Positions 1 through 64,000 of a stretch of DNA of 64,000 bases are shown piece after piece. Source of the stretch: Longimicrobium sp. (GTDB lineage Bacteria; Gemmatimonadota; Gemmatimonadetes; Longimicrobiales; Longimicrobiaceae); contig NZ_DATIND010000121.1 of NCBI RefSeq assembly GCF_035474595.1, forward strand, positions 1 to 64,000, read 5' to 3'. The translations under genes and the position numbers were made by a program. The notes beneath the pieces were generated by a model. It was given only the letters and a program-made list of their open reading frames with translations, was not told the origin of the DNA and made no database searches. Each line of letters starts with the position of its first letter. Positions within the stretch are counted from its first letter, which is position 1.

Positions 1-132
1 CGTCACCAGCACGTCCACGTCGCTGTCCGGGCGGAAGTCGTCGCGCAGGACGGAGCCGAACAGCGCCAGCTCGCTCACGTGCCACTTCCGGCAGAACTCC
101 TCGATCCGCTCGCGCGGGACCTCGATCTTCAT
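1..132 (-). CDS. MntA-like nucleotidyltransferase antitoxin, second copy (partial)
   Basis: The first 44 codons of a minus-strand gene that runs off the left edge. It starts at ATG 132 behind a GAGGGGTGAG ribosome site. The visible part carries the GSX10DXD motif of MNT-type nucleotidyltransferases (G26-S27, D38, D40). It is about 96% identical in DNA to the mntA copy at 534-830, and the identity includes the ribosome site and stops just upstream of it. In MntA-HepT systems this protein adenylylates and silences the HepT toxin. It lies downstream of hepT, so hepT is sandwiched between two mntA copies. Whether this copy is complete cannot be seen. Confidence 0.8.
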
Positions 133-184
133 CTCACCCCTCGTTTCCTCGTCCGGCTTTCGGGCTCGTGTTGGCAAAGGCTGC

Positions 185-556
185 TTACAATGCTGCGTCC
201 GGAGATTCGGGAAGAAGCCGTTCGAGAGCTGCGATCAACGCGGGGATCTCGCTCGTGGCTACATCCCAGACGATCCCGAAGTTGATCCTCCAGTACTCGT
301 GGACCAGCCGATTCCGCATGCCGATGATCGGAACCCAGTCGATGCTCGCCTCCCGGTTGCGGAACTCGGGAGACAGGCGCGCCGCAGCCTCCCCCACCAG
401 CTCCAGCGCCTTCGAAAGCGCCAGCTGCGTCCTGCGGTCGGCCTCGAGCCGCTCCAGCGTCAGGTCGCGCGCAATGGCCTCGGCGTCCCATGCTGCCTGC
501 AGCATGTCCCAGAGCTGTGCTGCGTCCCGATCGTCAGGCGGCGTATAGGATTGCAT
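185..556 (-). CDS. hepT: HepT-like toxin (DUF86/HEPN RNase)
   Basis: A 123-residue protein of the HepT/DUF86 family, the HEPN ribonuclease toxin of MntA-HepT pairs. The RX4HXY active motif is visible as RNRLVHEY (R81, H86, Y88); Y88 is the type of residue modified by MntA in characterised systems. The rest is helical, as expected for HEPN. The start at ATG 556 gives the usual family length and overlaps the 3' end of mntA by 23 bp, so the two are translationally linked with the antitoxin first. Activity is inferred from the family. Confidence 0.85.
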
Positions 557-830
557 GATTCCGCAGGATGTGGTGGCGCCTGAACGGGTTGGTAACCGAC
601 GACTTCTCCACCAGGTCGACAGGCCTGCCGTACAGCTGCCTGAGCTCGTCCTCCATGGCAAGCCAGCTGCGGAATGTCGCCCGAACGCCCGGCTCGAACG
701 TCACCAGCACGTCCACGTCGCTGTCGGGGCGGAAGTCGTCGCGGAGCACGGAGCCGAAAAGCGCCAGCTCGCTCACGTGCCACTTCCGGCAGAACTCCTC
801 GATCCGCTCGCGCGGGACCTCGATCTTCAT
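534..830 (-). CDS. mntA: MntA-like nucleotidyltransferase antitoxin
   Basis: A 98-residue minimal nucleotidyltransferase. GSX10DXD is intact (G26-S27, D38, D40), and a later Asp in VDLVEK completes the usual metal-binding set. In the family it AMPylates HepT and neutralises it. The ATG lies 1 bp after the xerD stop, with the ribosome site GAGGGGTGAG overlapping the end of xerD, so the pair rides on the ispF-dedA-xerD transcript. The gene overlaps hepT by 23 bp and is a near duplicate of the partial gene at 1-132. Confidence 0.87.
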   Translation of the reverse strand: MKIEVPRERIEEFCRKWHVSELALFGSVLRDDFRPDSDVDVLVTFEPGVRATFRSWLAMEDELRQLYGRPVDLVEKSSVTNPFRRHHILRNHAILYAA

Positions 831-831
831 C

Positions 832-1818
832 TCACCCCTCCTTCCGCTTCGCCGCGCGTGCCGCGCCCGCCTCGCGCTCCCACTGCTGCTCGCGCGGGTG
901 GTGGGCGCGGTGCTCCTGCGCAAGGTAGTTGCGGTCCACGTGCGTGTAGATCTGGGTGGTGGACACGTCCGCGTGGCCGAGCATCTCCTGCACCGCCAGC
1001 AGGTCGGCGCCGCCCTCCAGCAGGTGCGTGGCGAACGAGTGCCGCAGCGTGTGCGGCGTCACCCGCTTCCCGATCCCCGCGGCTTCCACGTGCTCGCGCA
1101 GGATCTTCCACACGCCCATCCGCGTCAGCGGGCCGCCGCGGGCGTTCAGGAACACGCGACCCTCGCCCTTGCCGCGGTCCAGCCGCGGCCGCGTCTCGCG
1201 CAGGTAGATGGACACCGTGCCGACCGCGCGCGCGCCGATGGGCACCAGCCGCTCCTTGCTTCCCTTGCCGAACACGCTCACGAACTGGTCGTCGAAGTGC
1301 AGGTCGCGCACGCGCACCCCGATCAGCTCGCTCACCCGAACGCCGGTGGCGTACGCGAACTCCAGCATCGCGCGGTCGCGCCAGGCCAGCGGCTGCAGCA
1401 GGTCCGGCGCCTCCAGCAGCTTCTCCATCTCCGGCACCGACAGCGCCTCCGGCAGCCGCTGCCACTGCCGGGGCATGGAGATGCGGTCGCTGGGGTCGCC
1501 CGTCACCTCCCCCTCGCCCAGCAGGAAGCGGAAGTAGGTGCGGATGGACGACAGGTTGCGGGCGATGGAGCTGGGGGCGAGCCCCAGGTCCTTCAGCTCC
1601 ATCAGCAGCGCGCGCAGGTCCGCCGTCGTCACCTCCGCCGGCGTGGCGCGGCCGGCCTGCCGCGCGAACGCCGCCATCCGCACGATGTCGTGGCGGTACG
1701 CGTCCAGCGTGTTCCCCGCCAGCCCGCGCTCGAAGCGCAGGTGGTCCAGGAACGGCTCCAGCAGGAAGCGGCGCGCGCCGGCGTCGTCCCCCTCCTCCAC
1801 CGAAGCGCGCGGGCTCAC
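832..1818 (-). CDS. xerD: Tyrosine recombinase XerD/XerC type
   Basis: A 328-residue site-specific tyrosine recombinase of Xer size. The N-terminal SAM-like core-binding domain spans about residues 18-105 and the catalytic domain about 125-300. The catalytic set is complete: R161 (GVRVSEL), K185 (GKGSKER), H256-x-x-R259 (HTLRH), H282 and nucleophile Y291 (IYTHV). The cellular role is expected to be chromosome-dimer resolution at dif; XerC and XerD cannot be told apart here. The GTG start at 1818 overlaps the dedA stop in a GTGA quartet. The Lys/Ala/Arg-rich tail after residue 300 overlaps the ribosome site of mntA. Confidence 0.92.
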   Translation of the reverse strand: MSPRASVEEGDDAGARRFLLEPFLDHLRFERGLAGNTLDAYRHDIVRMAAFARQAGRATPAEVTTADLRALLMELKDLGLAPSSIARNLSSIRTYFRFLLGEGEVTGDPSDRISMPRQWQRLPEALSVPEMEKLLEAPDLLQPLAWRDRAMLEFAYATGVRVSELIGVRVRDLHFDDQFVSVFGKGSKERLVPIGARAVGTVSIYLRETRPRLDRGKGEGRVFLNARGGPLTRMGVWKILREHVEAAGIGKRVTPHTLRHSFATHLLEGGADLLAVQEMLGHADVSTTQIYTHVDRNYLAQEHRAHHPREQQWEREAGAARAAKRKEG

Positions 1819-2435
1819 TTCTCCTCCGCGCCTTCCCTGCGCGACTTCCACCACCACCAGCCCACGCCGGTCGCCAGCACCGCCGCGGCGATCGCCAGCC
1901 ACTTCCCCGAAGATTCGACCGTGGCGCGGATCTCTTCCCAGTTCTCCCCCGCGGTGGCGCCGAGGTAGACGATCAGCCCGTACCACGCCGCCGATGCCAG
2001 CGCCATCGGGATGGCCGCGCGCCAGAAGCCCACCTTGCTGGTGCCCGCGAAGATGGGGACTACCGCGCGGAACATGGGCAGAAAGCGGGAGATGAAGATG
2101 ACGATCGTCCCGCGGCGCTGGTAGAAGCGCGACAGCTTCTCCATCTGCTTCGGCTGCAGGATCATGCGCCCGATGCGGCCGCGGAAGAACTCCGTCCCCT
2201 TCCTCCGCCCCACCCAGTACATCAGCAGCGCGGTGGAAAGGTTCCCCAGCCACACGACGAGGAACATGACGGCCGGGTTTCCGTTCCCCTTCCCCGCCAG
2301 GAAGCCGCCGAAGAGGGCCACCACGTCGGCGGGAACGGGGGGGAAGACGTTCTCCACCGCCGAGATCACGCCCACCACCAGGTACACCAGCAGCGGCGGA
2401 AGCCCGCCCAGCCAGTTGAGGATGGAGTCGATCAC
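1815..2435 (-). CDS. DedA family membrane protein (SNARE-associated/VTT domain)
   Basis: A 206-residue inner-membrane protein of the DedA family. The VTT domain signature is visible: ENVFPPVPAD near residue 28, the GxxxG-rich helix, and the FISRFLPMFRAVVPIFAGTS segment around 115-134. The last helix is followed by a Trp- and Arg/Lys-rich tail. Family members help maintain proton motive force and flip polyprenyl-phosphate or phospholipid carriers. It lies 3 bp after ispF and overlaps xerD by 4 bp, so the three form one transcription unit. Confidence 0.9.
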   Translation of the reverse strand: MIDSILNWLGGLPPLLVYLVVGVISAVENVFPPVPADVVALFGGFLAGKGNGNPAVMFLVVWLGNLSTALLMYWVGRRKGTEFFRGRIGRMILQPKQMEKLSRFYQRRGTIVIFISRFLPMFRAVVPIFAGTSKVGFWRAAIPMALASAAWYGLIVYLGATAGENWEEIRATVESSGKWLAIAAAVLATGVGWWWWKSRREGAEEK

Positions 2436-2438
2436 GCC

Positions 2439-2960
2439 TCAGAGCCCCGTGTCGCGGCGGTGGCGGGCGTGCACCTCGTCGACCCCCTCCATGTCGTCGA
2501 TGAGGGCCACGGCGTAGCAGGCGACTCCCTCACCGCGGCCGATCCATCCCAGGCCCTCGTTGCTCTTGCCCTTGATGGACACGTGGTCCGGCGCGATGCC
2601 CAGGACCTGCGCGATCTTCTGCTGCATGGCGGGTGCGTGGGGCCCGATCTTCGGCGTTTCGGCGACCACGGTGACGTCGACGTTCACCACCTGGTAGTTG
2701 CGCCCCTCCAGCAGGCGCACGACGCGCGCCAGAAGCTGCATCGAGTCGGCGTCCTTCCACTCCGCGTCGGTGGGCGGAAAGTGGCGGCCGATGTCGCCCA
2801 GCCCGGCGGCGCCCAGCAGCGCGTCGGTCACCGCGTGCGCCACGGCGTCGGCATCGGAGTGCCCGTCCAGCCCCCGCTCCGCCGGAATCTCCACGCCGCC
2901 CAGGATGAGCCGCCGCCCCGCTGCGAAGCGGTGGGAATCGTAACCGTTGCCGATGCGCAT
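2439..2960 (-). CDS. ispF: 2-C-methyl-D-erythritol 2,4-cyclodiphosphate synthase
   Basis: A 173-residue IspF, of typical length. It converts CDP-methylerythritol 2-phosphate to MEcPP in the non-mevalonate isoprenoid pathway. Metal ligands D8, H10 (GYDSH) and H42 (AVAHAV) are present, as is the FPPTD loop and the C-terminal GWIGRGEGVACYAVALI stretch. The chosen start is ATG 2960, because longer in-frame extensions are unlike the family. It is the first gene of the ispF-dedA-xerD-mntA-hepT unit. Confidence 0.95.
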   Translation of the reverse strand: MRIGNGYDSHRFAAGRRLILGGVEIPAERGLDGHSDADAVAHAVTDALLGAAGLGDIGRHFPPTDAEWKDADSMQLLARVVRLLEGRNYQVVNVDVTVVAETPKIGPHAPAMQQKIAQVLGIAPDHVSIKGKSNEGLGWIGRGEGVACYAVALIDDMEGVDEVHARHRRDTGL

Positions 2961-3047
2961 GGAGTGCGGTGGTGGTTGCTGTTGTCCAGTGGTCTTCGAT
3001 GGCGGCAGCACCAGGGTTTTGCCGCTCGCGCGAATGCCCGGGGCGCG

Positions 3048-3095
3048 AGTCCGCGAAGGCGGACTTCGGGCCGTTGTTGCCGCGAATTCATTCGC
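3048..3095 (-). repeat. Double-hairpin dispersed repeat, copy A
   Basis: Read on the minus strand: hairpin 1 GCGAAT-GA-ATTCGC, linker GGCAACAACGGCCCGA, hairpin 2 AGTCCGC-CTTC-GCGGACT. Both stems are perfect (6 and 7 bp). It lies between divergent ispF and thiolase. It is one of nine copies in the window with the same layout and linker but different stems. Confidence 0.85.
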
Positions 3096-3241
3096 CCCTC
3101 CCGCCTCGCATCCAGCCGCGAGGGCAGGAACTCGCCCACAGAATACCCTCCGGCGCGCCCCGTCGCCAATCTCCATCCCCGTGTCATCCAATCCCCATCC
3201 CCTGCCCTTGCCGTTGGGGTTGCGGATGATTAGCATTGAAC

Positions 3242-3257
3242 GAGACCGAACGGTCTC
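3242..3257. promoter_or_regulatory. Palindromic operator-like site upstream of the thiolase
   Basis: GAGACCG-AA-CGGTCTC is a perfect 7-bp inverted repeat with a 2-bp spacer, in a locally AT-richer stretch 38 bp before the thiolase start. Symmetry and spacing fit a TetR-family operator, a regulator class that often controls fatty-acid catabolism genes. No TetR gene lies in the window, so the partner is unknown. Confidence 0.55.
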
Positions 3258-3294
3258 TAACGCGGATTCGACGTGATCGCACGGGGAGGCGAGG

Positions 3295-4530
3295 ATGGCG
3301 GAGGCCTACATCATCGACGCGGTGCGAACGCCGCGCGGGCGGGGGAAGAAGGGGAAGGGCTCGCTGACGGAGATCCACCCGCAGGAGCTGCTGGCGCAGA
3401 CGCTGAACTGCCTGGCCGAGCGCGGCGGCATCGAGCGCGGCCAGGTGGAAGACGTGGTGGTGGGCGTGGTCAGCCAGGTGGGCGAGCAGGGCGGCAACAT
3501 CGCCCGCAACGCCGTGCTGGCCGCCGGTTGGCCCATCGAGGTGCCGGGCGTGTCGCTGAACCGCTTCTGCGGCAGCGGCCTGCAGGCGGTGAACTTCGCC
3601 GCCATGGGGGTGATGAGCGGGATGCACGAGCTGGTGGTGGGCGGCGGCGTGGAAAGCATGTCGCGCGTGCCCATGGGCTCGGACCAGTCGGGCTCCGACG
3701 GCCACAACCCGCTGCTGGCCGCGAAGCACTTCCAGGTGCCGCAGGGGATCAGCGCCGACCTGATCGCCACGCTCGAGGGCTTCACCCGCGAGGAGCTGGA
3801 CCGCTTCGCGCTCGAGTCGCAGCAGAAGGCCGCGGTGGCGCAGCGCGAGAATCGCTTCGCGCGCAGCCTCTTCCCCGTGGTCGATCCCGTCACCCGGCAG
3901 GTGGCGCTGGACCACGACGAGTACCCGCGCCCCGAGACCACGATGGAGGCGCTGTCGCAGCTGCAGCCCGCGTTCGCGGAGCTGGGCGCCAAGCCGGTGG
4001 GGCCGAACGGCGAGACGATGGACGAGATGGCGCTGCGCATCTACCCGCAGGCCGGGCAAATGAAGCACCAGCACACCGCGGGCAACTCCAGCGGCATCGT
4101 GGACGGGGCCGCGGCCGTGCTCCTGGCGTCGGACGGCTACGTGAGGTCGCACGGCCTGAAGGCGCGCGCCCGCATCCGCGCCATCTCCACCCACGGCGAG
4201 GAGCCGCTGATCATGCTCACCGCCCCGGCCGAGACGGCGCGCAAGGCATTGCGCAAGGCGGGGATGGAGGTGGGCGACATCGACCTGTGGGAGATCAACG
4301 AGGCGTTCGCCACGGTGCCGCTGCAGACCATCCGCACGCTCGGCGTGGACCCGGCGCGGGTGAACGTGAACGGCGGCGCCATCGCCCTCGGCCACCCGCT
4401 GGGCGCCACCGGGGCCATGCTGCTGGGCACCGCGCTGGACGAGCTGGAGCGGCGCGGCCTGGCCACGGCGCTGGTCACGCTGTGCATCGCGGGCGGCCAG
4501 GGCGTGGCGACGATCATCGAGCGAGTCTGA
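3295..4530 (+). CDS. Acetyl-CoA C-acyltransferase (thiolase)
   Basis: A 411-residue thiolase. The nucleophile is C92 (NRFCGSG), and the catalytic H367 (GHPLGATG) and C397 (LCIAGGQG) are in place. It catalyses the thiolytic last step of beta-oxidation or the reverse Claisen condensation of acyl-CoAs. The start is ATG 3295 behind GGGGAGGCGAGG. A hotdog thioesterase follows 130 bp later on the same strand, past a repeat hairpin, suggesting a shared acyl-CoA context. Degradative (FadA/FadI) and biosynthetic (PhaA) types were not separated. The upstream 3242-3257 palindrome is a likely control site. Confidence 0.93.
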
Positions 4531-4534
4531 GGGA

Positions 4535-4630
4535 AAGTCCTAAGTCCTAAGTGCTAAGTGCTAAGTCCTGAGTGACATGGGATTTCCTAGCTGTTCCCAC
4601 TCAGGACTTGGGACTCAGGACTCAGGACTT
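4535..4630. repeat. Inverted pair of 7-bp tandem repeats
   Basis: Positions 4535-4576 hold six heptads of the form AAGTCCT/AAGTGCT/GAGTGAC. Positions 4599-4630 hold the complementary heptads ACTCAGG/ACTTGGG. The two arms can pair over about 30 bp across a 22-bp loop. It may terminate the thiolase transcript or be a simple-sequence expansion. Related heptads occur at 36549-36581. Confidence 0.75.
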
Positions 4631-4662
4631 CTTTTTCTGCTATTCACCCCGGGGTGAGAACG

Positions 4663-5160
4663 ATGCCGACCGATACGCTTCGCGAACGCACCTTCGCGTG
4701 GGGCGACCCGCTGGTGGGCGCCCGCGCCGCGCCGTCGATGAGCGGGATGGAGTACCTGCGCGCGATGATGCGCGGCGAGTTCCCTCCCCCGCCCGTCGCC
4801 ATGACGCTGGGCTTTACGCTGGACGAGGTGGACGACGGGCGCGCCGTGTTCGGGATGGAGCCCGCCGAGTTCCACTACAACCCCATCGGGATGGTGCACG
4901 GCGGCGTGGCGGCCACGCTGATGGACTCGGCGATGGGGTGCGCCGTGCACACGCGCCTTCCCGCGGGCGTGGGCTACACCACGCTGGAGATGAAGATCAA
5001 CCTGCTGCGCGCCATCACGCTGGACACCGGCCCGGTGGCGTGCGAGGGAACGCTCATCCATCTCGGCCGCACCACCGCGCTCGCCGAGGCCCGCATCACC
5101 GACGCCGCGGGACGGCTTCTGGCGCACGCCACGAGCACCTGCCTGATCGTGCGGCCGTAG
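4663..5160 (+). CDS. PaaI-family hotdog thioesterase
   Basis: A 165-residue single-hotdog protein. The signature HYNPIGMVHGGVAATLMDSA near residues 70-90 includes the HGG-x(9)-D pattern used for acyl-CoA hydrolysis in this family. The start ATG 4663 is preceded by GGGGTGAG; an in-frame GTG lies 9 bp upstream. The substrate cannot be read from sequence. The neighbouring thiolase suggests CoA-thioester turnover. Confidence 0.85.
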   Translation: MPTDTLRERTFAWGDPLVGARAAPSMSGMEYLRAMMRGEFPPPPVAMTLGFTLDEVDDGRAVFGMEPAEFHYNPIGMVHGGVAATLMDSAMGCAVHTRLPAGVGYTTLEMKINLLRAITLDTGPVACEGTLIHLGRTTALAEARITDAAGRLLAHATSTCLIVRP

Positions 5161-5385
5161 CGCCGGCCGGCCCCGCGTCCGCGGTACACAGCCTCCCCAT
5201 CGATGCCGGCGCGCCGACCGGCTGGCGCTGGACGTGCCCCGACGCGGCGGCGCGGGCGGCGATGCGGCCGCCGCTGGACGGCGCGGCATCTCCCCTGCTC
5301 CGCCGCGGCTCTTTCGCGCGCCGCTCCGCGCCCGCATTATCACCGCCTTCCAAAACCACTTAAGCCGGATGGGCAGGAGGGCATC

Positions 5386-7281
5386 ATCGCCAGCAAGTGG
5401 ACCATCGACGACTCCCGCGAGCTGTACAACATCGAGGGCTGGGGGATCGGCTATTTCGGCGTGAACGAGCGCGGGCACGTGACCGTTCACCCCACCAAGG
5501 ATGAGTCGCGCGGGATCGACCTGTACGAGTTCGCGGTGGACATGGAGGCGCAGGGGGTGGGATTGCCGCTCCTGCTGCGCTTTTCCGACATCCTGCGCAC
5601 CCGCGTGCAGACGCTGTCCGAGAAGTTCGCCAACGCGATCCAGGAGTTCGGCTACCAGGGGCAGTACACCACCGTGTACCCCATCAAGGTGAACCAGCAG
5701 CGCCACGTGGTGGAGGAGATCGCCGAGTACGGGCGTCCCTACGGCGTGGGGCTGGAGGTGGGAAGCAAGCCGGAGCTGATGGCGGTGCTGGCGCTCAGCG
5801 AGCGCACCGACCACCTGATCGTCTGCAACGGCTACAAGGACGAGGAGTACGTGCGGCTGGCGCTGATGGGGCAGCGGCTGGGGCACAACGTGCTGATCGT
5901 GATCGAGAAGATCAGCGAGGTCGACACCATCCTGCGCGTGGCCGCCGAGATGGAGCTGGAGCCCACCGTGGGCGTGCGCATCAAGCTCTCCACCGCCGGG
6001 GCGGGAAAGTGGAGCGAGAGCGCGGGGGAGAAGAGCAAGTTCGGCCTCAACTCGGCGCAGCTGGTGAAGGTGCTGGACAAGCTCAAGTCGGCCGGCAAGC
6101 TGGGCATCCTGAAGCTGATCCACTTCCACCTGGGCTCGCAGATCCCCGACATCCGCAACATCAAGCTGGGGATGGCGGAGGTGTCGCGGTACTACGTGGA
6201 GCTGCGCCAGCTGGGGGTGGACGTGCAGTACGTGGACGTGGGCGGCGGCCTCGGCGTGGACTACGACGGCTCGCGCTCGGTGACGCCGGGGAGCGTGAAC
6301 TACTCCATCCAGGAGTACGCCAACGACATCATCTACTCGCTGGCCGAGGCGAGCCGCGAGAACGAGGTGCCGATGCCGCACGTGATCAGCGAGAGCGGGC
6401 GTGCGCTGACGGCGCACCACGCGCTGCTGCTGATCAACGTCATCGACCTGGAGACGCAGGCCCCCGACCCGATGGAGGACGTGGGCGACGACGAGCACCC
6501 GCTGGTGCTGGAGCTGGCGGCCACCTACCGCGAGGTGGACCACCGCAACCTGCGCGAGGTGTACCACGACGCCGCGTTCGCGAAGGAGCAGACGCAGAGC
6601 CACTTCAACTCGGGGGCGATGACGCTGCGCGAGCGGGCGGCGGCCGAGCGCTTCTGGCTGGCGATCATGAACCGCGTGGCCGTCCTGGCCGCGCAGGACC
6701 CGGAGGAGTACGACGACATCCTCCCCGAGCTGGAGGCGGTGCTGATCGACCGCTACTTCTGCAACTTCTCGCTCTTCCAGTCGCTGCCCGACTCGTGGGC
6801 CATCGACCAGCTCTTCCCCATCATGCCCATCCACCGGCTGGACGAGGAGCCCAGCCGGCGGGGGACGCTGCAGGACATGACCTGCGACAGCGACGGGAAG
6901 ATCGACCACTTCACCGGGTGGCGGAAGTCCAAGCCCAGCCTGGAGCTGCACGCATTCGACCCCGCGCAGCCGTACATCCTGGGGATCTTCCTCACCGGCG
7001 CGTACCAGGAGATCCTGGGCGACCTGCACAACCTGTTCGGCGACACCAACGCCGTGCACGTGCGGCTGGCCGACCACGGCTACGAGATCGGCGACATGGT
7101 GCACGGCGACACCGTGACCGAGGTGCTGAACTACGTGCAGTTCAACGCGCCGGACCTCGTCGCCACCTTCCGCCGCAAGGTGCAGAACGCCAAGCTGAAG
7201 CGCGCCGAGGCGAACACCTTCATCGCCGACTACGTGGCCGGGCTGGACGGATACACGTACCTCGAGGGCGACTGGGACTGA
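5386..7281 (+). CDS. speA: Biosynthetic arginine decarboxylase
   Basis: About 631 residues of a fold-III PLP arginine decarboxylase (arginine to agmatine, polyamine synthesis). The PLP lysine is K101 in VYPIKVNQQ, the Gly-rich phosphate loop is DVGGGLGVDYDG, and the second active-site motif is MTCDSDGKID. Protein-like sequence begins at ASKWTIDDSRELYN. No ATG, GTG or TTG occurs in frame between 5203 and that point, but AGGAGG sits 5 bp before ATC 5386, so an ATC start is proposed. The alternative ATG 5203 adds 61 Arg/Pro-rich residues with no ribosome site. Confidence 0.9.
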   Translation: MASKWTIDDSRELYNIEGWGIGYFGVNERGHVTVHPTKDESRGIDLYEFAVDMEAQGVGLPLLLRFSDILRTRVQTLSEKFANAIQEFGYQGQYTTVYPIKVNQQRHVVEEIAEYGRPYGVGLEVGSKPELMAVLALSERTDHLIVCNGYKDEEYVRLALMGQRLGHNVLIVIEKISEVDTILRVAAEMELEPTVGVRIKLSTAGAGKWSESAGEKSKFGLNSAQLVKVLDKLKSAGKLGILKLIHFHLGSQIPDIRNIKLGMAEVSRYYVELRQLGVDVQYVDVGGGLGVDYDGSRSVTPGSVNYSIQEYANDIIYSLAEASRENEVPMPHVISESGRALTAHHALLLINVIDLETQAPDPMEDVGDDEHPLVLELAATYREVDHRNLREVYHDAAFAKEQTQSHFNSGAMTLRERAAAERFWLAIMNRVAVLAAQDPEEYDDILPELEAVLIDRYFCNFSLFQSLPDSWAIDQLFPIMPIHRLDEEPSRRGTLQDMTCDSDGKIDHFTGWRKSKPSLELHAFDPAQPYILGIFLTGAYQEILGDLHNLFGDTNAVHVRLADHGYEIGDMVHGDTVTEVLNYVQFNAPDLVATFRRKVQNAKLKRAEANTFIADYVAGLDGYTYLEGDWD

Positions 7282-7286
7282 ACCGA

Positions 7287-7540
7287 AGTACGAAAGTACG
7301 GAGAGTACGAGAGTACGGAACTGCATGGGCTCGTCGCGCCCGATGGCTCTGCGGGCGATCCCAAACCACGTTGATCTCACGCGGAGACGCGGAGACGCAG
7401 AGAACTCACCGCGCCACCGAGTTCTCCGCGACTCCGCGTCTCCGCGTGAGATCCCACGGTGTCCGCGACGTGAGAGGAAGCCGTGAGATCGCGATGAGCG
7501 TCATACTTCCGTACTCCCGTACCTTCGTACTTCCGTTCCG
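7287..7540. repeat. Nested inverted repeats with 8-bp arrays
   Basis: The outer arms are octamer arrays of the AGTACGAA/AGTACGGA type at 7287-7319, with their inverse at 7503-7540. Inside, 7373-7453 is a long hairpin with arms GATCTCACGCGGAGACGCGG and its near complement, containing repeated GGAGACGC. The 349 bp between speA and the TM2-like gene holds nothing else. It may end the speA transcript. Confidence 0.7.
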
Positions 7541-7630
7541 CTGAAACTTCCTGCGCGGCACCGCCGTATCTCCCCACACGAGATGCGACTGCGTGCATCC
7601 GAACCACCGTCCCCCGACCTGAGCAGAACG

Positions 7631-7855
7631 ATGGCGAGCTATCGCAATCCCGGCACGGCCGCGGTCCTGAGCCTGCTGATCCCCGGTCTGGGGCAGCTGT
7701 ACAACGGCAAGATCCTGCGCGGCATCCTCTGGTTCATCGTCGCGGTGCTGAACACCGCGGTGTGGGTGTTCTCGCTCGGCACCCTGGGGTGGATCATCCA
7801 CGCCCTGTCCGCCTGGGGCGCGTACAACTACGCCAAGAAGCACCCGTACGCCTGA
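7631..7855 (+). CDS. Small TM2-like membrane protein
   Basis: A 74-residue protein with two hydrophobic helices. The first carries LSLLIPGLGQLYNGK, the Gly-rich plus GQLYNGK turn typical of TM2-like and related small membrane domains; the second is FIVAVLNTAVWVFSLG. Function is unknown. ATG 7631 was preferred over 7583 because the added 16 residues are polar and unlike the family. A strong hairpin follows at 7881-7908. Confidence 0.75.
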   Translation: MASYRNPGTAAVLSLLIPGLGQLYNGKILRGILWFIVAVLNTAVWVFSLGTLGWIIHALSAWGAYNYAKKHPYA

Positions 7856-7880
7856 GCTTCGCGGGTCGGAGAACGGAAGA

Positions 7881-7908
7881 CGGGGCGCGCCGGCGATGGC
7901 GCGCCCCG
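7881..7908 (+). terminator. Hairpin terminator after the TM2-like gene
   Basis: The 11-bp perfect stem CGGGGCGCGCC/GGCGCGCCCCG with a 6-nt loop ends 3 bp before CGTTTATTG. The T-tract is weak but the position is right. Confidence 0.65.
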
Positions 7909-8026
7909 CTCGTTTATTGTGACCGTTGCATTCCTATTTACGACATATAAGATGGAATAGATCGTGCGGGATTATCCCTGCCCTGATCTCATCTTCCGAT
8001 TTTCACCTGGCTGATGGAGGTGCGCA

Positions 8027-8422
8027 GTGCGTGGACGTCTCTGGATCCTGATTCCGCTCGCCGCCGTGGCTACGGCGTGCGCCGACGCGACGGCTCCGGC
8101 CGCGCGCATGCCCGAACACGCCGTTCCGCGCGCGACGCTCGGGGCGGGCTACGACATCGTCGCGCAGAGCATCATTCCGGCGGGCGCGACCTGCGGGCAC
8201 TATGCGACCTACGACGGGATGCCCGTCTACGGGCTGGACTGGGAGGTCGACGGGGTGCTGGTGGCGCAGGACGTGGACGGGATCAACTACACCAACAGCG
8301 GCTCGGCGTACACGGTGTCGATCGGCGACTGGGATGGGAGCGCGTTCACGACCTACTACTCGGAAACCTTCTACCCGCAGCAGAGGAACAACATGGCCTG
8401 CCTCCAGCTCTCTCCGGAGTAG
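8027..8422 (+). CDS. Exported lipoprotein, unknown function
   Basis: A 131-residue protein with a lipoprotein signal (positive start, hydrophobic ILIPLAAVAT, lipobox TAC at about residue 18). The mature part is short and beta-rich with few charges: a GLDWEVDG segment, a Tyr/Thr-rich stretch and a lone Cys pair (about C57 and C125). No family was recognised. GTG 8027 follows GGAGGTGC. The upstream 100 bp is AT-rich, with TATAAG at 7946-7951 as a possible -10. A perfect 14-bp hairpin follows. Confidence 0.75.
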   Translation: MRGRLWILIPLAAVATACADATAPAARMPEHAVPRATLGAGYDIVAQSIIPAGATCGHYATYDGMPVYGLDWEVDGVLVAQDVDGINYTNSGSAYTVSIGDWDGSAFTTYYSETFYPQQRNNMACLQLSPE

Positions 8423-8462
8423 GCGGAGCCTCGTCGCGCGGGGAAGCGCTGCAGGAAGCCAA

Positions 8463-8497
8463 AGCGAGAGGGCGCGTCCACCACGCGCCCTCTCGCT
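8463..8497. terminator. Bidirectional hairpin terminator
   Basis: The 14-bp perfect stem AGCGAGAGGGCGCG/CGCGCCCTCTCGCT lies between the convergent lipoprotein gene and nrnA. Confidence 0.75.
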
Positions 8498-8520
8498 TGT
8501 CGTGACTCTGGAAGCCGCCT

Positions 8521-9561
8521 TCAGCCCCGGGGGCCGCCGGAACCGTGCAGCGTCTCGTGCACCGAGGCGATGACGGGGGGCGCCACCTTGTCGGCGGGGC
8601 CGTCCACCAGCGCGCCGGCCGCCTTCACGTGCCCGCCGCCGCCGAACTTGCGCGCCATCCGGTTCACGTCGGCGTGGCCGTTGGAGCGGAAGGAGATCTT
8701 CGTCTTCCCCTCCTCCGTCTCGCGGAACAGGAGCGCCACCTCGGTGCCGGCGATGGAGCGCGCGTGCTCGATCAGCCCGTCGAAGTCCTCGCCGTCGGCG
8801 TTCAGCCGGTCGGCCGTCTCGCGCGTGACGATCATCCACGCCAGCCCCACCTCTTCGTCGAAGCGAAGGGTGCTGAGCGCCTCGCGCAGCAGCTCCAGCC
8901 GCCGCAGCGGCGCCGTGGCGAAAAGGCGGCGGTACACCACCTCGGGGTCGATCCCCCGCCCCAGCAGGTCAGCGGCCACGGCGTGCACGCGCGGCGTGGT
9001 GTTGCTGTAGCGGAACGAGCCCGTGTCGCTGACCATGGCCACGTACGCACCCAGCGCCGAGGCCGCCGGCACCTCACCGCCGGTGACGCGGATCAGGTCG
9101 TACACCATCTCGCCGGTGGCGGCCGCGCTGGGGTCCTGCACGGCGGTGTCGCCCACCACCTCGCGGCCGGCGGGGTGATGGTCCACCACCAGCGTGCGCT
9201 CGCGCGGCAGGCGCGGGGCCAGGTCGCCCACGCGCTGCGGCTCGGCCGTGTCCAGCACCAGGAAGAGGTCGGCCGCGTCGATCGCGGCGTCGGCGTCGGC
9301 GGTGCCCAGCTCGGCGACCACGTCCTGGCGGTGGAGAAGGAAGCGGAAGGTCTGCGGGAACTCGGTGGGGTTGACGATGGTGGCCTCGACCCCGTTCTCC
9401 TCCAGCCACGCGGCGGCCGCCGCCTCGGAGCCGCACCCGTCGCCGTCGGCGTTCACGTGCGTGGTGAGGACGACGCGGCGCACGCCCAGCAGGCGCTGCG
9501 CCACGCGGCGCAGCGTGAACGAGCGCGAGTCGGGCACGTCCAGCAGACCAGCGTTGGGCAT
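8521..9561 (-). CDS. nrnA: Bifunctional oligoribonuclease / PAP phosphatase NrnA (DHH-DHHA1)
   Basis: A 346-residue DHH-superfamily phosphoesterase. The N-terminal DHH domain has HVNADGDGCGSE (near 35-46) and VVDHHPAG (near 123-130), the manganese sites. The C-terminal DHHA1 domain ends with the GGGGHVKAAGA substrate loop. NrnA proteins degrade nanoRNAs to mononucleotides and dephosphorylate pAp, which suits a genome without orn. It is transcribed alone, and a 611-bp region separates it from the divergent permease. Confidence 0.92.
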   Translation of the reverse strand: MPNAGLLDVPDSRSFTLRRVAQRLLGVRRVVLTTHVNADGDGCGSEAAAAAWLEENGVEATIVNPTEFPQTFRFLLHRQDVVAELGTADADAAIDAADLFLVLDTAEPQRVGDLAPRLPRERTLVVDHHPAGREVVGDTAVQDPSAAATGEMVYDLIRVTGGEVPAASALGAYVAMVSDTGSFRYSNTTPRVHAVAADLLGRGIDPEVVYRRLFATAPLRRLELLREALSTLRFDEEVGLAWMIVTRETADRLNADGEDFDGLIEHARSIAGTEVALLFRETEEGKTKISFRSNGHADVNRMARKFGGGGHVKAAGALVDGPADKVAPPVIASVHETLHGSGGPRG

Positions 9562-10172
9562 CGGGCTCCGTTGCGAGGAAAAATCGGCCGCGTGAGGAAA
9601 GTACGGATGCTATGCGCCCCGCCCGCCGAGCGCAATCCGTCTCGCGAACGCCGGAAGGGGATCGGGATCGTGGAAGCCGGGGTGACGCATCGCTGCCGAC
9701 GAAATGACGCGGAAACCTCCGGCGCGTCACACGTCCCGCTGATCCGCGACGCCTCCGTATTCCCCAAGCCCTCCGTACTTCCCGTCTCTCCACGAATCTC
9801 CCGCGATTCCGCCCGCCCGCGGTGGAACTCCGCGCGCGCTGGAGGGTGTCTTTGCGGTCGCCCGGCACGCGCCGCGGCGGGGGCGGCGGGGGAGATGCGG
9901 GCGATTCGCCGCCCGTATGCTTGACGGAGTGGCCGGGCGGCGCCAGTTTGCTTGCCTTTCCGAGCCGTTACCCGTCCGCTGCACCCGCGCCGGAGCTCCA
10001 TCCCCCCCACAGCCGCTCCCCGCGGCCCGGGCGGCGCGCGTACGCAGCCGGTACGGAGCACTGGAACCGGTTCCGCCGACGGCGGGACCACGACGCGGCG
10101 CGCCGCACGCATGCGGCGCCCGGCCAACCCCCCACGGCGGAGCACGCAGCATCCGCCCCCACAGGAGCCTCC
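9562..10172. other. Long divergent intergenic region
   Basis: The 611 bp between divergent nrnA and the amino-acid permease has no convincing gene. It holds a GTGACGC/GCGTCAC inverted pair about 42 bp apart near 9680-9729, degenerate CCGTACTTCC repeats at about 9765-9800, and the perfect 12-bp palindrome GGAACCGGTTCC at 10063-10074, about 100 bp before the permease. The palindrome could be an operator. No riboswitch was recognised. Confidence 0.5.
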
Positions 10173-11702
10173 ATGAGCCTTTTCGCTCGCAAGTCCATCG
10201 ACGAGCTGCGGCAGGACGCGTTCTCGGAAGGCGAGCACAGCCTGAAACGCGCGCTGACCGCGACGAACCTGGTGCTGCTCGGCATCGGCGCCATCATCGG
10301 CGCCGGCATCTTCGTGCTCACCGGGAGCGCCGCGGCCAACTACGCGGGACCGGCCATCGTCTACTCGTTCATCCTGTCGGGGCTGGGGTGCCTGTTCGCG
10401 GGGCTGTGCTACGCCGAGTTCGCGGCCATGATCCCCATCGCCGGCAGCGCGTACACCTACGGCTACGCCACGCTGGGCGAGCTGATCGCGTGGATCATCG
10501 GGTGGGACCTGATCCTGGAGTACCTGTTCGGCGCGGCGACGGTGTCGGTGGGGTGGTCGGGGTACTTCACCGCCTTCATGGACGAGCTGGGCGTCCACAT
10601 CCCCAAGGCGTTCAGCAGCGCCCCGCTGAACTACGAGGGCGGCCACTTCGTCTCCACCGGCGCGTTCATGAACCTGCCGGCGGTGATCCTGGTGCTGCTG
10701 ATGACCGCGCTGCTGGTGGTGGGGATCAAGGAGTCGGCGCGCTTCAACAACGTCATCGTGTACGTGAAGGTGGCCATCGTCCTGCTGGTGATCATCTTCG
10801 GCTTCCAGTACGTGAACAAGGCCAACTGGCACCCCTTCCTCCCCGCCAACACCGGTGAGTACGGCCACTTCGGCTGGAGCGGCGTGGTGCGCGGCGCGGC
10901 GGTGGTGTTCTTCGCCTACATCGGCTTCGACGCGGTGTCGACCGCGGCGCAGGAGGCCAAGAACCCGCAGCGCGACATGCCCATCGGCATGCTGGGCTCG
11001 CTGGCGGTGTGCACGGTGCTGTACATCCTGATGTCGCTGGTGATGACGGGAATGGTGCACTACGAGAAGCTGAACGTGCCCCACCCGGTGTTCGTGGCCA
11101 TCGAGGCGGCGGGTCCGGCGCTCAAGTGGCTCACCTACTTCATCAACATCGGCGCGATCGCCGGCCTGGCCTCGGTGGTGCTGGTGATGCTCATGGGCCA
11201 GCCGCGCATCTTCTACTCGATGGCGCGCGACGGGCTGCTGCCGCCGGCCTTCGGCAAGGTGCACCCGCGCTTCCGCACCCCGTACGTGACCACCATCGTC
11301 ACCGGCGTGGTGGCGGCCATCGTGGGCGGCCTCTTCCCCATCGGCATCCTGGGCGAGCTGGTGTCGATCGGCACGCTGCTGGCCTTCGTGATCGTCTGCG
11401 GCGGGATCATCTACCTGCGCTACGCCGAGCCCAACCGCGAGCGCCCCTTCCGCACCCCGCTGGTGCCGGTGGTGCCGATCCTGGGGATCCTGATCTGCGG
11501 CTACATGATGGCCGGCCTGCCGGGCGACACCTGGCTGCGCCTGATCATCTGGATGGCGCTGGGGCTGGTGATCTACTTCACCTACAGCCGCAGCCACAGC
11601 GTGCTGGCCCGCACCGGCCACATCTCGCGCTCGGCCGACTTCCCGCCCGAGGGCGACAGCTACACCGGCCCGCGCGATCCCCGCGAGCGCGACCGCAGCT
11701 GA
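10173..11702 (+). CDS. APC-superfamily amino-acid permease (cationic amino-acid transporter type)
   Basis: A 509-residue, roughly 12-helix inner-membrane transporter. Helix 1 carries the [15 protein letters not shown] substrate/ion-binding break; helix 6 carries [20 protein letters not shown], both diagnostic of the CAT/YfnA group. It probably imports amino acids by proton symport; the specific substrate is not readable. ATG 10173 follows ACAGGAGCC. A textbook terminator at 11728-11767 ends the unit, so it is monocistronic. Confidence 0.92.
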
Positions 11703-11727
11703 GCGGCTTCGCGATCGCGTGAACGGA

Positions 11728-11767
11728 GCCGGGCCCGCAGTCTCGACGGCGGGCCCGGCGCTTTTTT
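11728..11767 (+). terminator. Rho-independent terminator after the permease
   Basis: Stem GCCGGGCCCGC/GCGGGCCCGGC (11 bp), 10-nt loop, then GCTTTTTT. Confidence 0.92.
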
Positions 11768-11939
11768 CGGCGAAAACCGGCCGGGGGGACTGGCGCGCGG
11801 GCGATCCGCGGATATCTTCACGGGCCGCCGCGCTCGGGCACTTCCCGTGCGCGGCGCCGACTGGCGACCACATGCGTGCCCGCCCCCGCAGGGAGGGGGG
11901 ATGGGCGCGCCGGGCTTTCGCATTTCCGCACATCCATCC

Positions 11940-14150
<2,211 letters not shown>

Positions 14151-14197
14151 CCGCAGCCGCATCAGGTCATCCGGACTCGCGACCAAGACAGGCAGAG

Positions 14198-14228
14198 AAG
14201 GCCCGGCGGGGAAATCCCGCCGGGCCTT
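14198..14228 (+). terminator. Rho-independent terminator after hppA
   Basis: The 13-bp perfect stem AAGGCCCGGCGGG/CCCGCCGGGCCTT with loop GAAAT is followed by TCTGCG. Confidence 0.85.
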
Positions 14229-14358
14229 TCTGCGCCACCTCGGGTAGCGCGCTGGACAAAATCGCCAGCCCACGGCAATCCTCGTCAAAGCTAACGCGTT
14301 ATTCTCCAAGAGCTTGGACGCACGGAACCTGCGAGTCGAAGAGGACACCGTCCGTACA

Positions 14359-14413
14359 ATTTATCGCACCTAATACGTCCTTGCGTGATACCGCGTATCG
14401 ATTTATCGTACCT
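14359..14413. promoter_or_regulatory. Spaced direct repeats with a central palindrome upstream of the DUF4160 gene
   Basis: ATTTATCGYACCT occurs at 14359-14371 and 14401-14413, exactly 42 bp apart (four helical turns). Between them lies GATAC-CGC-GTATC at 14387-14399. The region is much AT-richer than its surroundings. TTGACG (14427) and TATTCT (14450) with a 17-bp spacer follow. The layout fits an autoregulated promoter of a toxin-antitoxin-like pair. Confidence 0.5.
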
Positions 14414-14455
14414 GCCTTCTGATCACTTGACGTTAACCTAGCGATGGGTTATTCT

Positions 14456-14695
14456 ATGGGGACGGTGCTGCGGGTGGATGGGTTCAGCGTGGTCATCCGG
14501 ACTCGCGACCATGAGCCGCCTCACGTGCACGTGCTCTGTTCCGGCGACGAGGAAGAAGTGGTGATCGACCTGTTGCCGGTAGGAGTGCGGGAGGTGCGCG
14601 GGATGCGGAGCAGGCACGTCGTCGAGGCGGTGGAGATCGTGGAGGACGAGGTCGCGTACCTCATCGACTGCTGGAGGGAGATCCATGAAGACTGA
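14456..14695 (+). CDS. DUF4160 domain protein
   Basis: A 79-residue DUF4160 protein. The family pattern TVLRVDGFSVVIRTRDHEPP followed by HVHV is clear in the first 28 residues. DUF4160 genes are commonly paired with DUF2442 genes in a toxin-antitoxin-like arrangement, as here (11-bp overlap with the next gene). Biochemical function is not established. ATG 14456 was chosen to match the family N-terminus; ATG 14444 is in frame four codons earlier. If the TTGACG/TATTCT promoter is real, the message would be essentially leaderless. Confidence 0.8.
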   Translation: MGTVLRVDGFSVVIRTRDHEPPHVHVLCSGDEEEVVIDLLPVGVREVRGMRSRHVVEAVEIVEDEVAYLIDCWREIHED

Positions 14696-15110
14696 GCGGC
14701 TTTCCGAAGCGGCCATCCTGGCCCAGATCGAGGGCGCGCGCCGCCGCGCGGCGCTGGCCGACGCGCACGAGCCGCGTGCCTCGGCCGCACGCTACGACGC
14801 GGAGTCCGGCCGGGTGCTGGTGGAGCTGGCCGACGGCGCGCTCTTCGGCTTCCGCGCCGACAGCGAGCCCGCGCTGGCGGGGCTGGCGGCCGAGGAGCTG
14901 GCGTCGGTGCGCGTGGGCTCGGGCGGGAGCGTGCTGCACTGGCCCGGGGCCGACGTGCACATCGACGTCCCCGGGATCATCGCCCACGTCGTGAACCTGG
15001 CGGCGTGGGCGCCCAAGTACCTGGGCGGGCGCACGAGCACGGCCAAGGCGCGCGCGGCGCGCGAGAACGGACGCAAGGGCGGGCGCCCGCGCAAGCGCGA
15101 CGCGGCGTAG
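14685..15110 (+). CDS. DUF2442 domain protein
   Basis: A 141-residue protein. The DUF2442 core at about residues 33-95 (ARYDAESGRVLVELADG, the FRADSEPALAGL stretch, then GGSVLHWPGADVHIDVPGII) is the usual partner of DUF4160. The Arg/Lys-rich tail (KARAARENGRKGGRPRKRD) resembles an AT-hook or DNA-binding extension, consistent with an antitoxin that also represses its promoter. That role is inferred from pairing. Confidence 0.8.
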   Translation: MKTERLSEAAILAQIEGARRRAALADAHEPRASAARYDAESGRVLVELADGALFGFRADSEPALAGLAAEELASVRVGSGGSVLHWPGADVHIDVPGIIAHVVNLAAWAPKYLGGRTSTAKARAARENGRKGGRPRKRDAA

Positions 15111-15296
15111 ACCCATGCGTCCGCGACGCGTAACACACGCGTCGCGCGCGGAGGCCTGTGAATCTCCGGAGGTGCGGTGCCTGCATCGGCGCAGGGGTGC
15201 ACACCGATCGATCCGGCACCTCTCATCCGGGTGCCGGCTTCCGTGCTTCCGCCGCCCCGGCCGCGGAACGCGCCCTGCACGCGGACGGAGAGACGG

Positions 15297-15677
15297 TTGC
15301 CCGACCCGGCGATCCCCGAAGACGTCGAACGATTCCTGGCGGAGCACGTCGAGAGCGCCGAGCAGCTCGACGCGCTGGTGCTGCTGTGCTCCAGCCCCGA
15401 CCGCGGGTGGACCGCCGACGCGCTGAGCCAGGCGCTCTTCTCCGTCCCCCAGTCCGCCGCGAAGACGCTGGAGCGGCTGCGCGCGCGGGGGTTCGCCACG
15501 TCGGACGACGCGCCCACGCCCACGTACCGCTACGCCGCCGACGGTGTCGACGCGCAGCGGGTAGAGCGGGTGGCCGCCGCGTACCGGGCCAACCGCGCGG
15601 CGGTGATCCGGTTGCTGTTCGCGCGGCGCGACCCCGTGCGCTCGCTGGCCGACGCGTTCCGGCTGAGGAAGGACTGA
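15297..15677 (+). CDS. Hypothetical winged-helix-like protein
   Basis: About 126 residues from TTG 15297 (behind GGAGAGACGG); a longer in-frame GTG start at 15177 adds 40 Pro/Arg-rich residues. The helix pattern and the segment TADALSQALFSVPQSAAKTL followed by ERLRARGFATS look like a winged-helix DNA-binding fold of the MarR/ArsR type, but no family was recognised. The stop overlaps the next ATG (TGATG), so it is coupled to two small membrane proteins. Confidence 0.65.
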   Translation: MPDPAIPEDVERFLAEHVESAEQLDALVLLCSSPDRGWTADALSQALFSVPQSAAKTLERLRARGFATSDDAPTPTYRYAADGVDAQRVERVAAAYRANRAAVIRLLFARRDPVRSLADAFRLRKD

Positions 15678-15934
15678 TGGCCACCCTCGTCTACGTCCTA
15701 TGCGCGCTGACCAGCGCGGCGTGCGCGGTCCTGCTCCTGCGCGGCTACGCGCGCAACCGCGTGCGGCTGCTGCTGTGGGTGGGGCTGTGCTTCGTGGGGC
15801 TGGCGCTGAACAACGTTCTCCTGTTCGTCGACGTGCGGATGGTTCCCGACGTCGACCTTTCGCTCTGGCGGTCGCTTCCCGCGCTGGCCGGGCTCCTCGT
15901 GCTGATCTTTGGGCTGGTATGGGAGACGCGCTGA
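15677..15934 (+). CDS. Small membrane protein, DUF5985-like
   Basis: An 85-residue protein with three hydrophobic helices (about 3-21, 30-50 and 66-82). The GYARNRVRLLLW and FVGLALNNVLLFVD motifs match the small DUF5985-type membrane proteins. It is adjacent to a second, related three-helix protein that it overlaps by 16 bp. They probably act together in the membrane; role unknown. Confidence 0.7.
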   Translation: MATLVYVLCALTSAACAVLLLRGYARNRVRLLLWVGLCFVGLALNNVLLFVDVRMVPDVDLSLWRSLPALAGLLVLIFGLVWETR

Positions 15935-16188
15935 AGGCGCTGGTGTCCGGCGCCATGGTGATGGCGTACCTCGCCGCGGGGCTCTTCTTCCTGCGCTTCT
16001 GGCGCGACACCCGCGACCGGCTGTTCGCCATCTTCGCGGGGGCGTTCTGGCTGCTGGCGGTCCAGCGCGCGGCCCTCACCATCGCCGTGCACGAGGGCGA
16101 CACGGGCTCGGTGTGGATCTACGCGCTGCGGCTCGTGGCCTTTCTCCTGATCCTCTTCGCCATCATCGACAAGAACCGCGAGGGGTGA
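15919..16188 (+). CDS. Small membrane protein, DUF5985-like (second copy)
   Basis: An 89-residue three-helix membrane protein. RFWRDTRDRLFAIFAGAFWL parallels the RNRVRLLLWVGLCF part of the preceding gene, so the pair looks like an ancient tandem duplication. It starts inside the preceding gene. The ORF ends 90 bp before the promoter of the response regulator. Confidence 0.7.
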   Translation: MGDALKALVSGAMVMAYLAAGLFFLRFWRDTRDRLFAIFAGAFWLLAVQRAALTIAVHEGDTGSVWIYALRLVAFLLILFAIIDKNREG

Positions 16189-16276
16189 CGGAGGCCCGCG
16201 GCGCCTCCTTTCGCATCGCACGTTTGCCGCACTGGAACGCCGTCGCGTATCACCCCGGCGCGCGCGAAAAAAAGTC

Positions 16277-16305
16277 TTGGTGGACGCGCGCGCACCTCGT
16301 ATCTT
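16277..16305 (+). promoter_or_regulatory. Sigma-70-type promoter of the response regulator
   Basis: TTGGTG (16277-16282), a 17-bp spacer and TATCTT (16300-16305), with an A-rich tract (GAAAAAAAG) just upstream that could act as an UP element. It lies 74 bp before the response-regulator start. Confidence 0.6.
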
Positions 16306-16378
16306 GCTCAATCCCCACATGTCCGTCCGAACCAACGCTCCGGGTCCGCGGCCCGGGGCGCACGAGGAGTCTCGCGCC

Positions 16379-16819
16379 ATGGCGGCCAAGACCGTTCTCA
16401 TCGTGGACGACGATCCCGACCAGCACATCCTGGCGGGGCTGTACCTGGAGCACGCCGGGTACGCCGTGCTGCACGCGCGGGACGGGCGCGAGGGATACGA
16501 GCTCGCGCGCGCCGCGCGGCCGTCGCTGGTGCTGATGGACTTCCGCATGCCGGAGCTGGACGGTATCTCGTCCTTCCGGATGATCGCGGCGGACGCGGAG
16601 ACGCGGCAGATCCCCGTGGTGGCCGTGACCGCGGACGTGCTGGCCTGGCCGGAGTCGCGCTCGCTGCGCGAGGGCTTCGCGGGGCACATCTCCAAGCCGT
16701 GCGACCTGGCGCGCATCCGCGACGTGGTCCGCAGGGTGATCGGGCCGGCGGAGGAGCCGTCCCTCCCCCCGCGCACGGCCTTCGCCGCCGTGGCGCCGCA
16801 GGCGATGGCGTTCGGCTGA
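16379..16819 (+). CDS. Single-domain response regulator (CheY-like receiver)
   Basis: A 146-residue stand-alone receiver. The acidic pair is in VDDDPDQ (residues 8-10), the phospho-acceptor Asp in LVLMDFRMP (about residue 56), the switch Thr in VAVTADV and the conserved Lys in ISKPCD. There is no output domain, only a Pro/Ala-rich tail of about 25 residues. No kinase lies nearby. ATG 16379 is preceded by GAGGAG. Confidence 0.9.
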   Translation: MAAKTVLIVDDDPDQHILAGLYLEHAGYAVLHARDGREGYELARAARPSLVLMDFRMPELDGISSFRMIAADAETRQIPVVAVTADVLAWPESRSLREGFAGHISKPCDLARIRDVVRRVIGPAEEPSLPPRTAFAAVAPQAMAFG

Positions 16820-17054
16820 TCCATCTCCCATCCTGCAGGACCAGGGCGCGCCGGGGCCGATGCTCCGGCGCGCTCGACGTTTGTCCCGGGCGGCGGTCCG
16901 GCGCCGGCCGTCTCGTTCCGCGCGGGCGCAGCCTCGTGCCCGCGCGCGGCGCATCACGCGGCGCGGAGGGCGACCGCGGCAGGAGACGCGGATAGACTCG
17001 GGTGCAGGACGCCGAAGCGCGGCGTCCGCAGCGACCCGCATCCGGAGCCTCTCC

Positions 17055-17351
17055 ATGACCCGCAGGATCATCCCCGCCGCCGCGCTCCTCGCGCTGGCCG
17101 CGTGCGCCGCGAGCCCCACCACCCCCGCATCGGCCCGCATCTCCCGCGACGGCAACCCGGGGATCGGGAGCGGCGCGGGCGTATTTCCCCCACCCGACGC
17201 CAACTCCGGCCAGCTCGGCTCGGGCGCCCTCTTCGACGCGAGCCCCGGCATCGGCGCGGGCGTGGGCATCGCCGCTCCGGCGGACGCGAACACCGGGCAA
17301 CTCGGCTCCGGCAACGCGCCCGAGGGCCCGGTGATCGGGAGCGGGAGCTGA
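17055..17351 (+). CDS. Small lipoprotein with Gly-Ser-Gly repeats
   Basis: A 98-residue predicted lipoprotein: basic start, LLALAAC lipobox, mature N-terminus at about C17. The mature part repeats GIGSGAG, DANSGQLGSGA, GIGAGVG, DANTGQLGSG and ends VIGSGS. The same plan (lipobox, linker, repeated GxGFGSGH) recurs in the unlinked protein at 56847-57083, so they look like one family of exported peptides. Function unknown. A strong terminator follows. Confidence 0.75.
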   Translation: MTRRIIPAAALLALAACAASPTTPASARISRDGNPGIGSGAGVFPPPDANSGQLGSGALFDASPGIGAGVGIAAPADANTGQLGSGNAPEGPVIGSGS

Positions 17352-17370
17352 TCGGCTCGCCCGGAGCGAT

Positions 17371-17406
17371 CGAGCCCGCCCGGCGAGTGCCGGGCGGGCT
17401 CGTTTT
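17371..17406. terminator. Bidirectional terminator
   Basis: The 14-bp perfect stem CGAGCCCGCCCGGC/GCCGGGCGGGCTCG with loop GAGT, then TTTTC, lies between convergent genes. Confidence 0.88.
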
Positions 17407-17426
17407 CATCCACGACGCGCGGACGA

Positions 17427-18812
17427 TCAGCGGAGGGTCGCTCCCGGACGGCGCTGCGGGCGCGCGGCCGCGGTGTCGCCGCCGGCCGTGGTGTCGGCGG
17501 GGGACTCGTTCGCGCGATCGGGAGCGTTGTTGCCGCGGATGGCCACGCCGCCCAGGACCAGGCCACGGACGGGGAGCCCCGTGGGCATCATCCGCTCGAT
17601 GAGGGAGACGCGGATGGGCTGCGACTCGACGTTCACGTCCACGAACTGCAGCGTGTCGCCCAGGATCATCCCGAAGTTCCCCACGATGCGCGTTCCCGGC
17701 GCGCTGAGCCGGGCGTTGCGCGTGTCGATCATCAGCCCCGCGGGGCGCGTCTCGATCAACAGGTTCAGCGAGCCGCCCAGGTCGCCCGGGAAGCGGGGGT
17801 AGAGCCACTGGAAGTCGCGGAAGCTCACCGAGTCGCCGCGGAAGGCGATGTCGTACATCGGCCCCAGCGCGGGGTTGAACCAGCGGGGATAGTTGTCGAA
17901 GCGCACCACGCCCGAGAGCGCCAGCCTGCTGTGCGGCAACCGCGCGAGGGGGATGTCGAACTCCGCGAACCCCGTCTTCAGGCCGCCGTACTTCGCGTAC
18001 CCGGTGCTGCTCATCTCCGCCCCGGGAAGCGCGAACTGCCCCTCCATGTGGGTGACGACGATGGGCCGGCGGTAGAAGTGGATGTTCGTCCGCAGCGAGT
18101 CGATCTTCGCCTTGGTCCCCAGGCTGGAGCCCGGCGCGAAGCGGACGGAGGAGAGCGAGCCGTTCACCTGCAGCAGGTCCACGGTGCGGACGTAGCCGCC
18201 CTTGCCGCCCTTCACCTCGTGGATCACCACGTCCGAGGTGTCGGAGAGGAACTGGCGCATCTGCCGGCGCTGCGCCGCGGGCGAGAGGGTGGTGTCGGCG
18301 CGGAACGGCGTTTCCACCGTCACCCGGCCGTTCACCAGCCGCACGAAGCCCAGGTCGGTGGAGCGCTCCACGCGGGGGCGCGTGGTGTCTACCGGCGTGG
18401 TGTCGGCGAAGATCGCCTGGTAGTTCCACAGCGAGTCGCCCGGCATGCGGAAGACCCAGATGCGCGGCCGGTACAGCGTCAGCGAGTCGATGACGATCTT
18501 GGGCGCCAGCAGGGTGCGCACGTCGTACTTGGCGTACGCGCTGTCGGCCAGGATGAAGGCGCGTCCCTGCGTGTCCTTCAGCGTCACGCCGTACAGCTTG
18601 GCGCCCTCGAACAGGTTCCCGTCCACGCGGGCCACCACCAGCCTGCCGCCCTTGATGGAGCCGCCCAGCGCGCGCAGCGTCTGCCGCAGCACCCACTCGT
18701 GGCCGGGGCGCGTGCGCGCGACGATGTTCCCCAGCAGGAACGCCAGCGCCGCACCCAGGAGCAGCCCCCCGAGCGCCCACGACGCCAGCCGGATCCCGCG
18801 CGAGCGCGCCAT
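17427..18812 (-). CDS. AsmA/TamB-like protein
   Basis: A 461-residue protein with an N-terminal membrane anchor (WALGGLLLGAALAFLLGNIV). A TamB/AsmA-like start follows: GGSIKGGRLVVARVDGNLFEG, then repeats of KIVIDSLTLYRPRIW type. Members bridge the inner and outer membranes in lipid or protein transport. At 461 residues it is much shorter than TamB (over 1,000) and ends in a Thr/Ala/Arg-rich low-complexity tail. It starts immediately after the stop of the small membrane protein gene, in one unit with the metallophosphoesterase. Confidence 0.7.
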   Translation of the reverse strand: MARSRGIRLASWALGGLLLGAALAFLLGNIVARTRPGHEWVLRQTLRALGGSIKGGRLVVARVDGNLFEGAKLYGVTLKDTQGRAFILADSAYAKYDVRTLLAPKIVIDSLTLYRPRIWVFRMPGDSLWNYQAIFADTTPVDTTRPRVERSTDLGFVRLVNGRVTVETPFRADTTLSPAAQRRQMRQFLSDTSDVVIHEVKGGKGGYVRTVDLLQVNGSLSSVRFAPGSSLGTKAKIDSLRTNIHFYRRPIVVTHMEGQFALPGAEMSSTGYAKYGGLKTGFAEFDIPLARLPHSRLALSGVVRFDNYPRWFNPALGPMYDIAFRGDSVSFRDFQWLYPRFPGDLGGSLNLLIETRPAGLMIDTRNARLSAPGTRIVGNFGMILGDTLQFVDVNVESQPIRVSLIERMMPTGLPVRGLVLGGVAIRGNNAPDRANESPADTTAGGDTAAARPQRRPGATLR

Positions 18813-19010
18813 CTACCCCTCCCCCGCCCCGCCGCGGATCACCCGCAGCGGCCGCCCGGCGGTGGGCCCGCGGTGGGTCGACGCCACCATCGGCGCCTCG
18901 CTGGCGCGGCGGCGGAGCGCGCGGACCACGTACAGCGCCGCGGCGCCGGCCGCCAGCACGGCGCCCGCGGCGGCGGCGATCCGCCCCACCCGGCCGGTGC
19001 GCTGGCTCAT
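18813..19010 (-). CDS. Small single-helix membrane protein
   Basis: A 65-residue protein with one hydrophobic helix (IAAAAGAVLAAGAAALYVV) followed by a basic RALRRRA segment and a polar tail. It is a real gene by context: its ATG overlaps the upstream metallophosphoesterase stop in an ATGA quartet, and its stop abuts the AsmA-like start. No family recognised. Confidence 0.65.
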   Translation of the reverse strand: MSQRTGRVGRIAAAAGAVLAAGAAALYVVRALRRRASEAPMVASTHRGPTAGRPLRVIRGGAGEG

Positions 19011-19897
19011 CGGCGCGGCTCCTCGCGGTCGTCGGTGAAGATGGCCTCCACCTCGGCGCGCCCCGCGGCGTCGATCGGCGGGCGGCCGCGGCGGAAGAAG
19101 AGGTGGCGGCTCGTCGGCACGAAGTCGTGCGCCTCGTCGAAGTACATGTAGTGCGTCACGCGGATGGTGCGGCCGTCCAGCCGCAGCACGTTCAGCGAGT
19201 TCTTCTCGGCCTCGCGCGCGCGGCCGCGGCGCGAGGTGCTGGTGCCGCTCTGCACGATCACGATGCCGTGCTCGCGGTCGGTGCCGGCGTACACGTCCAG
19301 CGAGTTGCCGATGTACGCGCGGTGCAGGTGGCCGCCCATGATCATGTCCACCTTCATGGCGGTGAAGGCGTCCAGCGCGCGCTGCGCCTTGGGCATGGCC
19401 TCGCCGCCCTCGAAGTCCGGCGGCGGCGCGAAGTGGTGGTGCGCCACCACGATGCGCAGCTCCTCGTCGGGGAGCCCGGCGAAGGCCTCGCGCGCCATCT
19501 CCAGCTGCCAGCCGTGGATGCGCCCGTTGGTCACGGCGCGGCGCGGCGCGGTGGAGTTCAGCGCCACGATGGTCGCGCCGCGGATCTTCGTGACCGTATC
19601 CAGCTCGCGCAGGATGTGCGCGCGGTAGTGGTGGTACGGGTCCAGCATCCGCTCGGCCACGCGGTACAGCGGCACGTCGTGGTTCCCCGGCGTCACCACC
19701 GTGGGCACGGGGGGAAAGCGGTCCAGGAACGCCCGCGCGGCCGCGAACTGCTCGGGCTTGGCGCGCTGCGTGAAGTCGCCCGAGGCGATGATGGCGGTGG
19801 GCTTGAGCCGCGCCGCGAACGCCTGCACCGCCTCGCCCACGTGCTGCAGGTAGGGCGGGCCGAAGTGCAGGTCCGAAACGTGGAGAAGCGTGATCAA
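19007..19897 (-). CDS. Calcineurin-like metallophosphoesterase
   Basis: About 296 residues. All metal-binding blocks are present: HVSDLHFG, ASGDFTQRA, TPGNHDVPL, VVAHHHFAP and MGGHLHRAY. This is the CpdA-like/Icc class of phosphodiesterases; the substrate is unknown. The start is put at TTG 19897 (LITLLHVSDLH), since upstream in-frame residues are Arg/Pro-rich. It is first of a three-gene unit with a small membrane protein and an AsmA-like protein, suggesting envelope function. Confidence 0.88.
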   Translation of the reverse strand: MITLLHVSDLHFGPPYLQHVGEAVQAFAARLKPTAIIASGDFTQRAKPEQFAAARAFLDRFPPVPTVVTPGNHDVPLYRVAERMLDPYHHYRAHILRELDTVTKIRGATIVALNSTAPRRAVTNGRIHGWQLEMAREAFAGLPDEELRIVVAHHHFAPPPDFEGGEAMPKAQRALDAFTAMKVDMIMGGHLHRAYIGNSLDVYAGTDREHGIVIVQSGTSTSRRGRAREAEKNSLNVLRLDGRTIRVTHYMYFDEAHDFVPTSRHLFFRRGRPPIDAAGRAEVEAIFTDDREEPRR

Positions 19898-20461
19898 CCG
19901 GCGGCCGGGCCTCGGGTGTGTTCGTCTCAGGCGCGCATTCGCACACGGCAGATGCGACGCGCGTGCCAATCGTCGGAAGAACCGATTTCAACTGCGATTC
20001 TGGGCGTGTTTGGCGCCGAGACGCCAAACCGGGCTGCGCGCGCGGTAGGGCACGATACGACTGTGCCCAACCGCGCCGGGCCCCCGCCGCGCCTGGCATC
20101 GGCGCGCTTCTCCAGCCTCGATGCGCGCGCGGCGGTGTCCCGGCCCTTCGGGCGCGCATCCCTCACGCAGGTGTGCGTCCGCAGCCTCGCGCGGCCCTCT
20201 CCCCGCGCCTTAGAGCGCTCGCCCTCTCCCGTACCGGGCGAGGGGGGTGGCCCAGCCTCGGGCGCGGCCTGCCGCCTCCGGTCCAACGCAAGCAGCGGTG
20301 TGCCGGTGGCGCGTCCCCCGCGTTGTGTGCTCCCCTTCCCCGCGGAGCGAGCGGAGGGGCCGGGGGAGGGGGCCGGCCGGGCGGGCAGGATGCCGTTTTG
20401 ATCGACGCCGGCTCTCCTCGCGATTGGTTATCCCCGTCCGTCGAAACACGCCAGCCGCGGC
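19898..20461. other. Intergenic region with CCCTCTCCCG-type repeats
   Basis: 564 bp without a credible gene. Positions 20218-20242 form CTCGCCC-TCTCCCGTACC-GGGCGAG, and 20330-20395 carries CTCCCCTTCCCC paired with GGGGCCGGGGGAG plus the shared GGGCGGGCAGGATG end. Related blocks occur at 23219, 26536 and 29635. The promoter of the metallophosphoesterase unit should lie near 19900-20000, but no clear motif was seen. Confidence 0.55.
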
Positions 20462-21508
20462 TTACCCCTTCACCAGCCCGGGAAACGGCAGGTCCGCGCG
20501 GGCGTTCAGGTCCAGCCCCGACGTCTCGCCGCGCTCCAGGCGGAATACGCCGGCGCGGGCGATCATCGCGGCGTTGTCGGTGGAAAGGCGCGGCGCGGGG
20601 GCGAACACGTCGCCGCCCTTGCCCAGCCGCCAGCGGATCGCCTCACGCAGCGCGCGGCTGTTCGCCACGCCGCCGCCCAGCACCACGCGCCGGCAGCCGA
20701 ACTCCTTCACCGCGCGCATGGTCTTGCTGGCCAGCACGTCGACCACGGCGGCCTGGAAGGCGGCGGCCACGTGCGGGATCTCGGCCTCCAATCGCCCCTC
20801 CTTCTCCAGGGCGCGCACCAGGAGGCGGAGCGCGTTCTTCAATCCGCTGAACGACATGTCGTAGTACCCGGCCTCGCCCGGACGCTGGCCCCGGTTCAGC
20901 AGCGGGCGCGGGAGCGGGTGCCGCCTGGGCTCCCCCTGCTCCGCCGCCGCCTGGATGGACGGGCCGCCGGGGTACGCGAGGCCCAGCAGCTTGGCCGCCT
21001 TGTCGAACGCCTCGCCCGCCGCGTCGTCCCTCGTCGCCCCCAGCAGGTGGTACTCGCCCCATCGCGGCACCCACAGCAGCATGGTGTGGCCTCCGGAGAC
21101 CAGCAGGGCGACGAAGGGCGGCGCCGCGTCCGGGTACTGCAGCTGCGTGGCGAAGAGATGCGCCTCCATGTGGTGCACGCCGACGACGGGCTTCCCCTCG
21201 GCCCACGCCGCCGCCTTCGCCCAGGCCACGCCCACCAGCAGCGCTCCAATCAGCCCCGGCCCCGTGGTCACAGCGAAGGCGTCCACGTCGCCCAGCCCCA
21301 CGCCCGCCTCGCGCAGCGCGCCGTCCACCACGTCGTCCAGCGTGCGCAGGTGCGCGCGGCTGGCCAGCTCGGGGACCACGCCGCCGTAGAGGCGGTGGAT
21401 GTCCTGCGTGAAGATCACGTGCCCCAGCAGCTCCGTCTCGCCGCGCAGCACGGCGGCGGAGGTCTCGTCGCACGAGGTCTCGATCCCCAGCACCAGCGAC
21501 GCGCTCAC
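20462..21508 (-). CDS. tsaD: tRNA N6-threonylcarbamoyladenosine transferase subunit TsaD
   Basis: A 348-residue Kae1/TsaD protein that transfers threonylcarbamoyl from TC-AMP to A37 of ANN-decoding tRNAs. ETSCDETS at 10-17, the iron/zinc HxxxH site H113/H117 (VHHMEAHLFA), the SGGHT loop, GEAFDKAAKLLGL and C-terminal STDNAAMIA are all intact. GTG 21508 overlaps the ybbR stop (GTGA). Partners TsaB, TsaC and TsaE are not in the window. Confidence 0.95.
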   Translation of the reverse strand: MSASLVLGIETSCDETSAAVLRGETELLGHVIFTQDIHRLYGGVVPELASRAHLRTLDDVVDGALREAGVGLGDVDAFAVTTGPGLIGALLVGVAWAKAAAWAEGKPVVGVHHMEAHLFATQLQYPDAAPPFVALLVSGGHTMLLWVPRWGEYHLLGATRDDAAGEAFDKAAKLLGLAYPGGPSIQAAAEQGEPRRHPLPRPLLNRGQRPGEAGYYDMSFSGLKNALRLLVRALEKEGRLEAEIPHVAAAFQAAVVDVLASKTMRAVKEFGCRRVVLGGGVANSRALREAIRWRLGKGGDVFAPAPRLSTDNAAMIARAGVFRLERGETSGLDLNARADLPFPGLVKG

Positions 21509-22497
21509 CGCGGCCTCACGACGCCGCTGTCGGGCGGGATGGGGGGGAGCCCCGGCATCGCCGGTTCGGGCATCACCTGGACGCGGCCGGGAACGGCGTG
21601 CGCCGTCACGCCCGGCGGCAGCCCGTCGACCACCACCGGGGCCTGCATCCCCCCGCCGGGGACGGTGGCCGGGAGCGAATCGCGGGGCACCCTCGCGCGC
21701 AGCGAGGGCGGCGCGATCTGCCGGACGCGGCGGTCGGGGCCGGATACGGTCACCCGCACCTGGGCGGGCGAGACCATCAGCTTCTCCGGCGCGGAGACGG
21801 GCACCATGGCGAAGACGCGGTCCACGCGCCGGTCCACGCGGCCGCGCACCCGCACCTCCTGCGTGGAGAGGGTGATCCCGTGCAGCCCGGCGGTGTCGAG
21901 GAAGACGCGCTGCGAGAAGGCGCTGTCGTCGGGAACGATCTCGAAGGCGCGCGTGGGCACCGACTCGACCTGCGCCAGCGCCTCCTCCGGCCCGGTGAGC
22001 CGCACCTCGGCGGGGAAGACGGCGGGCGAGTCGCCCACCACGTACCGCTGCAGCGACTGGGCGCCGAAGCGCGGGCGGACCGGAACGCTGCGCGTGGCCA
22101 GGCGCTGCAGCTCCACGCGGACGATGGCCGGGCGCACGTCGGTCGCCCGCACGTTGCGCACGCCCTCGGGGAGGGTGACCATCGCGGGGTCGATGGCGAA
22201 GGAGCGGGCGTTCCCCACCTCGCGGAGCGGAAGGACCAGCACGGGGCGCTCCAGCGCCAGCTCCCACAGCTCGCGGCCGGGGCCCTGGAAGCGCACGCGC
22301 ACCACGCCGGGCTCGGGGCCGCCGGCCAGCACGAACTCGGGGTCGCGGACCACCGGGTCCACGCGCACGGGAATCCACTGCGTGGTCGTCTGCTCGGCGC
22401 TGACCACCACCCACAGGAGGATGGCCAGCGCGAGCGCCGCCAGCTTCAGCTTCCAGCGCGCGGTCAGCCGGCGCAGCGAGAGCCGCACGCCCTTCAT
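21505..22497 (-). CDS. YbbR-domain (CdaR-like) protein
   Basis: A 330-residue protein: one N-terminal membrane helix (LKLAALALAILLWVVVSA, 17-34) and an extracytoplasmic region of YbbR-type repeats (PVRVDPVV, EVRLTGPEEALAQVESV, VRVTVSGPDRRVRQI). CdaR proteins modulate the diadenylate cyclase DacA; no dacA is visible here. The C-terminus is Pro-rich. It is coupled by 4-bp overlaps to the upstream tlpA-like gene and downstream tsaD. Confidence 0.82.
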   Translation of the reverse strand: MKGVRLSLRRLTARWKLKLAALALAILLWVVVSAEQTTTQWIPVRVDPVVRDPEFVLAGGPEPGVVRVRFQGPGRELWELALERPVLVLPLREVGNARSFAIDPAMVTLPEGVRNVRATDVRPAIVRVELQRLATRSVPVRPRFGAQSLQRYVVGDSPAVFPAEVRLTGPEEALAQVESVPTRAFEIVPDDSAFSQRVFLDTAGLHGITLSTQEVRVRGRVDRRVDRVFAMVPVSAPEKLMVSPAQVRVTVSGPDRRVRQIAPPSLRARVPRDSLPATVPGGGMQAPVVVDGLPPGVTAHAVPGRVQVMPEPAMPGLPPIPPDSGVVRPR

Positions 22498-23057
22498 CCC
22501 TTCAGGATGCGGCGGATCAGCTCCACGGTGGCCGGGTCGTCCCACTCCGTGGCCCCGATCACCTTCTTCACGATCCTCCCGTCGCGGTCCACCAGGAAGC
22601 TCTCGGGCACGCCGGTGGTGCGGTAGTCGCGCCCGATGGCGGCCGACGGGTCGTGCCAGATGTCGAAGGTCAGCGCGTAGTCGCGCGCGAACCCGGCCAC
22701 GTCGCCGCCGGCGTGCCCGTCGGGGTCCACCGTGCCCTCGCCCGCGTCGATGCTCACGGCCACGATGCGCAGCCCCTCGGGACGCATCTTCTCGTACAGC
22801 CGCTGCATGGAGGGCATCTCCTGCTGGCAGGGGCCGCACCAGGTGGCCCAGATGTTCAGCAGCACCACCTCGCCGCGCAAATCGCTCAGCTTAACGGGGC
22901 GGCCGCGGAGGTCCTTCGCGTGCACCTCGGGCGCGCTGGAGCCCACGTCCACGGGAAGGAAGCGCGAGCGCGACATCCACCCCACGCCCACGAGCGCCGC
23001 CAGCACGAGCACGACGGCGCCCACGATGATCCACTGCCTGCGGTTGCTCTCGCTCAT
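22494..23057 (-). CDS. TlpA/ResA-like thiol-disulfide oxidoreductase
   Basis: A 187-residue membrane-anchored thioredoxin-fold protein. The signal-anchor helix is at about 10-27, followed by the AhpC/TSA-type domain with active site WATWCGPCQQEMPSM near residue 73 and the cis-Pro in TGVPESFLVD. It faces the periplasm and probably reduces or oxidises envelope or cytochrome thiols. It is first gene of the unit with ybbR and tsaD. Confidence 0.9.
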   Translation of the reverse strand: MSESNRRQWIIVGAVVLVLAALVGVGWMSRSRFLPVDVGSSAPEVHAKDLRGRPVKLSDLRGEVVLLNIWATWCGPCQQEMPSMQRLYEKMRPEGLRIVAVSIDAGEGTVDPDGHAGGDVAGFARDYALTFDIWHDPSAAIGRDYRTTGVPESFLVDRDGRIVKKVIGATEWDDPATVELIRRILKG

Positions 23058-23218
23058 GTGTCGGTCGGAGCCTGTTGGAACTGCATGTCCGGGCGCATCC
23101 CCATGATCCGGGCGCATCCCCGTTCCCTCGATGCACCCGGAAGCGCGTCGGCGCAGCCGTGCCGGAGGTGCGTTTCCGCGGGCCTCGCGCCGCCCTCACC
23201 CCGCGCCGGAGGGCGCGA

Positions 23219-23253
23219 CCCTCTCCCGTTCCGGGGCCCGTTCCGGGAGAGGG
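23219..23253. repeat. CCCTCTCCCG palindromic repeat
   Basis: CCCTCTCCCG and CGGGAGAGGG (10-bp perfect arms) flank 15 bp of TTCCGGGGCCCGTTC. It lies in the 274-bp gap between the PASTA gene and the tlpA-like gene. The class has other members at 20218, 26536 and 29635. Confidence 0.7.
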
Positions 23254-23331
23254 TGGCTCGGTGGCATCCGCGCTACGGGGAGCCTCTTGTTGCGCCCATG
23301 TTCACGAGGGCGCGGTGCCGATCGCCCCGCT

Positions 23332-24276
23332 CTACCCCCGTCCCCCGCGCTTTGTCCCGCCGTCGTTCGGCGCGGGAGGCGGCGGGGGCGGAGCGGGCGC
23401 GGCGGGCGGCTCGTCGCCCAGGAACACCGTGTCCGGCATCGCCGCGGCGGAATCGACCGGGGCGGGCGGGGGCGGCGGGTGGGGGTTGCGGCCGGAGATG
23501 GTGATCCGCACCGAGCCGCCCATGCGCACGCTGTCGCCGGGCTCGGGGCTCTGCCCCACCACGTCGCCCAGCGGCGCGGTGGACGCGGAGTCGTACGAGA
23601 TGCGCCCCACCCGCAGCCCCGCGGCCTCGAGCCGCGCCGCAGCCTCGTCCTGCGAGATCCCCGTCACGCCTGGCGCCAGGATCTTCGGCGGGCCCGCGCT
23701 CAGCGTCAGCACCACGATCCCCGGCATGGGCACCTGCGAGCCGGCGCGCGGGTCCATCGCCAGGATCGAACCTTCATCCTTCATGTTGGGGACGGTGCGC
23801 AGCCGCACCTGGAATCCCATCCGCTGCAGCAGCCCGATCGCGTCGTCCTTGTCCATCCCCTCGATCGACGGCACGGCGCGCCGGTCGGGCCCCGCGCTGA
23901 AGATGAGCCGCACCGCGCTTCCCCGCGCCGCCTCCTGCCCGGGGAGCGGCACCTGGCTCAGCACGCGGTTGGCGGGGACGCGCGGATGGTTCAGCGTGGG
24001 CCCGCGCTGCACCTCCAGCCCCGCCTTCGACAGCGCGCGGCGGGCGGCGGCCTGGTTCATCCCCCGCACGTCGGGCACGGTGACGATGGCCGAGCGCCCG
24101 AAGCCGGGGAAGAAGAGCAGGGTGATGAAGAGGTAGCCCGCGAAGAAGCCGCCCAGGCCGCAGTAGATGATGTACTTCAGCAGCCTGCGCTCGTCGAAGT
24201 ACGCCTTCACCCGCTGGCGCACGCCGGGCCCGCGCGGGCGCGGCGGCACCGCCTTCTTGCGGATGGCGGCCTTCAC
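23332..24276 (-). CDS. PASTA-domain membrane protein
   Basis: A 314-residue protein. A basic cytoplasmic N-terminus is followed by a membrane helix (about 35-57) and three PASTA domains (roughly 64-130, 132-200 and 202-275) with the VPDVRGM / LSQVPLPGQ / VVGQSPEPGDSV pattern. The C-terminal 40 residues are Pro-rich. PASTA domains bind muropeptides or lipid II. Unlike PknB-type proteins there is no kinase domain. GTG 24276 overlaps the rsmB stop. Confidence 0.88.
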   Translation of the reverse strand: MKAAIRKKAVPPRPRGPGVRQRVKAYFDERRLLKYIIYCGLGGFFAGYLFITLLFFPGFGRSAIVTVPDVRGMNQAAARRALSKAGLEVQRGPTLNHPRVPANRVLSQVPLPGQEAARGSAVRLIFSAGPDRRAVPSIEGMDKDDAIGLLQRMGFQVRLRTVPNMKDEGSILAMDPRAGSQVPMPGIVVLTLSAGPPKILAPGVTGISQDEAAARLEAAGLRVGRISYDSASTAPLGDVVGQSPEPGDSVRMGGSVRITISGRNPHPPPPPAPVDSAAAMPDTVFLGDEPPAAPAPPPPPPAPNDGGTKRGGRG

Positions 24277-25592
24277 CCGCGCCTCCCCAGCCGCGCGGCG
24301 AAGGCGCCGTCCACGCCCTGGCGCTGCGGCAGCACGCAGAGCCGCCCCGCCGCGTCCACGAGCTCCGCGGGAACGGTGCCCGGCTCGGGGCGCGGCTCGA
24401 AGTCGGGATGGTCCGCCAGGAAAGCCTCCACTCGCTCCTCGTTCTCCTCTCGCTCCAGCGAGCACGTCGAGTACACCAGCACGCCGCCCGGCTTCACCAG
24501 CGCCGCCGCGGCCTCCAGCAGCTCCGTCTGCAGCGCGGCGAGCGCGGCCAGGTCGTCGGGCGTCACCCGCCAGCGGCCGTCGGGGTGGCGGCGGAAGGTG
24601 CCCGTTCCCGTGCACGGCGCGTCCAGCAGCACCGCGCCGGCCGCGCGGAAGGGGGGATGCCGCGAGTCGGCGACCACCGGGCCGATGCGCCCGCCCCAGC
24701 CAATGCGCGCCGCGTTCTCGGCCACCCGCGCGATCCGCCGCGGCGACAGGTCGGCGGCGGCCACGTGGGCAGCGCGCTCCGCCATCCCCAGCGCCTTCCC
24801 GCCCGGCGCGGCGGCCAGGTCGATCACCGTCGCTCCTTCGGGGACGGCGGCGTAGCGGACGACCAGCGCCGCCGCCGGGTCCTGCACCACCGCGGGGACG
24901 GCGGCCAGCGCCTCCAGCGCCCCCGCGGGCGGCAGGATCTTCACCGAGTCGGGCGAGAAGGCCACCGGCTCGGAGGCGATCTCCGCCTCGCCGAGCCGGG
25001 CGCGCGCTTCGTCCGCGGAGATGCCGAGCGGGCGGATGTAGAGCTCGGGGCGGCGGTCGTCGGCCTCCACCAGCGCCCGCGCGTCGTCGGCGCCCCAGCG
25101 GGCGATCCACCGCTCCACCAGCCAGCGCGGGTGCGATCCCCACGTCTCCAGGTAGGCCGCCGGATCGCGATCGAAGTCCGGGAAGCGGAGGGTTTCGCGG
25201 CGGCGCTGGAGGTTCTGCAGCACGCCGTTCACCAGCCCCGCCGCCCGCGGCGCCCCGGCGATCCGCGCCAGGTCCACCGACTGCGAAACGGCGGCGTACG
25301 CGGGAACGCTGTCCATCTCCAGCAGCTGGTACGCGCCCAGCCGGAGGACGTCCAGCACGTCGGGGTCGAGCGACGCCAGCCCGTCGCGGAGCAGCGCGCC
25401 CAGCATGTGGTCGATGCGGCCGCGGAGGCGGAAGGTGCCGTACACCAGCTCCTGCGCCCAGCCGCGGTCGCGCGAGTCCAGCCGCTGCGCCAGGTGGTCG
25501 AAGGCGCGGTCCGCCAGGTCGCCGCCGCGCACGCGCTGCAGCACCTCCAGCGCCGCGCGCCGGCTCGCGGTGACCTGCCCGCCGCCCGCCAT
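24273..25592 (-). CDS. rsmB: 16S rRNA (cytosine-967-C5)-methyltransferase
   Basis: A 439-residue RsmB/Sun. The N-terminal NusB-like domain (about 8-140) contains DRGWAQELVYGTFR and AYAAVSQSVDLAR; the C-terminal SAM domain holds DLAAAPGGKALGMAE (motif I), LLDAPCTGTGTFRRHPD (motif IV with catalytic Cys) and YSTCSLEREENE (motif VI, second Cys). It follows thiG by 8 bp and overlaps the PASTA gene by 4 bp. Confidence 0.94.
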   Translation of the reverse strand: MAGGGQVTASRRAALEVLQRVRGGDLADRAFDHLAQRLDSRDRGWAQELVYGTFRLRGRIDHMLGALLRDGLASLDPDVLDVLRLGAYQLLEMDSVPAYAAVSQSVDLARIAGAPRAAGLVNGVLQNLQRRRETLRFPDFDRDPAAYLETWGSHPRWLVERWIARWGADDARALVEADDRRPELYIRPLGISADEARARLGEAEIASEPVAFSPDSVKILPPAGALEALAAVPAVVQDPAAALVVRYAAVPEGATVIDLAAAPGGKALGMAERAAHVAAADLSPRRIARVAENAARIGWGGRIGPVVADSRHPPFRAAGAVLLDAPCTGTGTFRRHPDGRWRVTPDDLAALAALQTELLEAAAALVKPGGVLVYSTCSLEREENEERVEAFLADHPDFEPRPEPGTVPAELVDAAGRLCVLPQRQGVDGAFAARLGRRG

Positions 25593-25600
25593 CGCCGCGG

Positions 25601-26434
25601 TCAGTCCAGCATCCCCGCCAGGGGCGACGACGGCACCGCCCGCTCGCGCCGCGGCATCCGCCCGGCCAGGTACGCCAGCCGCCCCGCCTCGGTGGCCAGC
25701 GCCATCGCGCGCGCCATGCGGACGGGGTCGCGCGCCTCGGCCAGCGCGGTGTTCATCAGGATCCCGTCCACGCCCTGCTCCATCGTGACCGCCGCGTCCG
25801 ACGCCGTCCCAACCCCTGCGTCCACGATCACGGGGACGGAGAGGCGCGACTTGATCGTCCGGATGTTGTACGGGTTCACGAGCCCGAGTCCGCTGCCGAT
25901 GGGCGACGCCAGCGGCATCACCGCCGCGCACCCGGCGTCCTCCAGCCGCAGCGCGGTGATCAGGTCGTCGTTGGTGTACGCCAGCACGGTGAAGCCGTCG
26001 GCGACCAGCTCCTTCGCGGCGCGGAGGGTGGCGTCGGCGTCGGGGAGAAGCGTTTCCTGGTCGCCGATCACCTCCAGCTTCACCCAGTCGGTGAAGCCGG
26101 CGGCGCGGGCCAGGCGCGCGTAGCGGACGGCGTCCCCGGCCGTGTAGCACCCGGCGGTGTTGGGAAGGAGCAGATACTGCCGGGGATCGAGATGGAAGAG
26201 GACGCCCTCCTCCTTCGTCCGGTCGAGATCAACGCGCCGGACGGCGACGGTGACGACCTCGGCGCCGGAGGCCTCGATGGCCCGCACCATCTGCTCGTTG
26301 GAGCGGTACTTCCCCGTCCCCACCATCAACCGCGAGCGCAGCGCCCGCCCGCCGATGACGAGCGGCGCGTCGTCCGCCTGCGCGGCGCCGGCGATCGGCG
26401 AATCGGTGATGGGGTCGGCGATCAGCGTGGCCAT
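25601..26434 (-). CDS. thiG: Thiazole synthase ThiG
   Basis: A 277-residue ThiG that builds the thiazole phosphate of thiamine from DXP, dehydroglycine and ThiS thiocarboxylate. The DXP Schiff-base lysine is in [21 protein letters not shown] and [11 protein letters not shown] are phosphate-binding loops. The N-terminus carries about 20 extra residues before the conserved [12 protein letters not shown] start. ATG 26434 follows GGAGGGATAC. A 267-bp gap containing two repeats separates it from thiS. Confidence 0.94.
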
Positions 26435-26535
26435 GTATCCCTCCAAGATCGTTCGAGATCGGTCTTCACAGGACTGGAACCCAGTGCGAGGAGAGCTGAC
26501 AGCGCATGGTGGAGACATCCTGCCCGCCTGGCTGG

Positions 26536-26579
26536 CCCCTCCCCCCGGTCCCTCCGCCCGCTCCGCGGGGGAGGGGGAG
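26536..26579. repeat. C-rich palindromic repeat inside the thi operon
   Basis: CCCCTCCCCC and GGGGGAGGGGG arms flank GGTCCCTCCGCCCGCTCCGC. It is preceded by CATCCTGCCCGCC, a tag shared with the regions at 20380-20395 and 29686-29710. It lies between thiS and thiG. Confidence 0.6.
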
Positions 26580-26628
26580 AACTCAGTGCAGCACAGATGG
26601 CAGTGCGTCGCCGGGATGCTGCCGAGCG

Positions 26629-26676
26629 AGTCCGCGAAGGCGGACTTCGGGCCGATGTTGCCGCGAATTCATTCGC
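26629..26676 (-). repeat. Double-hairpin dispersed repeat, copy B
   Basis: Minus strand: GCGAAT-GA-ATTCGC, linker GGCAACATCGGCCCGA, AGTCCGC-CTTC-GCGGACT. It is nearly identical to copy A at 3048-3095 and is placed between thiS and thiG, hence transcribed within the operon. Confidence 0.85.
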
Positions 26677-26701
26677 CCTTTCGAAGCCTGGACTTGCGAC
26701 T

Positions 26702-26929
26702 TCACCCGCCGCCGACGAAGTGCACCAGCTCGTACGCGTCGCCCGGCTCCACGCGGAGGCCGTCGAGCGTGTCACGGCGGAGGATTTCGCCGTTGCGCTC
26801 GACCACGACCATGCGCGGGTGCAGGCCGAGGTGCTCCAGCAGCCCCGCCACGGTGAGGCCCGCGGGCACCTCGCGCTCGTCGCCGTTCACGCGGACCTGC
26901 GCCGCGGCGGCGGTGATCATCTCTGCCAT
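26702..26929 (-). CDS. thiS: Sulfur carrier protein ThiS
   Basis: A 75-residue ubiquitin-fold sulfur carrier ending in the required C-terminal Gly-Gly (HFVGGG), which is adenylated and thiocarboxylated. NGDEREVPAGLTVAGLLEHL and VVVERNGEILRRD match the family. The start is ATG 26929, 6 bp after a small membrane protein gene. It donates sulfur to ThiG downstream. Confidence 0.93.
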   Translation of the reverse strand: MAEMITAAAAQVRVNGDEREVPAGLTVAGLLEHLGLHPRMVVVERNGEILRRDTLDGLRVEPGDAYELVHFVGGG

Positions 26930-26935
26930 GCTCCC

Positions 26936-27112
26936 CTACACCCGTTCACCGACGCGCCGCTCGGCCATCCAGGAACCGAAGGCCCCGATCGCCAGACCGA
27001 TAGCCATTCCCTGTAGCAGATCGCCCACGTTCTCGGAAAGAGTACCGAGATACGCGACCAGTGCCGCCACGATCGCCAGCACGAGAAGAACCTGCCAATT
27101 GCGTCCGTTCAC
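26936..27112 (-). CDS. Small membrane protein within the thiamine operon
   Basis: A 58-residue gene starting GTG 27112 behind AGGAGGAAGC. It has two hydrophobic segments (about 7-24 LLVLAIVAALVAYLG; about 35-50 GMAIGLAIGAFGSW), with a basic C-terminus RRVGERV. The start overlaps the thiE stop in a GTGA quartet and the stop lies 6 bp before thiS, so it is translationally embedded between thiE and thiS. No family recognised. Confidence 0.8.
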   Translation of the reverse strand: MNGRNWQVLLVLAIVAALVAYLGTLSENVGDLLQGMAIGLAIGAFGSWMAERRVGERV

Positions 27113-27747
27113 GCTTCCTCCTGGCGCCAGGTGTCGATGAATCGCCTCGCCGCATCGTTGGGCGATGGCGCGTCCCAGATGCCCCGGATCGTGGCGATCC
27201 CCGTCGCGCCTGCGCGCCGCACCTCCGCCGCGCGCTCCGGCGTCATCCCGCCGATGGCGATCACCGGCCGCCCGAGCGCCGCCAGCTCCCCGATCAGCCG
27301 CACCCCCGCGCCGCTGCGGCCCGGGTGCGAGGCGGATGCGAAGATCGTCCCCGCCATCAGCCAGTCCGCGCCTGATTCGATCACCTGCCGCGCCTCGTCC
27401 ACCGCGTGCACCGATGCGCCGATGCGCATCGCATCGCCCACCATCCGCCGCGCGTCGGCGACAGAGAGCCCGCGCGCGCCGAGCTGGATGCCGTACGCGC
27501 GGGCCGCCATCGCCACGTCCACGCGGTCGTTGACCACGAGGAGCGAGCCGGACGCGCGCGCGATCTCCATCAACCGCACCGCCAGCGCGTGCATCCGCCG
27601 CCCGGAGGCCCGCGGCGCGCGCAGGTGCAGGGCGACGTCCGCGCCGCCGGCCGCGAGCACCTCCCCCGCTCTTTCGGCGAAATCCGCGCGCGCAATGACG
27701 GAATCGTCCGTCACCGCGTGGAGGAGGGGGATGCGCTCAGGCGCCAA
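27109..27747 (-). CDS. thiE: Thiamine-phosphate synthase
   Basis: A 212-residue TIM-barrel protein of the ThiE/TenI superfamily. LLVVNDRVDVAMAARAYGIQLG is the conserved core; GTIFASASHPGRSG and VIAIGGMTPERAAEV are the phosphate-binding segments. It joins HMP-PP and thiazole phosphate. The SASHPG loop also resembles TenI-like members, so a TenI-type role is not excluded, though linkage to thiS and thiG favours ThiE. The start overlaps fmt by 11 bp. Confidence 0.85.
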   Translation of the reverse strand: MAPERIPLLHAVTDDSVIARADFAERAGEVLAAGGADVALHLRAPRASGRRMHALAVRLMEIARASGSLLVVNDRVDVAMAARAYGIQLGARGLSVADARRMVGDAMRIGASVHAVDEARQVIESGADWLMAGTIFASASHPGRSGAGVRLIGELAALGRPVIAIGGMTPERAAEVRRAGATGIATIRGIWDAPSPNDAARRFIDTWRQEEA

Positions 27748-28678
27748 CGCCGAAGCGGTCGCCCGCGGAGACGCCGCGGCCGCGCACCCACTCGGCGGCG
27801 TTCATGCGGCGCTTCCCGGGGGGCTGCACCTCGCGCACGCGGACCGCGCCGCTGCCGCAGGCGATCAGGATTCCCTCCACCCGGTCGCCGGCGTCCAGCA
27901 CCGTCCCCGGCTCGCCGGACGCCGTTTCGATCGCCGGGCGGAAGAGCTTCACCGGGCCACGCGTGCCGAGCGGGCTCCAGGCGCCGGGAACGTCGTCCAG
28001 CCCGCGGATCCAGCGTGCCACCTCGGCGGCGGGCTTCGTCCAGTCGAGCCGCGCCAGCTCGCGCGTGAGCTTGGGCGCGTAGGTGGCCCCCGCGTGGTCC
28101 TGCGCCTCCTCCACCAGCTGCCCGGCCTCGAGCAGCGCCAGCGCCTCGACCAGCGCCTCGGCGCCGATCTCGGCCAGGCGCCCGGCCAGCTCGCACGCCG
28201 ACTCGTCGGGCTCGATCGGCTCCTCCACGCGCAGCAGCATGGGGCCGGAGTCCAGCCCGGCATCCATGCGCATGATGGTGACGCCGGTCGTCTCCAGCCC
28301 GTTGATGATGGCCCACTGCACCGGCGCCGCGCCGCGCAGCCCCGGCAGGAGCGACCCGTGGATGTTCACCGACCCCAGCCGCGGCACCTCCAGCACTTCG
28401 GGCTTCAGGATCTGCCCGTACGCGACCACCACGGACAGGTCCGCGTCGAACGAGCGCAGTTGCGCGATGAACTCGTCGCCGCGCGCCTTCTCCGGCTGCA
28501 GCACGGGAATTCCTTCCGCCTCGGCCTCCACCTTCACGGGCGACTTCGCGATCTCGCGGCCGCGGCCGGCGGGGCGGTCGGGCTGGGTGACCACCGCGGC
28601 CACGTCGTGCCCCTCGTCGCCCAGGGCGCGCAGCGCGGGAAGCGCGAACTCCGGGGTACCCCAGAAGACGACTCTCAC
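27737..28678 (-). CDS. fmt: Methionyl-tRNA formyltransferase
   Basis: A 313-residue Fmt that formylates initiator Met-tRNA from 10-formyl-THF. The hydrolase domain has VVFWGTPEFALPAL at the start, the catalytic NIHGSLLPGLRGAAPVQWAI segment and MDAGLDSGPML; the C-terminal OB-like domain covers about 205-313. GTG 28678 overlaps the def stop (GTGA), the classic def-fmt pair. Confidence 0.95.
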   Translation of the reverse strand: MRVVFWGTPEFALPALRALGDEGHDVAAVVTQPDRPAGRGREIAKSPVKVEAEAEGIPVLQPEKARGDEFIAQLRSFDADLSVVVAYGQILKPEVLEVPRLGSVNIHGSLLPGLRGAAPVQWAIINGLETTGVTIMRMDAGLDSGPMLLRVEEPIEPDESACELAGRLAEIGAEALVEALALLEAGQLVEEAQDHAGATYAPKLTRELARLDWTKPAAEVARWIRGLDDVPGAWSPLGTRGPVKLFRPAIETASGEPGTVLDAGDRVEGILIACGSGAVRVREVQPPGKRRMNAAEWVRGRGVSAGDRFGVGA

Positions 28679-29190
28679 GACGCGGCCTGCTTGCGGTACT
28701 TGCGCAGCACCATGTTGCGCTTCAGCGGCGACATCCGGTCGATGAACAGGATGCCGTCCAGGTGGTCGATCTCGTGCTGGAGGCAGCGCGCCAGCATGGC
28801 GTCGGCCTCGATGCGCACGGGGTTCCCCTGCCGGTCCACGCCCTCCACGGTCACGCTGTACGGCCGCTCCACCGCGCCGGTCACACCGGGGATGCTGAGG
28901 CACCCCTCCTCCTGCTTCTCGGTGTCGGCGCTGGACTCCACGACCCTGGGGTTGAACAGGGCGAAGGGACCCATCTCCTTCCCCGACTCGTCGCCCACGT
29001 CCACCACGATCAGGCGTTTGCTCAGGCCGATCTGCGGCGCGGCCAGGCCGATGCCGCGGGCGTCGTACATCGTCTCGAACATGTCCCTGATGAGCTGGTC
29101 GAGCTCGGCGTCCTGCGCCGGCACCTCCATCTCGCCCGCGCGGCGGCGCAGCACGTCCGAGCCCAGCGTCTCGATCTTCAGCAGCGGCAT
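28675..29190 (-). CDS. def: Peptide deformylase
   Basis: A 171-residue type-1 deformylase removing N-formyl groups from new proteins. The three motifs are intact: GIGLAAPQIG, EEGCLSIPG (metal Cys) and QHEIDHLDG (two metal His and catalytic Glu). It starts 4 bp after the yajC stop and overlaps fmt by 4 bp. Confidence 0.96.
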   Translation of the reverse strand: MPLLKIETLGSDVLRRRAGEMEVPAQDAELDQLIRDMFETMYDARGIGLAAPQIGLSKRLIVVDVGDESGKEMGPFALFNPRVVESSADTEKQEEGCLSIPGVTGAVERPYSVTVEGVDRQGNPVRIEADAMLARCLQHEIDHLDGILFIDRMSPLKRNMVLRKYRKQAAS

Positions 29191-29194
29191 GGCC

Positions 29195-29518
29195 TCACTT
29201 CTCCGCGGCCGGCTTTTCCACGCCCGGGCCGCCGGTGCGCTTCACGATGCGGCTCTTCTCCACCACCACCGTGCTGGTGCCGGTGCGCAGCTGCACGGCG
29301 TCGTCCTTGATCCCCGTGATCTCGCCGATCAGCCCGCCCGCGGTCACCACCTGGTCGCCCTTCTGCAGCGCGGAGACCAGGTTCTGGTGCTCCTTCAGCT
29401 GCCTGCGCTGGGGGACGATAAGGATGAAGTAGAAGATGGCCAGGATGGCGAGCGGAAACACGAGCGTCCCGATCGCGCTCGACCCCGTCTGCGCCAGCAT
29501 CAGCATCGCGGTGTTCAT
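29195..29518 (-). CDS. yajC: Preprotein translocase subunit YajC
   Basis: A 107-residue Sec accessory protein: an N-terminal membrane helix (GTLVFPLAILAIFYFILIV), then PQRRQLKEHQNLVSALQKGD and QVVTAGGLIGEITGIKDD, the conserved YajC block. It lies between tgt and def; secD/secF are not in the window. Confidence 0.93.
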   Translation of the reverse strand: MNTAMLMLAQTGSSAIGTLVFPLAILAIFYFILIVPQRRQLKEHQNLVSALQKGDQVVTAGGLIGEITGIKDDAVQLRTGTSTVVVEKSRIVKRTGGPGVEKPAAEK

Positions 29519-29634
29519 CTAAGCCGTCTCCGTAACTCGGTTGATTTGCTTCGGTTGATTGGATCGGTCCTGCCCGTCGCCTGCATTCGCGCGGCCCTCG
29601 CCATCGAGCCCTCTCCGGCCGGCTCAGGCCATCC

Positions 29635-29657
29635 ACCTCTCCCGTACCGGGAGAGGT
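29635..29657. repeat. ACCTCTCCCG palindromic repeat
   Basis: Perfect 10-bp arms ACCTCTCCCG/CGGGAGAGGT around TAC. Same class as 23219-23253. Confidence 0.7.
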
Positions 29658-29763
29658 AGCGTGACCACATTGGTGCTCGCGGCTGCATCCTGCCCGCCTT
29701 GCTGGCCCGCTTCACTCACAGCGAGCACAAAAATCCTTTACATCACCCCGATGCGGGGGAGCA

Positions 29764-29813
29764 GTCCCGGAGGGACGTTGTGCCGTTGTTGCCCGGGATT
29801 TCCAATCCCGGGC
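29764..29813 (-). repeat. Double-hairpin dispersed repeat, copy C
   Basis: Minus strand: hairpin 1 GCCCGGGATT-GGA-AATCCCGGGC (10 bp), linker AACAACGGCACAAC, hairpin 2 GTCCC-TCC-GGGAC. The stems differ completely from copies A and B, but the linker is retained. Confidence 0.85.
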
Positions 29814-29827
29814 ATCGATGCGCCCGT

Positions 29828-32297
<2,470 letters not shown>

Positions 32298-32305
32298 CAA
32301 GGCGT
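32298..32305. repeat. IS1-type target-site duplication, right
   Basis: CAAGGCGT directly after the right inverted repeat end ACTACC; matches 31095-31102. Confidence 0.88.
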
Positions 32306-32530
32306 GGCGGGACACTTCCGGCATCCGCCGCCGCGCGTCCGCGGCGGACGAGACGCCTGGTTGCGATGCAGAAGGTTCGAGTTCATTCATCCTCCTGCCG
32401 TGTCCCTTTCCGTGCCCCTCGTCCGACTTTAGCTTGGCGGGGCCAGCCGTGCATCGTGAGAAGTCCGGCAGGAAAGGCGCGCCACACCCGGCGAACGGCA
32501 CGGCAACCCACCCATCGACAGGAGATCGGG

Positions 32531-32905
32531 ATGAAGAAGCTGAAGCTGGAGGTCGAGGAGCTCGCGGTGGAGTCGTTCGCGACGGCCTCGCAGGCGCAGG
32601 GCCTGGGGACGGTGCGCGGACACGGCACCTTTCGCGAAAACACCTGCCAGGCGGTGAACAGCTGCGGTCCGCACACCTGCGGAAATGCGTACTGCGTGAT
32701 CGAGACCGACAGCCCGGACTGCGGCTTTGGCGGCACCGGCACCTGCGGCACGGGCGGCGCCTCGGCGAACTGCGCCACGAACAACGGCGCGCTGAGCTGT
32801 GTGGGGTGCACCACGCAGGATTACACGGTCAACCTGGCCAACGACACCTGCGGCGCCTGCCAGAGCTTCGGCAGCGACGCCCCGCAGCGCTGCCCCTGCC
32901 CCTGA
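32531..32905 (+). CDS. Cysteine-rich RiPP-precursor-like peptide
   Basis: 124 residues. The N-terminus MKKLKLEVEELAVESFAT resembles leader peptides of pinensin-type lanthipeptides (KLxLxxxxLxVESF). The rest is a Gly/Ser/Thr/Asn-rich segment with 13 cysteines at 39, 45, 50, 55, 64, 72, 81, 90, 93, 107, 110, 121 and 123, ending CPCP. ATG 32531 follows CAGGAGATCGGG, a strong ribosome site. No lanthipeptide synthetase, protease or exporter lies within 30 kb on either side, so any modifying enzymes would act in trans. A non-modified secreted Cys-rich protein is the alternative. Confidence 0.72.
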   Translation: MKKLKLEVEELAVESFATASQAQGLGTVRGHGTFRENTCQAVNSCGPHTCGNAYCVIETDSPDCGFGGTGTCGTGGASANCATNNGALSCVGCTTQDYTVNLANDTCGACQSFGSDAPQRCPCP

Positions 32906-32938
32906 CGCGCAGCGCTCACGCGCCAGCAGCCGCAACGC

Positions 32939-32970
32939 ACGAAGCCTCGCCAATCGCGGCGAGGCTTCGT
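32939..32970 (+). terminator. Hairpin after the cysteine-rich precursor
   Basis: The 13-bp perfect stem ACGAAGCCTCGCC/GGCGAGGCTTCGT with a 6-nt loop lies 34 bp after the stop; no T-tract. Confidence 0.65.
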
Positions 32971-33320
32971 GGCTTCTGGGTCGGGCCAACGCCTGTGGCC
33001 TGCGGACCTCGCAGATCACTACGGATTGGGACAGCTGCGCTACACAGCTGTTCCCCGGCTTGCACGTCAAGGATTTTCTCTCGCCTGCTACGTTGCGGGC
33101 GCGTTTGCTCGAATCGAGGAAATCCTTCAGGCGCGGCAACTTTTTGCGTGAAAAAGGGTTAAGCAGGTTCGCGCCCTCAGGTTGACATCCGTGGGGAATT
33201 TACGCGAGCTGGGGTGGCGATGGAGATGCGACGGCATCCGCGCGCCCTGGCGGCGGTCGGCCCGCATCTTGAAATGATTTGCTGGTGCAACGGTCATCGA
33301 ACCACCCGGAGCACTGCCAC
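32971..33320. other. AT-richer intergenic region upstream of the lspA-like gene
   Basis: 350 bp with no supported gene. It is distinctly less GC-rich than average and contains TTGACA at 33182-33187 without a matching -10 at 16-18 bp. A promoter for the lspA-like gene probably lies here but could not be placed. Confidence 0.4.
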
Positions 33321-33977
33321 GTGAGTCCTTCGAGCCACACGATCAGGAAAGCGGTCCGCCATGCGCTGGGGTTCCGGCGCGGCTACGAAGATCCCGAGCG
33401 CTCGCCCGGCCGGCGCAAGTCGGACCACGAGCCCATGCGCGGCTGGATCCCCACGCTCTGCATCGCGCTGGGCGTGGCGCTGCTGGACTGGACGACCAAG
33501 TTCCTCATCGCCATGAACATCCCCCTGGACGACCTGCGCGAGGTGATCCCGGGGAAGCTGGCCTTCTGGCACGTGCGCAACCCCGCGATGGTGCTGGGGC
33601 TGTGGGACAACTTTCCCATCGCCACGCGCAAGATCATCGCGGTGGTGGCGGCGGTGCTGGGGGCCATCGTGCTGCTGCAGATCCTGGGGCGCGGGCACCG
33701 CTTTCCGCGGCAGCACCGGGCGTGGGCGTGGGTGTTCATCGGGCTGGTGCTGGGCGGAATGCTGGGCAACCTGGGCGAGCGCGTGGTGCACTGGGGCGTG
33801 ACGGACTACATCTCGTTCCGCTGGGGCGAGTACTGGCTGCCGCCCGGCAACGTGGCCGACATCGCGCTCTTCCTGTCCATGCCGCTCGCCATCCCCGTGA
33901 TCGTCTTCGAGATGATCGGCCGGTCGCGGCGCGGAAAGGTGCCGCTCGGCAACCCCGTGGGCGCGACGGGGGATTGA
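33321..33977 (+). CDS. Signal peptidase II-like membrane protein
   Basis: About 218 residues with four hydrophobic helices after a 38-residue basic N-terminal extension. The lipoprotein signal peptidase layout is recognisable: LDWTTKFLI in helix 1, HVRNPAMVLGL, then GNLGERVVHWGVTDYISF and PPGNVADIALFLS. The two Asp of VTD and VAD match the catalytic pair. The usual NxGaAFG and DR motifs are altered (NPAMVLG; ER), so it is a divergent LspA. GTG 33321 is a tentative start; ATG 33435 would remove the extension. Confidence 0.75.
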   Translation: MSPSSHTIRKAVRHALGFRRGYEDPERSPGRRKSDHEPMRGWIPTLCIALGVALLDWTTKFLIAMNIPLDDLREVIPGKLAFWHVRNPAMVLGLWDNFPIATRKIIAVVAAVLGAIVLLQILGRGHRFPRQHRAWAWVFIGLVLGGMLGNLGERVVHWGVTDYISFRWGEYWLPPGNVADIALFLSMPLAIPVIVFEMIGRSRRGKVPLGNPVGATGD

Positions 33978-34101
33978 TCCGCATCGGCTGATCGAGATCG
34001 GAATCGGGAACGCGCGCCGCGGCAGCACTGTCGCGGCGCGCGGTGCGTTCGCCATCTTCCAGCGCTCTCCAATCGCCCCTCACGACCCAACGACGCTGAC
34101 G

Positions 34102-34842
34102 ATGACGCTCCGCCGGATCTCCGCCGCGCTGATGCTTGCGCTCGCGACGCCGCACGCCTCGGCCGCGCAGGCGCACGCACCGCGCGAGTGGGCGCTGTGG
34201 GCGGGCGCGGCGGCGCTCTTCGCCGGCTCGGTGCTGCTGGACCGGACCATCGAGAGCGGGGTTCCGGACGGCGGCGGAACGCGGTACGAGTGGGCGTCGG
34301 ACCGGCTGAACTACCTGGGCCGACCGCAGTACGCAGTCGTTGCGCTCGCCGGGACGTACGCGGCCGGGCGACTGGCGCACGCGCCGAAGACCGCGCAGGC
34401 GGCGGAGCACGTGGCCATCGCGTTGCTCGCGTCGGGCGTGGCGAACGGCGCGGTGAAGTTCGCCGCCGGCCGCGAGCGCCCGTCGTTCACCGACGATCCG
34501 CACCGCTTCAAGCCGTTCAGCCGGCAGGACCGGTGGCAGTCCTTTCCGTCCGGCCACGCGGTCGTGGCGTTCTCGCTCGCCGCGTCCATCTCCGAGGAGG
34601 CGCGGAAGCCGTGGGTGACGGCGCTGGCGTACGGCACCGCGTCGCTGGTGGGCTGGTCGCGCGTGTACGAGGACCGGCACTGGACCAGCGACGTGGTGGG
34701 CGGCGGGCTGATCGGCATTGCGGCGAGCCGCTACACCATCCACCGCCTCCACGCCCATCGCGCGCGGGGCGATTCGGCGGCGGCCGCGGGCGTCGCCATC
34801 TCCCCCCTTCCCGGCGGGGTGATGGTGAGCATCGCGCGCTGA
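34102..34842 (+). CDS. PAP2-family phosphatase, exported
   Basis: 246 residues: a signal peptide ending near AHASA-AQA, then membrane helices and the three PAP2 phosphatase blocks KFAAGRERP, PSGHAVVAFSLA and SRVYEDRHWTSDVVGG with the catalytic His residues. It probably dephosphorylates a lipid phosphate (undecaprenyl-PP or phosphatidate class). Its stop codon overlaps the first unit of a 4 x 20-bp tandem repeat. Confidence 0.88.
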   Translation: MTLRRISAALMLALATPHASAAQAHAPREWALWAGAAALFAGSVLLDRTIESGVPDGGGTRYEWASDRLNYLGRPQYAVVALAGTYAAGRLAHAPKTAQAAEHVAIALLASGVANGAVKFAAGRERPSFTDDPHRFKPFSRQDRWQSFPSGHAVVAFSLAASISEEARKPWVTALAYGTASLVGWSRVYEDRHWTSDVVGGGLIGIAASRYTIHRLHAHRARGDSAAAAGVAISPLPGGVMVSIAR

Positions 34843-34920
34843 TCCCCATCTCCCGAAACTGATCCCCATCTCCCGAAACTGATCTCCATCTCCCGAAACT
34901 GATCCCCATCTCCCGAAACG
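34841..34920. repeat. Tandem repeat, four 20-bp units
   Basis: GATCCCCATCTCCCGAAACT is repeated four times without gaps, with one C-to-T change in unit 3 and T to G at the last base. It begins inside the PAP2 stop codon and runs to the terminator hairpin. Confidence 0.95.
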
Positions 34921-34924
34921 GAAT

Positions 34925-34963
34925 CCGGGCGTGGAGCGGCGATTTGCGCTCCACGCCCGGTTT
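34925..34963 (+). terminator. Hairpin terminator after the PAP2 gene
   Basis: Stem CCGGGCGTGGAGC/GCTCCACGCCCGG (13 bp), 10-nt loop, then TTT. Confidence 0.8.
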
Positions 34964-35025
34964 CGCGTGTGGACCCGACGAATTTCGCCGTGCGTTTCCT
35001 CTGCCGACGTGCTGAACCGGCTATG

Positions 35026-35092
35026 GATCCTTCGGCCTGCAAGTTTCTGTGTGGGAGCAACTTACGGCGTGGCTGGCCTCAGGATGACGTCT
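35026..35092. repeat. GATCCTTCGGCCTGCA...GGCCTCAGGATGACG repeat, copy 1
   Basis: A 67-bp block with near-complementary ends (ATCCTTCGGCC and GGCCTCAGGAT). A second copy at 41928-41993 shares both ends but differs in the middle. It is the whole content of the gap before the TM2 gene. Confidence 0.7.
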
Positions 35093-35111
35093 TTGGCCGC
35101 GAGCCGGCGAA

Positions 35112-35483
35112 TCACATCGAGAAGCCGCCGGTGCGGTAGGGCGCGCCGATGGAGCGCTGGAAGGACTCCTCGGACTGCGAGAGGTAGACGATGCCCTCGA
35201 TGAAGGAGACGATCGCGGGGATGAACGTCCAGCAGAAGATCAGGTACAGGACGCCCTGGCCCACCTTGCCCAGGTAGAACTTGTGCACACCGAGGCCGCC
35301 GAGGAGCAGGGCCAGCACCGCGGCCAGGCCCTTGTCCTTGCGCGGCGGCCCGGGCATGTACGCGAACTGCTGCGGGGCCATCATCTGGCGCACGCCGCAC
35401 ACGGGGCAGATCTCCGCCATCATGTGGATCTGGTTGCCGCAGGCGGTGCAGAACTTGGTCTGGGGAACGGTCTGGGTCGACAC
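35112..35483 (-). CDS. Zinc-ribbon TM2-domain protein
   Basis: 123 residues: an N-terminal zinc ribbon ([17 protein letters not shown]), a polar linker, and a TM2 domain with two helices ([19 protein letters not shown] and the [19 protein letters not shown] segment). The typical GxxGxHxFYLGK turn is present. GTG 35483 behind CCGGAG was chosen; longer starts add Arg/Pro-rich residues. Function of TM2 proteins is unclear. Confidence 0.85.
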
Positions 35484-35707
35484 GAAGAACTCCGGGAAAA
35501 TGAGGATGGAGATGGGAATCGGGAGGATGGGGAACGGATGGCGCGCGGAATATCGCCTGATCCGGCCGAACGCACAACGGGGGATGGAGATGCGGCGTCC
35601 GGGCGGCGAACTCATCTCCATGGCGTGTTTGACGCGGGGTTGCGCGGGTGCCTAGCTTGGGGGTGATCGGTAGTCAGACGCGAGCCCCGAGACGGACGGT
35701 TTACACC

Positions 35708-36505
35708 ATGCCCATATATCCGCTCCGCCAGGTGAACCTGCCGGCGGAAACCACCGAGCTGTACGACCGCTGGCTGGGCGAGATCGACGCGGCGCTGGCG
35801 CGCGGCGACGACCGCTGGGAGCTGTGCCGCCGGGTGCTGACGGAGATCTACCACCCCGGGCTGGCGAACGCCGACCCGTCCACGCTGCCGCTGGCCACGC
35901 GGGTGGCGCTGGCGCAGATGGACGCGCGCAACGTGACGCTGGAGCCGGAATACTACGCCGAGATCGACGCGGAGAAGTTCAGCGAGCGCAAGCCGCTGCT
36001 GTGGATGTGGCAGATGTTCGACAAGAGCCCGCTGGGGCAGAACATCCACCTGGGCGTGCGCTTCCGGCGGGTGCTGGCGCCGTACATCTTCAAGCGCGTG
36101 GGCCGCAACTTCAAGGCGTTCCACTTCGTGGAGTTCAGCTTCGGGTACAACCTGGAGGTGGGCGACGACGTGGTGGTGCACCGCCACGTGCTGCTGGACG
36201 ACCGCGGCGGCATCGTCCTCGGCAACAAGGTGTCCATCAGCGACTACGCCAACATCTACTCGCACACGCACTCCATCGTGGACCAGCAGGACGTGAGCGA
36301 CCTGCCCACGGTGCTGGCCGGCACGAACGTGGGCGAGAACGCCATGGTGGGCGCCATGGCGGTGGCCACCAAGGACGTGCGCCCGTACCACGTGAACGTC
36401 GGCATCCCCGCCAAGTCCGTCCGCGTGAAGCCCAACGCCCCGCCCGAGGCATACAAGCTCACGCTGAGGAAGCCGGGCGAGGCGCCGTCCACGGGCGACG
36501 ACTGA
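35708..36505 (+). CDS. Left-handed beta-helix acyltransferase
   Basis: 265 residues. A helical N-terminal half (to about 130) is followed by hexapeptide-repeat sequence (NLEVGDDVVVHRHVLLDDRG, IVLGNKVSISDYANIYSHTH, then VGENAMVGAMAVATKDV and the VGIPAKSVR closing turn). This is the O-acetyl/acyl-transferase class; the YSHTHS His is the likely catalytic base. The substrate is unknown. The start ATG 35708 has only a weak ribosome site. Confidence 0.82.
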   Translation: MPIYPLRQVNLPAETTELYDRWLGEIDAALARGDDRWELCRRVLTEIYHPGLANADPSTLPLATRVALAQMDARNVTLEPEYYAEIDAEKFSERKPLLWMWQMFDKSPLGQNIHLGVRFRRVLAPYIFKRVGRNFKAFHFVEFSFGYNLEVGDDVVVHRHVLLDDRGGIVLGNKVSISDYANIYSHTHSIVDQQDVSDLPTVLAGTNVGENAMVGAMAVATKDVRPYHVNVGIPAKSVRVKPNAPPEAYKLTLRKPGEAPSTGDD

Positions 36506-36507
36506 TG

Positions 36508-36581
36508 GTGCGAAAGTGCGAAAGTGCGAGAGTGCGAAAGTGTTTACCACTTGGCACTTGGGACTTTGGACTCAGGACTTC
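36508..36581. repeat. Octamer and heptamer repeat arrays
   Basis: 36508-36542 holds four octamers of GTGCGAAA/GTGCGAGA; 36549-36581 holds five heptads (ACTTGGC, ACTTGGG, ACTTTGG, ACTCAGG, ACTTCAG). The heptads match those at 4599-4630. They fill the 97-bp gap before the Lrp-like gene. Confidence 0.8.
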
Positions 36582-36602
36582 AGTTCAACAGAAAGAAGTA
36601 CC

Positions 36603-37748
36603 ATGATCGATCAAGAACCATCCGCCGCCACCATCCCCGTCGACACCGCGGACCCGGTGAACGCGGCGATCCTGGCGGTTTCCGAGGACCGGCTGCAGGG
36701 GTTCCAGGAGGAGCCGTTCCGCGAGATCGCCCGGCTGAGCGGCGTGGAGCTGGAGACGGTGCTGGAGCGCGTCCGAGCCATGCTGGCCTCGGGGACCATC
36801 CGCCGCGTGCGGCAGACGCTGATGGCCACGAACCTGGCCCCCGGCGCGCTGGTCGCCTGGGAGGTGCCGCAGGAGAAGCTGGAGGCGGCGTTCGAGACGC
36901 TGTTCCGCGACGATCCGTTCTCCGGCCACGTGGTGATCCGCTCCACCGACCGCGAGACGCCCGGCTCGCGCTACCGGCTGTGGACCACGCTGAAGGTGCC
37001 GCAGGGCTTCTCCATGCGGAAGCACGCGGACTACCTGGCGCAGCGCACCGGCGCGCTCTCGTACAAGCTCCTTCCCGCGAAGAACCTCTTCACGCTGGGC
37101 GTGGGCCACGTGCGCCGGCGCGGGCTGGAGCCGGGCGCGCGCTCCGCCGAGCTGGGCGCCGTGATCGACACCCACGTGGTGGAACTGAGCGAGCTGGAGT
37201 GGCGGGTGCTGATCGCGCTGAAGCGCGAGCTGGACGTCGACGAGGTGCGCGAGAACCCGTGGACCGCGCGCGCCGGGGAGGCCGGCGTGCCGCTGGAGAC
37301 GTTCGTGCGCGTGGCGCGCGGGCTGAACGAGCGGAAGGTGATCGGGCGCTTCTCCACCTTCCTGGAGCACTACAAGCCGAACGCCGCGGGCGAGCGGGTG
37401 ACGCGCTACAACGCGCTCTTCCACTGGCAGGTGCCGCCCGGCCGCGAGATCGACGCCGGCCGCGAGGTGGGGCGCCACTACGTGATGACGCACGCCTACT
37501 GGCGCGAGGGCGGGCCGGAGTTCGCCAACGTGAACATCATGGGCGTGGCGCACGGCACCGAGAAGGAAGCCGTGCTGGCTCACAAGGCCGCCATCGACCG
37601 GCACCTGGAAGAGGCGGGGATCCACGTGGGCTACACCAACGTGTTCTGGGGCGGCCGCAGCGAGATCAAGCCCAGCGAGATCTCCCCCTTCGCCTACGCC
37701 GACTGGTGCCGCGAGGTGGGGCTGGACCCCGGCGCGATGCGCGACTGA
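36603..37748 (+). CDS. Two-module Lrp/AsnC-type protein, siroheme decarboxylase-like (AhbA/AhbB type)
   Basis: 381 residues, about twice one AhbA or AhbB subunit. Module 1 starts with an HTH (FREIARLSGVELETVLERVR, GTIRRV) and contains GHVVIRSTDRETPGSRYRLW. Module 2 repeats the plan (VLIALKRELDVDE, then RHYVMTHAYWREGG and NVNIMGVAHG), matching the His/Tyr/Arg pattern of siroheme decarboxylases. In known pathways AhbA-AhbB convert siroheme to didecarboxysiroheme. No other heme or d1 gene is nearby, so a regulatory Lrp-like role is possible. Confidence 0.72.
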   Translation: MIDQEPSAATIPVDTADPVNAAILAVSEDRLQGFQEEPFREIARLSGVELETVLERVRAMLASGTIRRVRQTLMATNLAPGALVAWEVPQEKLEAAFETLFRDDPFSGHVVIRSTDRETPGSRYRLWTTLKVPQGFSMRKHADYLAQRTGALSYKLLPAKNLFTLGVGHVRRRGLEPGARSAELGAVIDTHVVELSELEWRVLIALKRELDVDEVRENPWTARAGEAGVPLETFVRVARGLNERKVIGRFSTFLEHYKPNAAGERVTRYNALFHWQVPPGREIDAGREVGRHYVMTHAYWREGGPEFANVNIMGVAHGTEKEAVLAHKAAIDRHLEEAGIHVGYTNVFWGGRSEIKPSEISPFAYADWCREVGLDPGAMRD

Positions 37749-37759
37749 GCGGGCGGATG

Positions 37760-37793
37760 ACGGCCGGCGGACGAGGGTTCCGCCGGCCGTTTT
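37760..37793 (+). terminator. Rho-independent terminator
   Basis: The 12-bp perfect stem ACGGCCGGCGGA/TCCGCCGGCCGT, 7-nt loop, then TTTGC. Confidence 0.8.
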
Positions 37794-37846
37794 GCTTCCC
37801 CCTATCGACAGAACGGCATCGGGCGATGCAGATGAATCGCGAAAAG

Positions 37847-37894
37847 GCGAGTGAACTCGCGGCTACAACGGCACGCAGTCCGCCTTCGCGGACT
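37847..37894 (+). repeat. Double-hairpin dispersed repeat, copy D
   Basis: GCGAGT-GA-ACTCGC, linker GGCTACAACGGCACGC, AGTCCGC-CTTC-GCGGACT. Compared with copies A and B, G-C replaces A-T at the same stem position on both sides (GCGAGT/ACTCGC against GCGAAT/ATTCGC). Confidence 0.88.
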
Positions 37895-37912
37895 TCATCT
37901 CGGCGATGGTTC

Positions 37913-37942
37913 CGCACTCTCGCACCTTCGCACTTTCGCACC
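37913..37942. repeat. Octamer array (inverse of the GTGCGAAA type)
   Basis: CGCACTCT/CGCACCTT/CGCACTTT/CGCACC units; complementary to arrays at 36508 and 45873. It ends 4 bp before the next start codon. Confidence 0.75.
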
Positions 37943-37946
37943 CCTG

Positions 37947-38300
37947 ATGCCTCACGCCGCCGAGTTCACCTGCGCCGAATGCGGTGCCCTCGCGGGGCGC
38001 GTGGAGGTGGTTCCCTCCCCCACCGCGGGCCGCCACCGGCTGGTCCTCTCCATCTTCTTTTCCATGTGGCAGGAGATGCCGGAGGACGGCAGGTACGCCA
38101 GAGCCATCGCGGCGATCGACGCGCACGACGCGCGGACGCTGTGGCAGGGTTGGTTCGAGTGGGCGCCGTTCTTCTGCCCCGAGTGCGACGCGTGCTACTG
38201 CCGCGACCACTGGCGGATGGAGATGGATCTCGACGAAGGGTTCTTCGACTGCACCTGGGGCACCTGCCCGCGCGGCCACCGGCGGATGATCGAGGACTGA
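37947..38300 (+). CDS. Cysteine-rich zinc-binding-like hypothetical protein
   Basis: 117 residues. Cysteine pairs suggest two metal sites: CAEC near residue 9 at the N-terminus, and FFCPECDACYCRDHW around 78-92 with CTWGTC near 105-110. A Trp/Glu-rich middle (FSMWQEMPEDGR, TLWQGWFEWAP) is unusual. No family recognised. ATG 37947 was chosen because upstream in-frame codons cross the repeat elements. Confidence 0.72.
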   Translation: MPHAAEFTCAECGALAGRVEVVPSPTAGRHRLVLSIFFSMWQEMPEDGRYARAIAAIDAHDARTLWQGWFEWAPFFCPECDACYCRDHWRMEMDLDEGFFDCTWGTCPRGHRRMIED

Positions 38301-38320
38301 GCGAAGAGAAGAGCAGCGGT

Positions 38321-39076
38321 TCAGATGGTGATGGCTTCGACGGAGGGCAGGCCGACGCCGAAGGCCAGGCGTGCCGAGCGGCGCATGGCCTCCGGATCGC
38401 CGGTGGTGAGGAAGCGATGCGGGGCGCCGCCATCCGCCAGCGGCCACTCGCGCTCGACGTGCGCGAGCGTGGCGGCGGCGGGATCGAAGAGCGCGGCGGC
38501 GGGACAGCGCTCGGCCAGGAGCGGCGCGAGCGCGGGATAGTGCGTGCACGCCATCACCAGCACCTCCACCGCGCGCAGCGGCGCCAGGATGCGCGCCACG
38601 TCGCCGCGGACGTCAGGCGTATCGAGGCGGCCGGCCTCCACATGCGCGGAAAGCGGCTGCGCGATGCGCTGCCGGACGTGGTGCCCCGCGCCGCGCAGCG
38701 CCCGCCCGTACACGCCGCTCACCACGGTGCGCCGCCCGCCGATCACCCCGATCCGCGCCGGTGCCGCATCCGCGAGCGCGGCCACGGCGGGCGCGATCAC
38801 CCCCGTCACCCGCATCCCGTCGCGCACGATCTTTAGGTCGCACAGCACCGTGCTGGCGGCGTTGCAGGCAACCACGGCGTGCGCGGCGCCGTGCATCTCC
38901 CCCACGTGGCGGAGGACGCGGTCCACGCGCGCGGCCAGCTCGCGGCGCGGCACCTTGCCGTACGGCGTGAATCCGGTGTCGGAGACGTAGACCACGGCGA
39001 CACCGGGATGGCGCGCGGCGAACAGGCGGTAGAACCCCAGCCCGCCGATCCCCCAGTCCACCACGGCGAGCGTCAC
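38321..39076 (-). CDS. murI: Glutamate racemase-like protein
   Basis: A 251-residue Asp/Glu racemase. The two catalytic cysteines are in VVACNAAST and VMACTHYP. The N-terminal motif reads VDWGIGGLG where MurI usually has DSGvGGL, so it is slightly divergent. D-glutamate feeds peptidoglycan synthesis. GTG 39076 overlaps the stop of the upstream fusion gene in a GTGA quartet. Confidence 0.85.
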   Translation of the reverse strand: MTLAVVDWGIGGLGFYRLFAARHPGVAVVYVSDTGFTPYGKVPRRELAARVDRVLRHVGEMHGAAHAVVACNAASTVLCDLKIVRDGMRVTGVIAPAVAALADAAPARIGVIGGRRTVVSGVYGRALRGAGHHVRQRIAQPLSAHVEAGRLDTPDVRGDVARILAPLRAVEVLVMACTHYPALAPLLAERCPAAALFDPAAATLAHVEREWPLADGGAPHRFLTTGDPEAMRRSARLAFGVGLPSVEAITI

Positions 39077-40365
39077 GGGTAGCTCTGCGGCGGCACGGTG
39101 CCGGGCTCCAGCGGGCCGCTGTCGAAGGCCAGCACGCGCGCGTTCCACCCCACGTTGATCATCTCCACCTTCCGCCCCGGGAAGCGGCTTTCCAGGTACC
39201 ACTTCATCTCGTGCTCGGCGCGGATGGGGTTGTAGCGCAGCATGGTGGCCCAGCGCGGGTCCGTCACCAGCCGGCGCAGGCGCCGCGCGAACTCGGGGCG
39301 GCGCAGGCGCTGGGCGTAGCCGCGCCCCTTGCTGGCCAGCAGCCGCGGCGTCTCGCGCCAGCGCACCGGCGCCGTCACCATGTCGACCACCAGCAGCCGG
39401 CCGCCGGGGCGCAGCACGCGCCGGATCTCGTTCATCACCGGGTCCCAGTCCAGGTAGCGGAACGACAGGAGGCTGGTCACCACGTCGAACGAGGCGTCGG
39501 GGAACGGGAGCGTGGGGCCGTCCACGTGCACGAAGTCCAGGTGCGGCGCCCCCGCGGCCCGCCGCCGCGCTCGCTCGACCATCCCCGCGGACGCGTCCAC
39601 ACCGGTGCCGCGGGCGACGCGACGGCCCAGCTGCAGCAGGAGCGCGCCGTTGCCGCAGCCGATGTCCAGCACGCGCGCGGGCTCGCACGGAAAGCGGCTC
39701 TCCAGCCAGCGCCACTCGTCCTCGCGCACGGTGATGTCCTGGAACACGTCGTCGTACAGCTCCGCCACCGAGTCGTAGGTCGGGTCGCCCTCGGGGGGAT
39801 GGGGATTGAAGCGCTTCATCTCCTCCGCGCGGCCGGTAACGTACTTCCCCAGCGAGCCGGCGATGCCGTGCGACTTCCGCCCCGGGCAGCCCAGGACGTA
39901 CACCGGCGCGTCCCTGCGCAGCGTCATCCGCTCCCAGCGGAAGCGGTCGGGGCGGAGCGAGACGGTGGTGTACCAGTGGTAGCCCCACGCGGGAACGTTG
40001 AAGGTGCGCGCGAAGAACGGGGCGAACCAGCGCGCGGTGCGGCAGGCGTGGAAGTACGCGCGCGCCCCCGGCGCGAACGGGATGCGCAGCGTGCGCCACT
40101 CGTGCGGGCTGAACTGCTCGGGGACGGCGCGGGTGCGGAACATGGGCCCGTACATCCCGCTGTGCCCGATGAAGTGGAGCTCGTCGATCGGCTCCTCTTC
40201 CGCGGCGCGGAAGTGCGCGACGACGTCGGCCTTGCTCTCCACCGCGGCCGCGCGCACGGTGGCGCCCGGGTGCGCACGGCGCTTGTCTTCGGCCAGGGTG
40301 GCGGCGGCGCGCGCGAACTTGTCGCCGCCGTCGCGGTAGAGCGTGGTGTAAAGGATCAGGATCAT
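39073..40365 (-). CDS. Two-domain protein: His/Cys-dyad N-terminal domain fused to a SAM methyltransferase
   Basis: 430 residues. Residues 1 to about 185 look like a caspase/CHAT-type fold by two motifs: DELHFIGHSGMYGP (H68) and AYFHACRTARWF (C108), each after a hydrophobic strand. Residues about 195-400 are a class I methyltransferase: VLDIGCGNGALLLQL (motif I, 232-246), GVDASAGMVERAR, then FDVVTSLLSFRYLDW and LRPGGRLLVVDMV. The target is unknown. It is coupled to murI by a 4-bp overlap. The dyad reading is my inference; the methyltransferase call is firm. Confidence 0.78.
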   Translation of the reverse strand: MILILYTTLYRDGGDKFARAAATLAEDKRRAHPGATVRAAAVESKADVVAHFRAAEEEPIDELHFIGHSGMYGPMFRTRAVPEQFSPHEWRTLRIPFAPGARAYFHACRTARWFAPFFARTFNVPAWGYHWYTTVSLRPDRFRWERMTLRRDAPVYVLGCPGRKSHGIAGSLGKYVTGRAEEMKRFNPHPPEGDPTYDSVAELYDDVFQDITVREDEWRWLESRFPCEPARVLDIGCGNGALLLQLGRRVARGTGVDASAGMVERARRRAAGAPHLDFVHVDGPTLPFPDASFDVVTSLLSFRYLDWDPVMNEIRRVLRPGGRLLVVDMVTAPVRWRETPRLLASKGRGYAQRLRRPEFARRLRRLVTDPRWATMLRYNPIRAEHEMKWYLESRFPGRKVEMINVGWNARVLAFDSGPLEPGTVPPQSYP

Positions 40366-41004
40366 CGGTGGGGGATGAAGATCGGGAAGGGCGATGCGGG
40401 CCGCGCGGGCGGGCGCCGGGGCCGTGGGGATGCAAAGCGATGCCACCGGAGGAGATGCGCGGAGATCCCGCGGATGGTGGCGGACGGCTGGCCCGAAGTA
40501 TAACGCGCGCCCGGCCCGAATCAATCCGTTTGCGCGCCCGTCCCGGGCCGTGGACGCCCGATCACGGCCGATGAAATCCCACACGTCCGGCGAACCGTTC
40601 ATCGCCAATAAAATCGTTCGCATCGCGGCCTCAATGGTTCGGCTCCCATATTGCGCGGAAACCGCAACGGGTTGCTGCAAGAGTGCACGCTGTAGCCTGC
40701 GAATCCGATGCACCGGGATCGACGGGCCCCACGACTCCGCGGAGCGGCGGGATCGGCCGGATATCGTCACGTCTGCGTCACAAAACACGCGTTCAAGATG
40801 CGGCGCATCTTTCCGGAACCTTTTGCAATGCTTCGTGTACCCACGCCCGCAAGCGACGCGATCGAGCGGACAATGTGCTGCCAGCCTCCGTTCACTGCCG
40901 CCCATCCGTTTGCCGGAACCTGTGTTGCGCCCGCTGCGCTTAAATAGCGCGTTACGAGCGCGGCATGCAGAAACTGCTTGCGCTTTTGCGCGGGGAACAT
41001 CAAA
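40366..41004. other. Long divergent intergenic region
   Basis: 639 bp between divergent genes without a supported ORF. The part from about 40560 to 41000 is AT-richer than average. TATAAC at 40499-40504 and TTAAAT at 40940-40945 are -10-like but lack a good -35. No RNA gene was recognised. Confidence 0.45.
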
Positions 41005-41406
41005 ATGAACACCATGTCCCTGACCATTCCCCTGAACGACAAGCAGGTCGACCTGCTGCGGAGCCTGTACCGGCAGACCGGGCCGGTGCTGGTCGACAAC
41101 CTGGACGGCCGCGTGGTGCGGGCGCTGCGCTCGCGCGGGCTGGTGCAGGAGAAGGCGGGGTGGCTGTCGCTGACGGACTCCGGCAAGACCGAGTTCGAGA
41201 AGCTGCGCCGCCGCCGCGTGGTCAACCCGCACTCCGAGGTCTCCAACCCGCGCCACGCCCGCGCCGAAGCCATCATCCGCGCCGTCGAGGCGCTGGAGCT
41301 GGCCCTCCCCCGCGACGCCGAGCTGATGGTGGGCGACATGCCCGCCTACGCCGACGACGTGGTGCAGGGGCTGCGCGGATTCGCCCGGCAGCTGGTCCGA
41401 ACCTGA
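41005..41406 (+). CDS. Hypothetical protein, winged-helix-like
   Basis: 133 residues. The first half (LNDKQVDLLRSLYRQTG, ALRSRGLVQEKAGWLSLTDS) reads like a winged-helix with a short beta-wing. The second half is helical with an acidic segment PRDAELMVGDMPAYADDVVQ. No family recognised; probably DNA-binding by shape only. ATG 41005 follows GGGGAACATC. Confidence 0.7.
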   Translation: MNTMSLTIPLNDKQVDLLRSLYRQTGPVLVDNLDGRVVRALRSRGLVQEKAGWLSLTDSGKTEFEKLRRRRVVNPHSEVSNPRHARAEAIIRAVEALELALPRDAELMVGDMPAYADDVVQGLRGFARQLVRT

Positions 41407-41424
41407 TCCAGACCGGCACAAACC

Positions 41425-41457
41425 GATGCGGACGATGCAACCAGCCTCGTCCGCATC
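41425..41457 (+). terminator. Hairpin after the winged-helix-like gene
   Basis: The 11-bp stem GATGCGGACGA/TCGTCCGCATC with an 11-nt loop lies 19 bp after the stop. Confidence 0.65.
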
Positions 41458-41535
41458 TTCGCGTTTCCGCCGGGTCCCATCAAGGGTGATTCCTCGACTG
41501 TGACGTGATCCCGAGGCGCCGCCGGGGCCTTCACC

Positions 41536-41590
41536 CGAAAAAAGAAGGAGGACGAGACATGACCGCCGTCTCGCCCTCCTTCTTTTTTCG
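41536..41590. terminator. Strong two-way terminator hairpin with A/T tracts
   Basis: CGAAAAAAGAAGGAGG (41536-41551) pairs perfectly with CCTCCTTCTTTTTTCG (41575-41590), and an inner CGAGAC/GTCTCG stem extends it past one mismatch. A-tract and T-tract make it active from either side. Confidence 0.8.
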
Positions 41591-41676
41591 ACCTCTCTCA
41601 AACTGCTGGGAGAGGTTGAACTCAGCTCTCGTCAGGCCTCATACCGGATCTGGCGATTACCTGTCATTCAAAGAGA

Positions 41677-41993
41677 GACGTCATCCTGAGTCGAACACCG
41701 CGCTTCGCGCGACCACGATGGTGAAAGGGGAGGCATCCTCCGGCGCTGGAACTGGCTTCCGAGCTGAACAGCCTCGCGCAGTTTGCGAGGCTTCCCGTAG
41801 TTGTTGCTGCGACTTCAGTCGCCGGTGAGGGGCTAGTCCGCGAACTTTCGATTCAGGCCGACCACACCGTCGGTGGCCCCGCACGGGATTGGTGCATCCG
41901 ACCAACTCACGTGCTGCCACGCCCACAGATCCTTCGGCCTGCAAAGTGTTGTTCTGATGCGAGTTGCGGTGTGGTCGGCCTCAGGATGACGTC
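41677..41993. mobile_element. MITE-like element with perfect 14-bp terminal inverted repeats
   Basis: GACGTCATCCTGAG at 41677-41690 and its exact complement CTCAGGATGACGTC at 41980-41993 bound 317 bp with no coding capacity. Inside lie double-hairpin copy E and the second GATCCTTCGGCCTGCA block (41928-41993). No clear target duplication was found, so mobility is uncertain. Confidence 0.5.
41771..41822 (-). repeat. Double-hairpin dispersed repeat, copy E
   Basis: Minus strand: GCGACT-GA-AGTCGC, linker AGCAACAACTACGGGAA, GCCTCGC-AAACTGC-GCGAGGC. Third distinct stem pair with the ACAAC linker retained. Confidence 0.8.
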
Positions 41994-42063
41994 GGGCAGG
42001 TGCAGTGCGGATGCAGAAGCTGATCTCCCGGATTTGGTATCAGCCCACCATCCGCGATGAGTG

Positions 42064-43032
42064 CTACCTCGCCCCGAATCTCGTGTTGAAGATGGGGAGG
42101 AGGCGCAGGCCGCCGGGGTTGCTGCGCACGTAGTTCAGCAAGCCGATCTGCGCGCCGCGGATGTCGCGGGCGTAGTTGAAGATGCCGATGGTGATGCCGC
42201 GCTGCACCCCGCGCACGTCGTTCCACCCCGCCGCGGAGATCCCCCGCATCTCCGCCGAGCGCGCGTAGAGGGCGGCGGCGGTGATTCCCTCGAGGGTGTC
42301 GGCCACGACGGCCACGCCGGCGAGCGTGACGCCGCGCGCGATCCCCTTCGTGCGGTTCACCAGCCCCGCGGCGGTGATGCCGCGCACCTCGCCGTCCACG
42401 TACGAGAAGCCCGGGCTCACGCTGATCCCCGTCAGCCGGCCCTCGGTGATGGCGGCCAGCCCGGCCGAGGTGATGCCGTTCACGCCGCCCTCGGAGAGCG
42501 TCACCAGCCCCGCCGTGGCGATGCCGTCGATCCCGTGGTCGCCCACCGTGGCCAGCCCGCCGACCCCGATGCCGCGCAGCCGCTCCCGCGCGATCATCGC
42601 CAGGCCGCCGGCGCCGATCCCGTTCACCTCCGACGCCAGCACGCCCACGCCGCCCAGCGCCACGCCGTCGATCCGCCGCGCGCGCGGGGCCACGAGGCCC
42701 ACCGCGGCGCCGGTGACCACCAGGTCGGGATTCCGCCTGGGAATCCAGAGCGTGAGGTTGAGCCCGTTCACGCGCTCCGCCTGGTGGTCCACGGTGTTGA
42801 TGCGGACGCCGGTGACGCGGCGCGAGTTGCCGATGCTGATCCCCACGCCGCCCGCGGTGAGGTCGATCGCGCGGTGGCGGGCCGGCGGCTCGGCGGCGGT
42901 GTCGGCGAGGGCGCCGGGGAGCCGCGTCCGCGCCGAGTCGCGCGCGCCGGCGTCCTGCGCGCGCACGGGCGCCGCGGCGAGCGCGATCGCCACCGCGGCG
43001 GCGGCGAAGTGCATCCAGCGTGTCGGGATCAT
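42064..43032 (-). CDS. Exported repeat protein with GIxxGGLA repeats
   Basis: 322 residues with a signal peptide (AAAAVAIALAAAPVRAQ). The mature part is built of about a dozen ~15-20-residue repeats such as VNGIGAGGLAMIARERLRG, IGVGGLATVGDHGIDG and IATAGLVTLSEGGVNG, ending IGLLNYVRSNPGGLRLLPIF. The pattern suggests a parallel beta-solenoid or beta-barrel-like surface protein, similar to LA_2272-type repeat proteins. Function unknown. Confidence 0.78.
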   Translation of the reverse strand: MIPTRWMHFAAAAVAIALAAAPVRAQDAGARDSARTRLPGALADTAAEPPARHRAIDLTAGGVGISIGNSRRVTGVRINTVDHQAERVNGLNLTLWIPRRNPDLVVTGAAVGLVAPRARRIDGVALGGVGVLASEVNGIGAGGLAMIARERLRGIGVGGLATVGDHGIDGIATAGLVTLSEGGVNGITSAGLAAITEGRLTGISVSPGFSYVDGEVRGITAAGLVNRTKGIARGVTLAGVAVVADTLEGITAAALYARSAEMRGISAAGWNDVRGVQRGITIGIFNYARDIRGAQIGLLNYVRSNPGGLRLLPIFNTRFGAR

Positions 43033-43070
43033 CGGGATGGGGATGAGGTGAAGACGGGCGCGGAGGGCGG

Positions 43071-43331
43071 TCACCCGTCCTCCGCGCTTCCGGTCCAGTC
43101 GGTCAGCCGGTGGACCAGCGCCCCGGCCTGCTCGCGCAGCTCCACGTCGGGGACGTGCTCGGCCGCCCGGGCCAGGTAGTGGATCAGCAGCCCGATCTCG
43201 CCCTGGGCCAGCTCTTCGGCGAAGAGGGCGGGATCCAGCCCCAGGTCGTGCGCGGCGGTGGTGACCGCGCGGATGCAGAGCTCCGCCAGGCCGCCGTCGG
43301 CCGCGCCGGGGCCGGTGAGCGCGTCGGTCAC
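43071..43331 (-). CDS. Small helical hypothetical protein
   Basis: 86 residues from GTG 43331, which overlaps the stop of the upstream exported-protein gene (GTGA). Acidic, helical, with no signal peptide and two cysteine-free amphipathic segments (AELCIRAVTTAAHDLGL has the only Cys). No family recognised; coding supported mainly by the overlap and composition. Confidence 0.6.
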   Translation of the reverse strand: MTDALTGPGAADGGLAELCIRAVTTAAHDLGLDPALFAEELAQGEIGLLIHYLARAAEHVPDVELREQAGALVHRLTDWTGSAEDG

Positions 43332-43981
43332 GGGCGCGCGGGCGGTGCCGCGGGAGGCGTCGCCGGGCGCGCGGGCGGCGCCGTGGGCGGAGCCGCCGGA
43401 CGCTCGGACGGCTGAATGGCGGCGGCGGCGGCGCGGCGCTGGGCGGCGGCCTGGCGCATCCCCATCATCATCCCCTTCAGCTCCTCGGGAAGGCGCACCT
43501 TCCACCCGCCGCCGTCGCGGCGCAGGCTGAGCACCGTCACCTGGCTGAGCGTGTTCCCCTCGGCCTGCGCGGTCACGCGGTACACCACGTAGCTGGTGTC
43601 GCCCTGGTCCACGTGGCCGATGGCGGTGAAGCTGGCGGCCGCCAGCATCTCGCGCATCCCCGGCTGCGTGCCGATGGTGTTGGCCACGAAGCGCTGGTAC
43701 ACCTGCTGTGCCGGCAGCGCGCGCAGCTCGGCCGCCGAGGCGACGTTGAACACCTGCCGCAGGCCCGCCGTCGACGTGTCGCTGGCGATGACCTCGAGCA
43801 CCGCCGCCTTCAGCGAATCCTGCTCGACCGGGTGGATGAGCGCGGCATTCCCCGCCCAGTCGGCCGCCTTCATGGTCTGCAGGTACTGCGTGGCCACCTG
43901 CTCGGGCGTGCCCTGCGCCACGACGGCGCACGGAATGGCCACCGCCAGCGCGGCCGTGGTGAGCATCAGCTTCTTCATCAT
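43328..43981 (-). CDS. Exported protein with Pro/Ala-rich tail
   Basis: 217 residues: signal peptide (KKLMLTTAALAVAIPCAVVAQ), then a compact domain (TPEQVATQYLQTMKAADWAG, YVVYRVTAQAEGN, VLSLRRDGGGWKV) resembling small NTF2-like/DUF4878 exported domains. A repetitive tail of RPAAPPTAPPA type spans about residues 185-217. ATG 43981 follows CGGAGGC. Function unknown. Confidence 0.75.
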   Translation of the reverse strand: MMKKLMLTTAALAVAIPCAVVAQGTPEQVATQYLQTMKAADWAGNAALIHPVEQDSLKAAVLEVIASDTSTAGLRQVFNVASAAELRALPAQQVYQRFVANTIGTQPGMREMLAAASFTAIGHVDQGDTSYVVYRVTAQAEGNTLSQVTVLSLRRDGGGWKVRLPEELKGMMMGMRQAAAQRRAAAAAIQPSERPAAPPTAPPARPATPPAAPPARP

Positions 43982-43988
43982 GCCTCCG

Positions 43989-44178
43989 AGGGGACAGGGT
44001 ACAGGGACAGGTTACAGGGAACAACGGCTTTCGCGCCGCCGCGCCCGCATCCAGTCCCCTTCCCTGCCCCATCCCGTTCAGGTGAAATCCACGTTCGCGC
44101 CCGAGCCCCGGGAGCGCCGAATCCGGAGGGGACGGGAGATGCGATCTCTTCCCTGTCCCCTGTCCCCTGTCCCCTGTC
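43989..44178. repeat. Inverted CCCTGTC heptamer arrays
   Basis: 44151-44178 is four perfect CCCTGTC heptads. 43989-44019 carries the inverse as GGGACAGGGTACAGGGACAGG. They flank the 200-bp gap between the M28 peptidase gene and the next gene. Confidence 0.75.
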
Positions 44179-44183
44179 CCCTG

Positions 44184-45818
44184 CTACCGCCGCACCGAGG
44201 CGAACTCCGCGTCGGGATTCCACCGCGGCAGCACGTCGCCGTTCGCGATCTGCGTGGCGAAGTCCAGCACCAGCGACGAGAGCTGCACCGCGCCGGCCAG
44301 GTCGAAGTCCGCCCGGTACTGGTCCGACGGCTGGTGATAGCGGTGCGCGGTGTACTCGTCCTCCTGCCGCGCGCCCCACCCGGCCGGCTTCCCCTCCACC
44401 TCGTTCCCCGCGCCGATGGAGACGGCCGGGACGCCCGCCTTGGCGAAGGAGAAGTGGTCCGAGCGGTAGAAGTGGCCGCGCTCCGGGTGGTCGTCCGGCT
44501 CCACCCGCCAGCCGTGCAGCGCGGCGAGCCGCGAGAACATGGGCCCCAGCGTGGACTTGGTGTCGCCCAGCACGCGGAAGTCGCGCGTGGCGCCCAGCAC
44601 GTTGCCGCCGTCCATGTTCAGGTTGGCGACGAGGTTGGCGATGGGGACGGTGGGATGCTGCGCGAACGATTCGGAGCCCAGCAGCCCGCTCTCCTCGGCG
44701 GTGACGAAGACGAAGAGGAGCGAGCGCTTCGGCGCGGGCCGCATGGCCGCCGCATGGGCGATGGCGAGCACGTCGGCGACGCCCGAGGCGTTGTCCGACG
44801 CGCCGTTGTAGATGGAGTCGCCGTCCACCGCGGGCCCGATCCCCAGGTGGTCCCAGTGCGCGCTGAGCGCCACGTACTGGTCGCGCAGCTGCGGGTCGCC
44901 GCCGCGGATGGTGCCCACCACGTTCTCGCTCTCCAGGTGCTGCACGCGGTTGCGGAAGCCCACGCTCAGCGTGATCCCGGTCGCCACCGGGCGGAAGCCG
45001 CGCGTGGCCGCCTGCTGGCGGAGGCGGGCGAGGTCCAGCCCGCCCTGCCGCAGCAGCGCGGTAGCGGCGCTGTCGGTGATCCAGCCGCGGAAGGCGAGCG
45101 GCGCGGGAAGCTGCGGGCTGCGCGGCAGCATGCGCTGCTCCTTGGCCCAGCTGCCGACCACCGTGTGCCACGGGTAGCCGGCCTGCTCGGTGGTGTGGAC
45201 GATGAGCATTCCCGCGGCGCCGCGGCGCTCGGCCTCTTCGAACTTGTAGGTCCAGCGGCCGTAGTAGGTCATCGCCCGGCCGCCGAAGAGCGTGGCCTCG
45301 CTCGCCGGCGCGGGGGGATCGTTCACCAGCACCATCAGGATCTTGCCGCGCACGTCCACGTTCTTGAAGTCGTCCCAGCGGAACTCGGGCGCGGCGGCGC
45401 CGTAGCCGACGAAGACGATCTCCGCGTTCGCGCTGGCCTGCTCCGCCGCCGAGCCGGCCCACACCACCACGTCGTCGGGGTAGCGCAGCGTCCCCGTCGC
45501 CTTGCCGGAGGCGGTGACGCGGATGGTGGCCGGGTCGGCGCCCACGATATCGATGGGAACGCGCTGGAAGTACGTGCCGTTGTCGCCCGCGGGCTGCACG
45601 CCGTACGCGCGCAGCTGGCTGGCGATGTACTCGGTGGCCAGGCGGCCGCCGCGGGTGGCCGGCGCGCGCCCCTCCAGCAGGTCCGACGAGAGGAAGCGCA
45701 GGTGCGCGTCGATCTCGTTGGCGGTGATGGCGCCCGGCGCCTGGGCGCGCGCCGCGCCCGCGGCGAGCGCGAGGGCCGCCAGGGCGAGCAGGGATGTGCG
45801 TGTGGCTCGCATGTGCAT
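44184..45818 (-). CDS. M28-family zinc aminopeptidase, exported
   Basis: 544 residues with a signal peptide ending at ARAQ. A PA-domain insert lies at about 130-230, followed by the M28 catalytic domain. Metal and catalytic residues are visible: SAHWDHLG (His, Asp), GASDNASG (bridging Asp), TAEESGLLGS (Glu-Glu), NMDGG (Asp) and RYHQPSDQ (His). It cleaves N-terminal residues from peptides outside the cytoplasm. The start is ATG 45818, or 45812 two codons later. Confidence 0.93.
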   Translation of the reverse strand: MHMRATRTSLLALAALALAAGAARAQAPGAITANEIDAHLRFLSSDLLEGRAPATRGGRLATEYIASQLRAYGVQPAGDNGTYFQRVPIDIVGADPATIRVTASGKATGTLRYPDDVVVWAGSAAEQASANAEIVFVGYGAAAPEFRWDDFKNVDVRGKILMVLVNDPPAPASEATLFGGRAMTYYGRWTYKFEEAERRGAAGMLIVHTTEQAGYPWHTVVGSWAKEQRMLPRSPQLPAPLAFRGWITDSAATALLRQGGLDLARLRQQAATRGFRPVATGITLSVGFRNRVQHLESENVVGTIRGGDPQLRDQYVALSAHWDHLGIGPAVDGDSIYNGASDNASGVADVLAIAHAAAMRPAPKRSLLFVFVTAEESGLLGSESFAQHPTVPIANLVANLNMDGGNVLGATRDFRVLGDTKSTLGPMFSRLAALHGWRVEPDDHPERGHFYRSDHFSFAKAGVPAVSIGAGNEVEGKPAGWGARQEDEYTAHRYHQPSDQYRADFDLAGAVQLSSLVLDFATQIANGDVLPRWNPDAEFASVRR

Positions 45819-45872
45819 GGGGGGTGATGGCGTGGATGCGCGCGTGCCCCCGCGCGCGGAGGCCGCAAAGCT

Positions 45873-45919
45873 AGTGCGAGAGTGCGAAAGTGCGAAAGTG
45901 CGTGAGTGCGTGAGTGCGG
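45873..45919. repeat. Octamer array AGTGCGAG/AGTGCGAA/AGTGCGTG
   Basis: Six consecutive 8-bp units, five complete and one partial, in the 187-bp gap upstream of the M28 gene. Confidence 0.88.
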
Positions 45920-46005
45920 CAACGATGATTGGGAGTCCGCCTCGCCGCAGGGGTACGCGGCCCGAGCGGCGGGGGGAGGGCTCCGCGCGCCAGAGCCTCT
46001 CGCCG

Positions 46006-46446
46006 CTACACCCCCAACCCCAACTGATCGCTCGGTGGAGATTGGGATTCGCCGTCAGCCCCAGCCTCCTCCCCCGCCGGCGGCGGGGGCGCGGCGCGGT
46101 CCTGCTCGGCGATCCAGCGGGCGATGACGGAGACGACGTAGCGGCGCTCGTCCTCCGTCAGCTCGCGGCCCTTGGGGATGCGGTGCCACTTGGCCAGGCA
46201 GCCGCGGCAGCAGGTGCCGGTGGCGTGCTGCGCGAGGAAGACGGGGTGCCCGCGCATCGGCGTCTGCCTGCCGTCGTTGGGCGGCCCGGCGGGAGCGAGG
46301 CGCGCGGCGATCATCTCGTCGGCGTGGCGCAGGACCGTGTCCATGCCGCGGCGGCGCAGGTAGGACAGGTCGTCGCCGCGCAGGCGGAACCTGCGCCGGA
46401 AGGCGGAGCCCGCCAGCCGCGCGAAAACGTCGTCCAGATTACCCAC
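46006..46446 (-). CDS. DUF4186 protein
   Basis: 146 residues matching DUF4186: RRRFRLRGDDLSYLRRRG at the start, ARLAPAGPPNDGRQTPMRGH, then PVFLAQHATGTCCRGCLAKW, with conserved Cys and His that look metal-binding. The tail is Pro/Gly-rich. The GTG 46446 start gives the family N-terminus. It is 7 bp after a membrane protein gene. Biochemical role is unknown. Confidence 0.88.
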   Translation of the reverse strand: MGNLDDVFARLAGSAFRRRFRLRGDDLSYLRRRGMDTVLRHADEMIAARLAPAGPPNDGRQTPMRGHPVFLAQHATGTCCRGCLAKWHRIPKGRELTEDERRYVVSVIARWIAEQDRAAPPPPAGEEAGADGESQSPPSDQLGLGV

Positions 46447-46453
46447 CTGCGCG

Positions 46454-46942
46454 TCAGAACAGGGGATGAGCCCGGGCCCACTGCCGCACCGGCAGGGGAT
46501 AAGCGCGCCTCGCCTGAAGCCGCGCCCAGCGCGCCACATTCAGAGACCGCACCGCGAACCACGCTGACAACAGGGTGAACGCCGCGGTTGCCGCCATCGC
46601 CGGCATCGAGGCGTCGACCAGGGTCGTCAGCTCCGCAGCGAGCAGGATCGAAAAAGCCAGCGCATAGGCGATCAGCACGCCAGCCGCGAGGTACACGTCC
46701 GCAGACATCAGCACAAAGAGCAGGATGCGCAGCTCGCGACGGCGCGCAAACAAACGGTGTGCCACCCGCCGCTCCTCGCGCAGTGCCTCGCGAGCCGCCG
46801 TGCAAAGCGCGCGGACAGGGGCGCTTGCCGCCAGCTTCGGAAGCCGCTGCACCGCCTTCGCGGCCAGGGCAGCGAGGCCGCCAACGCCGGCAGCGACGAG
46901 GGGGTGGTCAATCGTGATCAGGTGCTGAAGACTCGCGGTCAT
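46454..46942 (-). CDS. Hypothetical membrane protein
   Basis: 162 residues. The N-terminal part has a Gly/Ala-rich helix (PLVAAGVGGLAALAA) and a basic amphipathic helix (REALREERRVAHRLFARRRE), then three hydrophobic helices (LLFVLMSADVYLAAGVLIAY and two more), ending in a basic tail. ATG 46942 follows GAAAGGACG. No family recognised. Confidence 0.7.
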   Translation of the reverse strand: MTASLQHLITIDHPLVAAGVGGLAALAAKAVQRLPKLAASAPVRALCTAAREALREERRVAHRLFARRRELRILLFVLMSADVYLAAGVLIAYALAFSILLAAELTTLVDASMPAMAATAAFTLLSAWFAVRSLNVARWARLQARRAYPLPVRQWARAHPLF

Positions 46943-47041
46943 TCGAAACGTCCTTTCGCGGGATGGAGTAGGAACCGGCTCACCTTCTCCCATTGAATAC
47001 CCCGGCTCCCGCTCCCCGTCCCCGGGATCGTTCCTCCAGAT

Positions 47042-48055
47042 CTACCGGGCCGCCATCTCCCGCACCAAACGGTCGATGAGCGCGGGGTCGTTGGGGAGGA
47101 GGCCGGCGGCGGGGAGGCGGCGGACCAGGTCGGCCCACTTCGGCCAGACGGCGTACGCGCGGCGGAGATACGGGATCGCCTGGTCCGGCTTCCCCGCGCT
47201 GGCGAAGCTGATCCCCGTCCAGAACACCGCCTCGCCGTTGGTGGCCGAGTCGGGGAGGATGCTGGTGGCGCGGCCGTACGACGCCGCGGCGGCGTTCAGG
47301 TCGTTGCGCGTGACCGCCGCGTCGCCCTCGTTCAGCGAGCGGTAGACGCGGTTCAGCGTGACCAGACGGCGCAGCTCGCGAACCGGCTCGGGATTGTCCT
47401 CCACGCGCAGGTCCACGATGCGGTCCGCCCACGGCCGCCCGGTGCTGGTCCCCGCGACCACGATGATGGCGGCCGACTGGCGCCCGCGGATGTCGCCGCC
47501 CTCGCGCTGCGCGGCCTCGAGCGCCTGCAGCAGCCGCTCGGCCAGGTCGCCGCGCGCGCCCTCGTACGCCCGCGCCATCGCATCCCACACCGTGGGCCGG
47601 TCCATCAGGTTGGCCTCGGTGCTGTAGCCGCGCCCCACGTGGTTCCCCGCCGCCTGGATGTTGCGGCCGCCGGTCCACGCCGCCACGCGCCCCTGCGCGT
47701 CGATCATGGCCACCTGCCGCACCGCCGAGTCCGCGTCGGTGGAGATGAGCGCGCGGAGCGCCTCGGGGCCGCTGCGCCCCAGCCGCATCAATTCCAGCCC
47801 CAGCGGCCCGTACGACGGCTCCACGAAGCTCTGCGTCGCCACCGCGCCCACGCCCGCCTGGGCCCACGGCACCGTGGCGCCGACCGAGAACCAGTGCGAC
47901 TGCACGGCGACCCCGATCTCCCCCGTCGCCGAGTCGCGCGCGACGATGGAGTAGGTGGCCACCGGGCGCAGCGGCCGCGTCCACGCGGGCGTCTGCGCGC
48001 GCGCCGCGAGCGGCGTCAGGGCGAGGAGGGCGAGGGAGAAGCGGATCGGGCGCAT
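47042..48055 (-). CDS. DUF1028 exported protein (Ntn-hydrolase-like) with TPR-like tail
   Basis: 337 residues with a signal peptide (MRPIRFSLALLALTPLAARAQ). The DUF1028 core follows: TYSIVARDSATGEIGVAVQS, then VGAVATQSFVEPSYGPLGL and GRNIQAAGNHVGRGYSTEAN, an Ntn-type fold. The last 90 residues (LNRVYRSLNEGDAAVTRNDL onward) look like two or three TPR helices. Enzymatic activity of DUF1028 proteins is not established. Confidence 0.85.
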   Translation of the reverse strand: MRPIRFSLALLALTPLAARAQTPAWTRPLRPVATYSIVARDSATGEIGVAVQSHWFSVGATVPWAQAGVGAVATQSFVEPSYGPLGLELMRLGRSGPEALRALISTDADSAVRQVAMIDAQGRVAAWTGGRNIQAAGNHVGRGYSTEANLMDRPTVWDAMARAYEGARGDLAERLLQALEAAQREGGDIRGRQSAAIIVVAGTSTGRPWADRIVDLRVEDNPEPVRELRRLVTLNRVYRSLNEGDAAVTRNDLNAAAASYGRATSILPDSATNGEAVFWTGISFASAGKPDQAIPYLRRAYAVWPKWADLVRRLPAAGLLPNDPALIDRLVREMAAR

Positions 48056-48146
48056 CGGTTCGCACGGGGAAAAAGGGTCGCGCGCCGGAGCGGAGGGCCC
48101 TGGCGCGCGAAAGGTAAGCGGCGGCGCGAGATGCGACCAGCGGCCC

Positions 48147-48575
48147 TCAGTCCGGCGGAGTGCGCGTCTGGAAGGCGCCGGAGACAGCGGCCCGCGGCTC
48201 CGCGCCCGAGCGCGAATACGGCACCCGTACGCGCCACGTCCCGAACCCCGTCACCCGCACGGAGTCGGTCACCGACGCGTCCGGCGCCACCTCCAGCGGC
48301 GGCTGCAGCACCGCCGGGCAGGCCAGGATGGGCTCCCCGAGCACCCAGCTCCCGTTCTCCAGCCGCTCCACCTGCGCGACGAAACGCGAGCCGCAGAGCG
48401 GGAGCTGAATGGTGGACGAGGTGGTGTTGGTGAGCGTGAAGCGCACCGTCACCGCCTCGTCCGGGCGGAAGACGGCGTAGGTGTCCTCCTCGGAAGCGAC
48501 CCGCACGCCGCCGGAGGAGAACGGGTCGGAGCAGGCGGCCAGCAGGAGCACGGCGGCGGACAGGATCTTCTTCAT
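48147..48575 (-). CDS. Small lipoprotein with Ig-like fold (paralog 1)
   Basis: 142 residues; LLLAAC lipobox (C15). The mature beta-rich domain reads YAVFRPDEAVTVRFTLTNTT, LPLCGSRFVAQVE, and PLEVAPDASVTDSVRVTG, like a BsuPI/Ig-type domain. It is a tandem paralog of the next lipoprotein upstream (48606-49031), sharing two Cys positions and the EVAPxAS turn. ATG 48575 follows GAGGGACGAG. Function unknown. Confidence 0.78.
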   Translation of the reverse strand: MKKILSAAVLLLAACSDPFSSGGVRVASEEDTYAVFRPDEAVTVRFTLTNTTSSTIQLPLCGSRFVAQVERLENGSWVLGEPILACPAVLQPPLEVAPDASVTDSVRVTGFGTWRVRVPYSRSGAEPRAAVSGAFQTRTPPD

Positions 48576-48605
48576 CTCGTCCCTCGGGGAAGGCGGTGGG
48601 CCGGC

Positions 48606-49031
48606 TCAGCGCACCCGGAAGATGGGCGAGACACCGTAGCGCGCCGCCTGGAACCCCGGCGCGCCGTACTGCACGCGCAGCCGGTACGTTCCCGCCGGGC
48701 CGGGGGCGAACACCACCCCGCCGGCCGACGCGCCGGGGGCGACCTCGACGGGGGAGTAGATGGACGGGCAGAACGGGGGCGAGGTGGTCATCCACTCCCC
48801 GTCGTTCAGCAGCTGCAGCTCCGCGATGGCGCCGCTGCCGCACCAGAGAAGCGAGATGGGGCCGGAGGTGTGGTTGGCGACGGTGAAGGTGACGGGGACC
48901 TCGCCGATGGCGCCGCGGTCGTACTCGGAGCGGTCGGTGCGCACCATCACGTCGGTGGTGCCGGAGCCGGCCGGGTCGCCGGAGCAGGCGGCGAGGAGGA
49001 GGACGGCGGCGGCGGACAGAAGTCGCCTCAT
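48606..49031 (-). CDS. Small lipoprotein with Ig-like fold (paralog 2)
   Basis: 141 residues; LLLAAC lipobox (C16). Same plan as 48147-48575: YDRGAIGEVPVTFTVANHTS, LLWCGSGAIAELQ, FCPSIYSPVEVAPGAS, then a closing YRLRVQYG strand. First of the tandem pair on the minus strand, 30 bp before its paralog. Confidence 0.78.
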   Translation of the reverse strand: MRRLLSAAAVLLLAACSGDPAGSGTTDVMVRTDRSEYDRGAIGEVPVTFTVANHTSGPISLLWCGSGAIAELQLLNDGEWMTTSPPFCPSIYSPVEVAPGASAGGVVFAPGPAGTYRLRVQYGAPGFQAARYGVSPIFRVR

Positions 49032-49177
49032 CGGATCCAGCTCACGGTGGGGTGAAGTCGGGTTCGACGTGGTTCAAACGTGCGGCGGAGGCGGTTCGTG
49101 ACGCCCGCCCGGCCCGCGCCTTGCCTCGCCTCCGCACTTCGTGGCGATTGTCGAACGCTGAACAAGGAGACGGAAAG

Positions 49178-49735
49178 ATGCCGGGACGGCTGCAGGGAAA
49201 GAAGGTGGCGATCCTGATCACCGACGGGTTCGAGCAGGTGGAGATGACCGAGCCGCGGAAGGCGCTGCAGGACGAGGGCGCCGAGACGGTGATCGTATCG
49301 CCGAAGGACGGCAGCGTGAAGGGGTGGCAGCACACCGACTGGGGCGACGAGTTCCCGGTGGACCGCCCGCTCTCCGGCGCGCGGGCGGACGACTTCGACG
49401 CGCTTCTCCTGCCCGGCGGGGTGATGAACCCCGACCACCTGCGGCAGGAGGCGGTGGAGTTCGTGCGCGACTTCTTCCAGGCGCACAAGCCGGTGGCCGC
49501 CATCTGCCACGGCCCGTGGATGCTGGCCGAGGCGGGCGTGGTGGAGGGGCGCAGGGTCACCTCGTTCCCGTCGATCCAGACGGACCTGAAGAACGCGGGC
49601 GCCGACTGGGTGGACCAGGAGGTGGTGACGGACCACGGCCTGGTCACCAGCCGCAAGCCGGACGACATCCCCGCCTTCAACCGAAAGATGGTGGAGGAGT
49701 TCGCCGAGGGCCGCCACGACCGCCAGCGCGCCTGA
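49178..49735 (+). CDS. DJ-1/PfpI-family protein (type 1 glutamine amidotransferase fold)
   Basis: A 185-residue PfpI. The nucleophile elbow AICHGPWML (Cys with adjacent His) and Glu of TDGFEQVE complete the family site; LPGGVMNPDHLR is the conserved loop. Members act as glyoxalase III/deglycases or peptidases under stress. ATG 49178 follows AAGGAGACGG. Monocistronic, with a hairpin downstream. Confidence 0.92.
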   Translation: MPGRLQGKKVAILITDGFEQVEMTEPRKALQDEGAETVIVSPKDGSVKGWQHTDWGDEFPVDRPLSGARADDFDALLLPGGVMNPDHLRQEAVEFVRDFFQAHKPVAAICHGPWMLAEAGVVEGRRVTSFPSIQTDLKNAGADWVDQEVVTDHGLVTSRKPDDIPAFNRKMVEEFAEGRHDRQRA

Positions 49736-49753
49736 GGGAAAATCTCACGCAGG

Positions 49754-49794
49754 GAAGCGGAGGAGCCGGGAAGAAGCCTCGCCTCCTCCGCTTC
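49754..49794 (+). terminator. Hairpin after the pfpI-type gene
   Basis: Stem GAAGCGGAGGAG/CTCCTCCGCTTC (12 bp) with a 17-nt loop. Confidence 0.65.
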
Positions 49795-49899
49795 TCCGCA
49801 ATGCTTGGCGAAATCCATCTTCGGTTTTCATTTGGTATGGATCGTGCGTAAAGTCTTCTGCGAGAACGGGATAGAAGGGATTCTCACAGGAGTCGAACG

Positions 49900-50118
49900 A
49901 TGACCGACAAGCGCACGGCCGAGCAGACCGAAGGCAACATGATCAAGGACCCGGACAACTGGGTCACGGGCGACGAGCCGATGACGGGCGCCCAGCGCTC
50001 GTATCTCCACACCCTCGCCGAAGAGGCGGGCGAGGAGATCGGCGACGACGAGCTGACCAAGGCCGAGGCGTCGAAGAAGATCGACGAGCTGCAGGAGAAG
50101 ACGGGGCGCGGCGTCTGA
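49900..50118 (+). CDS. DUF3072 protein
   Basis: 72 residues. The DUF3072 block is unmistakable: IKDPDNWVTGDEPMTGAQRS, then YLHTLAEEAGEEI and KAEASKKIDELQEKTGRG. Highly charged, soluble and helical. Role unknown; such proteins resemble small stress or SAP-like modules. ATG 49900 follows CAGGAGTCG. Confidence 0.85.
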   Translation: MTDKRTAEQTEGNMIKDPDNWVTGDEPMTGAQRSYLHTLAEEAGEEIGDDELTKAEASKKIDELQEKTGRGV

Positions 50119-50377
50119 TCCGCGGGACGGCAGGAGTCGGCGGAGTCGGACGGAGGAAGTTCTCCGCTGACTCCGCCGGCTCCGTTCGGCCCCGCCTCTT
50201 CCGAATCCATCGCCCGGTTCGTCCACGCCGTGGCGCACGCGCCGAAACTGCTTATATTTACGCTCACGGAAGGGCATCCCCCGTTCTTCCAGCCAATCCA
50301 GAGTAGCTGCGCAACTTCTTCCGCCGCACCCTCGTAGTCCCGCTCGCCCGGGAAGCGCCCGGGCAAGGACCTCACGG

Positions 50378-51136
50378 ATGGACTTCTATCTCTTCTCGCT
50401 CCTGCTGGGCTTCGCCGGGCTGCTGGTAATGGCCGTGAGCGGCGTGGCCGGAAACAGCGGGCACCACGGCGGCCACGCCAACGGCGGCGGCCACCTGCAC
50501 GCGGGCGGCCACCACGGCGACGTGAACGTGCACGGCGTCGGCGGCCACGGCGTCACCACCGGCCACGCGGGCGCGCACGTGGGCGGCCACGACGCCGGCC
50601 ACGCCATCGCGCACGGGCATGGCCACGGCCACGCGCAGCACCACGGCGACCACGCGCACGCGGGCGACGCCGGGAAGGCGCTGGGGACCTGGTTCCTCTC
50701 CTTCCTCTCCCCGCGCGTGCTGTTCAGCATCCTGGTCGGCCTGGGCGCCGCGGGGCTGCTGCTGGCGGCGTTCCTTCCCGAGCCGCTGCTGGCCGTGGCC
50801 GCGGTGGCGGGCGGGCTGGTGTTCGAGCTGTTCGCGGTGCGGCCGGTGTGGAACTTCTTCTTCCGCTTCGGCAGCGAGCCCGCGCTCACGCTGGAGAGCG
50901 CCATCACCGACACCGCCCTGGCCGTCACCGGCTTCAACCACGACGGCGAGGGGCTGGTGAAGATCGAGCTGGACGGGCAGATCGTGCAGGTGCTGGGACG
51001 GCTTTCCCCCGCGGACCGCGCGACCGGGATCCGCGTGCGCGCGGGAGACAGCCTGGTGGTGGAAGAAGTCGATCCCGTGCGGAACCGCTGCGTCGTTTCA
51101 CTCCCCGTTTCGGCGGGGCAATCCAGCGGCGCCTGA
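50378..51136 (+). CDS. NfeD-like membrane protein with His-rich segment
   Basis: 252 residues. Helix 1 (about 3-24) is followed by a stretch with 21 histidines between H29 and H94 (GHAIAHGHGHGHAQHHGDH type), two or three helices (103-165), then a soluble OB-like NfeD domain (about 185-245: GLVKIELDGQIVQVLGRLSP, VEEVDPVRNRCVVSL). NfeD proteins pair with flotillin-like SPFH proteins, as here 26 bp downstream. The His-rich part, probably metal-binding, is not typical of NfeD. Confidence 0.85.
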   Translation: MDFYLFSLLLGFAGLLVMAVSGVAGNSGHHGGHANGGGHLHAGGHHGDVNVHGVGGHGVTTGHAGAHVGGHDAGHAIAHGHGHGHAQHHGDHAHAGDAGKALGTWFLSFLSPRVLFSILVGLGAAGLLLAAFLPEPLLAVAAVAGGLVFELFAVRPVWNFFFRFGSEPALTLESAITDTALAVTGFNHDGEGLVKIELDGQIVQVLGRLSPADRATGIRVRAGDSLVVEEVDPVRNRCVVSLPVSAGQSSGA

Positions 51137-51161
51137 GCGCGCCGCCCACCCCGGAGGACCG

Positions 51162-52508
51162 ATGGACTCGAACCTGATCTGGACGGCCATCATCGTTCTG
51201 TTCGCCGTATTCGTGCTCATCCCCATGACGGTCAGCGCGTTCCTGCGCAACGTCGAGGCGGGCACCATCCGCCTGGTGAGCTGGCTCACGGGCCGCACCT
51301 TCATCTACCGCGGCCCCGGCAAGAGCAAGGAGGTGCCGCTCTTCACCACCGGCACCACCATCTCCAGCAAGGCCATCAACGTAGACCTGGACATCACCGA
51401 CCAGACGGCCGACCTGGACGAGAACGGCGTGCCGCAGCCCATCAAGGTGCGCGTGCTGGCCAGCGCCATCGTGTCGGTGGGCGACAGCGACGCGATGATC
51501 AAGACGGCGGCCAACCGCTTCTTCCCCAAGCCGCAGGAAGAGCAGATCAACATCCTGATCGACCTGCTGAGCTCGTCGGGGCGCCGGGCCATCAACCTGC
51601 TGACGCACGACCAGCTGTTCTCGGCCAAGACGGCGCCGCGCATCTCGGCGGCCGCGCAGACGGCGCTGGCGGAGCGCGAGTCGCAGCACGTGGCGCTGGT
51701 GCAGACGCCCGCCCCCGGCAGCCCGCTGGAGGAGGACGACGACCCGCTGGCCATCATCATCCGCAAGGCGTGCAGCCGCGAGCTGACGGACCTGGGGCTC
51801 AGCTTCAACTCGCTGAACATCAAGGTGGTGCAGAGCGAGGTGGCCGAGGCGCGGCGCCGGCAGAGCGCGGCCGAGGCGCAGGCCAACTCCGACATCGTGG
51901 CGGCGCAGCAGGCGCGGCGCGCCAAGGACGCGGCGCTCGAGGCGGAGCGCAACATCAGCGACAAGCAGCGCGAGCTGGAGCAGACGCGCGCGGCCAACGC
52001 GGCGCTGATCGCGCAGGCCGAGGCCAAGAAGCAGGAGGCGCTGGCCACGCAGCGCATCGCCGAGCTCGAGGCCACGCAGATCGCGCAGGCCCGCGCCGAC
52101 GCCGAGAAGGTGCGCATCGAGGCCGAGGCGGCCGCGCGCGCCGAGGCCATCCGCATCACCACCGTGGCGCAGGCCACCGCGGAGAGCATCCGCAAGGTGA
52201 ACGAGGCCATCCAGCAGGGCGGCGAGGCGTACTTCCGCTACCGGCAGATCGAGATGCTGCCGGAGATCGCCCCGGCGATCGCCGAGGCGCTGTCGAACGC
52301 GCGCCTGGTGACGATCAGCGCCGGTGGCGGCGAGGGCGGCGCGCCGGACGCCACCGCGGGGAACATCACCAGCGTGATCCAGACGGTGCTGGCCGCGCAG
52401 CTGGTGTCCCGGACCGGCATTCTGGACGGCGAGCCGCAGGGGAGCGACGGCGCGCGACGCATCCCCGTCCCCGCCGTGACCCTGCCGGGCGGCCGCACCA
52501 ACGGGTGA
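51162..52508 (+). CDS. Flotillin-like SPFH-domain protein
   Basis: 448 residues: N-terminal membrane segment (IWTAIIVLFAVFVLIPMTVS), an SPFH domain (about 30-220) and a long Ala/Glu/Arg coiled coil (about 225-350) of flotillin type (AEARRRQSAAEAQANSDIVA, QAEAKKQEALATQRIAELEA). It oligomerises in the membrane and organises protein-lipid domains. ATG 51162 follows CGGAGGACC. It forms an operon with the NfeD-like gene. Confidence 0.92.
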   Translation: MDSNLIWTAIIVLFAVFVLIPMTVSAFLRNVEAGTIRLVSWLTGRTFIYRGPGKSKEVPLFTTGTTISSKAINVDLDITDQTADLDENGVPQPIKVRVLASAIVSVGDSDAMIKTAANRFFPKPQEEQINILIDLLSSSGRRAINLLTHDQLFSAKTAPRISAAAQTALAERESQHVALVQTPAPGSPLEEDDDPLAIIIRKACSRELTDLGLSFNSLNIKVVQSEVAEARRRQSAAEAQANSDIVAAQQARRAKDAALEAERNISDKQRELEQTRAANAALIAQAEAKKQEALATQRIAELEATQIAQARADAEKVRIEAEAAARAEAIRITTVAQATAESIRKVNEAIQQGGEAYFRYRQIEMLPEIAPAIAEALSNARLVTISAGGGEGGAPDATAGNITSVIQTVLAAQLVSRTGILDGEPQGSDGARRIPVPAVTLPGGRTNG

Positions 52509-52554
52509 TCGCGATCGGGATCCGGATGGATCGGGATCGGATCGGTGGATGAAG

Positions 52555-52591
52555 AGCCGGGGCGTCGCGCAGGTGCGGCGCCCCGGCTTTG
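52555..52591 (+). terminator. Rho-independent terminator after the flotillin gene
   Basis: Stem AGCCGGGGCG/CGCCCCGGCT (10 bp), 14-nt loop, then TTGC. Confidence 0.75.
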
Positions 52592-52600
52592 CTTGCTCCG

Positions 52601-52650
52601 CCGCCGAATGGAATTCGGCGGCAACAACTGCACAAAGTCCCTGCGGGACT
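52601..52650 (+). repeat. Double-hairpin dispersed repeat, copy F
   Basis: CCGCCGAAT-GGA pairs with ATTCGGCGG (9-bp stem), linker CAACAACTGCACAA, then AGTCCC-TGC-GGGACT. It forms an inverted pair with copy G 130 bp away. Confidence 0.85.
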
Positions 52651-52782
52651 GCGGGCCGGCATCCCGGCTTTCCGAAAACATCTCCGCGCCACCAGTTCCC
52701 GCTCCCCCGCGGAGCGGGTGGAGGGAATACCGGGGTCGCGGTCCTGCGAAGATGCTTCGGAGGAGAGCAGATAGCGCCTGGC

Positions 52783-52827
52783 AGTCCCGCAGGGACTTTG
52801 TGCTGTTGTTGCCGTGGCTTCAGCCGC
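52783..52827 (-). repeat. Double-hairpin dispersed repeat, copy G
   Basis: Minus strand: GGCT-GA-AGCC (with flanking GC pairs), linker CACGGCAACAACAGCACAA, AGTCCC-TGC-GGGACT. Hairpin 2 is identical to copy F, hairpin 1 is different. The rest of the 450-bp gap between the flotillin and the next gene holds only the sequence between F and G. Confidence 0.83.
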
Positions 52828-52959
52828 CCGGCCAGGGAGCGTGACCGCCGCACCGACCGCGCGGCTTCTGTCGGATGGCGGGCTGGCGCGGACGGATGGG
52901 CGCGGGTATCGTGGACGCGATCGCGGTGGCGCGCACGGAACCCACGGGAGCACAGGCAG

Positions 52960-53151
52960 ATGGCGAGCGAGTACGAGAAGGGCGGCAGCAGCAGGGCGAA
53001 GAAGGCGATGCAGACGGCGGCGCTGCTGGCGGGCGCGGCGGGGCTGCTGATGTTCATCGTGGGCGTGAAGCGCCGCTACAGCATGGACGAGCAGTTCGAG
53101 CTCGACCCCAGGCCCCGCGGCCGCGGCAAGCCGGGCGGCGACGCGAAGTAG
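52960..53151 (+). CDS. Small single-helix membrane protein
   Basis: 63 residues: a charged N-terminus (MASEYEKGGSSRAKKAMQ), one membrane helix (TAALLAGAAGLLMFIVGV) and an Arg/Pro-rich tail. No family recognised. Coding is supported by composition, a GGGAG ribosome site about 10 bp upstream and the terminator just after it. Confidence 0.6.
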   Translation: MASEYEKGGSSRAKKAMQTAALLAGAAGLLMFIVGVKRRYSMDEQFELDPRPRGRGKPGGDAK

Positions 53152-53176
53152 GCGTCAGCTTCGGAATGCCGGAGGC

Positions 53177-53210
53177 GAAGGGCCCGCGCTGAGGCGAGCG
53201 CGGGCCCTTC
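53177..53210. terminator. Bidirectional terminator
   Basis: The 14-bp perfect stem GAAGGGCCCGCGCT/AGCGCGGGCCCTTC with loop GAGGCG lies between convergent genes. Confidence 0.8.
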
Positions 53211-53234
53211 GTCATTCAGGCGCAGAGATGCGTT

Positions 53235-53870
53235 TCATTGCAGCCGCAGCTGGAGCTGCTGGATCTCGGAGGTGAGGCTGTCGTATCGCGCCTGGTCCGC
53301 CGCAGAGCCGTTCGTCTCCTGCGCGATCTGGTCGTCCAGCGAGCGGATCTGCGACCGGAGGTTCTTCGCCTGCGAGTCGGCCTGCACCAGCCTGTCCAGC
53401 ACACCCGCGATCTCGCTCCGGAAATCCGAGCTGAGCAGCGCAAGAGCGCACGCGATGGCTACGACTTTCGACACGTCCTTCACGTCCTGGGAGAACTCGT
53501 TGTCGTCGCTCACCGCCATCCCCGCGGCGCCCATGCACGCAACCGCGATCTTGTGGTCCATCAGGTAGGCGGCCACGTCGTTGTTCAGCGTCTCCAGCTC
53601 GTTCGACAGCTCCGAGGAGCTGCCGCGGAGCGACTGGATCCGCTGCTGATGGCCGTTCAGGCTGGTGAAGATCAGGTTACGCGACTGGCCGAGCTCTTCC
53701 ATCTGGGACTGTATGGCCGCGATCCGGGCCTGATGCTGTGCGATCTCCGCCTGGTGCGCGAGCTCGGCGGCGGACGATTGGCTGGAATCGGCCCGGAGCG
53801 ACTCGGCGTCCTGCGGGGCGCACCCGCCCACGGCAATGAGGATCCCCGCGAGGATGACTGGTTTCAGCAT
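53235..53870 (-). CDS. Coiled-coil lipoprotein, unknown function
   Basis: 211 residues; lipobox VGGC (C17). Most of the mature chain is predicted coiled coil: 30-105 (AHQAEIAQHQARIAAIQSQM, SSELSNELETLNNDV) and 160-210 (QAKNLRSQIRSLDDQIAQET, EIQQLQLRLQ), with a central hydrophobic helix (KVVAIACALALLSSDF). Codon use is less GC-biased than in the neighbours, suggesting a different history. ATG 53870 follows CGGGAG. Confidence 0.75.
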   Translation of the reverse strand: MLKPVILAGILIAVGGCAPQDAESLRADSSQSSAAELAHQAEIAQHQARIAAIQSQMEELGQSRNLIFTSLNGHQQRIQSLRGSSSELSNELETLNNDVAAYLMDHKIAVACMGAAGMAVSDDNEFSQDVKDVSKVVAIACALALLSSDFRSEIAGVLDRLVQADSQAKNLRSQIRSLDDQIAQETNGSAADQARYDSLTSEIQQLQLRLQ

Positions 53871-53998
53871 GCGGCATTCTCCCGAACGGGATGATCATGA
53901 AGACCGAAAATGAACTGCGCGAGAGAAGAGTTGCGTAAAACGCGTGTGGGATCAAGCAAACATGTGATCCCGCCCTGCAGCGATGCGATACGACGACA

Positions 53999-54022
53999 GG
54001 CCCGCAGCGATGTGCGCGGGCC
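53999..54022 (-). terminator. Hairpin downstream of the 54095 lipoprotein gene
   Basis: GGCCCGC/GCGGGCC (7 bp) around 10 nt; modest. Confidence 0.45.
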
Positions 54023-54046
54023 CTTCGTCATCCGTCCGATCCCTTC

Positions 54047-54079
54047 CCGTACTCTCGTACTTCCGCACTCTCGTACTCC
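54047..54079. repeat. Mixed octamer array (CGTACTCT/CGCACTCT)
   Basis: CCGTACTCTCGTACTTCCGCACTC-type units alternate GTAC and GCAC cores, linking the 7287-type and 36508-type arrays. It lies 16 bp past the 3' end of the lipoprotein gene at 54095. Confidence 0.7.
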
Positions 54080-54094
54080 GCGCGAAGCGCGGGC

Positions 54095-54691
54095 TCAGCT
54101 CACCCAGGTGGTGCGGCGCTGGACGATGCGCCAGCCGGCGGGGCCGCGCTCCAGCAGCACGATCTGCCCGTGCCCGCACAGCGCGCCGCAGTGCGAGCCG
54201 GTGACGATCACCGCGTGCCGGCGCTCGGCGTCGAAGCCGGGGCGCGACAGGGTGTGGAAGCTGGTCGCCGGCGCGTAGCGGCGCTGGAACTCGGCGTACT
54301 GCTCGCGCAGGTTGCCGTCGGGCGCGAAGACGGTGCGCGGCGCGAAGATGCGCAGCGTGGTGCCCGCGGGGATGGCGGCGGGGAGGAGCCACCCGGTGCC
54401 GTTCTTCTCGCGGTAGTCGGCGATGGCGCTCGCAGGGAACGCTGAGTCCAGCTCCACTACGAAGTTGCGGACCGCCTCCGCCTCCACGTGCGACACCGAG
54501 GTGCTGTCCGCGATGATGACGAACGGCTGCGCGGTGTCCGCCAGCACGCTGTCGATCACCGTCGCGTAGACGGCAAGCTCGTCGGCGTTCACGGGCGGCC
54601 CCGCGGGCGCGGGCGACGGCGCGGTTCCCGGGCACGCGGCCAGCACGAGCGCGGCGGGAAGCAGCGCGGCGATTCTCCTCTGCAGTCGCAT
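54095..54691 (-). CDS. Exported lipoprotein, unknown function
   Basis: 198 residues; LVLAAC lipobox (about C20) followed by a Pro/Ala linker. The mature domain has NADELAVYATVIDSVLADT, FVVELDSAFPASAIADYREK and ends with SHCGALCGHGQIVLLERG, where C-x3-C-x-H could be a small metal or disulfide site. No family recognised. ATG 54691 was preferred; upstream codons are His/Arg/Pro-rich noise. Confidence 0.72.
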   Translation of the reverse strand: MRLQRRIAALLPAALVLAACPGTAPSPAPAGPPVNADELAVYATVIDSVLADTAQPFVIIADSTSVSHVEAEAVRNFVVELDSAFPASAIADYREKNGTGWLLPAAIPAGTTLRIFAPRTVFAPDGNLREQYAEFQRRYAPATSFHTLSRPGFDAERRHAVIVTGSHCGALCGHGQIVLLERGPAGWRIVQRRTTWVS

Positions 54692-54917
54692 CGGATCGTG
54701 GGGCGAGGGATGGAGATGGGGCGAATGGCGGCAGCGGCGAGCAAGACGAAGCTGATCCCGATGCATCGGCGTCCCTGCTACCGATCGATTCACAGGATAC
54801 CATGCGCGACGCGGCGCCGCCAAGGACGGGGGGATGGGATGCGCTGATTCGGGCCGTCGAAGATCGAGTGAAATTCGGGGGATTCGGGAGTTTCGGGAGA
54901 TGTGGGTCGCGAAAAAT

Positions 54918-54966
54918 GCGAGTAAACTCGCGGCTACAACTGCACGCAGTCGCGCCTTCGCGGACT
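54918..54966 (+). repeat. Double-hairpin dispersed repeat, copy H
   Basis: GCGAGT-AA-ACTCGC, linker GGCTACAACTGCACGC, then AGTCGCGCCTTCGCGGACT, where one extra G bulges the second stem. Inverted relative to copy I 90 bp away. Confidence 0.83.
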
Positions 54967-55056
54967 TCCCCGCCCCGCCGTCCACGCCAATGCCCATGCA
55001 TCGCGATGGCGACGACGGATGCGGCGCACACCGGCGCCGATCACGCGACGAATCGA

Positions 55057-55104
55057 AGTCTGCGGAGACGGACTGTGTGCCTTTGTAGCCGCGAGTTCAC
55101 TCGC
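55057..55104 (-). repeat. Double-hairpin dispersed repeat, copy I
   Basis: Minus strand: GCGAGT-GA-ACTCGC, linker GGCTACAAAGGCACAC, AGTCCGTCTCCGCAGACT (stem with one wobble and one mismatch). It lies 26 bp beyond the truncated end of the beta-propeller remnant. The 440 bp between this remnant and the lipoprotein gene hold only copies H and I and unremarkable sequence. Confidence 0.83.
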
Positions 55105-55130
55105 ATTTTCGCGCACCCAAACCGCATCTT

Positions 55131-55827
55131 CTACATCGGATACACCAGGCCGTGCGCGCGGTCGAACGCCAGCCCGCTCGGCTCCTCGCACCCCGCCAGC
55201 GGCCAGTGGCCCAGGCTGCGCAGCGTGCGCGCGTCGAACTCCTCGATCTCGCCCCGGTCCTCGATGTTCACCCACACGTGGCCCGCGCCGTCCAGCACCG
55301 CCGCCTCGGGTTTGCCGGCCAGCGCCACCGTTCCCGCCACGGCGGCGCGCGCGGCGTCGATCGCGGTGGCGTTGCCGCTGCCGCCGTTGAAGGTGAAGAC
55401 GCGCCGCGTGGCGGGGTCGTACAGGATGGCGTCGGGGCCGCGGCCGGTGACCTGCACCGTTCCCCGCGGCGCGAGGGTGCGCAGGTCGAAGACGGTGACG
55501 GTGGAGTCGCGCCCGTTGCTGGTGAACCCGCGCCCCAGCTCCGGCGCCAGCGCGATCCCGTGCACGCCCGGGGTGTTCGGGATGTCACCCGCCAGCGAGT
55601 CGCGCCGCAGGTCCACCACCATCACGTGCGTGCCGCGGGAGACGAAGACGCGCCGCCCCGCCCCGTCCACCGTCAGGTAGTCCCATCCCCCCTCCCCCCG
55701 TGACCGTGCGGTGGAGGACGCGGTACGGGCCATCCGCGCGGACGGCCCGTACCGCGGCGGCGGACGCGCCGGCGAGCGCGAGGAGCAGCGCGAGCACCGC
55801 GGCTGAGCGGGCGGAGCGGCGAGTCAT
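55131..55827 (-). pseudogene. Truncated, frameshifted YVTN beta-propeller protein
   Basis: The 5' part (from ATG 55827) gives a signal peptide ([20 protein letters not shown]) and PYRVLHRTVT. The reading frame then shifts at the G-rich run near 55684-55698 into GWDYLTVDGAGRRVFVSRGT and three or four blades (MVVDLRRDSLAGDIPNTPGV, VRVFTF-like strands, HVWVNIEDRGEIEEFD). It ends at LVYPM with a stop at 55131, in mid-blade, so about 100 C-terminal residues of the usual ~330 are missing. Repeats begin just beyond. A sequencing slip in the G-run cannot be excluded for the frameshift, but not for the truncation. Confidence 0.78.
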
Positions 55828-55957
55828 TTCGTCTTCCCGGTTTCGTGGGGATGGCGGCGGGGCGCCGCGCGGATGCAGGCGCCCCCGCGTGCGTGCAAGC
55901 TATCCGCGCTACCTTACCGCACGATAACCGCGCGCCACGAACCTTGCACGGCCGGAC

Positions 55958-56437
55958 GTGATCGCGGTGATGGTGATCCAGTTCCGCTCGTTCGTGGAGC
56001 CGCTGATCATCACGCTGGCCGCGCCGCTCTCGTTCGTGGGGGCGATGGCGCTGCTGCTGGTCACCGGCACCCCGCTGAACGTTTCCAGCCTGATGGGGAT
56101 GGTGCTGCTGGTGGGGCTGATCGTGAAGAACGGCATCATCCTGCTGGACTTCACCTACCACCGCATGAAGCACGACGGCGAGGCGCTGGGCGAGGCCATT
56201 CGCGTGGCCGCGCGCACCCGCCTGCGGCCCATCCTGATGACCACGCTCTGCATGCTCTTCGGCCTGCTGCCGCTGGCGCTGGGCGTGGGGGCGGGCGCCG
56301 AGCTGCAGCGGCCGCTGGCGCTGGCGGTGATCGGCGGGCTGGCGCTGTCCACCCCCATCACCCTGTTCCTGGTCCCCGCCTTCGTCGTCGCCATCCGCGG
56401 CCGCGGCTACCGCCTGGACGGCGCCGAGGCGCCCTGA
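55958..56437 (+). pseudogene. C-terminal fragment of an RND efflux transporter
   Basis: About 159 residues equal to the last three to four helices of an AcrB/MexB-type pump: VMVIQFRSFVEPLIITLAAP, LSFVGAMALLLVTGTPLNV, SLMGMVLLVGLIVKNGIILL, RPILMTTLCMLFGLLPLALG. About 850 residues are missing: the frame is closed by TAA at about 55927, and homology begins abruptly at 55958. No adaptor or outer-membrane gene is near. It cannot work as a pump. Confidence 0.85.
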
Positions 56438-56846
56438 CGGCAGCGGGTGTCTCCCGTGGAGGGAACGGGAAGAACGGAGAATTGCCGCCCGTTCTCTGTT
56501 CCCTCCGTGTCACTGCTGCCATCGCATCCAGCAACCGCCCGAAACCTGCTAAGTGACGTCTTATCTGCTGGCGGCACGCGAAAAAGTGCGGCGGCTCAAG
56601 CGGGGGGCCGCCGGGGAGACGGGGAGAACGGTGAGCGGGAATAGAGCGGAAGCATTAACGACCTCGCGAAGGGGTGTTCAGCGCAACTAAGAGTCTGATT
56701 GAAATACGACGTTCACCCGTATCCCTGCCGCATGGGAGCGGTGTTGTACTCCCCGTGGTCTGGCGGGAATAGTGCGGCGTGCGCACCTTTTTGGCACGCC
56801 CTCTTGGCGCCTCAGGCACGCACAGAAGTTCACGGGGAGTAACATC
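56438..56846. other. Gap with an imperfect hairpin
   Basis: 409 bp. Positions 56458-56506 form an imperfect hairpin (GGAGGGAAC / GTTCCCTCC arms with AGAACGG/CCGTTCT inside) that may end the RND fragment transcript. From about 56680 the sequence becomes AT-richer; TTGTAC...AATAGT near 56743-56770 is a possible promoter of the small lipoprotein. Confidence 0.45.
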
Positions 56847-57083
56847 ATGCGCCATGCTCGCACAATCGCCTACGCATCCGTCGTTCTGGTCATCAGCGCG
56901 ATCGCGTGTACGCAGTCGCCGACTGCAAGTGCTCGTCGGCCTACCCCTCCTGCGGAAAATGGCTTCGGCTTCGGGTCCGGTCACGCTGCACCAGTTGACA
57001 CGCAAACGGCCGTCGTCACGAACGAGACGGCGGCCGATGACACTATGGGGCGGATTGGGCTAGGGTTCGGCTCGGGGCACTAA
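56847..57083 (+). CDS. Small lipoprotein with GFGSGH repeats
   Basis: 78 residues: basic start, hydrophobic ASVVLVISAIAC lipobox (C21), polar linker, then GFGFGSGH at about 41-48 and a terminal GLGFGSGH. The plan matches the 98-residue protein at 17055-17351 (lipobox, GxGSG repeats, charge-poor). ATG 56847 follows GGGGAGTAACATC. Its 3' end overlaps the convergent TPR gene by 4 bp. It may be an exported peptide or surface lipoprotein; function unknown. Confidence 0.72.
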   Translation: MRHARTIAYASVVLVISAIACTQSPTASARRPTPPAENGFGFGSGHAAPVDTQTAVVTNETAADDTMGRIGLGFGSGH

Positions 57084-58369
57084 GCCACCCACTGATTACG
57101 GAACAACGTGCGCTGGGGTCCGCGATGCTCGTCCGGGCTCCAGCGCCGTAGCCGGATGCCGAGAACTCTCCCCAACTCTTCGTTTACAGACGACGGTGGG
57201 CACTCGCTCCTGTCCGGCGCGAGGGCGCGCGCCTTCGCTAACGCCAATGCATCCCCCGCCAACCGAGAAACCATTCTGTCGTTGCTTTGCGTGGCAATCT
57301 CACGAGCACGGAGCGCGTGCGCTTCCGCTTCCTGCCAAGCTCGGCATGCCCGTGCCGCCTCGGCTAAATGATAATGCGCGGCAGCCGCGTGCTCGCTGTA
57401 CTTCTCCGCGAACTCTCGGGCCCACACGCTAAACCGGCCGTACTCTTCCCGTTTGCCTGTTCCCGCAGCGGTTCGCGCCAACATGCTCGTAATCACCCCA
57501 CGCGCGGCCGGTTGATCGATGACGTCCAGGCACAGTTTCAACAGCCGATGCGCATCCGAAAATCGCCACTGCATCAACTGCACTAAAGCGTAATCAGCAA
57601 CAAAGAATGGGAACCGGCGGTCATGCAGCGGATACATCTCGGCCGCCCGGACGGCGGCGGCCTCCGCTCCCTCAAAGTCACCGCGCTCCAGCATAAGCAA
57701 CATAGAGTCGTGCACAGCATGACCAGCAAGCCACAGCATCCCCTCCTTCCGGGCCATCCGCGCTGCGGTTTTCAAGTGACGAACAGCGCGCTTGAGATTG
57801 ACTCCCGTCGTGTACAGGAGCGCGGCCGTTCCGATGTGACCGCAGATGTACTCGACCCAGTTTCGCTGCTTCTGGCCTAAAATGATGGCACGGGGATAGC
57901 ACGCCTCTGCCCTACCAAAGTCTCCAGAGCGCCGGAACATGAGGCCCGCCAAGTTGCTGAATTCCGGGTTGTCTGGCAGCAGGTGCGCGGCAGCGAGCGC
58001 AAACTGACATGCAGTTGATAATAGGGATCGATCCATGGCCCAATCAGCAATGCGCGCACACGCACGAGCAAGCTCATCTGCGTCTACACGCTCGCTGCGG
58101 TCGCTTACGCAGCGAAAAACGTGCAGCGGCTCGCGCAGTTCGGGTGCGCCCGAAACCGCTGCCCGATGACGTGCGCGGGCCTCCCCGGATAGCTTCCGGG
58201 GGAATAGGTGCTCACGGTCAGGAGCTGCCGTTTCAGCCCACAATCTTCCCTTACGGACCGCAAGCCAGAGTTCGACTCCAAGCGGCCTGAAATCCAGCTC
58301 GCTCAGAATCTCGGACTCCGTTCGCGGCCAGTCAGGAAGTGGAGGGACGATTCGCGTTGAATCTCGCAT
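57080..58369 (-). CDS. TPR-repeat protein, unknown function
   Basis: About 429 residues, cytoplasmic (no signal). An N-terminal region of unknown fold (1-110) is followed by at least six TPR-like helix pairs (CQFALAAAHLLPDNPEFSNL, FRRSGDFGRAEACYPRAIIL, RAVRHLKTAARMARKEG, ERGDFEGAEAAAVRAAEMYP, HYHLAEAARACRAWQEAEAH). The GC bias is weaker than in housekeeping neighbours. No HTH was seen. It is convergent with, and touches, a small GSG-repeat lipoprotein gene. Confidence 0.75.
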   Translation of the reverse strand: MRDSTRIVPPLPDWPRTESEILSELDFRPLGVELWLAVRKGRLWAETAAPDREHLFPRKLSGEARARHRAAVSGAPELREPLHVFRCVSDRSERVDADELARACARIADWAMDRSLLSTACQFALAAAHLLPDNPEFSNLAGLMFRRSGDFGRAEACYPRAIILGQKQRNWVEYICGHIGTAALLYTTGVNLKRAVRHLKTAARMARKEGMLWLAGHAVHDSMLLMLERGDFEGAEAAAVRAAEMYPLHDRRFPFFVADYALVQLMQWRFSDAHRLLKLCLDVIDQPAARGVITSMLARTAAGTGKREEYGRFSVWAREFAEKYSEHAAAAHYHLAEAARACRAWQEAEAHALRAREIATQSNDRMVSRLAGDALALAKARALAPDRSECPPSSVNEELGRVLGIRLRRWSPDEHRGPQRTLFRNQWVA

Positions 58370-58503
58370 ATCAGAGTAGGAGCGGACCACCCATGCGCGT
58401 CCAGGACGAAGATTACTGCCTCAATTAATCGTGCGCCAGAGATAGTCTGCACTGTAGACACTCGCGGACAAGCCCCTGCTAACTGTCGTTTTCCGGGAGG
58501 ATT

Positions 58504-58851
58504 TTGCTTCAGCCATTGCCGTTTGCCGCCCGCTCCCGTTTCCCGTCAAAGGCGGACGGCTACTTGTCGGGCGTACAGCGGAACATCTTTCCTGCCGTGA
58601 TTTCGGGGCCGGTTCGCCACCATTCGGAGCGGCTCGCCACCATTGGCGGACTCGGGGGCGCGCGGGTGCCAAGTCGAAAATCCCTTCGGGACGATACGGA
58701 CGCCCTCGCCGCGATGCTGTCCGGCGTTTTCGACGACATCCCGTCGGACCAGCGTGACGATGCCGTACGGGAGTTCGCGGACATTCATGAGGCTCACGGG
58801 CAAGGGGTTGCCGAATGGCTGGTTCGACTGCCCGTGAGGCTCCAGACGTGA
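58504..58851 (+). CDS. Hypothetical small protein
   Basis: Up to 115 residues; the convincing part is the acidic helical C-terminal half (DTDALAAMLSGVFDDIPSDQ, RDDAVREFADIHEAHGQGVA). A start at ATG 58711 is possible if the N-terminal Arg/Pro-rich part is not translated. No family recognised. Confidence 0.45.
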   Translation: MLQPLPFAARSRFPSKADGYLSGVQRNIFPAVISGPVRHHSERLATIGGLGGARVPSRKSLRDDTDALAAMLSGVFDDIPSDQRDDAVREFADIHEAHGQGVAEWLVRLPVRLQT

Positions 58852-59032
58852 GCCCGCCGCAGGCAACGGCGGGGGGATGTGGGGATAGCTCGGCGGCCTC
58901 CGCTGCTGAAATGGACGGACGACAGGGGCGCGGTCGCGAATCCTTCTCACCAGCTGCTCACATCCGAGCCAGCAGGACGCGCGATGCCTGGCAACGGCCC
59001 GCCCCCAAACTCAACTGCGGCAGGGTGATGCG

Positions 59033-59260
59033 ATGAGTGGGGCTGAGGCCGTTTCCGAGCTGGAACAGGAACTTGCGCACGTAGCGCGGCGCATCGCCCG
59101 CCTTCTCCTTCATCCCCGGTACGACGAGGCCGAGCTGGCGGAACTCGACGCCAACGCGCGCGAGCTGCGCGAGCGGATCAGGAACGCGGCGCCGCCTCGG
59201 CGCTCGGAACCGGAGATCTCGCCTCGGTACGGCGGCGCCCGGCTCATCTCGGGCGGGTGA
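59033..59260 (+). CDS. Small coiled-coil hypothetical protein
   Basis: 75 residues, a predicted helical hairpin (AVSELEQELAHVARRIARLL, DEAELAELDANARELRERIR) with a polar tail. Its stop overlaps the next GTG in a GTGA quartet, supporting real coding. First clearly coupled gene of the 59033-60526 cluster. Confidence 0.6.
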   Translation: MSGAEAVSELEQELAHVARRIARLLLHPRYDEAELAELDANARELRERIRNAAPPRRSEPEISPRYGGARLISGG

Positions 59261-59472
59261 AGTGTCTGGTGGGACGCTTCCGGGTTACCGCCGCGGACTA
59301 TGAGGCGTTTGTTTTCGGCCTCTGCGGCGGGCCGCCCAGCCTGGAGCGCGATGCCTGCGCCCGCGCCTTGGTGGGCCGGCTGCTCGGGATGTATGACGGA
59401 TTCCGGGGAGCACGCCCGCCGGGCCTCGTACAGTACGCGGCCCGCCTTCACAGAAATGAACGTGAGCCATGA
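59257..59472 (+). CDS. Small hypothetical protein
   Basis: 71 residues from GTG 59257 (GTGA overlap with the preceding gene). RVTAADYEAFVFGLCGGPPS and ACARALVGRLLGMYDGFRGA are amphipathic helices. No family recognised. Confidence 0.55.
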   Translation: MKCLVGRFRVTAADYEAFVFGLCGGPPSLERDACARALVGRLLGMYDGFRGARPPGLVQYAARLHRNEREP

Positions 59473-59506
59473 TCGCAGTTCTTGGCGAGCCGGAGCCGCT
59501 CGCCGC

Positions 59507-59725
59507 ATGAGTTTCCCCGATTCCGGCGCGGCGGAACCGGGACTCAGTCTGCGAGCCGCGCGCAGTTTGATAGAGTGGGCGCTGCCCGGTCTCGGTCGCG
59601 GCGATCGCGAGGATGTGCTGCGGTCGCTCGGCCGCGTTGCGGAATCGGCTTATCACGACTGCGGGATTACGCCTCCGCCATGGGTGGATGAACTTCGGGC
59701 CGAGTGGCCCGCCATGCGGCATTGA
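59507..59725 (+). CDS. Small hypothetical protein
   Basis: 72 residues from ATG 59507: EPGLSLRAARSLIEWALPGL and DREDVLRSLGRVAESAYHDC helices, Pro/Trp-rich end (TPPPWVDELRAEWPAM). It lies 34 bp after the preceding gene and 11 bp before the HTH gene. No family recognised. Confidence 0.55.
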   Translation: MSFPDSGAAEPGLSLRAARSLIEWALPGLGRGDREDVLRSLGRVAESAYHDCGITPPPWVDELRAEWPAMRH

Positions 59726-59736
59726 GTTCCACGCCG

Positions 59737-60129
59737 ATGGCGAATCGACACGACCGGGGCAGGCCCGGTGAGGTGGACCGGCTACGAGCCGCACTGCGGG
59801 ATGCAGTCGGCTCCCGTACGCTTCGCGGCGTGGCTGAGGAACTCGGCATGTCGCCCACGGGACTGAGCAACTTCATCGTCGCGGGGACGCAGCCCTACGG
59901 CAAAACTTTGAATCGGCTCCGCGCATGGGCCGAGCGCAACACCGGCATTGGCGGCACGCCTCCAGCCACGGTTGCCGTCCAGCTCCGCCGATTCGTGGGA
60001 ACGCTTCCGAACCCCGACGCGGGGGTGCGACTGCTTCTCGACGCGGTGGACCAGGCGTACGCGACGGCGAAAATGTTCGCGCCGGGATGGGTGCAGAAGG
60101 TAAGACAGGAACTGAGCGAGGAGCCGTGA
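59737..60129 (+). CDS. HTH-domain protein (Cro/CI-like)
   Basis: 130 residues. The helix-turn-helix is at about 27-50 (LRGVAEELGMSPTGLSNFIV, the turn at ELGMSPT), then TLNRLRAWAERNTG as the following helix. The C-terminal half is a separate helical domain (LLLDAVDQAYATAKMFAPGW). Probably the local regulator of the cluster. The stop overlaps the next gene's GTG in GTGA. Confidence 0.75.
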   Translation: MANRHDRGRPGEVDRLRAALRDAVGSRTLRGVAEELGMSPTGLSNFIVAGTQPYGKTLNRLRAWAERNTGIGGTPPATVAVQLRRFVGTLPNPDAGVRLLLDAVDQAYATAKMFAPGWVQKVRQELSEEP

Positions 60130-60526
60130 ACGCCGCCTGCGTGCTCGTGCCGATCTGGCTGGCCCTGCTGGGCGGTGGGACGTCGAGCCCGGCTGCCGGG
60201 CCGCTTGGGGAATGCCCGCGCGAAGCGCCGGGGACGCGTGCAATCCTCACGCGGTTCCTCGGCTCGCACGTTGTCGCGGGTGTGCGGAAACGTTATGCCA
60301 TCACTGCGACCGCGGCGGACGTCCGGGCGCTCTCCGACCCGAAAGACAGCGAGACCTGCAGCCGGATACGAGCCGCCGCAGGATCATCGGCGGGCGGCCC
60401 TACACGTTCTTCGCGGCGGGCGGATTCTACTTCCTCGTGGCCGAAGCGCCCCCGCGCGGGTCCGAGTTTGCTACCCTCCTCGTTGTGGGACACGACCTGG
60501 TGCTTGTTGCGGCCTTCGCTGTTTGA
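60126..60526 (+). pseudogene. Exported protein gene split by a frameshift
   Basis: Frame 1 starts at GTG 60126 (coupled to the HTH gene by GTGA): signal-like NAACVLVPIWLALLGGGTSS, then GTRAILTRFLGSHVVAGVRK. Near 60366-60380 the coding signal moves one frame to RRRIIGGRPYTFFAAGGFYF and LVAEAPPRG, ending at 60526. Merged, it would be a protein of about 132 residues. It is either a pseudogene or a single-base sequencing error. Confidence 0.6.
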
Positions 60527-60712
60527 CCCTCAACGCCGCAAGCCTGATGGACACGACCAACTTGAGTGCTGGCCGCGCTGAACGGTGCTATCCCGTCGAG
60601 GTGCGCGACACGAGTCGTCCGCACCTGTTCCTTCCCTGATTCCGTGTGATGCCCTGCTGTTCGCCCGGTCGAGAAATGCACAGCCGATCGGCCGAATTAC
60701 CCCCATGATACG

Positions 60713-60748
60713 ACGGCAGCCGCGGGAGAGCGCTCCCGCGGCTGCCGT
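60713..60748. terminator. Bidirectional terminator
   Basis: The 16-bp perfect stem ACGGCAGCCGCGGGAG/CTCCCGCGGCTGCCGT with loop AGCG, between convergent genes. Confidence 0.82.
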
Positions 60749-60780
60749 CCTTCGTCATGCTGCCTTCCGCTCCCCGCGGT

Positions 60781-62010
60781 CTACCTGTACGCGGGATCCA
60801 GCTCGGCGAGCTGGCGGCGCATGGACGCCCAGGCGCTCTGGACCGCCTGCGACGCGCCCGCGCCCTGCATGGCGGCGTCCACCCGCCGCGCCGCGCCCAC
60901 CAGCGCCCTGCCCGCCGCCTCCGAGCCGGAGGCGTTCCCCGGCACGCGCACGAGCTGCTCGTACAGCGAGCTGTTGTCCGCGAAGGCCGACAGCGCGAAC
61001 CACAGCTCCATGTCGCCCTCGTCGTAGGCGCGGCCCGCATCCAGCCGCCCCGTGGTGGAGACCGCCATGTCCTGCCGGTAGCGGCCGACCAGCGCCTGCC
61101 CCGCCCGGCGCAGGAGCGACGCCTCTTCGGCCGAGAGAACCGCCCTCCCCGTGGCGCCGCCGGGCGCGGTGGCGTTGATGCCGAGCGCCTGCGCGGTGCG
61201 GCCGTCCAGGTTCCCGGTGGCGATGATCCCCTTGTCCACCTGGAATTCGAACAGCGCCCGCTGCGTGGCATCGTCGAGCTGCCCGGTGACCGCGCCGCGA
61301 TAGTAGTTCTGGCGCGCGAGGGCCTGCTGCGCCGCCCGGATGCGGTCCTCCGCCGTGTAGATGGTGTAGGAATCGGGCGACCGCGCGGCGCCGCGGCGGC
61401 TCAGCACCAGCCTCTGCTCCAGCTGCACGGCCAGCGGGGTGCCCCGGGGCACGCGGACGTCGCGGGCCTGCGAGAGCAGCGTGCCCAGCGCCGCCAGGAT
61501 GCCGGACGCCGGGGTGTTCTCGGACCCGGCCCCCGCGATGGTCGCCCCCACTCCGCCGCGTCCGCCCACCAGCACGACGCGCGCGTTCGGGTCCGATTCG
61601 ATCTGGCGCCGCTCGGCGGCGTCGGTGCTGGTCAGCTTCCCGCTCAGCGGGAGCACCGCGCCGTCCGGCAGCGTCAGCCGGTCGAAGTTCACCTCGATGA
61701 CGCCCGAGCGCTGGCGATCGGCCGGCTGGGCGAAGGTGACGACCCCGCGGATCCGGCTCCCGGCCGGGATCACCGTGAAGTTGTCGGCGCGGACGGTGTC
61801 CGCGACGATGGTCTCGAACGCCTGCCCCACCCGCGCCGTGTTCGATTCCAGCGGCGCGGTGGTCCGCACGATGATCACGCTCCCCTCCGGCAGCACGACT
61901 CGCCCTCTCCCCGCGGCGGTGGCCTGCGCCTCGGCGGCGGTCGCGGAGAGCACGGCCAGGAGCACCGGGGCCAGGGATCGCAGCAGGGGCCTTGTCCGTC
62001 TCGATATCAT
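60781..62010 (-). CDS. Exported protein with TrbI/conjugal-like beta domain and peptidoglycan-binding-like repeat
   Basis: 409 residues, signal peptide (LAPVLLAVLSATAAEAQ). Residues about 28-190 form a beta-rich domain (LPEGSVIIVRTTAPLESNTA, VIPAGSRIRGVVTFAQ, LPLSGKLTSTDA) like outer-surface domains that shield charged interiors. About 225-290 resembles a peptidoglycan-binding repeat (RIRAAQQALARQNYYRGAVT, FEFQVDKGIIATGNLD, LDGRTAQALGI). The last 110 residues are helical and of unknown function. ATG 62010 follows GAGGAGGAAGCTT. Confidence 0.75.
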   Translation of the reverse strand: MISRRTRPLLRSLAPVLLAVLSATAAEAQATAAGRGRVVLPEGSVIIVRTTAPLESNTARVGQAFETIVADTVRADNFTVIPAGSRIRGVVTFAQPADRQRSGVIEVNFDRLTLPDGAVLPLSGKLTSTDAAERRQIESDPNARVVLVGGRGGVGATIAGAGSENTPASGILAALGTLLSQARDVRVPRGTPLAVQLEQRLVLSRRGAARSPDSYTIYTAEDRIRAAQQALARQNYYRGAVTGQLDDATQRALFEFQVDKGIIATGNLDGRTAQALGINATAPGGATGRAVLSAEEASLLRRAGQALVGRYRQDMAVSTTGRLDAGRAYDEGDMELWFALSAFADNSSLYEQLVRVPGNASGSEAAGRALVGAARRVDAAMQGAGASQAVQSAWASMRRQLAELDPAYR

Positions 62011-62250
62011 AAGCTTCCTCCTCATCGGGTAGTGGCGATATTGAGTCACCCCCGGGAAGAGCATGGATCGTTCCGCCGTACGGAATGTGAGCTCGGCCGC
62101 GGGGCCGCGCCCCCGCGGCCGCCGCCGTTCGCTACCCGTACCCGGACGCACGTAGCGGATCGATTACAGCCGGTTATATTCGCCGTCTCCCCATCACCCG
62201 CCGGAAAGCGGCGGGCGAGCGAGCGAACCTTCGCCGACGCACGGAGCCGG

Positions 62251-63609
62251 ATGTCCGTCAACGACTATCTCCAGCAGAACCGCGAGCAGAGCGTAGCCGA
62301 GCTGAACGAGCTGCTGCGCATTCCCAGCATCAGCGCCAAGAGCGAGCACAGGGCCGACACCGCCGCCGCCGCCGAGTGGCTGGCCGGCCGCATGCGCGCC
62401 ATCGGCCTCACCACCGTCGAGGTCGTCCCCACGGCGGGCCATCCGGTGGTGCTGGGCGAGTGGCGCGGGGCCCCGGGCGCGCCCACGCTCCTCATCTACG
62501 GCCACTACGACGTACAGCCGCCCGAGCCGCTGGACGAGTGGCTGTCGCCCCCCTTCGAGCCCACCGTGCGCGACGGCAAGCTGTTCGCGCGCGGCTCGGT
62601 GGACGACAAGGGGCAGGTGTATCTCCACATGAAGGCCGTGGAGGCGCACCTGGCGGCGAACGGCTCGCTCCCCGTGAACGTGGTCTTCTGCGTGGAGGGC
62701 GAGGAGGAGATCGGGTCGCCGAACCTGGCCGAGTTCCTGTCGGCCAACGCCGGGCGCCTGCGCTGCGACGCGGTGATGATCTCCGACACCACGATGTTCG
62801 CGCCCGGGCTGCCGTCCATCACCATCGGCCTGCGCGGGCTGGCGTACATGGAGGTGCGCGTGCAGGGGCCGTCGGTCGATCTCCACTCCGGCGCGTACGG
62901 CGGCGCGGTGGTGAATCCCGCCAACGCGCTGGCGAAGATCATCGCCCAATTGCATGACGAGCAGGGGCGCGTCACCATCCCCGGCTTCTACGACAGGGTG
63001 ATGGAGATCGAGGACGCCGAGCGGCGGATGATCGCCGGGCTGCCGTTCAAGGAAGAAGGGCTGCGCGAGGAGGTGGGCGCTCCGAAGCTGGGCGGCGAGG
63101 CGGGATACGGCCCGCTGGAGCGCATCTGGGTGCGCCCGACGCTGGACGTGAACGGCCTCCTTTCCGGCTACACCGGCGAGGGGGCGAAGACGGTGCTCCC
63201 CTGCCGCGCGATGGCCAAGATCTCCATGCGCCTGGTTCCCGACCAGGACCACCAGGAGGTCGAGCGGATGTTCACCGACCATGTGAAGTCGCTCGCCCCC
63301 GAGGGCGTGACCGTGGAGGTCGAGGCGCTGCACGGCGGCCAGCCCTGGTACGCGGCGCCGAGCGGCCCCGTCTTCGAGGCCGCCCGCCGCGCGCTGGCGA
63401 AGGCGTACGGGCGCGAGCCGGTAACCATCCGCGAGGGCGGCTCCATCCCCATCGTGAAGGCGTTCGAGGACACGCTGCACGCGCCGGTGGTGCTGATCGG
63501 CTTCGGCCTGCCGGGCGAGAACGCGCACGCGCCCAACGAATGGATGTCGGTCGACAACTTCCACCGCGGCGCCGAGGCCATCGCGGCGCTGTACGACGAG
63601 CTGAGATGA
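62251..63609 (+). CDS. M20-family dipeptidase/metallopeptidase
   Basis: 452 residues of an M20 peptidase. Zinc site visible: YGHYDVQP (His, Asp), GSVDDKG (bridging Asp), EGEEEIGS (catalytic Glu pair), ISDTTMF (Asp) and ENAHAPNEW (His). The dimerisation lid domain lies between about 190 and 310 (DLHSGAYGGAVVNPANAL). It cleaves dipeptides or N-acyl amino acids in the cytoplasm. ATG 62251 follows ACGGAGCCGG. The stop overlaps the next ATG (ATGA). Confidence 0.94.
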   Translation: MSVNDYLQQNREQSVAELNELLRIPSISAKSEHRADTAAAAEWLAGRMRAIGLTTVEVVPTAGHPVVLGEWRGAPGAPTLLIYGHYDVQPPEPLDEWLSPPFEPTVRDGKLFARGSVDDKGQVYLHMKAVEAHLAANGSLPVNVVFCVEGEEEIGSPNLAEFLSANAGRLRCDAVMISDTTMFAPGLPSITIGLRGLAYMEVRVQGPSVDLHSGAYGGAVVNPANALAKIIAQLHDEQGRVTIPGFYDRVMEIEDAERRMIAGLPFKEEGLREEVGAPKLGGEAGYGPLERIWVRPTLDVNGLLSGYTGEGAKTVLPCRAMAKISMRLVPDQDHQEVERMFTDHVKSLAPEGVTVEVEALHGGQPWYAAPSGPVFEAARRALAKAYGREPVTIREGGSIPIVKAFEDTLHAPVVLIGFGLPGENAHAPNEWMSVDNFHRGAEAIAALYDELR

Positions 63610-64000
63610 CCGAGACGGAGTCCACCGCGGCGCTGGCCCCGTCCGCCGACGGCGAGGCGCGCGCCTTCGTGGCGGAGCTGGAGGCGCGCGTGGCGCCTCT
63701 GATGCGCGAGTCGCACCTGGCCAGCTGGGACGCGGCGGTCGGCGCCGGCGACGACGCGCTGGAGCGCGCCACCCGCGCCCGCGCCGCCGTGGCGATGGTG
63801 TTCGCCGACGCCGGGGACGCGAGGAAGGTGCGCGAGTGGCTGGCCGCCCGCGTGGGAGACGCCCTGCTCCGCCGCCAGCTGGTGCTGCTGGACCACGAGT
63901 TCACGCGCAACCAGCTCCCGCGCGAGACCATCGAGGACCTGGTGCGCCGCGGCGCCGAGCTGGAGCACGTGTTCCACACCTTCCGGTCGACGCTCCGCGG
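63606..64000 (+). CDS. Probable metallopeptidase N-terminus (M2-like), partial
   Basis: The first 131 residues of a gene leaving the right edge. All-helical: EARAFVAELEARVAPLMRES, HLASWDAAVGAGDDALERAT, LLRRQLVLLDHEFTRNQLPR and ELEHVFHTFRSTLRG. This resembles the N-terminal helices of M2 (ACE-like) peptidyl dipeptidases. The HExxH site would lie outside the window, so the call rests on N-terminal pattern and coupling (ATGA) to the M20 peptidase. Confidence 0.55.
   Translation, partial: MTETESTAALAPSADGEARAFVAELEARVAPLMRESHLASWDAAVGAGDDALERATRARAAVAMVFADAGDARKVREWLAARVGDALLRRQLVLLDHEFTRNQLPRETIEDLVRRGAELEHVFHTFRSTLR

Follow-up and report, generated by a model that had tools for sequence, protein, structure and literature searches.

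The question raised by this locus is what the small double-hairpin elements scattered along it are and how they came to be there. A preliminary description had placed nine copies built on one plan (hairpin 1, linker, hairpin 2) in the window, by which we mean the whole 64,000-nt stretch of DNA that was analysed, and all nine were found where it had put them. They are distributed as follows:

Copy 1, subfamily B, 3048..3095 (-): hairpin 2 3048-3065, linker 3068-3081, hairpin 1 3082-3095
Copy 2, subfamily B, 26629..26676 (-): hairpin 2 26629-26646, linker 26649-26662, hairpin 1 26663-26676
Copy 3, subfamily C, 29764..29813 (-): hairpin 2 29764-29776, linker 29780-29793, hairpin 1 29791-29813
Copy 4, subfamily A, 37847..37894 (+): hairpin 1 37847-37860, linker 37861-37874, hairpin 2 37877-37894
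Copy 5, subfamily D, 41770..41822 (-): hairpin 2 41770-41792, linker 41795-41808, hairpin 1 41809-41822
Copy 6, subfamily C, left arm of an inverted pair, 52600..52650 (+): hairpin 1 52600-52622, linker 52620-52633, hairpin 2 52636-52650
Copy 7, subfamily C, right arm of that pair, 52783..52827 (-): hairpin 2 52783-52797, linker 52800-52813, hairpin 1 52814-52827
Copy 8, subfamily A, left arm of a second inverted pair, 54918..54966 (+): hairpin 1 54918-54931, linker 54932-54945, hairpin 2 54948-54966
Copy 9, subfamily A, right arm of the second pair, 55057..55104 (-): hairpin 2 55057-55074, linker 55077-55090, hairpin 1 55091-55104

Hairpin 1 was perfectly paired in eight of the nine copies, the exception being 52783 with one mismatch, and hairpin 2 was perfect over at least 5 bp in seven, the exceptions being 54918, which has an extra base, and 55057, which has a mismatched pair. 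The hairpin 1 stem is 10 bp long in copies 3 and 6 and in copy 3 extends into the linker; the hairpin 2 stem of copy 5 is AGCCTCGC. The two inverted pairs are 52601/52783 and 54918/55057. When up to two mismatches were allowed the linker pattern matched 15 places in the window, where shuffles averaged 2.63 and none of 100 reached 15. Eight of these matches are named copies, while the ninth named copy (41771) differs in its linker, AGCAACAACTACGG, and is a member of another subfamily (D), the one that also flanks the transposase gene TnpA L001. The linker, earlier described as fixed, is therefore conserved but exists as several related sequences, one per subfamily. The tag is GTAG in subfamily A, 2 nt from hairpin 1 (in copy 4 it is carried by the complement of the linker), and GTTG in subfamilies B and C, and relatives have further tags.

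The nine copies are part of a family of hundreds of repeats, with 635 matches to the repeat pattern in the host genome compared with 200 to a control pattern. A covariance-model search of the genome, proposed earlier as a check, returned at least 150 matches, the 25 copies used to build the model counted in. The repeats are mostly intergenic (5 of 35 copies overlapped crudely called genes, at a coding fraction of 0.71) and about one third of 107 copies occur in pairs. Among neighbouring copies no more than 350 nt apart, 18 were inverted with hairpin 1 outside, one was tandem and none was of the opposite kind. Copy content differs between relatives. The related genome G008 has no copy corresponding to that at 37847, the conserved flanking stretches being about 56 nt apart as against about 181 nt in the window, and its own copies at 46416 and 53598 have no intact copy at the matching places in the window. 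A base-precise empty site was sought in G008 and none was found, the flanks being too diverged for breakpoints.

Intergenic copies with two covarying hairpins could be structured RNA, namely small RNAs, terminators or mRNA-stabilising double hairpins (a role reported for REP hairpins elsewhere in the available text of PMC12306157), with the covariation reflecting selection on an RNA fold. We consider this highly improbable. No Rfam family matched the window at the gathering threshold, and a known RNA family was rejected as the identity of the elements on that ground. Gene orientations around the copies (14 tandem, 11 convergent, 5 divergent) resemble those of all gaps (90, 50 and 38, respectively), and an RNA function would leave the inverted copies around transposase genes, described below, unexplained. 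No G-U pair was present in 262 hairpin 1 cells of the aligned A/B and C sets, although one copy outside these sets (L052) has a G-T pair in stem 1; the absence fits DNA rather than RNA.

That the stems covary, as had been proposed, was borne out. The hairpin 1 stem was perfect in 103 of 112 copies picked without regard to hairpin 1, with 18 different sequences, where shuffles give 0.1. Pair counts were made on 25 subfamily A/B copies of one geometry and 16 subfamily C copies of another, all from one genome; a mixed 65-copy alignment with mis-registered hairpin 1 loops was left out. In both sets the covariation score and percentage paired were reached by 0 of 500 shuffles. On two weaker measures, further pair types were reached by 116 and 49 of 500 shuffles (A/B and C, respectively) and pairs changed on both sides by 2 and 12.

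Correction of quasipalindromes is an established route of mutation, and the covariation could be mutational rather than selected if template switching corrected one arm of a palindrome to the other and so kept the stems perfect. The small number of one-mismatch hairpin 1 intermediates (4 of 112 copies) and of unpaired stem cells (6 of 684) agrees with such a process. Stem change is uneven in the host genome, however: hairpin 2 is just as palindromic, yet 113 copies show essentially three types of its stem as against 18 for hairpin 1, a count based on copies picked by linker and hairpin 1 only and without AGTCC, selection by which makes hairpin 2 look too constant. In addition, the hairpin 1 loop end and the closing T-A pair (kept in 102 of 103 copies) persist while the stem changes. 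A purely mutational origin is on balance doubtful, though template switching could still act in addition to selection.

A RAYT-like partner had been suspected, and a search for an encoded partner gave six Y1_Tnp matches in the host genome, every one of them flanked by inverted copies with hairpin 2 toward the gene. There are four enzyme types and four repeat subfamilies. The suspicion of a RAYT-like partner was correct, but the enzyme is IS200-like and not a RAYT. All five of the host's own enzymes analysed carry Y---Q--HH, DH[IV]H and WQ, and none has, after the tyrosine, the motif NP(L/V)(R/K)xG that the available text of PMC2817692 gives for RAYTs. The nearest solved structures by sequence are ISDra2 and IS608 TnpA. 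A plasmid search with the DNA around TnpA L002 was discarded; it returned 27 records, and in the 20 listed the match is confined to sequence outside the gene, for the most part annotated hemL or aminotransferase.

The elements could still be ordinary REPs of a RAYT-like enzyme, the second hairpin being a mere adjoining stem-loop comparable to the double palindromes of Pseudomonas. The GTAG tag in subfamily A, TY loop, inverted pairs and REPtron layout are consistent with this, and the available part of PMC3733652 describes degenerate GTAG-1 units joined to other stem-loops as well as double palindromic inverted repeats. Moreover, 61 of 82 enzymes match NCBI's RAYT model at E 0.001 or better (best E 2.1e-9). 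The IS200 model, however, is matched by all 82; the five own enzymes lack the RAYT motif, reach no more than 30.3 with the RAYT model, whose cut-off is 80, while passing the IS200 model; and units of two hairpins turn up again in different phyla, 82 of 101 elements having a linker of 13-16 nt when lengths of 7-18 were searched. We regard ordinary REPs as an unlikely explanation, and an IS200-type partner as the preferred one.

Pairing of enzyme and repeat is found in several bacterial phyla. At 86 loci, comprising 80 relatives chosen by protein alone and the six own loci, flanking inverted repeats were observed at 66, two hairpins on both sides at 49 and the strict apex-plus-tag signature on both sides at 36, while an inverted repeat of score at least 40 was absent at 20; control flanks gave 1 of 66. 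Flanking inverted repeats were present at 17 of 17 loci of the same genus and family (20 were taken and 3 too short left out; the 17 include 2 own loci and 2 repeating L077 and L079). Y---Q--HH is present in 73 of the 80 relatives, and 3 of the 7 without it are truncated proteins. Twelve plasmid-borne Y1 enzymes were hand-picked from 173 matching records: both of those with Y---Q--HH were flanked by repeats (scores 67 and 46) and none of the ten without it (inverted-repeat scores at most 32). A tree of the 82 enzymes, with few columns and no RAYT or IS608 outgroup, cannot place the branching of the clade.

Enzyme and repeat were both present in 14 of 41 genomes and both absent in 25. The discordant genomes were G010, which is 72% complete and has repeats with no enzyme detected, and G025, which has the enzyme without this repeat. 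The pattern from cyanobacterial flanks had no match in one cyanobacterial host genome and seven genomes of other phyla, and that from the Acidobacteriota flank L154 had 8 matches in its genome, the flanks themselves accounting for two, so that high copy number is not supported there. A TNC or NTNC ending of hairpin 2 is shared by 88 of 101 elements from different species, the elements having 43 different hairpin 2 stems. Of the linker tags in the 101 elements 41 were CTAC, 26 CAAC and 36 neither (two counted twice), and some of the last arise where the detected stem extends into the tag.

With copy number, covariation, conserved apices, inverted flanking of the enzyme, co-occurrence and copy differences between relatives directly observed, we consider it very probable that the copies are non-autonomous REP/REPIN-like repeats of an IS200-type Y1 HUH transposase (Y---Q--HH). 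They are probably spread by the small single-strand-DNA transposase that they flank. Where DNA becomes single-stranded, for instance at a replication fork, the order hairpin 2 - GTGCNGTTGTWGCC - hairpin 1 (the linker is that of subfamily A, and other subfamilies differ slightly) would fold into two hairpins, and an enzyme dimer would bind both by their apices, T-TN(N)-A in hairpin 1 and GNA or GNAG in hairpin 2. The linker, including the GTWG tag, may serve as a recognition or guide sequence, and the enzyme would cut beside the element and rejoin it elsewhere. The stems would need to pair but their sequence would hardly be read by the enzyme, and stem 1 would therefore drift by compensated changes. 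In vitro work on a Marinomonas REP (PMC8266576, in the text available) found only a moderate loss when the whole stem was swapped and a serious one from a mismatch, and the features that mattered there match the hairpin 1 apex and its 2-nt distance to GTAG here. Against this working, the GTTG tag of subfamilies B and C abolished cleavage when present in one RAYT system.

The small dispersed repeats of Nostoc, associated with Elhai and colleagues in 2008, are reportedly also short and mobile with covarying stems, but are said to be 21-27 nt long and to have had no transposase partner proposed. The preliminary description had set the present family apart from REP/REPIN elements, and this contrast did not hold. 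Published REP families likewise split into stem subfamilies by complementary change (PMC3733652, as far as its available text goes), and the repeats share with REP/REPINs of RAYTs (REPtrons) the large number of copies between genes, the arrangement of copies in inverted pairs and, in inverted orientation, on either side of a Y1 transposase gene and, at least in subfamily A, a GTAG-like tag beside a short perfect hairpin. They differ in that each unit has two hairpins joined by a linker of about 16 nt and the enzyme is IS200-like, with Y---Q--HH and without the RAYT motif, and in the tag, GT[AG]G at the palindrome foot of REPs but GTAG or GTTG here, with others in relatives. Classical IS200/IS605 elements have hairpins at both ends and no terminal inverted repeats, whereas here the ends are inverted copies of one element.

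Among the closest systems described are the IS200/IS605 TnpA of subclass 1.2 (Quentin et al. 2018, PMC6006769), which share HUH and Y---Q--HH, have few gene copies per genome and occur in Cyanobacteria and Bacteroidota. That subclass has a conserved specific C-terminal domain, while the C-terminus of the own proteins is short and lacks an FQEEF-like tail that some relatives have, which makes the own proteins candidate members. Its members are generally without typical IS200 terminal structures and its table is without any REP, in contrast to the inverted repeats that flank most relatives examined here (66 of the 86 loci, own included). TIRtrons/TIRYT (Di Nocera et al. 2013, PMC3733652) also place Y1 transposases between inverted repeats, some of them double palindromic, with some families moderately abundant and Acidobacteria among the hosts; the available text describes no conserved linker between two hairpins, a comparison made by description. 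A REP-like repeat of Planktothrix was rejected as a relative, as the direct repeats printed in the available parts of PMC4766695 and PMC9366434 do not resemble the double-hairpin element. For the subclass with the Y---Q--HH motif Quentin et al. 2018 give no two-hairpin repeats, and arrangements that sound similar are described in Di Nocera et al. 2013.

A broader proposal, for and against which we see the case as evenly balanced, is that these elements represent a second REP system apart from RAYTs, occurring at least in Gemmatimonadota, Chloroflexota, Cyanobacteriota, Armatimonadota, Acidobacteriota and Planctomycetota, in which an IS200-type HUH transposase would spread two-hairpin elements by recognising two apices at near-fixed spacing and leave the stems free to vary in sequence. 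If true, an enzyme subclass held to be repeat-free would thereby gain a role, and the system could be an intermediate between insertion sequences and REPs. How IS200-like transposons gave rise to REPs has yet to be explained, and no repeats are given for the subclass in the survey that defined it; that question becomes testable with a transposase clade that has double-hairpin repeats of its own, present in high copy number in Gemmatimonadota and Cyanobacteria. The tolerance of the enzyme can be read directly from the natural covariation across many copies, and annotators could name repeats that now pass as anonymous hairpins.

The nine double-hairpin copies of the preliminary description, starting between 3048 and 55057, were all present as described, each consisting, in the reading direction used there, of hairpin 1 followed by hairpin 2, with a 14-nt linker and about 2 nt more between them. 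The linker pattern matched 15 times in the window against a mean of 2.63 in shuffled sequence. When up to 3 mismatches were allowed, the linker-plus-AGTC pattern gave 635 matches in the whole host genome (6.57 Mb, 163 contigs), versus 200 for the reversed pattern. A genome search with a covariance model, the check proposed earlier for finding more copies, returned at least 150 matches with a model built from 25 copies (these copies being included in the count), all at E 1.7e-16 or better.

A transposase partner had also been suggested as a target for searching, and one was found. The genome contained six matches to the Pfam transposase domain Y1_Tnp (loci L001 to L006), and inverted copies flanked all six, with hairpin 2 toward the gene and hairpin 1 outside. 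The copies were divided into four subfamilies on the basis of 0.84 Mb of sequence, made up of the window plus 40 fetched stretches, most of the latter having been selected because enzyme genes or known copies lie on them or on their contig:

Subfamily A: linker GGCTACAACGGCAC, hairpin 2 AGTCCGC; around L005.
Subfamily B: linker GGCAACAACGGCCC, hairpin 2 AGTCCGC; around L004.
Subfamily C: linker GGCAACAACNGCAC, hairpin 2 AGTCCC; around L002, L003 and the broken L006 (L003 and L006 each have one arm with a deviating hairpin 2).
Subfamily D: linker AGCAACAACTACGG, hairpin 2 AGCCTCGC; around L001; window copy 41771.

Subfamily A has sharp edges. Its 34 copies were conserved over about 56 nt, beginning with GAAAAT ahead of hairpin 1 and finishing with TC behind hairpin 2, and conservation ended there. 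A few A and B copies had a longer hairpin 2 loop (CTTCGCGCCGCCTTC), an insertion which left the outer stem intact (e.g. fetched stretches L040:16238-19596 and L055 at about 7160).

The five intact enzymes matched Pfam Y1_Tnp, passed the NCBI IS200 model and fell far under the cut-off of the NCBI model for RAYT, the enzyme of REP/REPIN elements; all shared DHVH, WQ and Y---Q--HH, and the nearest solved structures by sequence were the TnpA proteins of ISDra2 and IS608. The L003 and L006 transposase copies share a contig (C39), with about 6 kb between them; one of them has an internal stop and is split between two frames, yet inverted repeats still flank it. The subfamily A gene (L005:1165-1857, contig C46) extends at the C-terminus into an Unstab_antitox domain (PF09720, TIGR02574), giving a 231-aa fusion of Y1 transposase and antitoxin-like module.

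Pairing of hairpin 1 played no part in the choice of 112 copies picked by linker and AGTCC alone; its stem was perfect over 6–7 bp in 103 of these and had one mismatch in four (a G-T pair in one case), while shuffled upstream sequence gave 0.1 perfect stems. A few of the five remaining copies resemble chance linker matches. There were 18 different innermost stems among the 103 perfect copies. Fixed alignments of 25 A/B and 16 C copies were made in one geometry each with at most one stem mismatch, a selection which inflates the percentage paired, and in both the covariation score exceeded all 500 shuffles; two weaker measures were reached by some of the 500. The covarying changes were located in hairpin 1, where none of the 262 cells of these alignments held a G-U pair. 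The covarying stems reported earlier are borne out. Of 21 inverted pairs, collected more loosely than the 18 neighbour pairs described below, 17 had unlike hairpin 1 stems in their two arms, which argues that arms pair within a copy and not between copies. The hairpin 1 apex hardly varied: it was closed by T-A in 102 of the 103 copies, and the loop always ended in A (GA 67, GGA 22, AA 10, GAA 3, AGA 1). When only the linker and hairpin 1 were used to pick copies, 113 of 126 had a hairpin 2 of at least 5 bp, with essentially three stems, AGTCCGC, AGTCCC and AGCCTCGC.

A search of named genomes with a profile built from the five enzymes gave at least 520 relatives. The best 80 included members of Gemmatimonadota, Chloroflexota, Cyanobacteriota, Armatimonadota, Acidobacteriota, Planctomycetota and Bacteroidota, and 73 of these 80 carried Y---Q--HH. 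At an E value of 0.001 or lower, the IS200 model matched all 82 aligned enzymes, and the RAYT model matched 61 of them as well (best E 2.1e-9). The best 80 and the six own loci made 86 loci selected by protein alone, some of the 80 being closely related. Within 600 nt, 66 of the 86 had an inverted repeat scoring at least 40 and 20 had none, and 49 had at least two perfect hairpins on both sides; control flanks 1200–1800 nt away gave 1/66 for each feature. A strict signature of apex plus tag occurred on at least one side in 53/86 loci and on both in 36/86 (controls 1/66 and 0/66). The hairpin 2 apex of 101 elements, which were taken from 51 of these 80 loci, was TNC or NTNC in 88 despite 43 different stems; since the hairpin 1 apex had served in choosing these elements, its constancy there proves nothing by itself. 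All 17 testable loci of the genus and family had flanking inverted repeats, 13 of them lying outside both the window's genome and the set of 80. Among 12 plasmid-borne Y1 enzymes hand-picked from 173 matching records, the two with Y---Q--HH (both Bacteroidota) had flanking repeats scoring 67 and 46, and the ten without it scored at most 32.

Of 13 cyanobacterial host genomes, 12 contained a linker pattern derived from the flanks 25 to 266 times (control 0); there was no match in the 13th or in seven genomes of other phyla. In the window's genome and 40 relatives, whose shared ancestry makes the counts dependent, enzyme and repeat occurred together in 14 genomes, neither occurred in 25, and one occurred without the other in 2.

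Within the window and contig C46, 5 of 35 copies overlapped genes called by a crude codon-position method, by which 71% of bases were coding, and gene orientations beside copies were similar to those of all gaps. Neighbouring copies formed 18 inverted pairs with hairpin 1 outside, one tandem pair and none of the opposite arrangement. One inverted double-hairpin pair lies in three tandem repeats spaced about 255 bp (L052:2726-3391, contig C44). Copy 37847 was missing at the corresponding place in the relative G008, which carries two copies at places that lack an intact one in the window. The same intergenic place holds an inverted pair in both species (window 52600-52827; L178:1800-2010 in G008); stems and hairpin 2 types differ, as if the pair had been replaced or converted in place. 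These differences show turnover or replacement, not the act itself. Runs of an eight-base unit like GTGCGAAA were also seen between genes (window about 36510-36541 and 37909-37936; G008 contig C132 about 46260-46360); one adjoins copy 37847, and one is longer in G008.

REPs, REPINs, RAYTs and REPtrons are already established. Our search of open-licence papers, by title and start of abstract, found none describing this element. On the strand that carries the GTWG tag, hairpin 1 reads T-T-C-A or T-T-T-A (T-TCC-A in many C copies), and hairpin 2 of subfamilies A–C reads GNA or GNAG. GNA loops in DNA are unusually stable. Quentin et al. 2018 (PMC6006769) use Y---Q--HH to define subclass 1.2, whose members they describe as generally lacking the terminal structures of IS200; their REP column says 'no' for it. 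Part of Di Nocera et al. 2013 (PMC3733652) describes some Y1 genes as surrounded by double palindromic inverted repeats, and our family, compared by description only, may overlap with these. In the Marinomonas REP cleavage assays, as excerpted from Corneloup et al. 2021 (PMC8266576), a whole-stem swap had a moderate effect, a mismatch a serious one, and the loop T-T-N-A was essential. The present elements, judged from sequence, resemble that system as far as these excerpts describe it: a folded single strand, a short perfect hairpin preceded by a tag 2 nt away, a nearly free stem and a fixed apex. A simple carry-over is disfavoured because GTTG, which in the same excerpts abolished cleavage in the Stenotrophomonas RAYT system, occurs in subfamilies B and C. 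The IS200-like enzyme would probably bind both hairpin apices and pick its cut by means of the linker.

Follow-up and report, generated by a model that had tools for sequence, protein, structure and literature searches.

A 124-aa protein with 13 Cys, encoded at 32531..32905 on the forward strand of the window (the whole 64,000-nucleotide stretch of Longimicrobium sp. DNA analysed here), is probably the precursor of an unusually long class I (LanB/LanC-type) lanthipeptide, matured by enzymes acting in trans and drawn from a dispersed library of such precursors. With somewhat less assurance, we favour the broader reading that this is a genome-wide combinatorial class I library, in which one leader-guided LanB/LanC machine, with its leader-binding domain fused to the cyclase, serves at least 177 dispersed, hypervariable precursors that include near-100-residue cores with 13-19 Cys.

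The precursor gene and its locus

The gene is preceded by a ribosome-binding site with an AGGAG (ACAGGAGATC; 32518..32527, +), and a purine signal is strong at -11 to -6, the ribosome-site region, across the family of genes that share its leader. The conserved leader MKKLKLEVEELAVESFATASQAQGLGTVRGH (32531..32623, +) scores 60.5 bits against the family model; it begins MKKLKLEVEELAVESFATA, also given as MKKLKLEVEELAVESF, and ends ...GTVRG, the family consensus being MxKLxLxxxxLxVESFxT...GTVxG. The core region (32624..32902, +; about 93-94 aa) contains all 13 Cys and 18 Ser/Thr and is the longest among the 157 family members compared. Lanthipeptide cores usually have ~20-40 residues, a range that this core, at about 94 residues with 13 Cys, far exceeds. 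A Pfam AcetDehyd-dimer match to the protein (E 0.16) is attributed to chance.

The earlier note had read the gene as RiPP-precursor-like, with 13 Cys and a pinensin-like leader, and this reading is borne out by the open reading frame, by three orthologues and by the leader, albeit below the cutoff of the pinensin model. Pinensin is the sole model that the leader matches, and it does not qualify as a Nif11-type leader. Against NF038180 (leader_pinensin), the whole protein scores 15.9 bits and the leader alone 20.1. Membership of NF038180 is not claimed for the gene, because the curated cutoff of 24 is missed; one of nine sampled paralogues passes it (27.2 bits). No Sec-type hydrophobic segment was found in the protein (top 15-residue Kyte-Doolittle mean 0.57), so there is no evidence of Sec secretion, a check that the earlier note had proposed.

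The neighbours of the gene are tgt (queuine tRNA-ribosyltransferase; 29828..30940, -) upstream, a signal peptidase II (lspA)-like gene (33330..33977, +) downstream and a PAP2 gene, with no RiPP enzyme among them. The absence of a synthetase remarked on earlier is true locally, but a LanB/LanC/ABC operon lies elsewhere in the genome. Just past the PAP2 gene, at 34840-34920, are ~4 tandem copies of TGATCCCCATCTCCCGAAAC, one of them altered.

Full-length orthologues of the protein occur in three other genomes, with identities of 70% (G008), 60% (G014) and 50% (G009). In G008, the orthologue sits at the same place between tgt and lspA, where two tandem lspA-like genes are found (L155:6883-8452) as against one in the window; neither a tgt nor an lspA-like neighbour was found beside the orthologues in G014 or G009. 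Twelve of the 13 Cys are invariant across the four species' sequences and most Ser/Thr-Cys dyads are retained. Every pairwise comparison of the four gives dN<dS, with ratios of about 0.4-0.7. In at least four species, the gene has been retained by purifying selection.

An IS1-like insertion sequence (31103..32297, -), with a frameshifted transposase of which the zinc-ribbon N-terminal part is present, lies between tgt and the precursor gene. The earlier note had placed an IS beside the gene, and this is real: the 8-bp target-site duplication CAAGGCGT is found on both sides (31095..31102 and 32298..32305), and the tgt-precursor-lspA locus of G008 lacks the element. Its further suggestion of a changed upstream region is no more than weakly supported: the element ends ~230 bp from the gene, so that it interrupts neither the ribosome site nor the DNA just before it. 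The upstream DNA adjoining the gene does differ from that in G008, but the difference is not assignable to the IS. It is this proximity that could suggest a decayed, unexpressed precursor silenced by the IS; with the reading frame and ribosome site intact, and dN<dS in all pairs with three species, such decay is very unlikely.

Paralogues and maturation enzymes across genomes

The gene had been called an orphan, which does not hold, as it has at least 176 paralogues in the same genome (G000; 6.57 Mb in 163 contigs). The leader-bearing genes number at least 177 in all, 157 in 1.2 Mb of loci and 20 elsewhere, and occur singly or in arrays. As a query against the genome, the window protein gives 120 matches at E<=1, and the leader model gives at least 150 scored candidates, all with E<1e-6; a reversed decoy set gave a single match of 9.4 bits. 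The cores are hypervariable: 157 of them fall into 87 clusters without detectable mutual similarity, 66 of which hold one core only. Their composition is 15% Cys, 12% Thr and 7% Ser, with a median of 6 Cys per core and a maximum of 19. Paralogues on contigs C91 (L180) and C80 (L192) have 18 and 19 Cys, respectively, in ~110 aa, with repeated TCxxTC/SCxxTC units. A common promoter or mobile cassette around the precursors was sought and rejected, as the ribosome site was the sole upstream motif in common, and no more than three pairs of upstream regions were similar, each over a short length. Many scattered precursors with one leader and hypervariable cores are thus accompanied by very few enzymes, which is the pattern of a dispersed library.

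The genome search for RiPP enzymes and paralogous leaders that the earlier note had recommended found both, and its proposal of a trans-modified precursor is supported, the chemistry itself being deduced from the genes. On contig C23, the end portion of a LanB gene (glutamylation part) is followed by a free-standing LanB C-domain (PF14028), LanC, six precursors, an ABC exporter, HlyD and, last, an S8 protease. These six precursors have the same leader as the window gene and adjoin the LanB/LanC genes; the window gene itself, between tgt and lspA, does not. LanB domain PF04738 is present on C23 and on C4, and LanC domain PF05147 is present in the genome, so that the class I set of LanB glutamylation domain, LanB elimination domain and LanC is found genome-wide and not in the window. 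The LanB genes at the ends of C4 and C23 are 77% identical in their overlap, an assembly break at similar genes. Both are cut by the contig ends, and the enzyme count is therefore uncertain.

The precursors and LanB coincide exactly among 21 genomes of the bacterial family, 10 of which have both and 11 neither, with no mismatch (Fisher p=2.8e-6, for related genomes that are not fully independent). Precursor numbers are high in several: 149 in G001 and at least 150, 86, 72 and 50 in G008, G009, G014 and G015, respectively. The same operon, whole or in part, is found in these five and in G007, and it includes precursors in G008, G009, G014 and G015. In a 150-genome sample of the phylum, leader matches occurred in two genomes, both of this genus. 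A search with a LanC alignment gave 15 loci, and a search with a single LanC gave none. Two MAGs of Ignavibacteria type (L164 and L165, labelled Melioribacter and Ignavibacteriales) have a related operon with the same leader, which suggests that the system crosses phyla; LanC relatives also occur in Acidobacteria and Bacteroidota.

Two other enzyme families were considered as the common modifying enzyme and rejected. The genome encodes two LanM proteins (on C25 and C136), and one family precursor lies ~4.5 kb from the LanM of C25, so that class II modification by one of these, rather than by LanB/LanC, might be imagined. It is extremely unlikely, since no LanM was found in G008 with its 150 or more precursors, and G003 has LanM and no precursor. 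Heterocyclization of Ser/Thr-Cys dyads to azol(in)es by YcaO deserves even less credence: there are two YcaO genes on C136, and no enrichment in the cores is stronger than that of Ser/Thr immediately preceding Cys (see below), but YcaO is absent from G001, G008, G009 and G014 despite 72 to 150+ precursors in each, and so does not associate with the family. The LanM and two YcaO genes of C136 are side by side (L142:297-7945, -) with no pinensin-like leader nearby, possibly a lanthipeptide/azoline hybrid cluster; the same combination is found in G015 (C7).

Ser/Thr-Cys spacing and the proposed maturation

Ser/Thr residues are enriched before Cys at position -1 (z 9.3) and position -5 (z 8.0) in the 87 non-redundant core clusters, and less so at other positions. 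With the Cys and the -1 residue fixed, the enrichment at -5 remains (z = 6.0). In 38 further clusters, taken independently from other species, z is 6.4 at -1 and 8.2 at -5, the latter becoming 5.5 once Cys and the -1 residue are held constant. The -5 signature would be expected as the trace of selection by a cyclase preferring a Ser/Thr-x4-Cys ring, although it could be read in other ways. The window core does not follow this pattern: Ser/Thr stands at -1 for six of its 13 Cys and at -6 for four, and most of its Cys lack Ser/Thr at -5. With this bias towards -1 and -6, the core may have a ring pattern that is partial or unlike that of the rest of the family.

This departure, together with the great length of the core and the strict retention of its Cys, could also fit a secreted Cys-rich peptide, unmodified or disulphide-bonded, whose leader is merely a common export-like signal. 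We consider this unlikely, because the same leader is found on precursors inside LanB/LanC operons and the leader and LanB co-occur without exception in the family. Furthermore, 12 of the 18 core Ser/Thr positions are kept in the four species, as against 2 of 13 Gly and none of nine Ala.

The LanB/LanC reading would require the enzymes to find substrates scattered over the genome, and the LanC protein offers a candidate for how. It has invariant WCHG and CHG motifs at the zinc site, it scores best against the LanM model, and it bears a C-terminal extension of 238 aa. In a structure predicted for the relative from G015 (L162), the extension folds at pLDDT 86. This model matches TglHI (8hi7) with E 8e-7 and has weak matches (E 0.07-0.9, target TM 0.67-0.76) to leader-bound TbiB1, PqqD and a leader-bound lasso B1 protein. 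The extension is thus predicted to be a leader-binding (RRE-like) domain. If so, its fusion to the cyclase would explain how one operon could serve genes genome-wide.

The proposed pathway is as follows. One LanB/LanB-C/LanC operon (C23), with a second LanB (C4), would serve the shared-leader precursors, and the RRE-like domain at the LanC C-terminus would recognize their common leader. The LanB pair would glutamylate Ser/Thr and then eliminate to give dehydro residues, to which LanC would link Cys in thioether rings, preferably at the Ser/Thr-x4-Cys spacing. The ABC/HlyD transporter of the operon would export the product, and its S8 protease would remove the leader. Each of these steps, as well as any biological role of the products, is deduced from the gene content and the predicted fold.

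Relation to known systems

Dispersed lanthipeptide production in which one enzyme acts on many substrates is established in marine cyanobacteria, with class II LanM. In the prochlorosins and synechococsins (ProcM and SyncM), as here, dispersed precursors share a conserved leader, have hypervariable cores and are served by very few enzymes. Those systems, however, use class II LanM and Nif11-type leaders and have few Cys per core, whereas here the enzymes are a split LanB and a LanC of class I, the leader is of another kind and the genes are more than twice as many. For the class II cases, PMC9872173 counts 29 substrates in Prochlorococcus MIT9313 and as many as 79 in a single Synechococcus. 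The Longimicrobium set is about twice the largest that we found reported (79), and it would be the largest library known to us and the first of LanB/LanC type.

The literature found on lanthipeptides of Longimicrobium and Gemmatimonadota gives cluster counts only and holds no description of the precursor library, most subscription journals lying outside the search; for Longimicrobium terrae, the genome paper goes no further than a list of lanthipeptide clusters. Precursor mining in PMC7268733 was limited by distance from the LanC gene and, by that paper's own statement on prochlorosins, misses dispersed precursors. Cluster-based mining would likewise miss most of the precursor genes described here, because they are far from any enzyme.

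The one-enzyme, many-substrate arrangement would here be seen in a class I system that has more numerous substrates, scope for much denser cross-linking, a clear statistical signature of ring size and a candidate leader-binding module. It would also provide a large natural set of substrates from which to learn the rules of class I cyclases. If the proposed chemistry is right, few known lanthipeptides would be as heavily cross-linked as the near-100-residue cores with 13-19 Cys.

Among the closest known systems are also the pinensins and pinensin-type clusters of Bacteroidota (Chitinophaga, and the Chryseobacterium and Elizabethkingia loci L173-L175), which have in common with the present system the leader type (NF038180), a split LanB and a LanC resembling LanM cyclases. 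The LanCs of the group containing pinensin resemble LanM cyclase domains (PMC7268733), in agreement with the best score of the LanC described here being to the LanM model. In the pinensin-type loci examined, however, the precursor is near the enzymes, whereas here at least 177 are dispersed, with up to 19 Cys, and the window gene falls short of the NF038180 cutoff. The leader-binding modules of TglHI, TbiB1 and PqqD have the fold predicted for the LanC extension; here, that module would be fused to the LanC cyclase itself, with leader binding as its predicted function.
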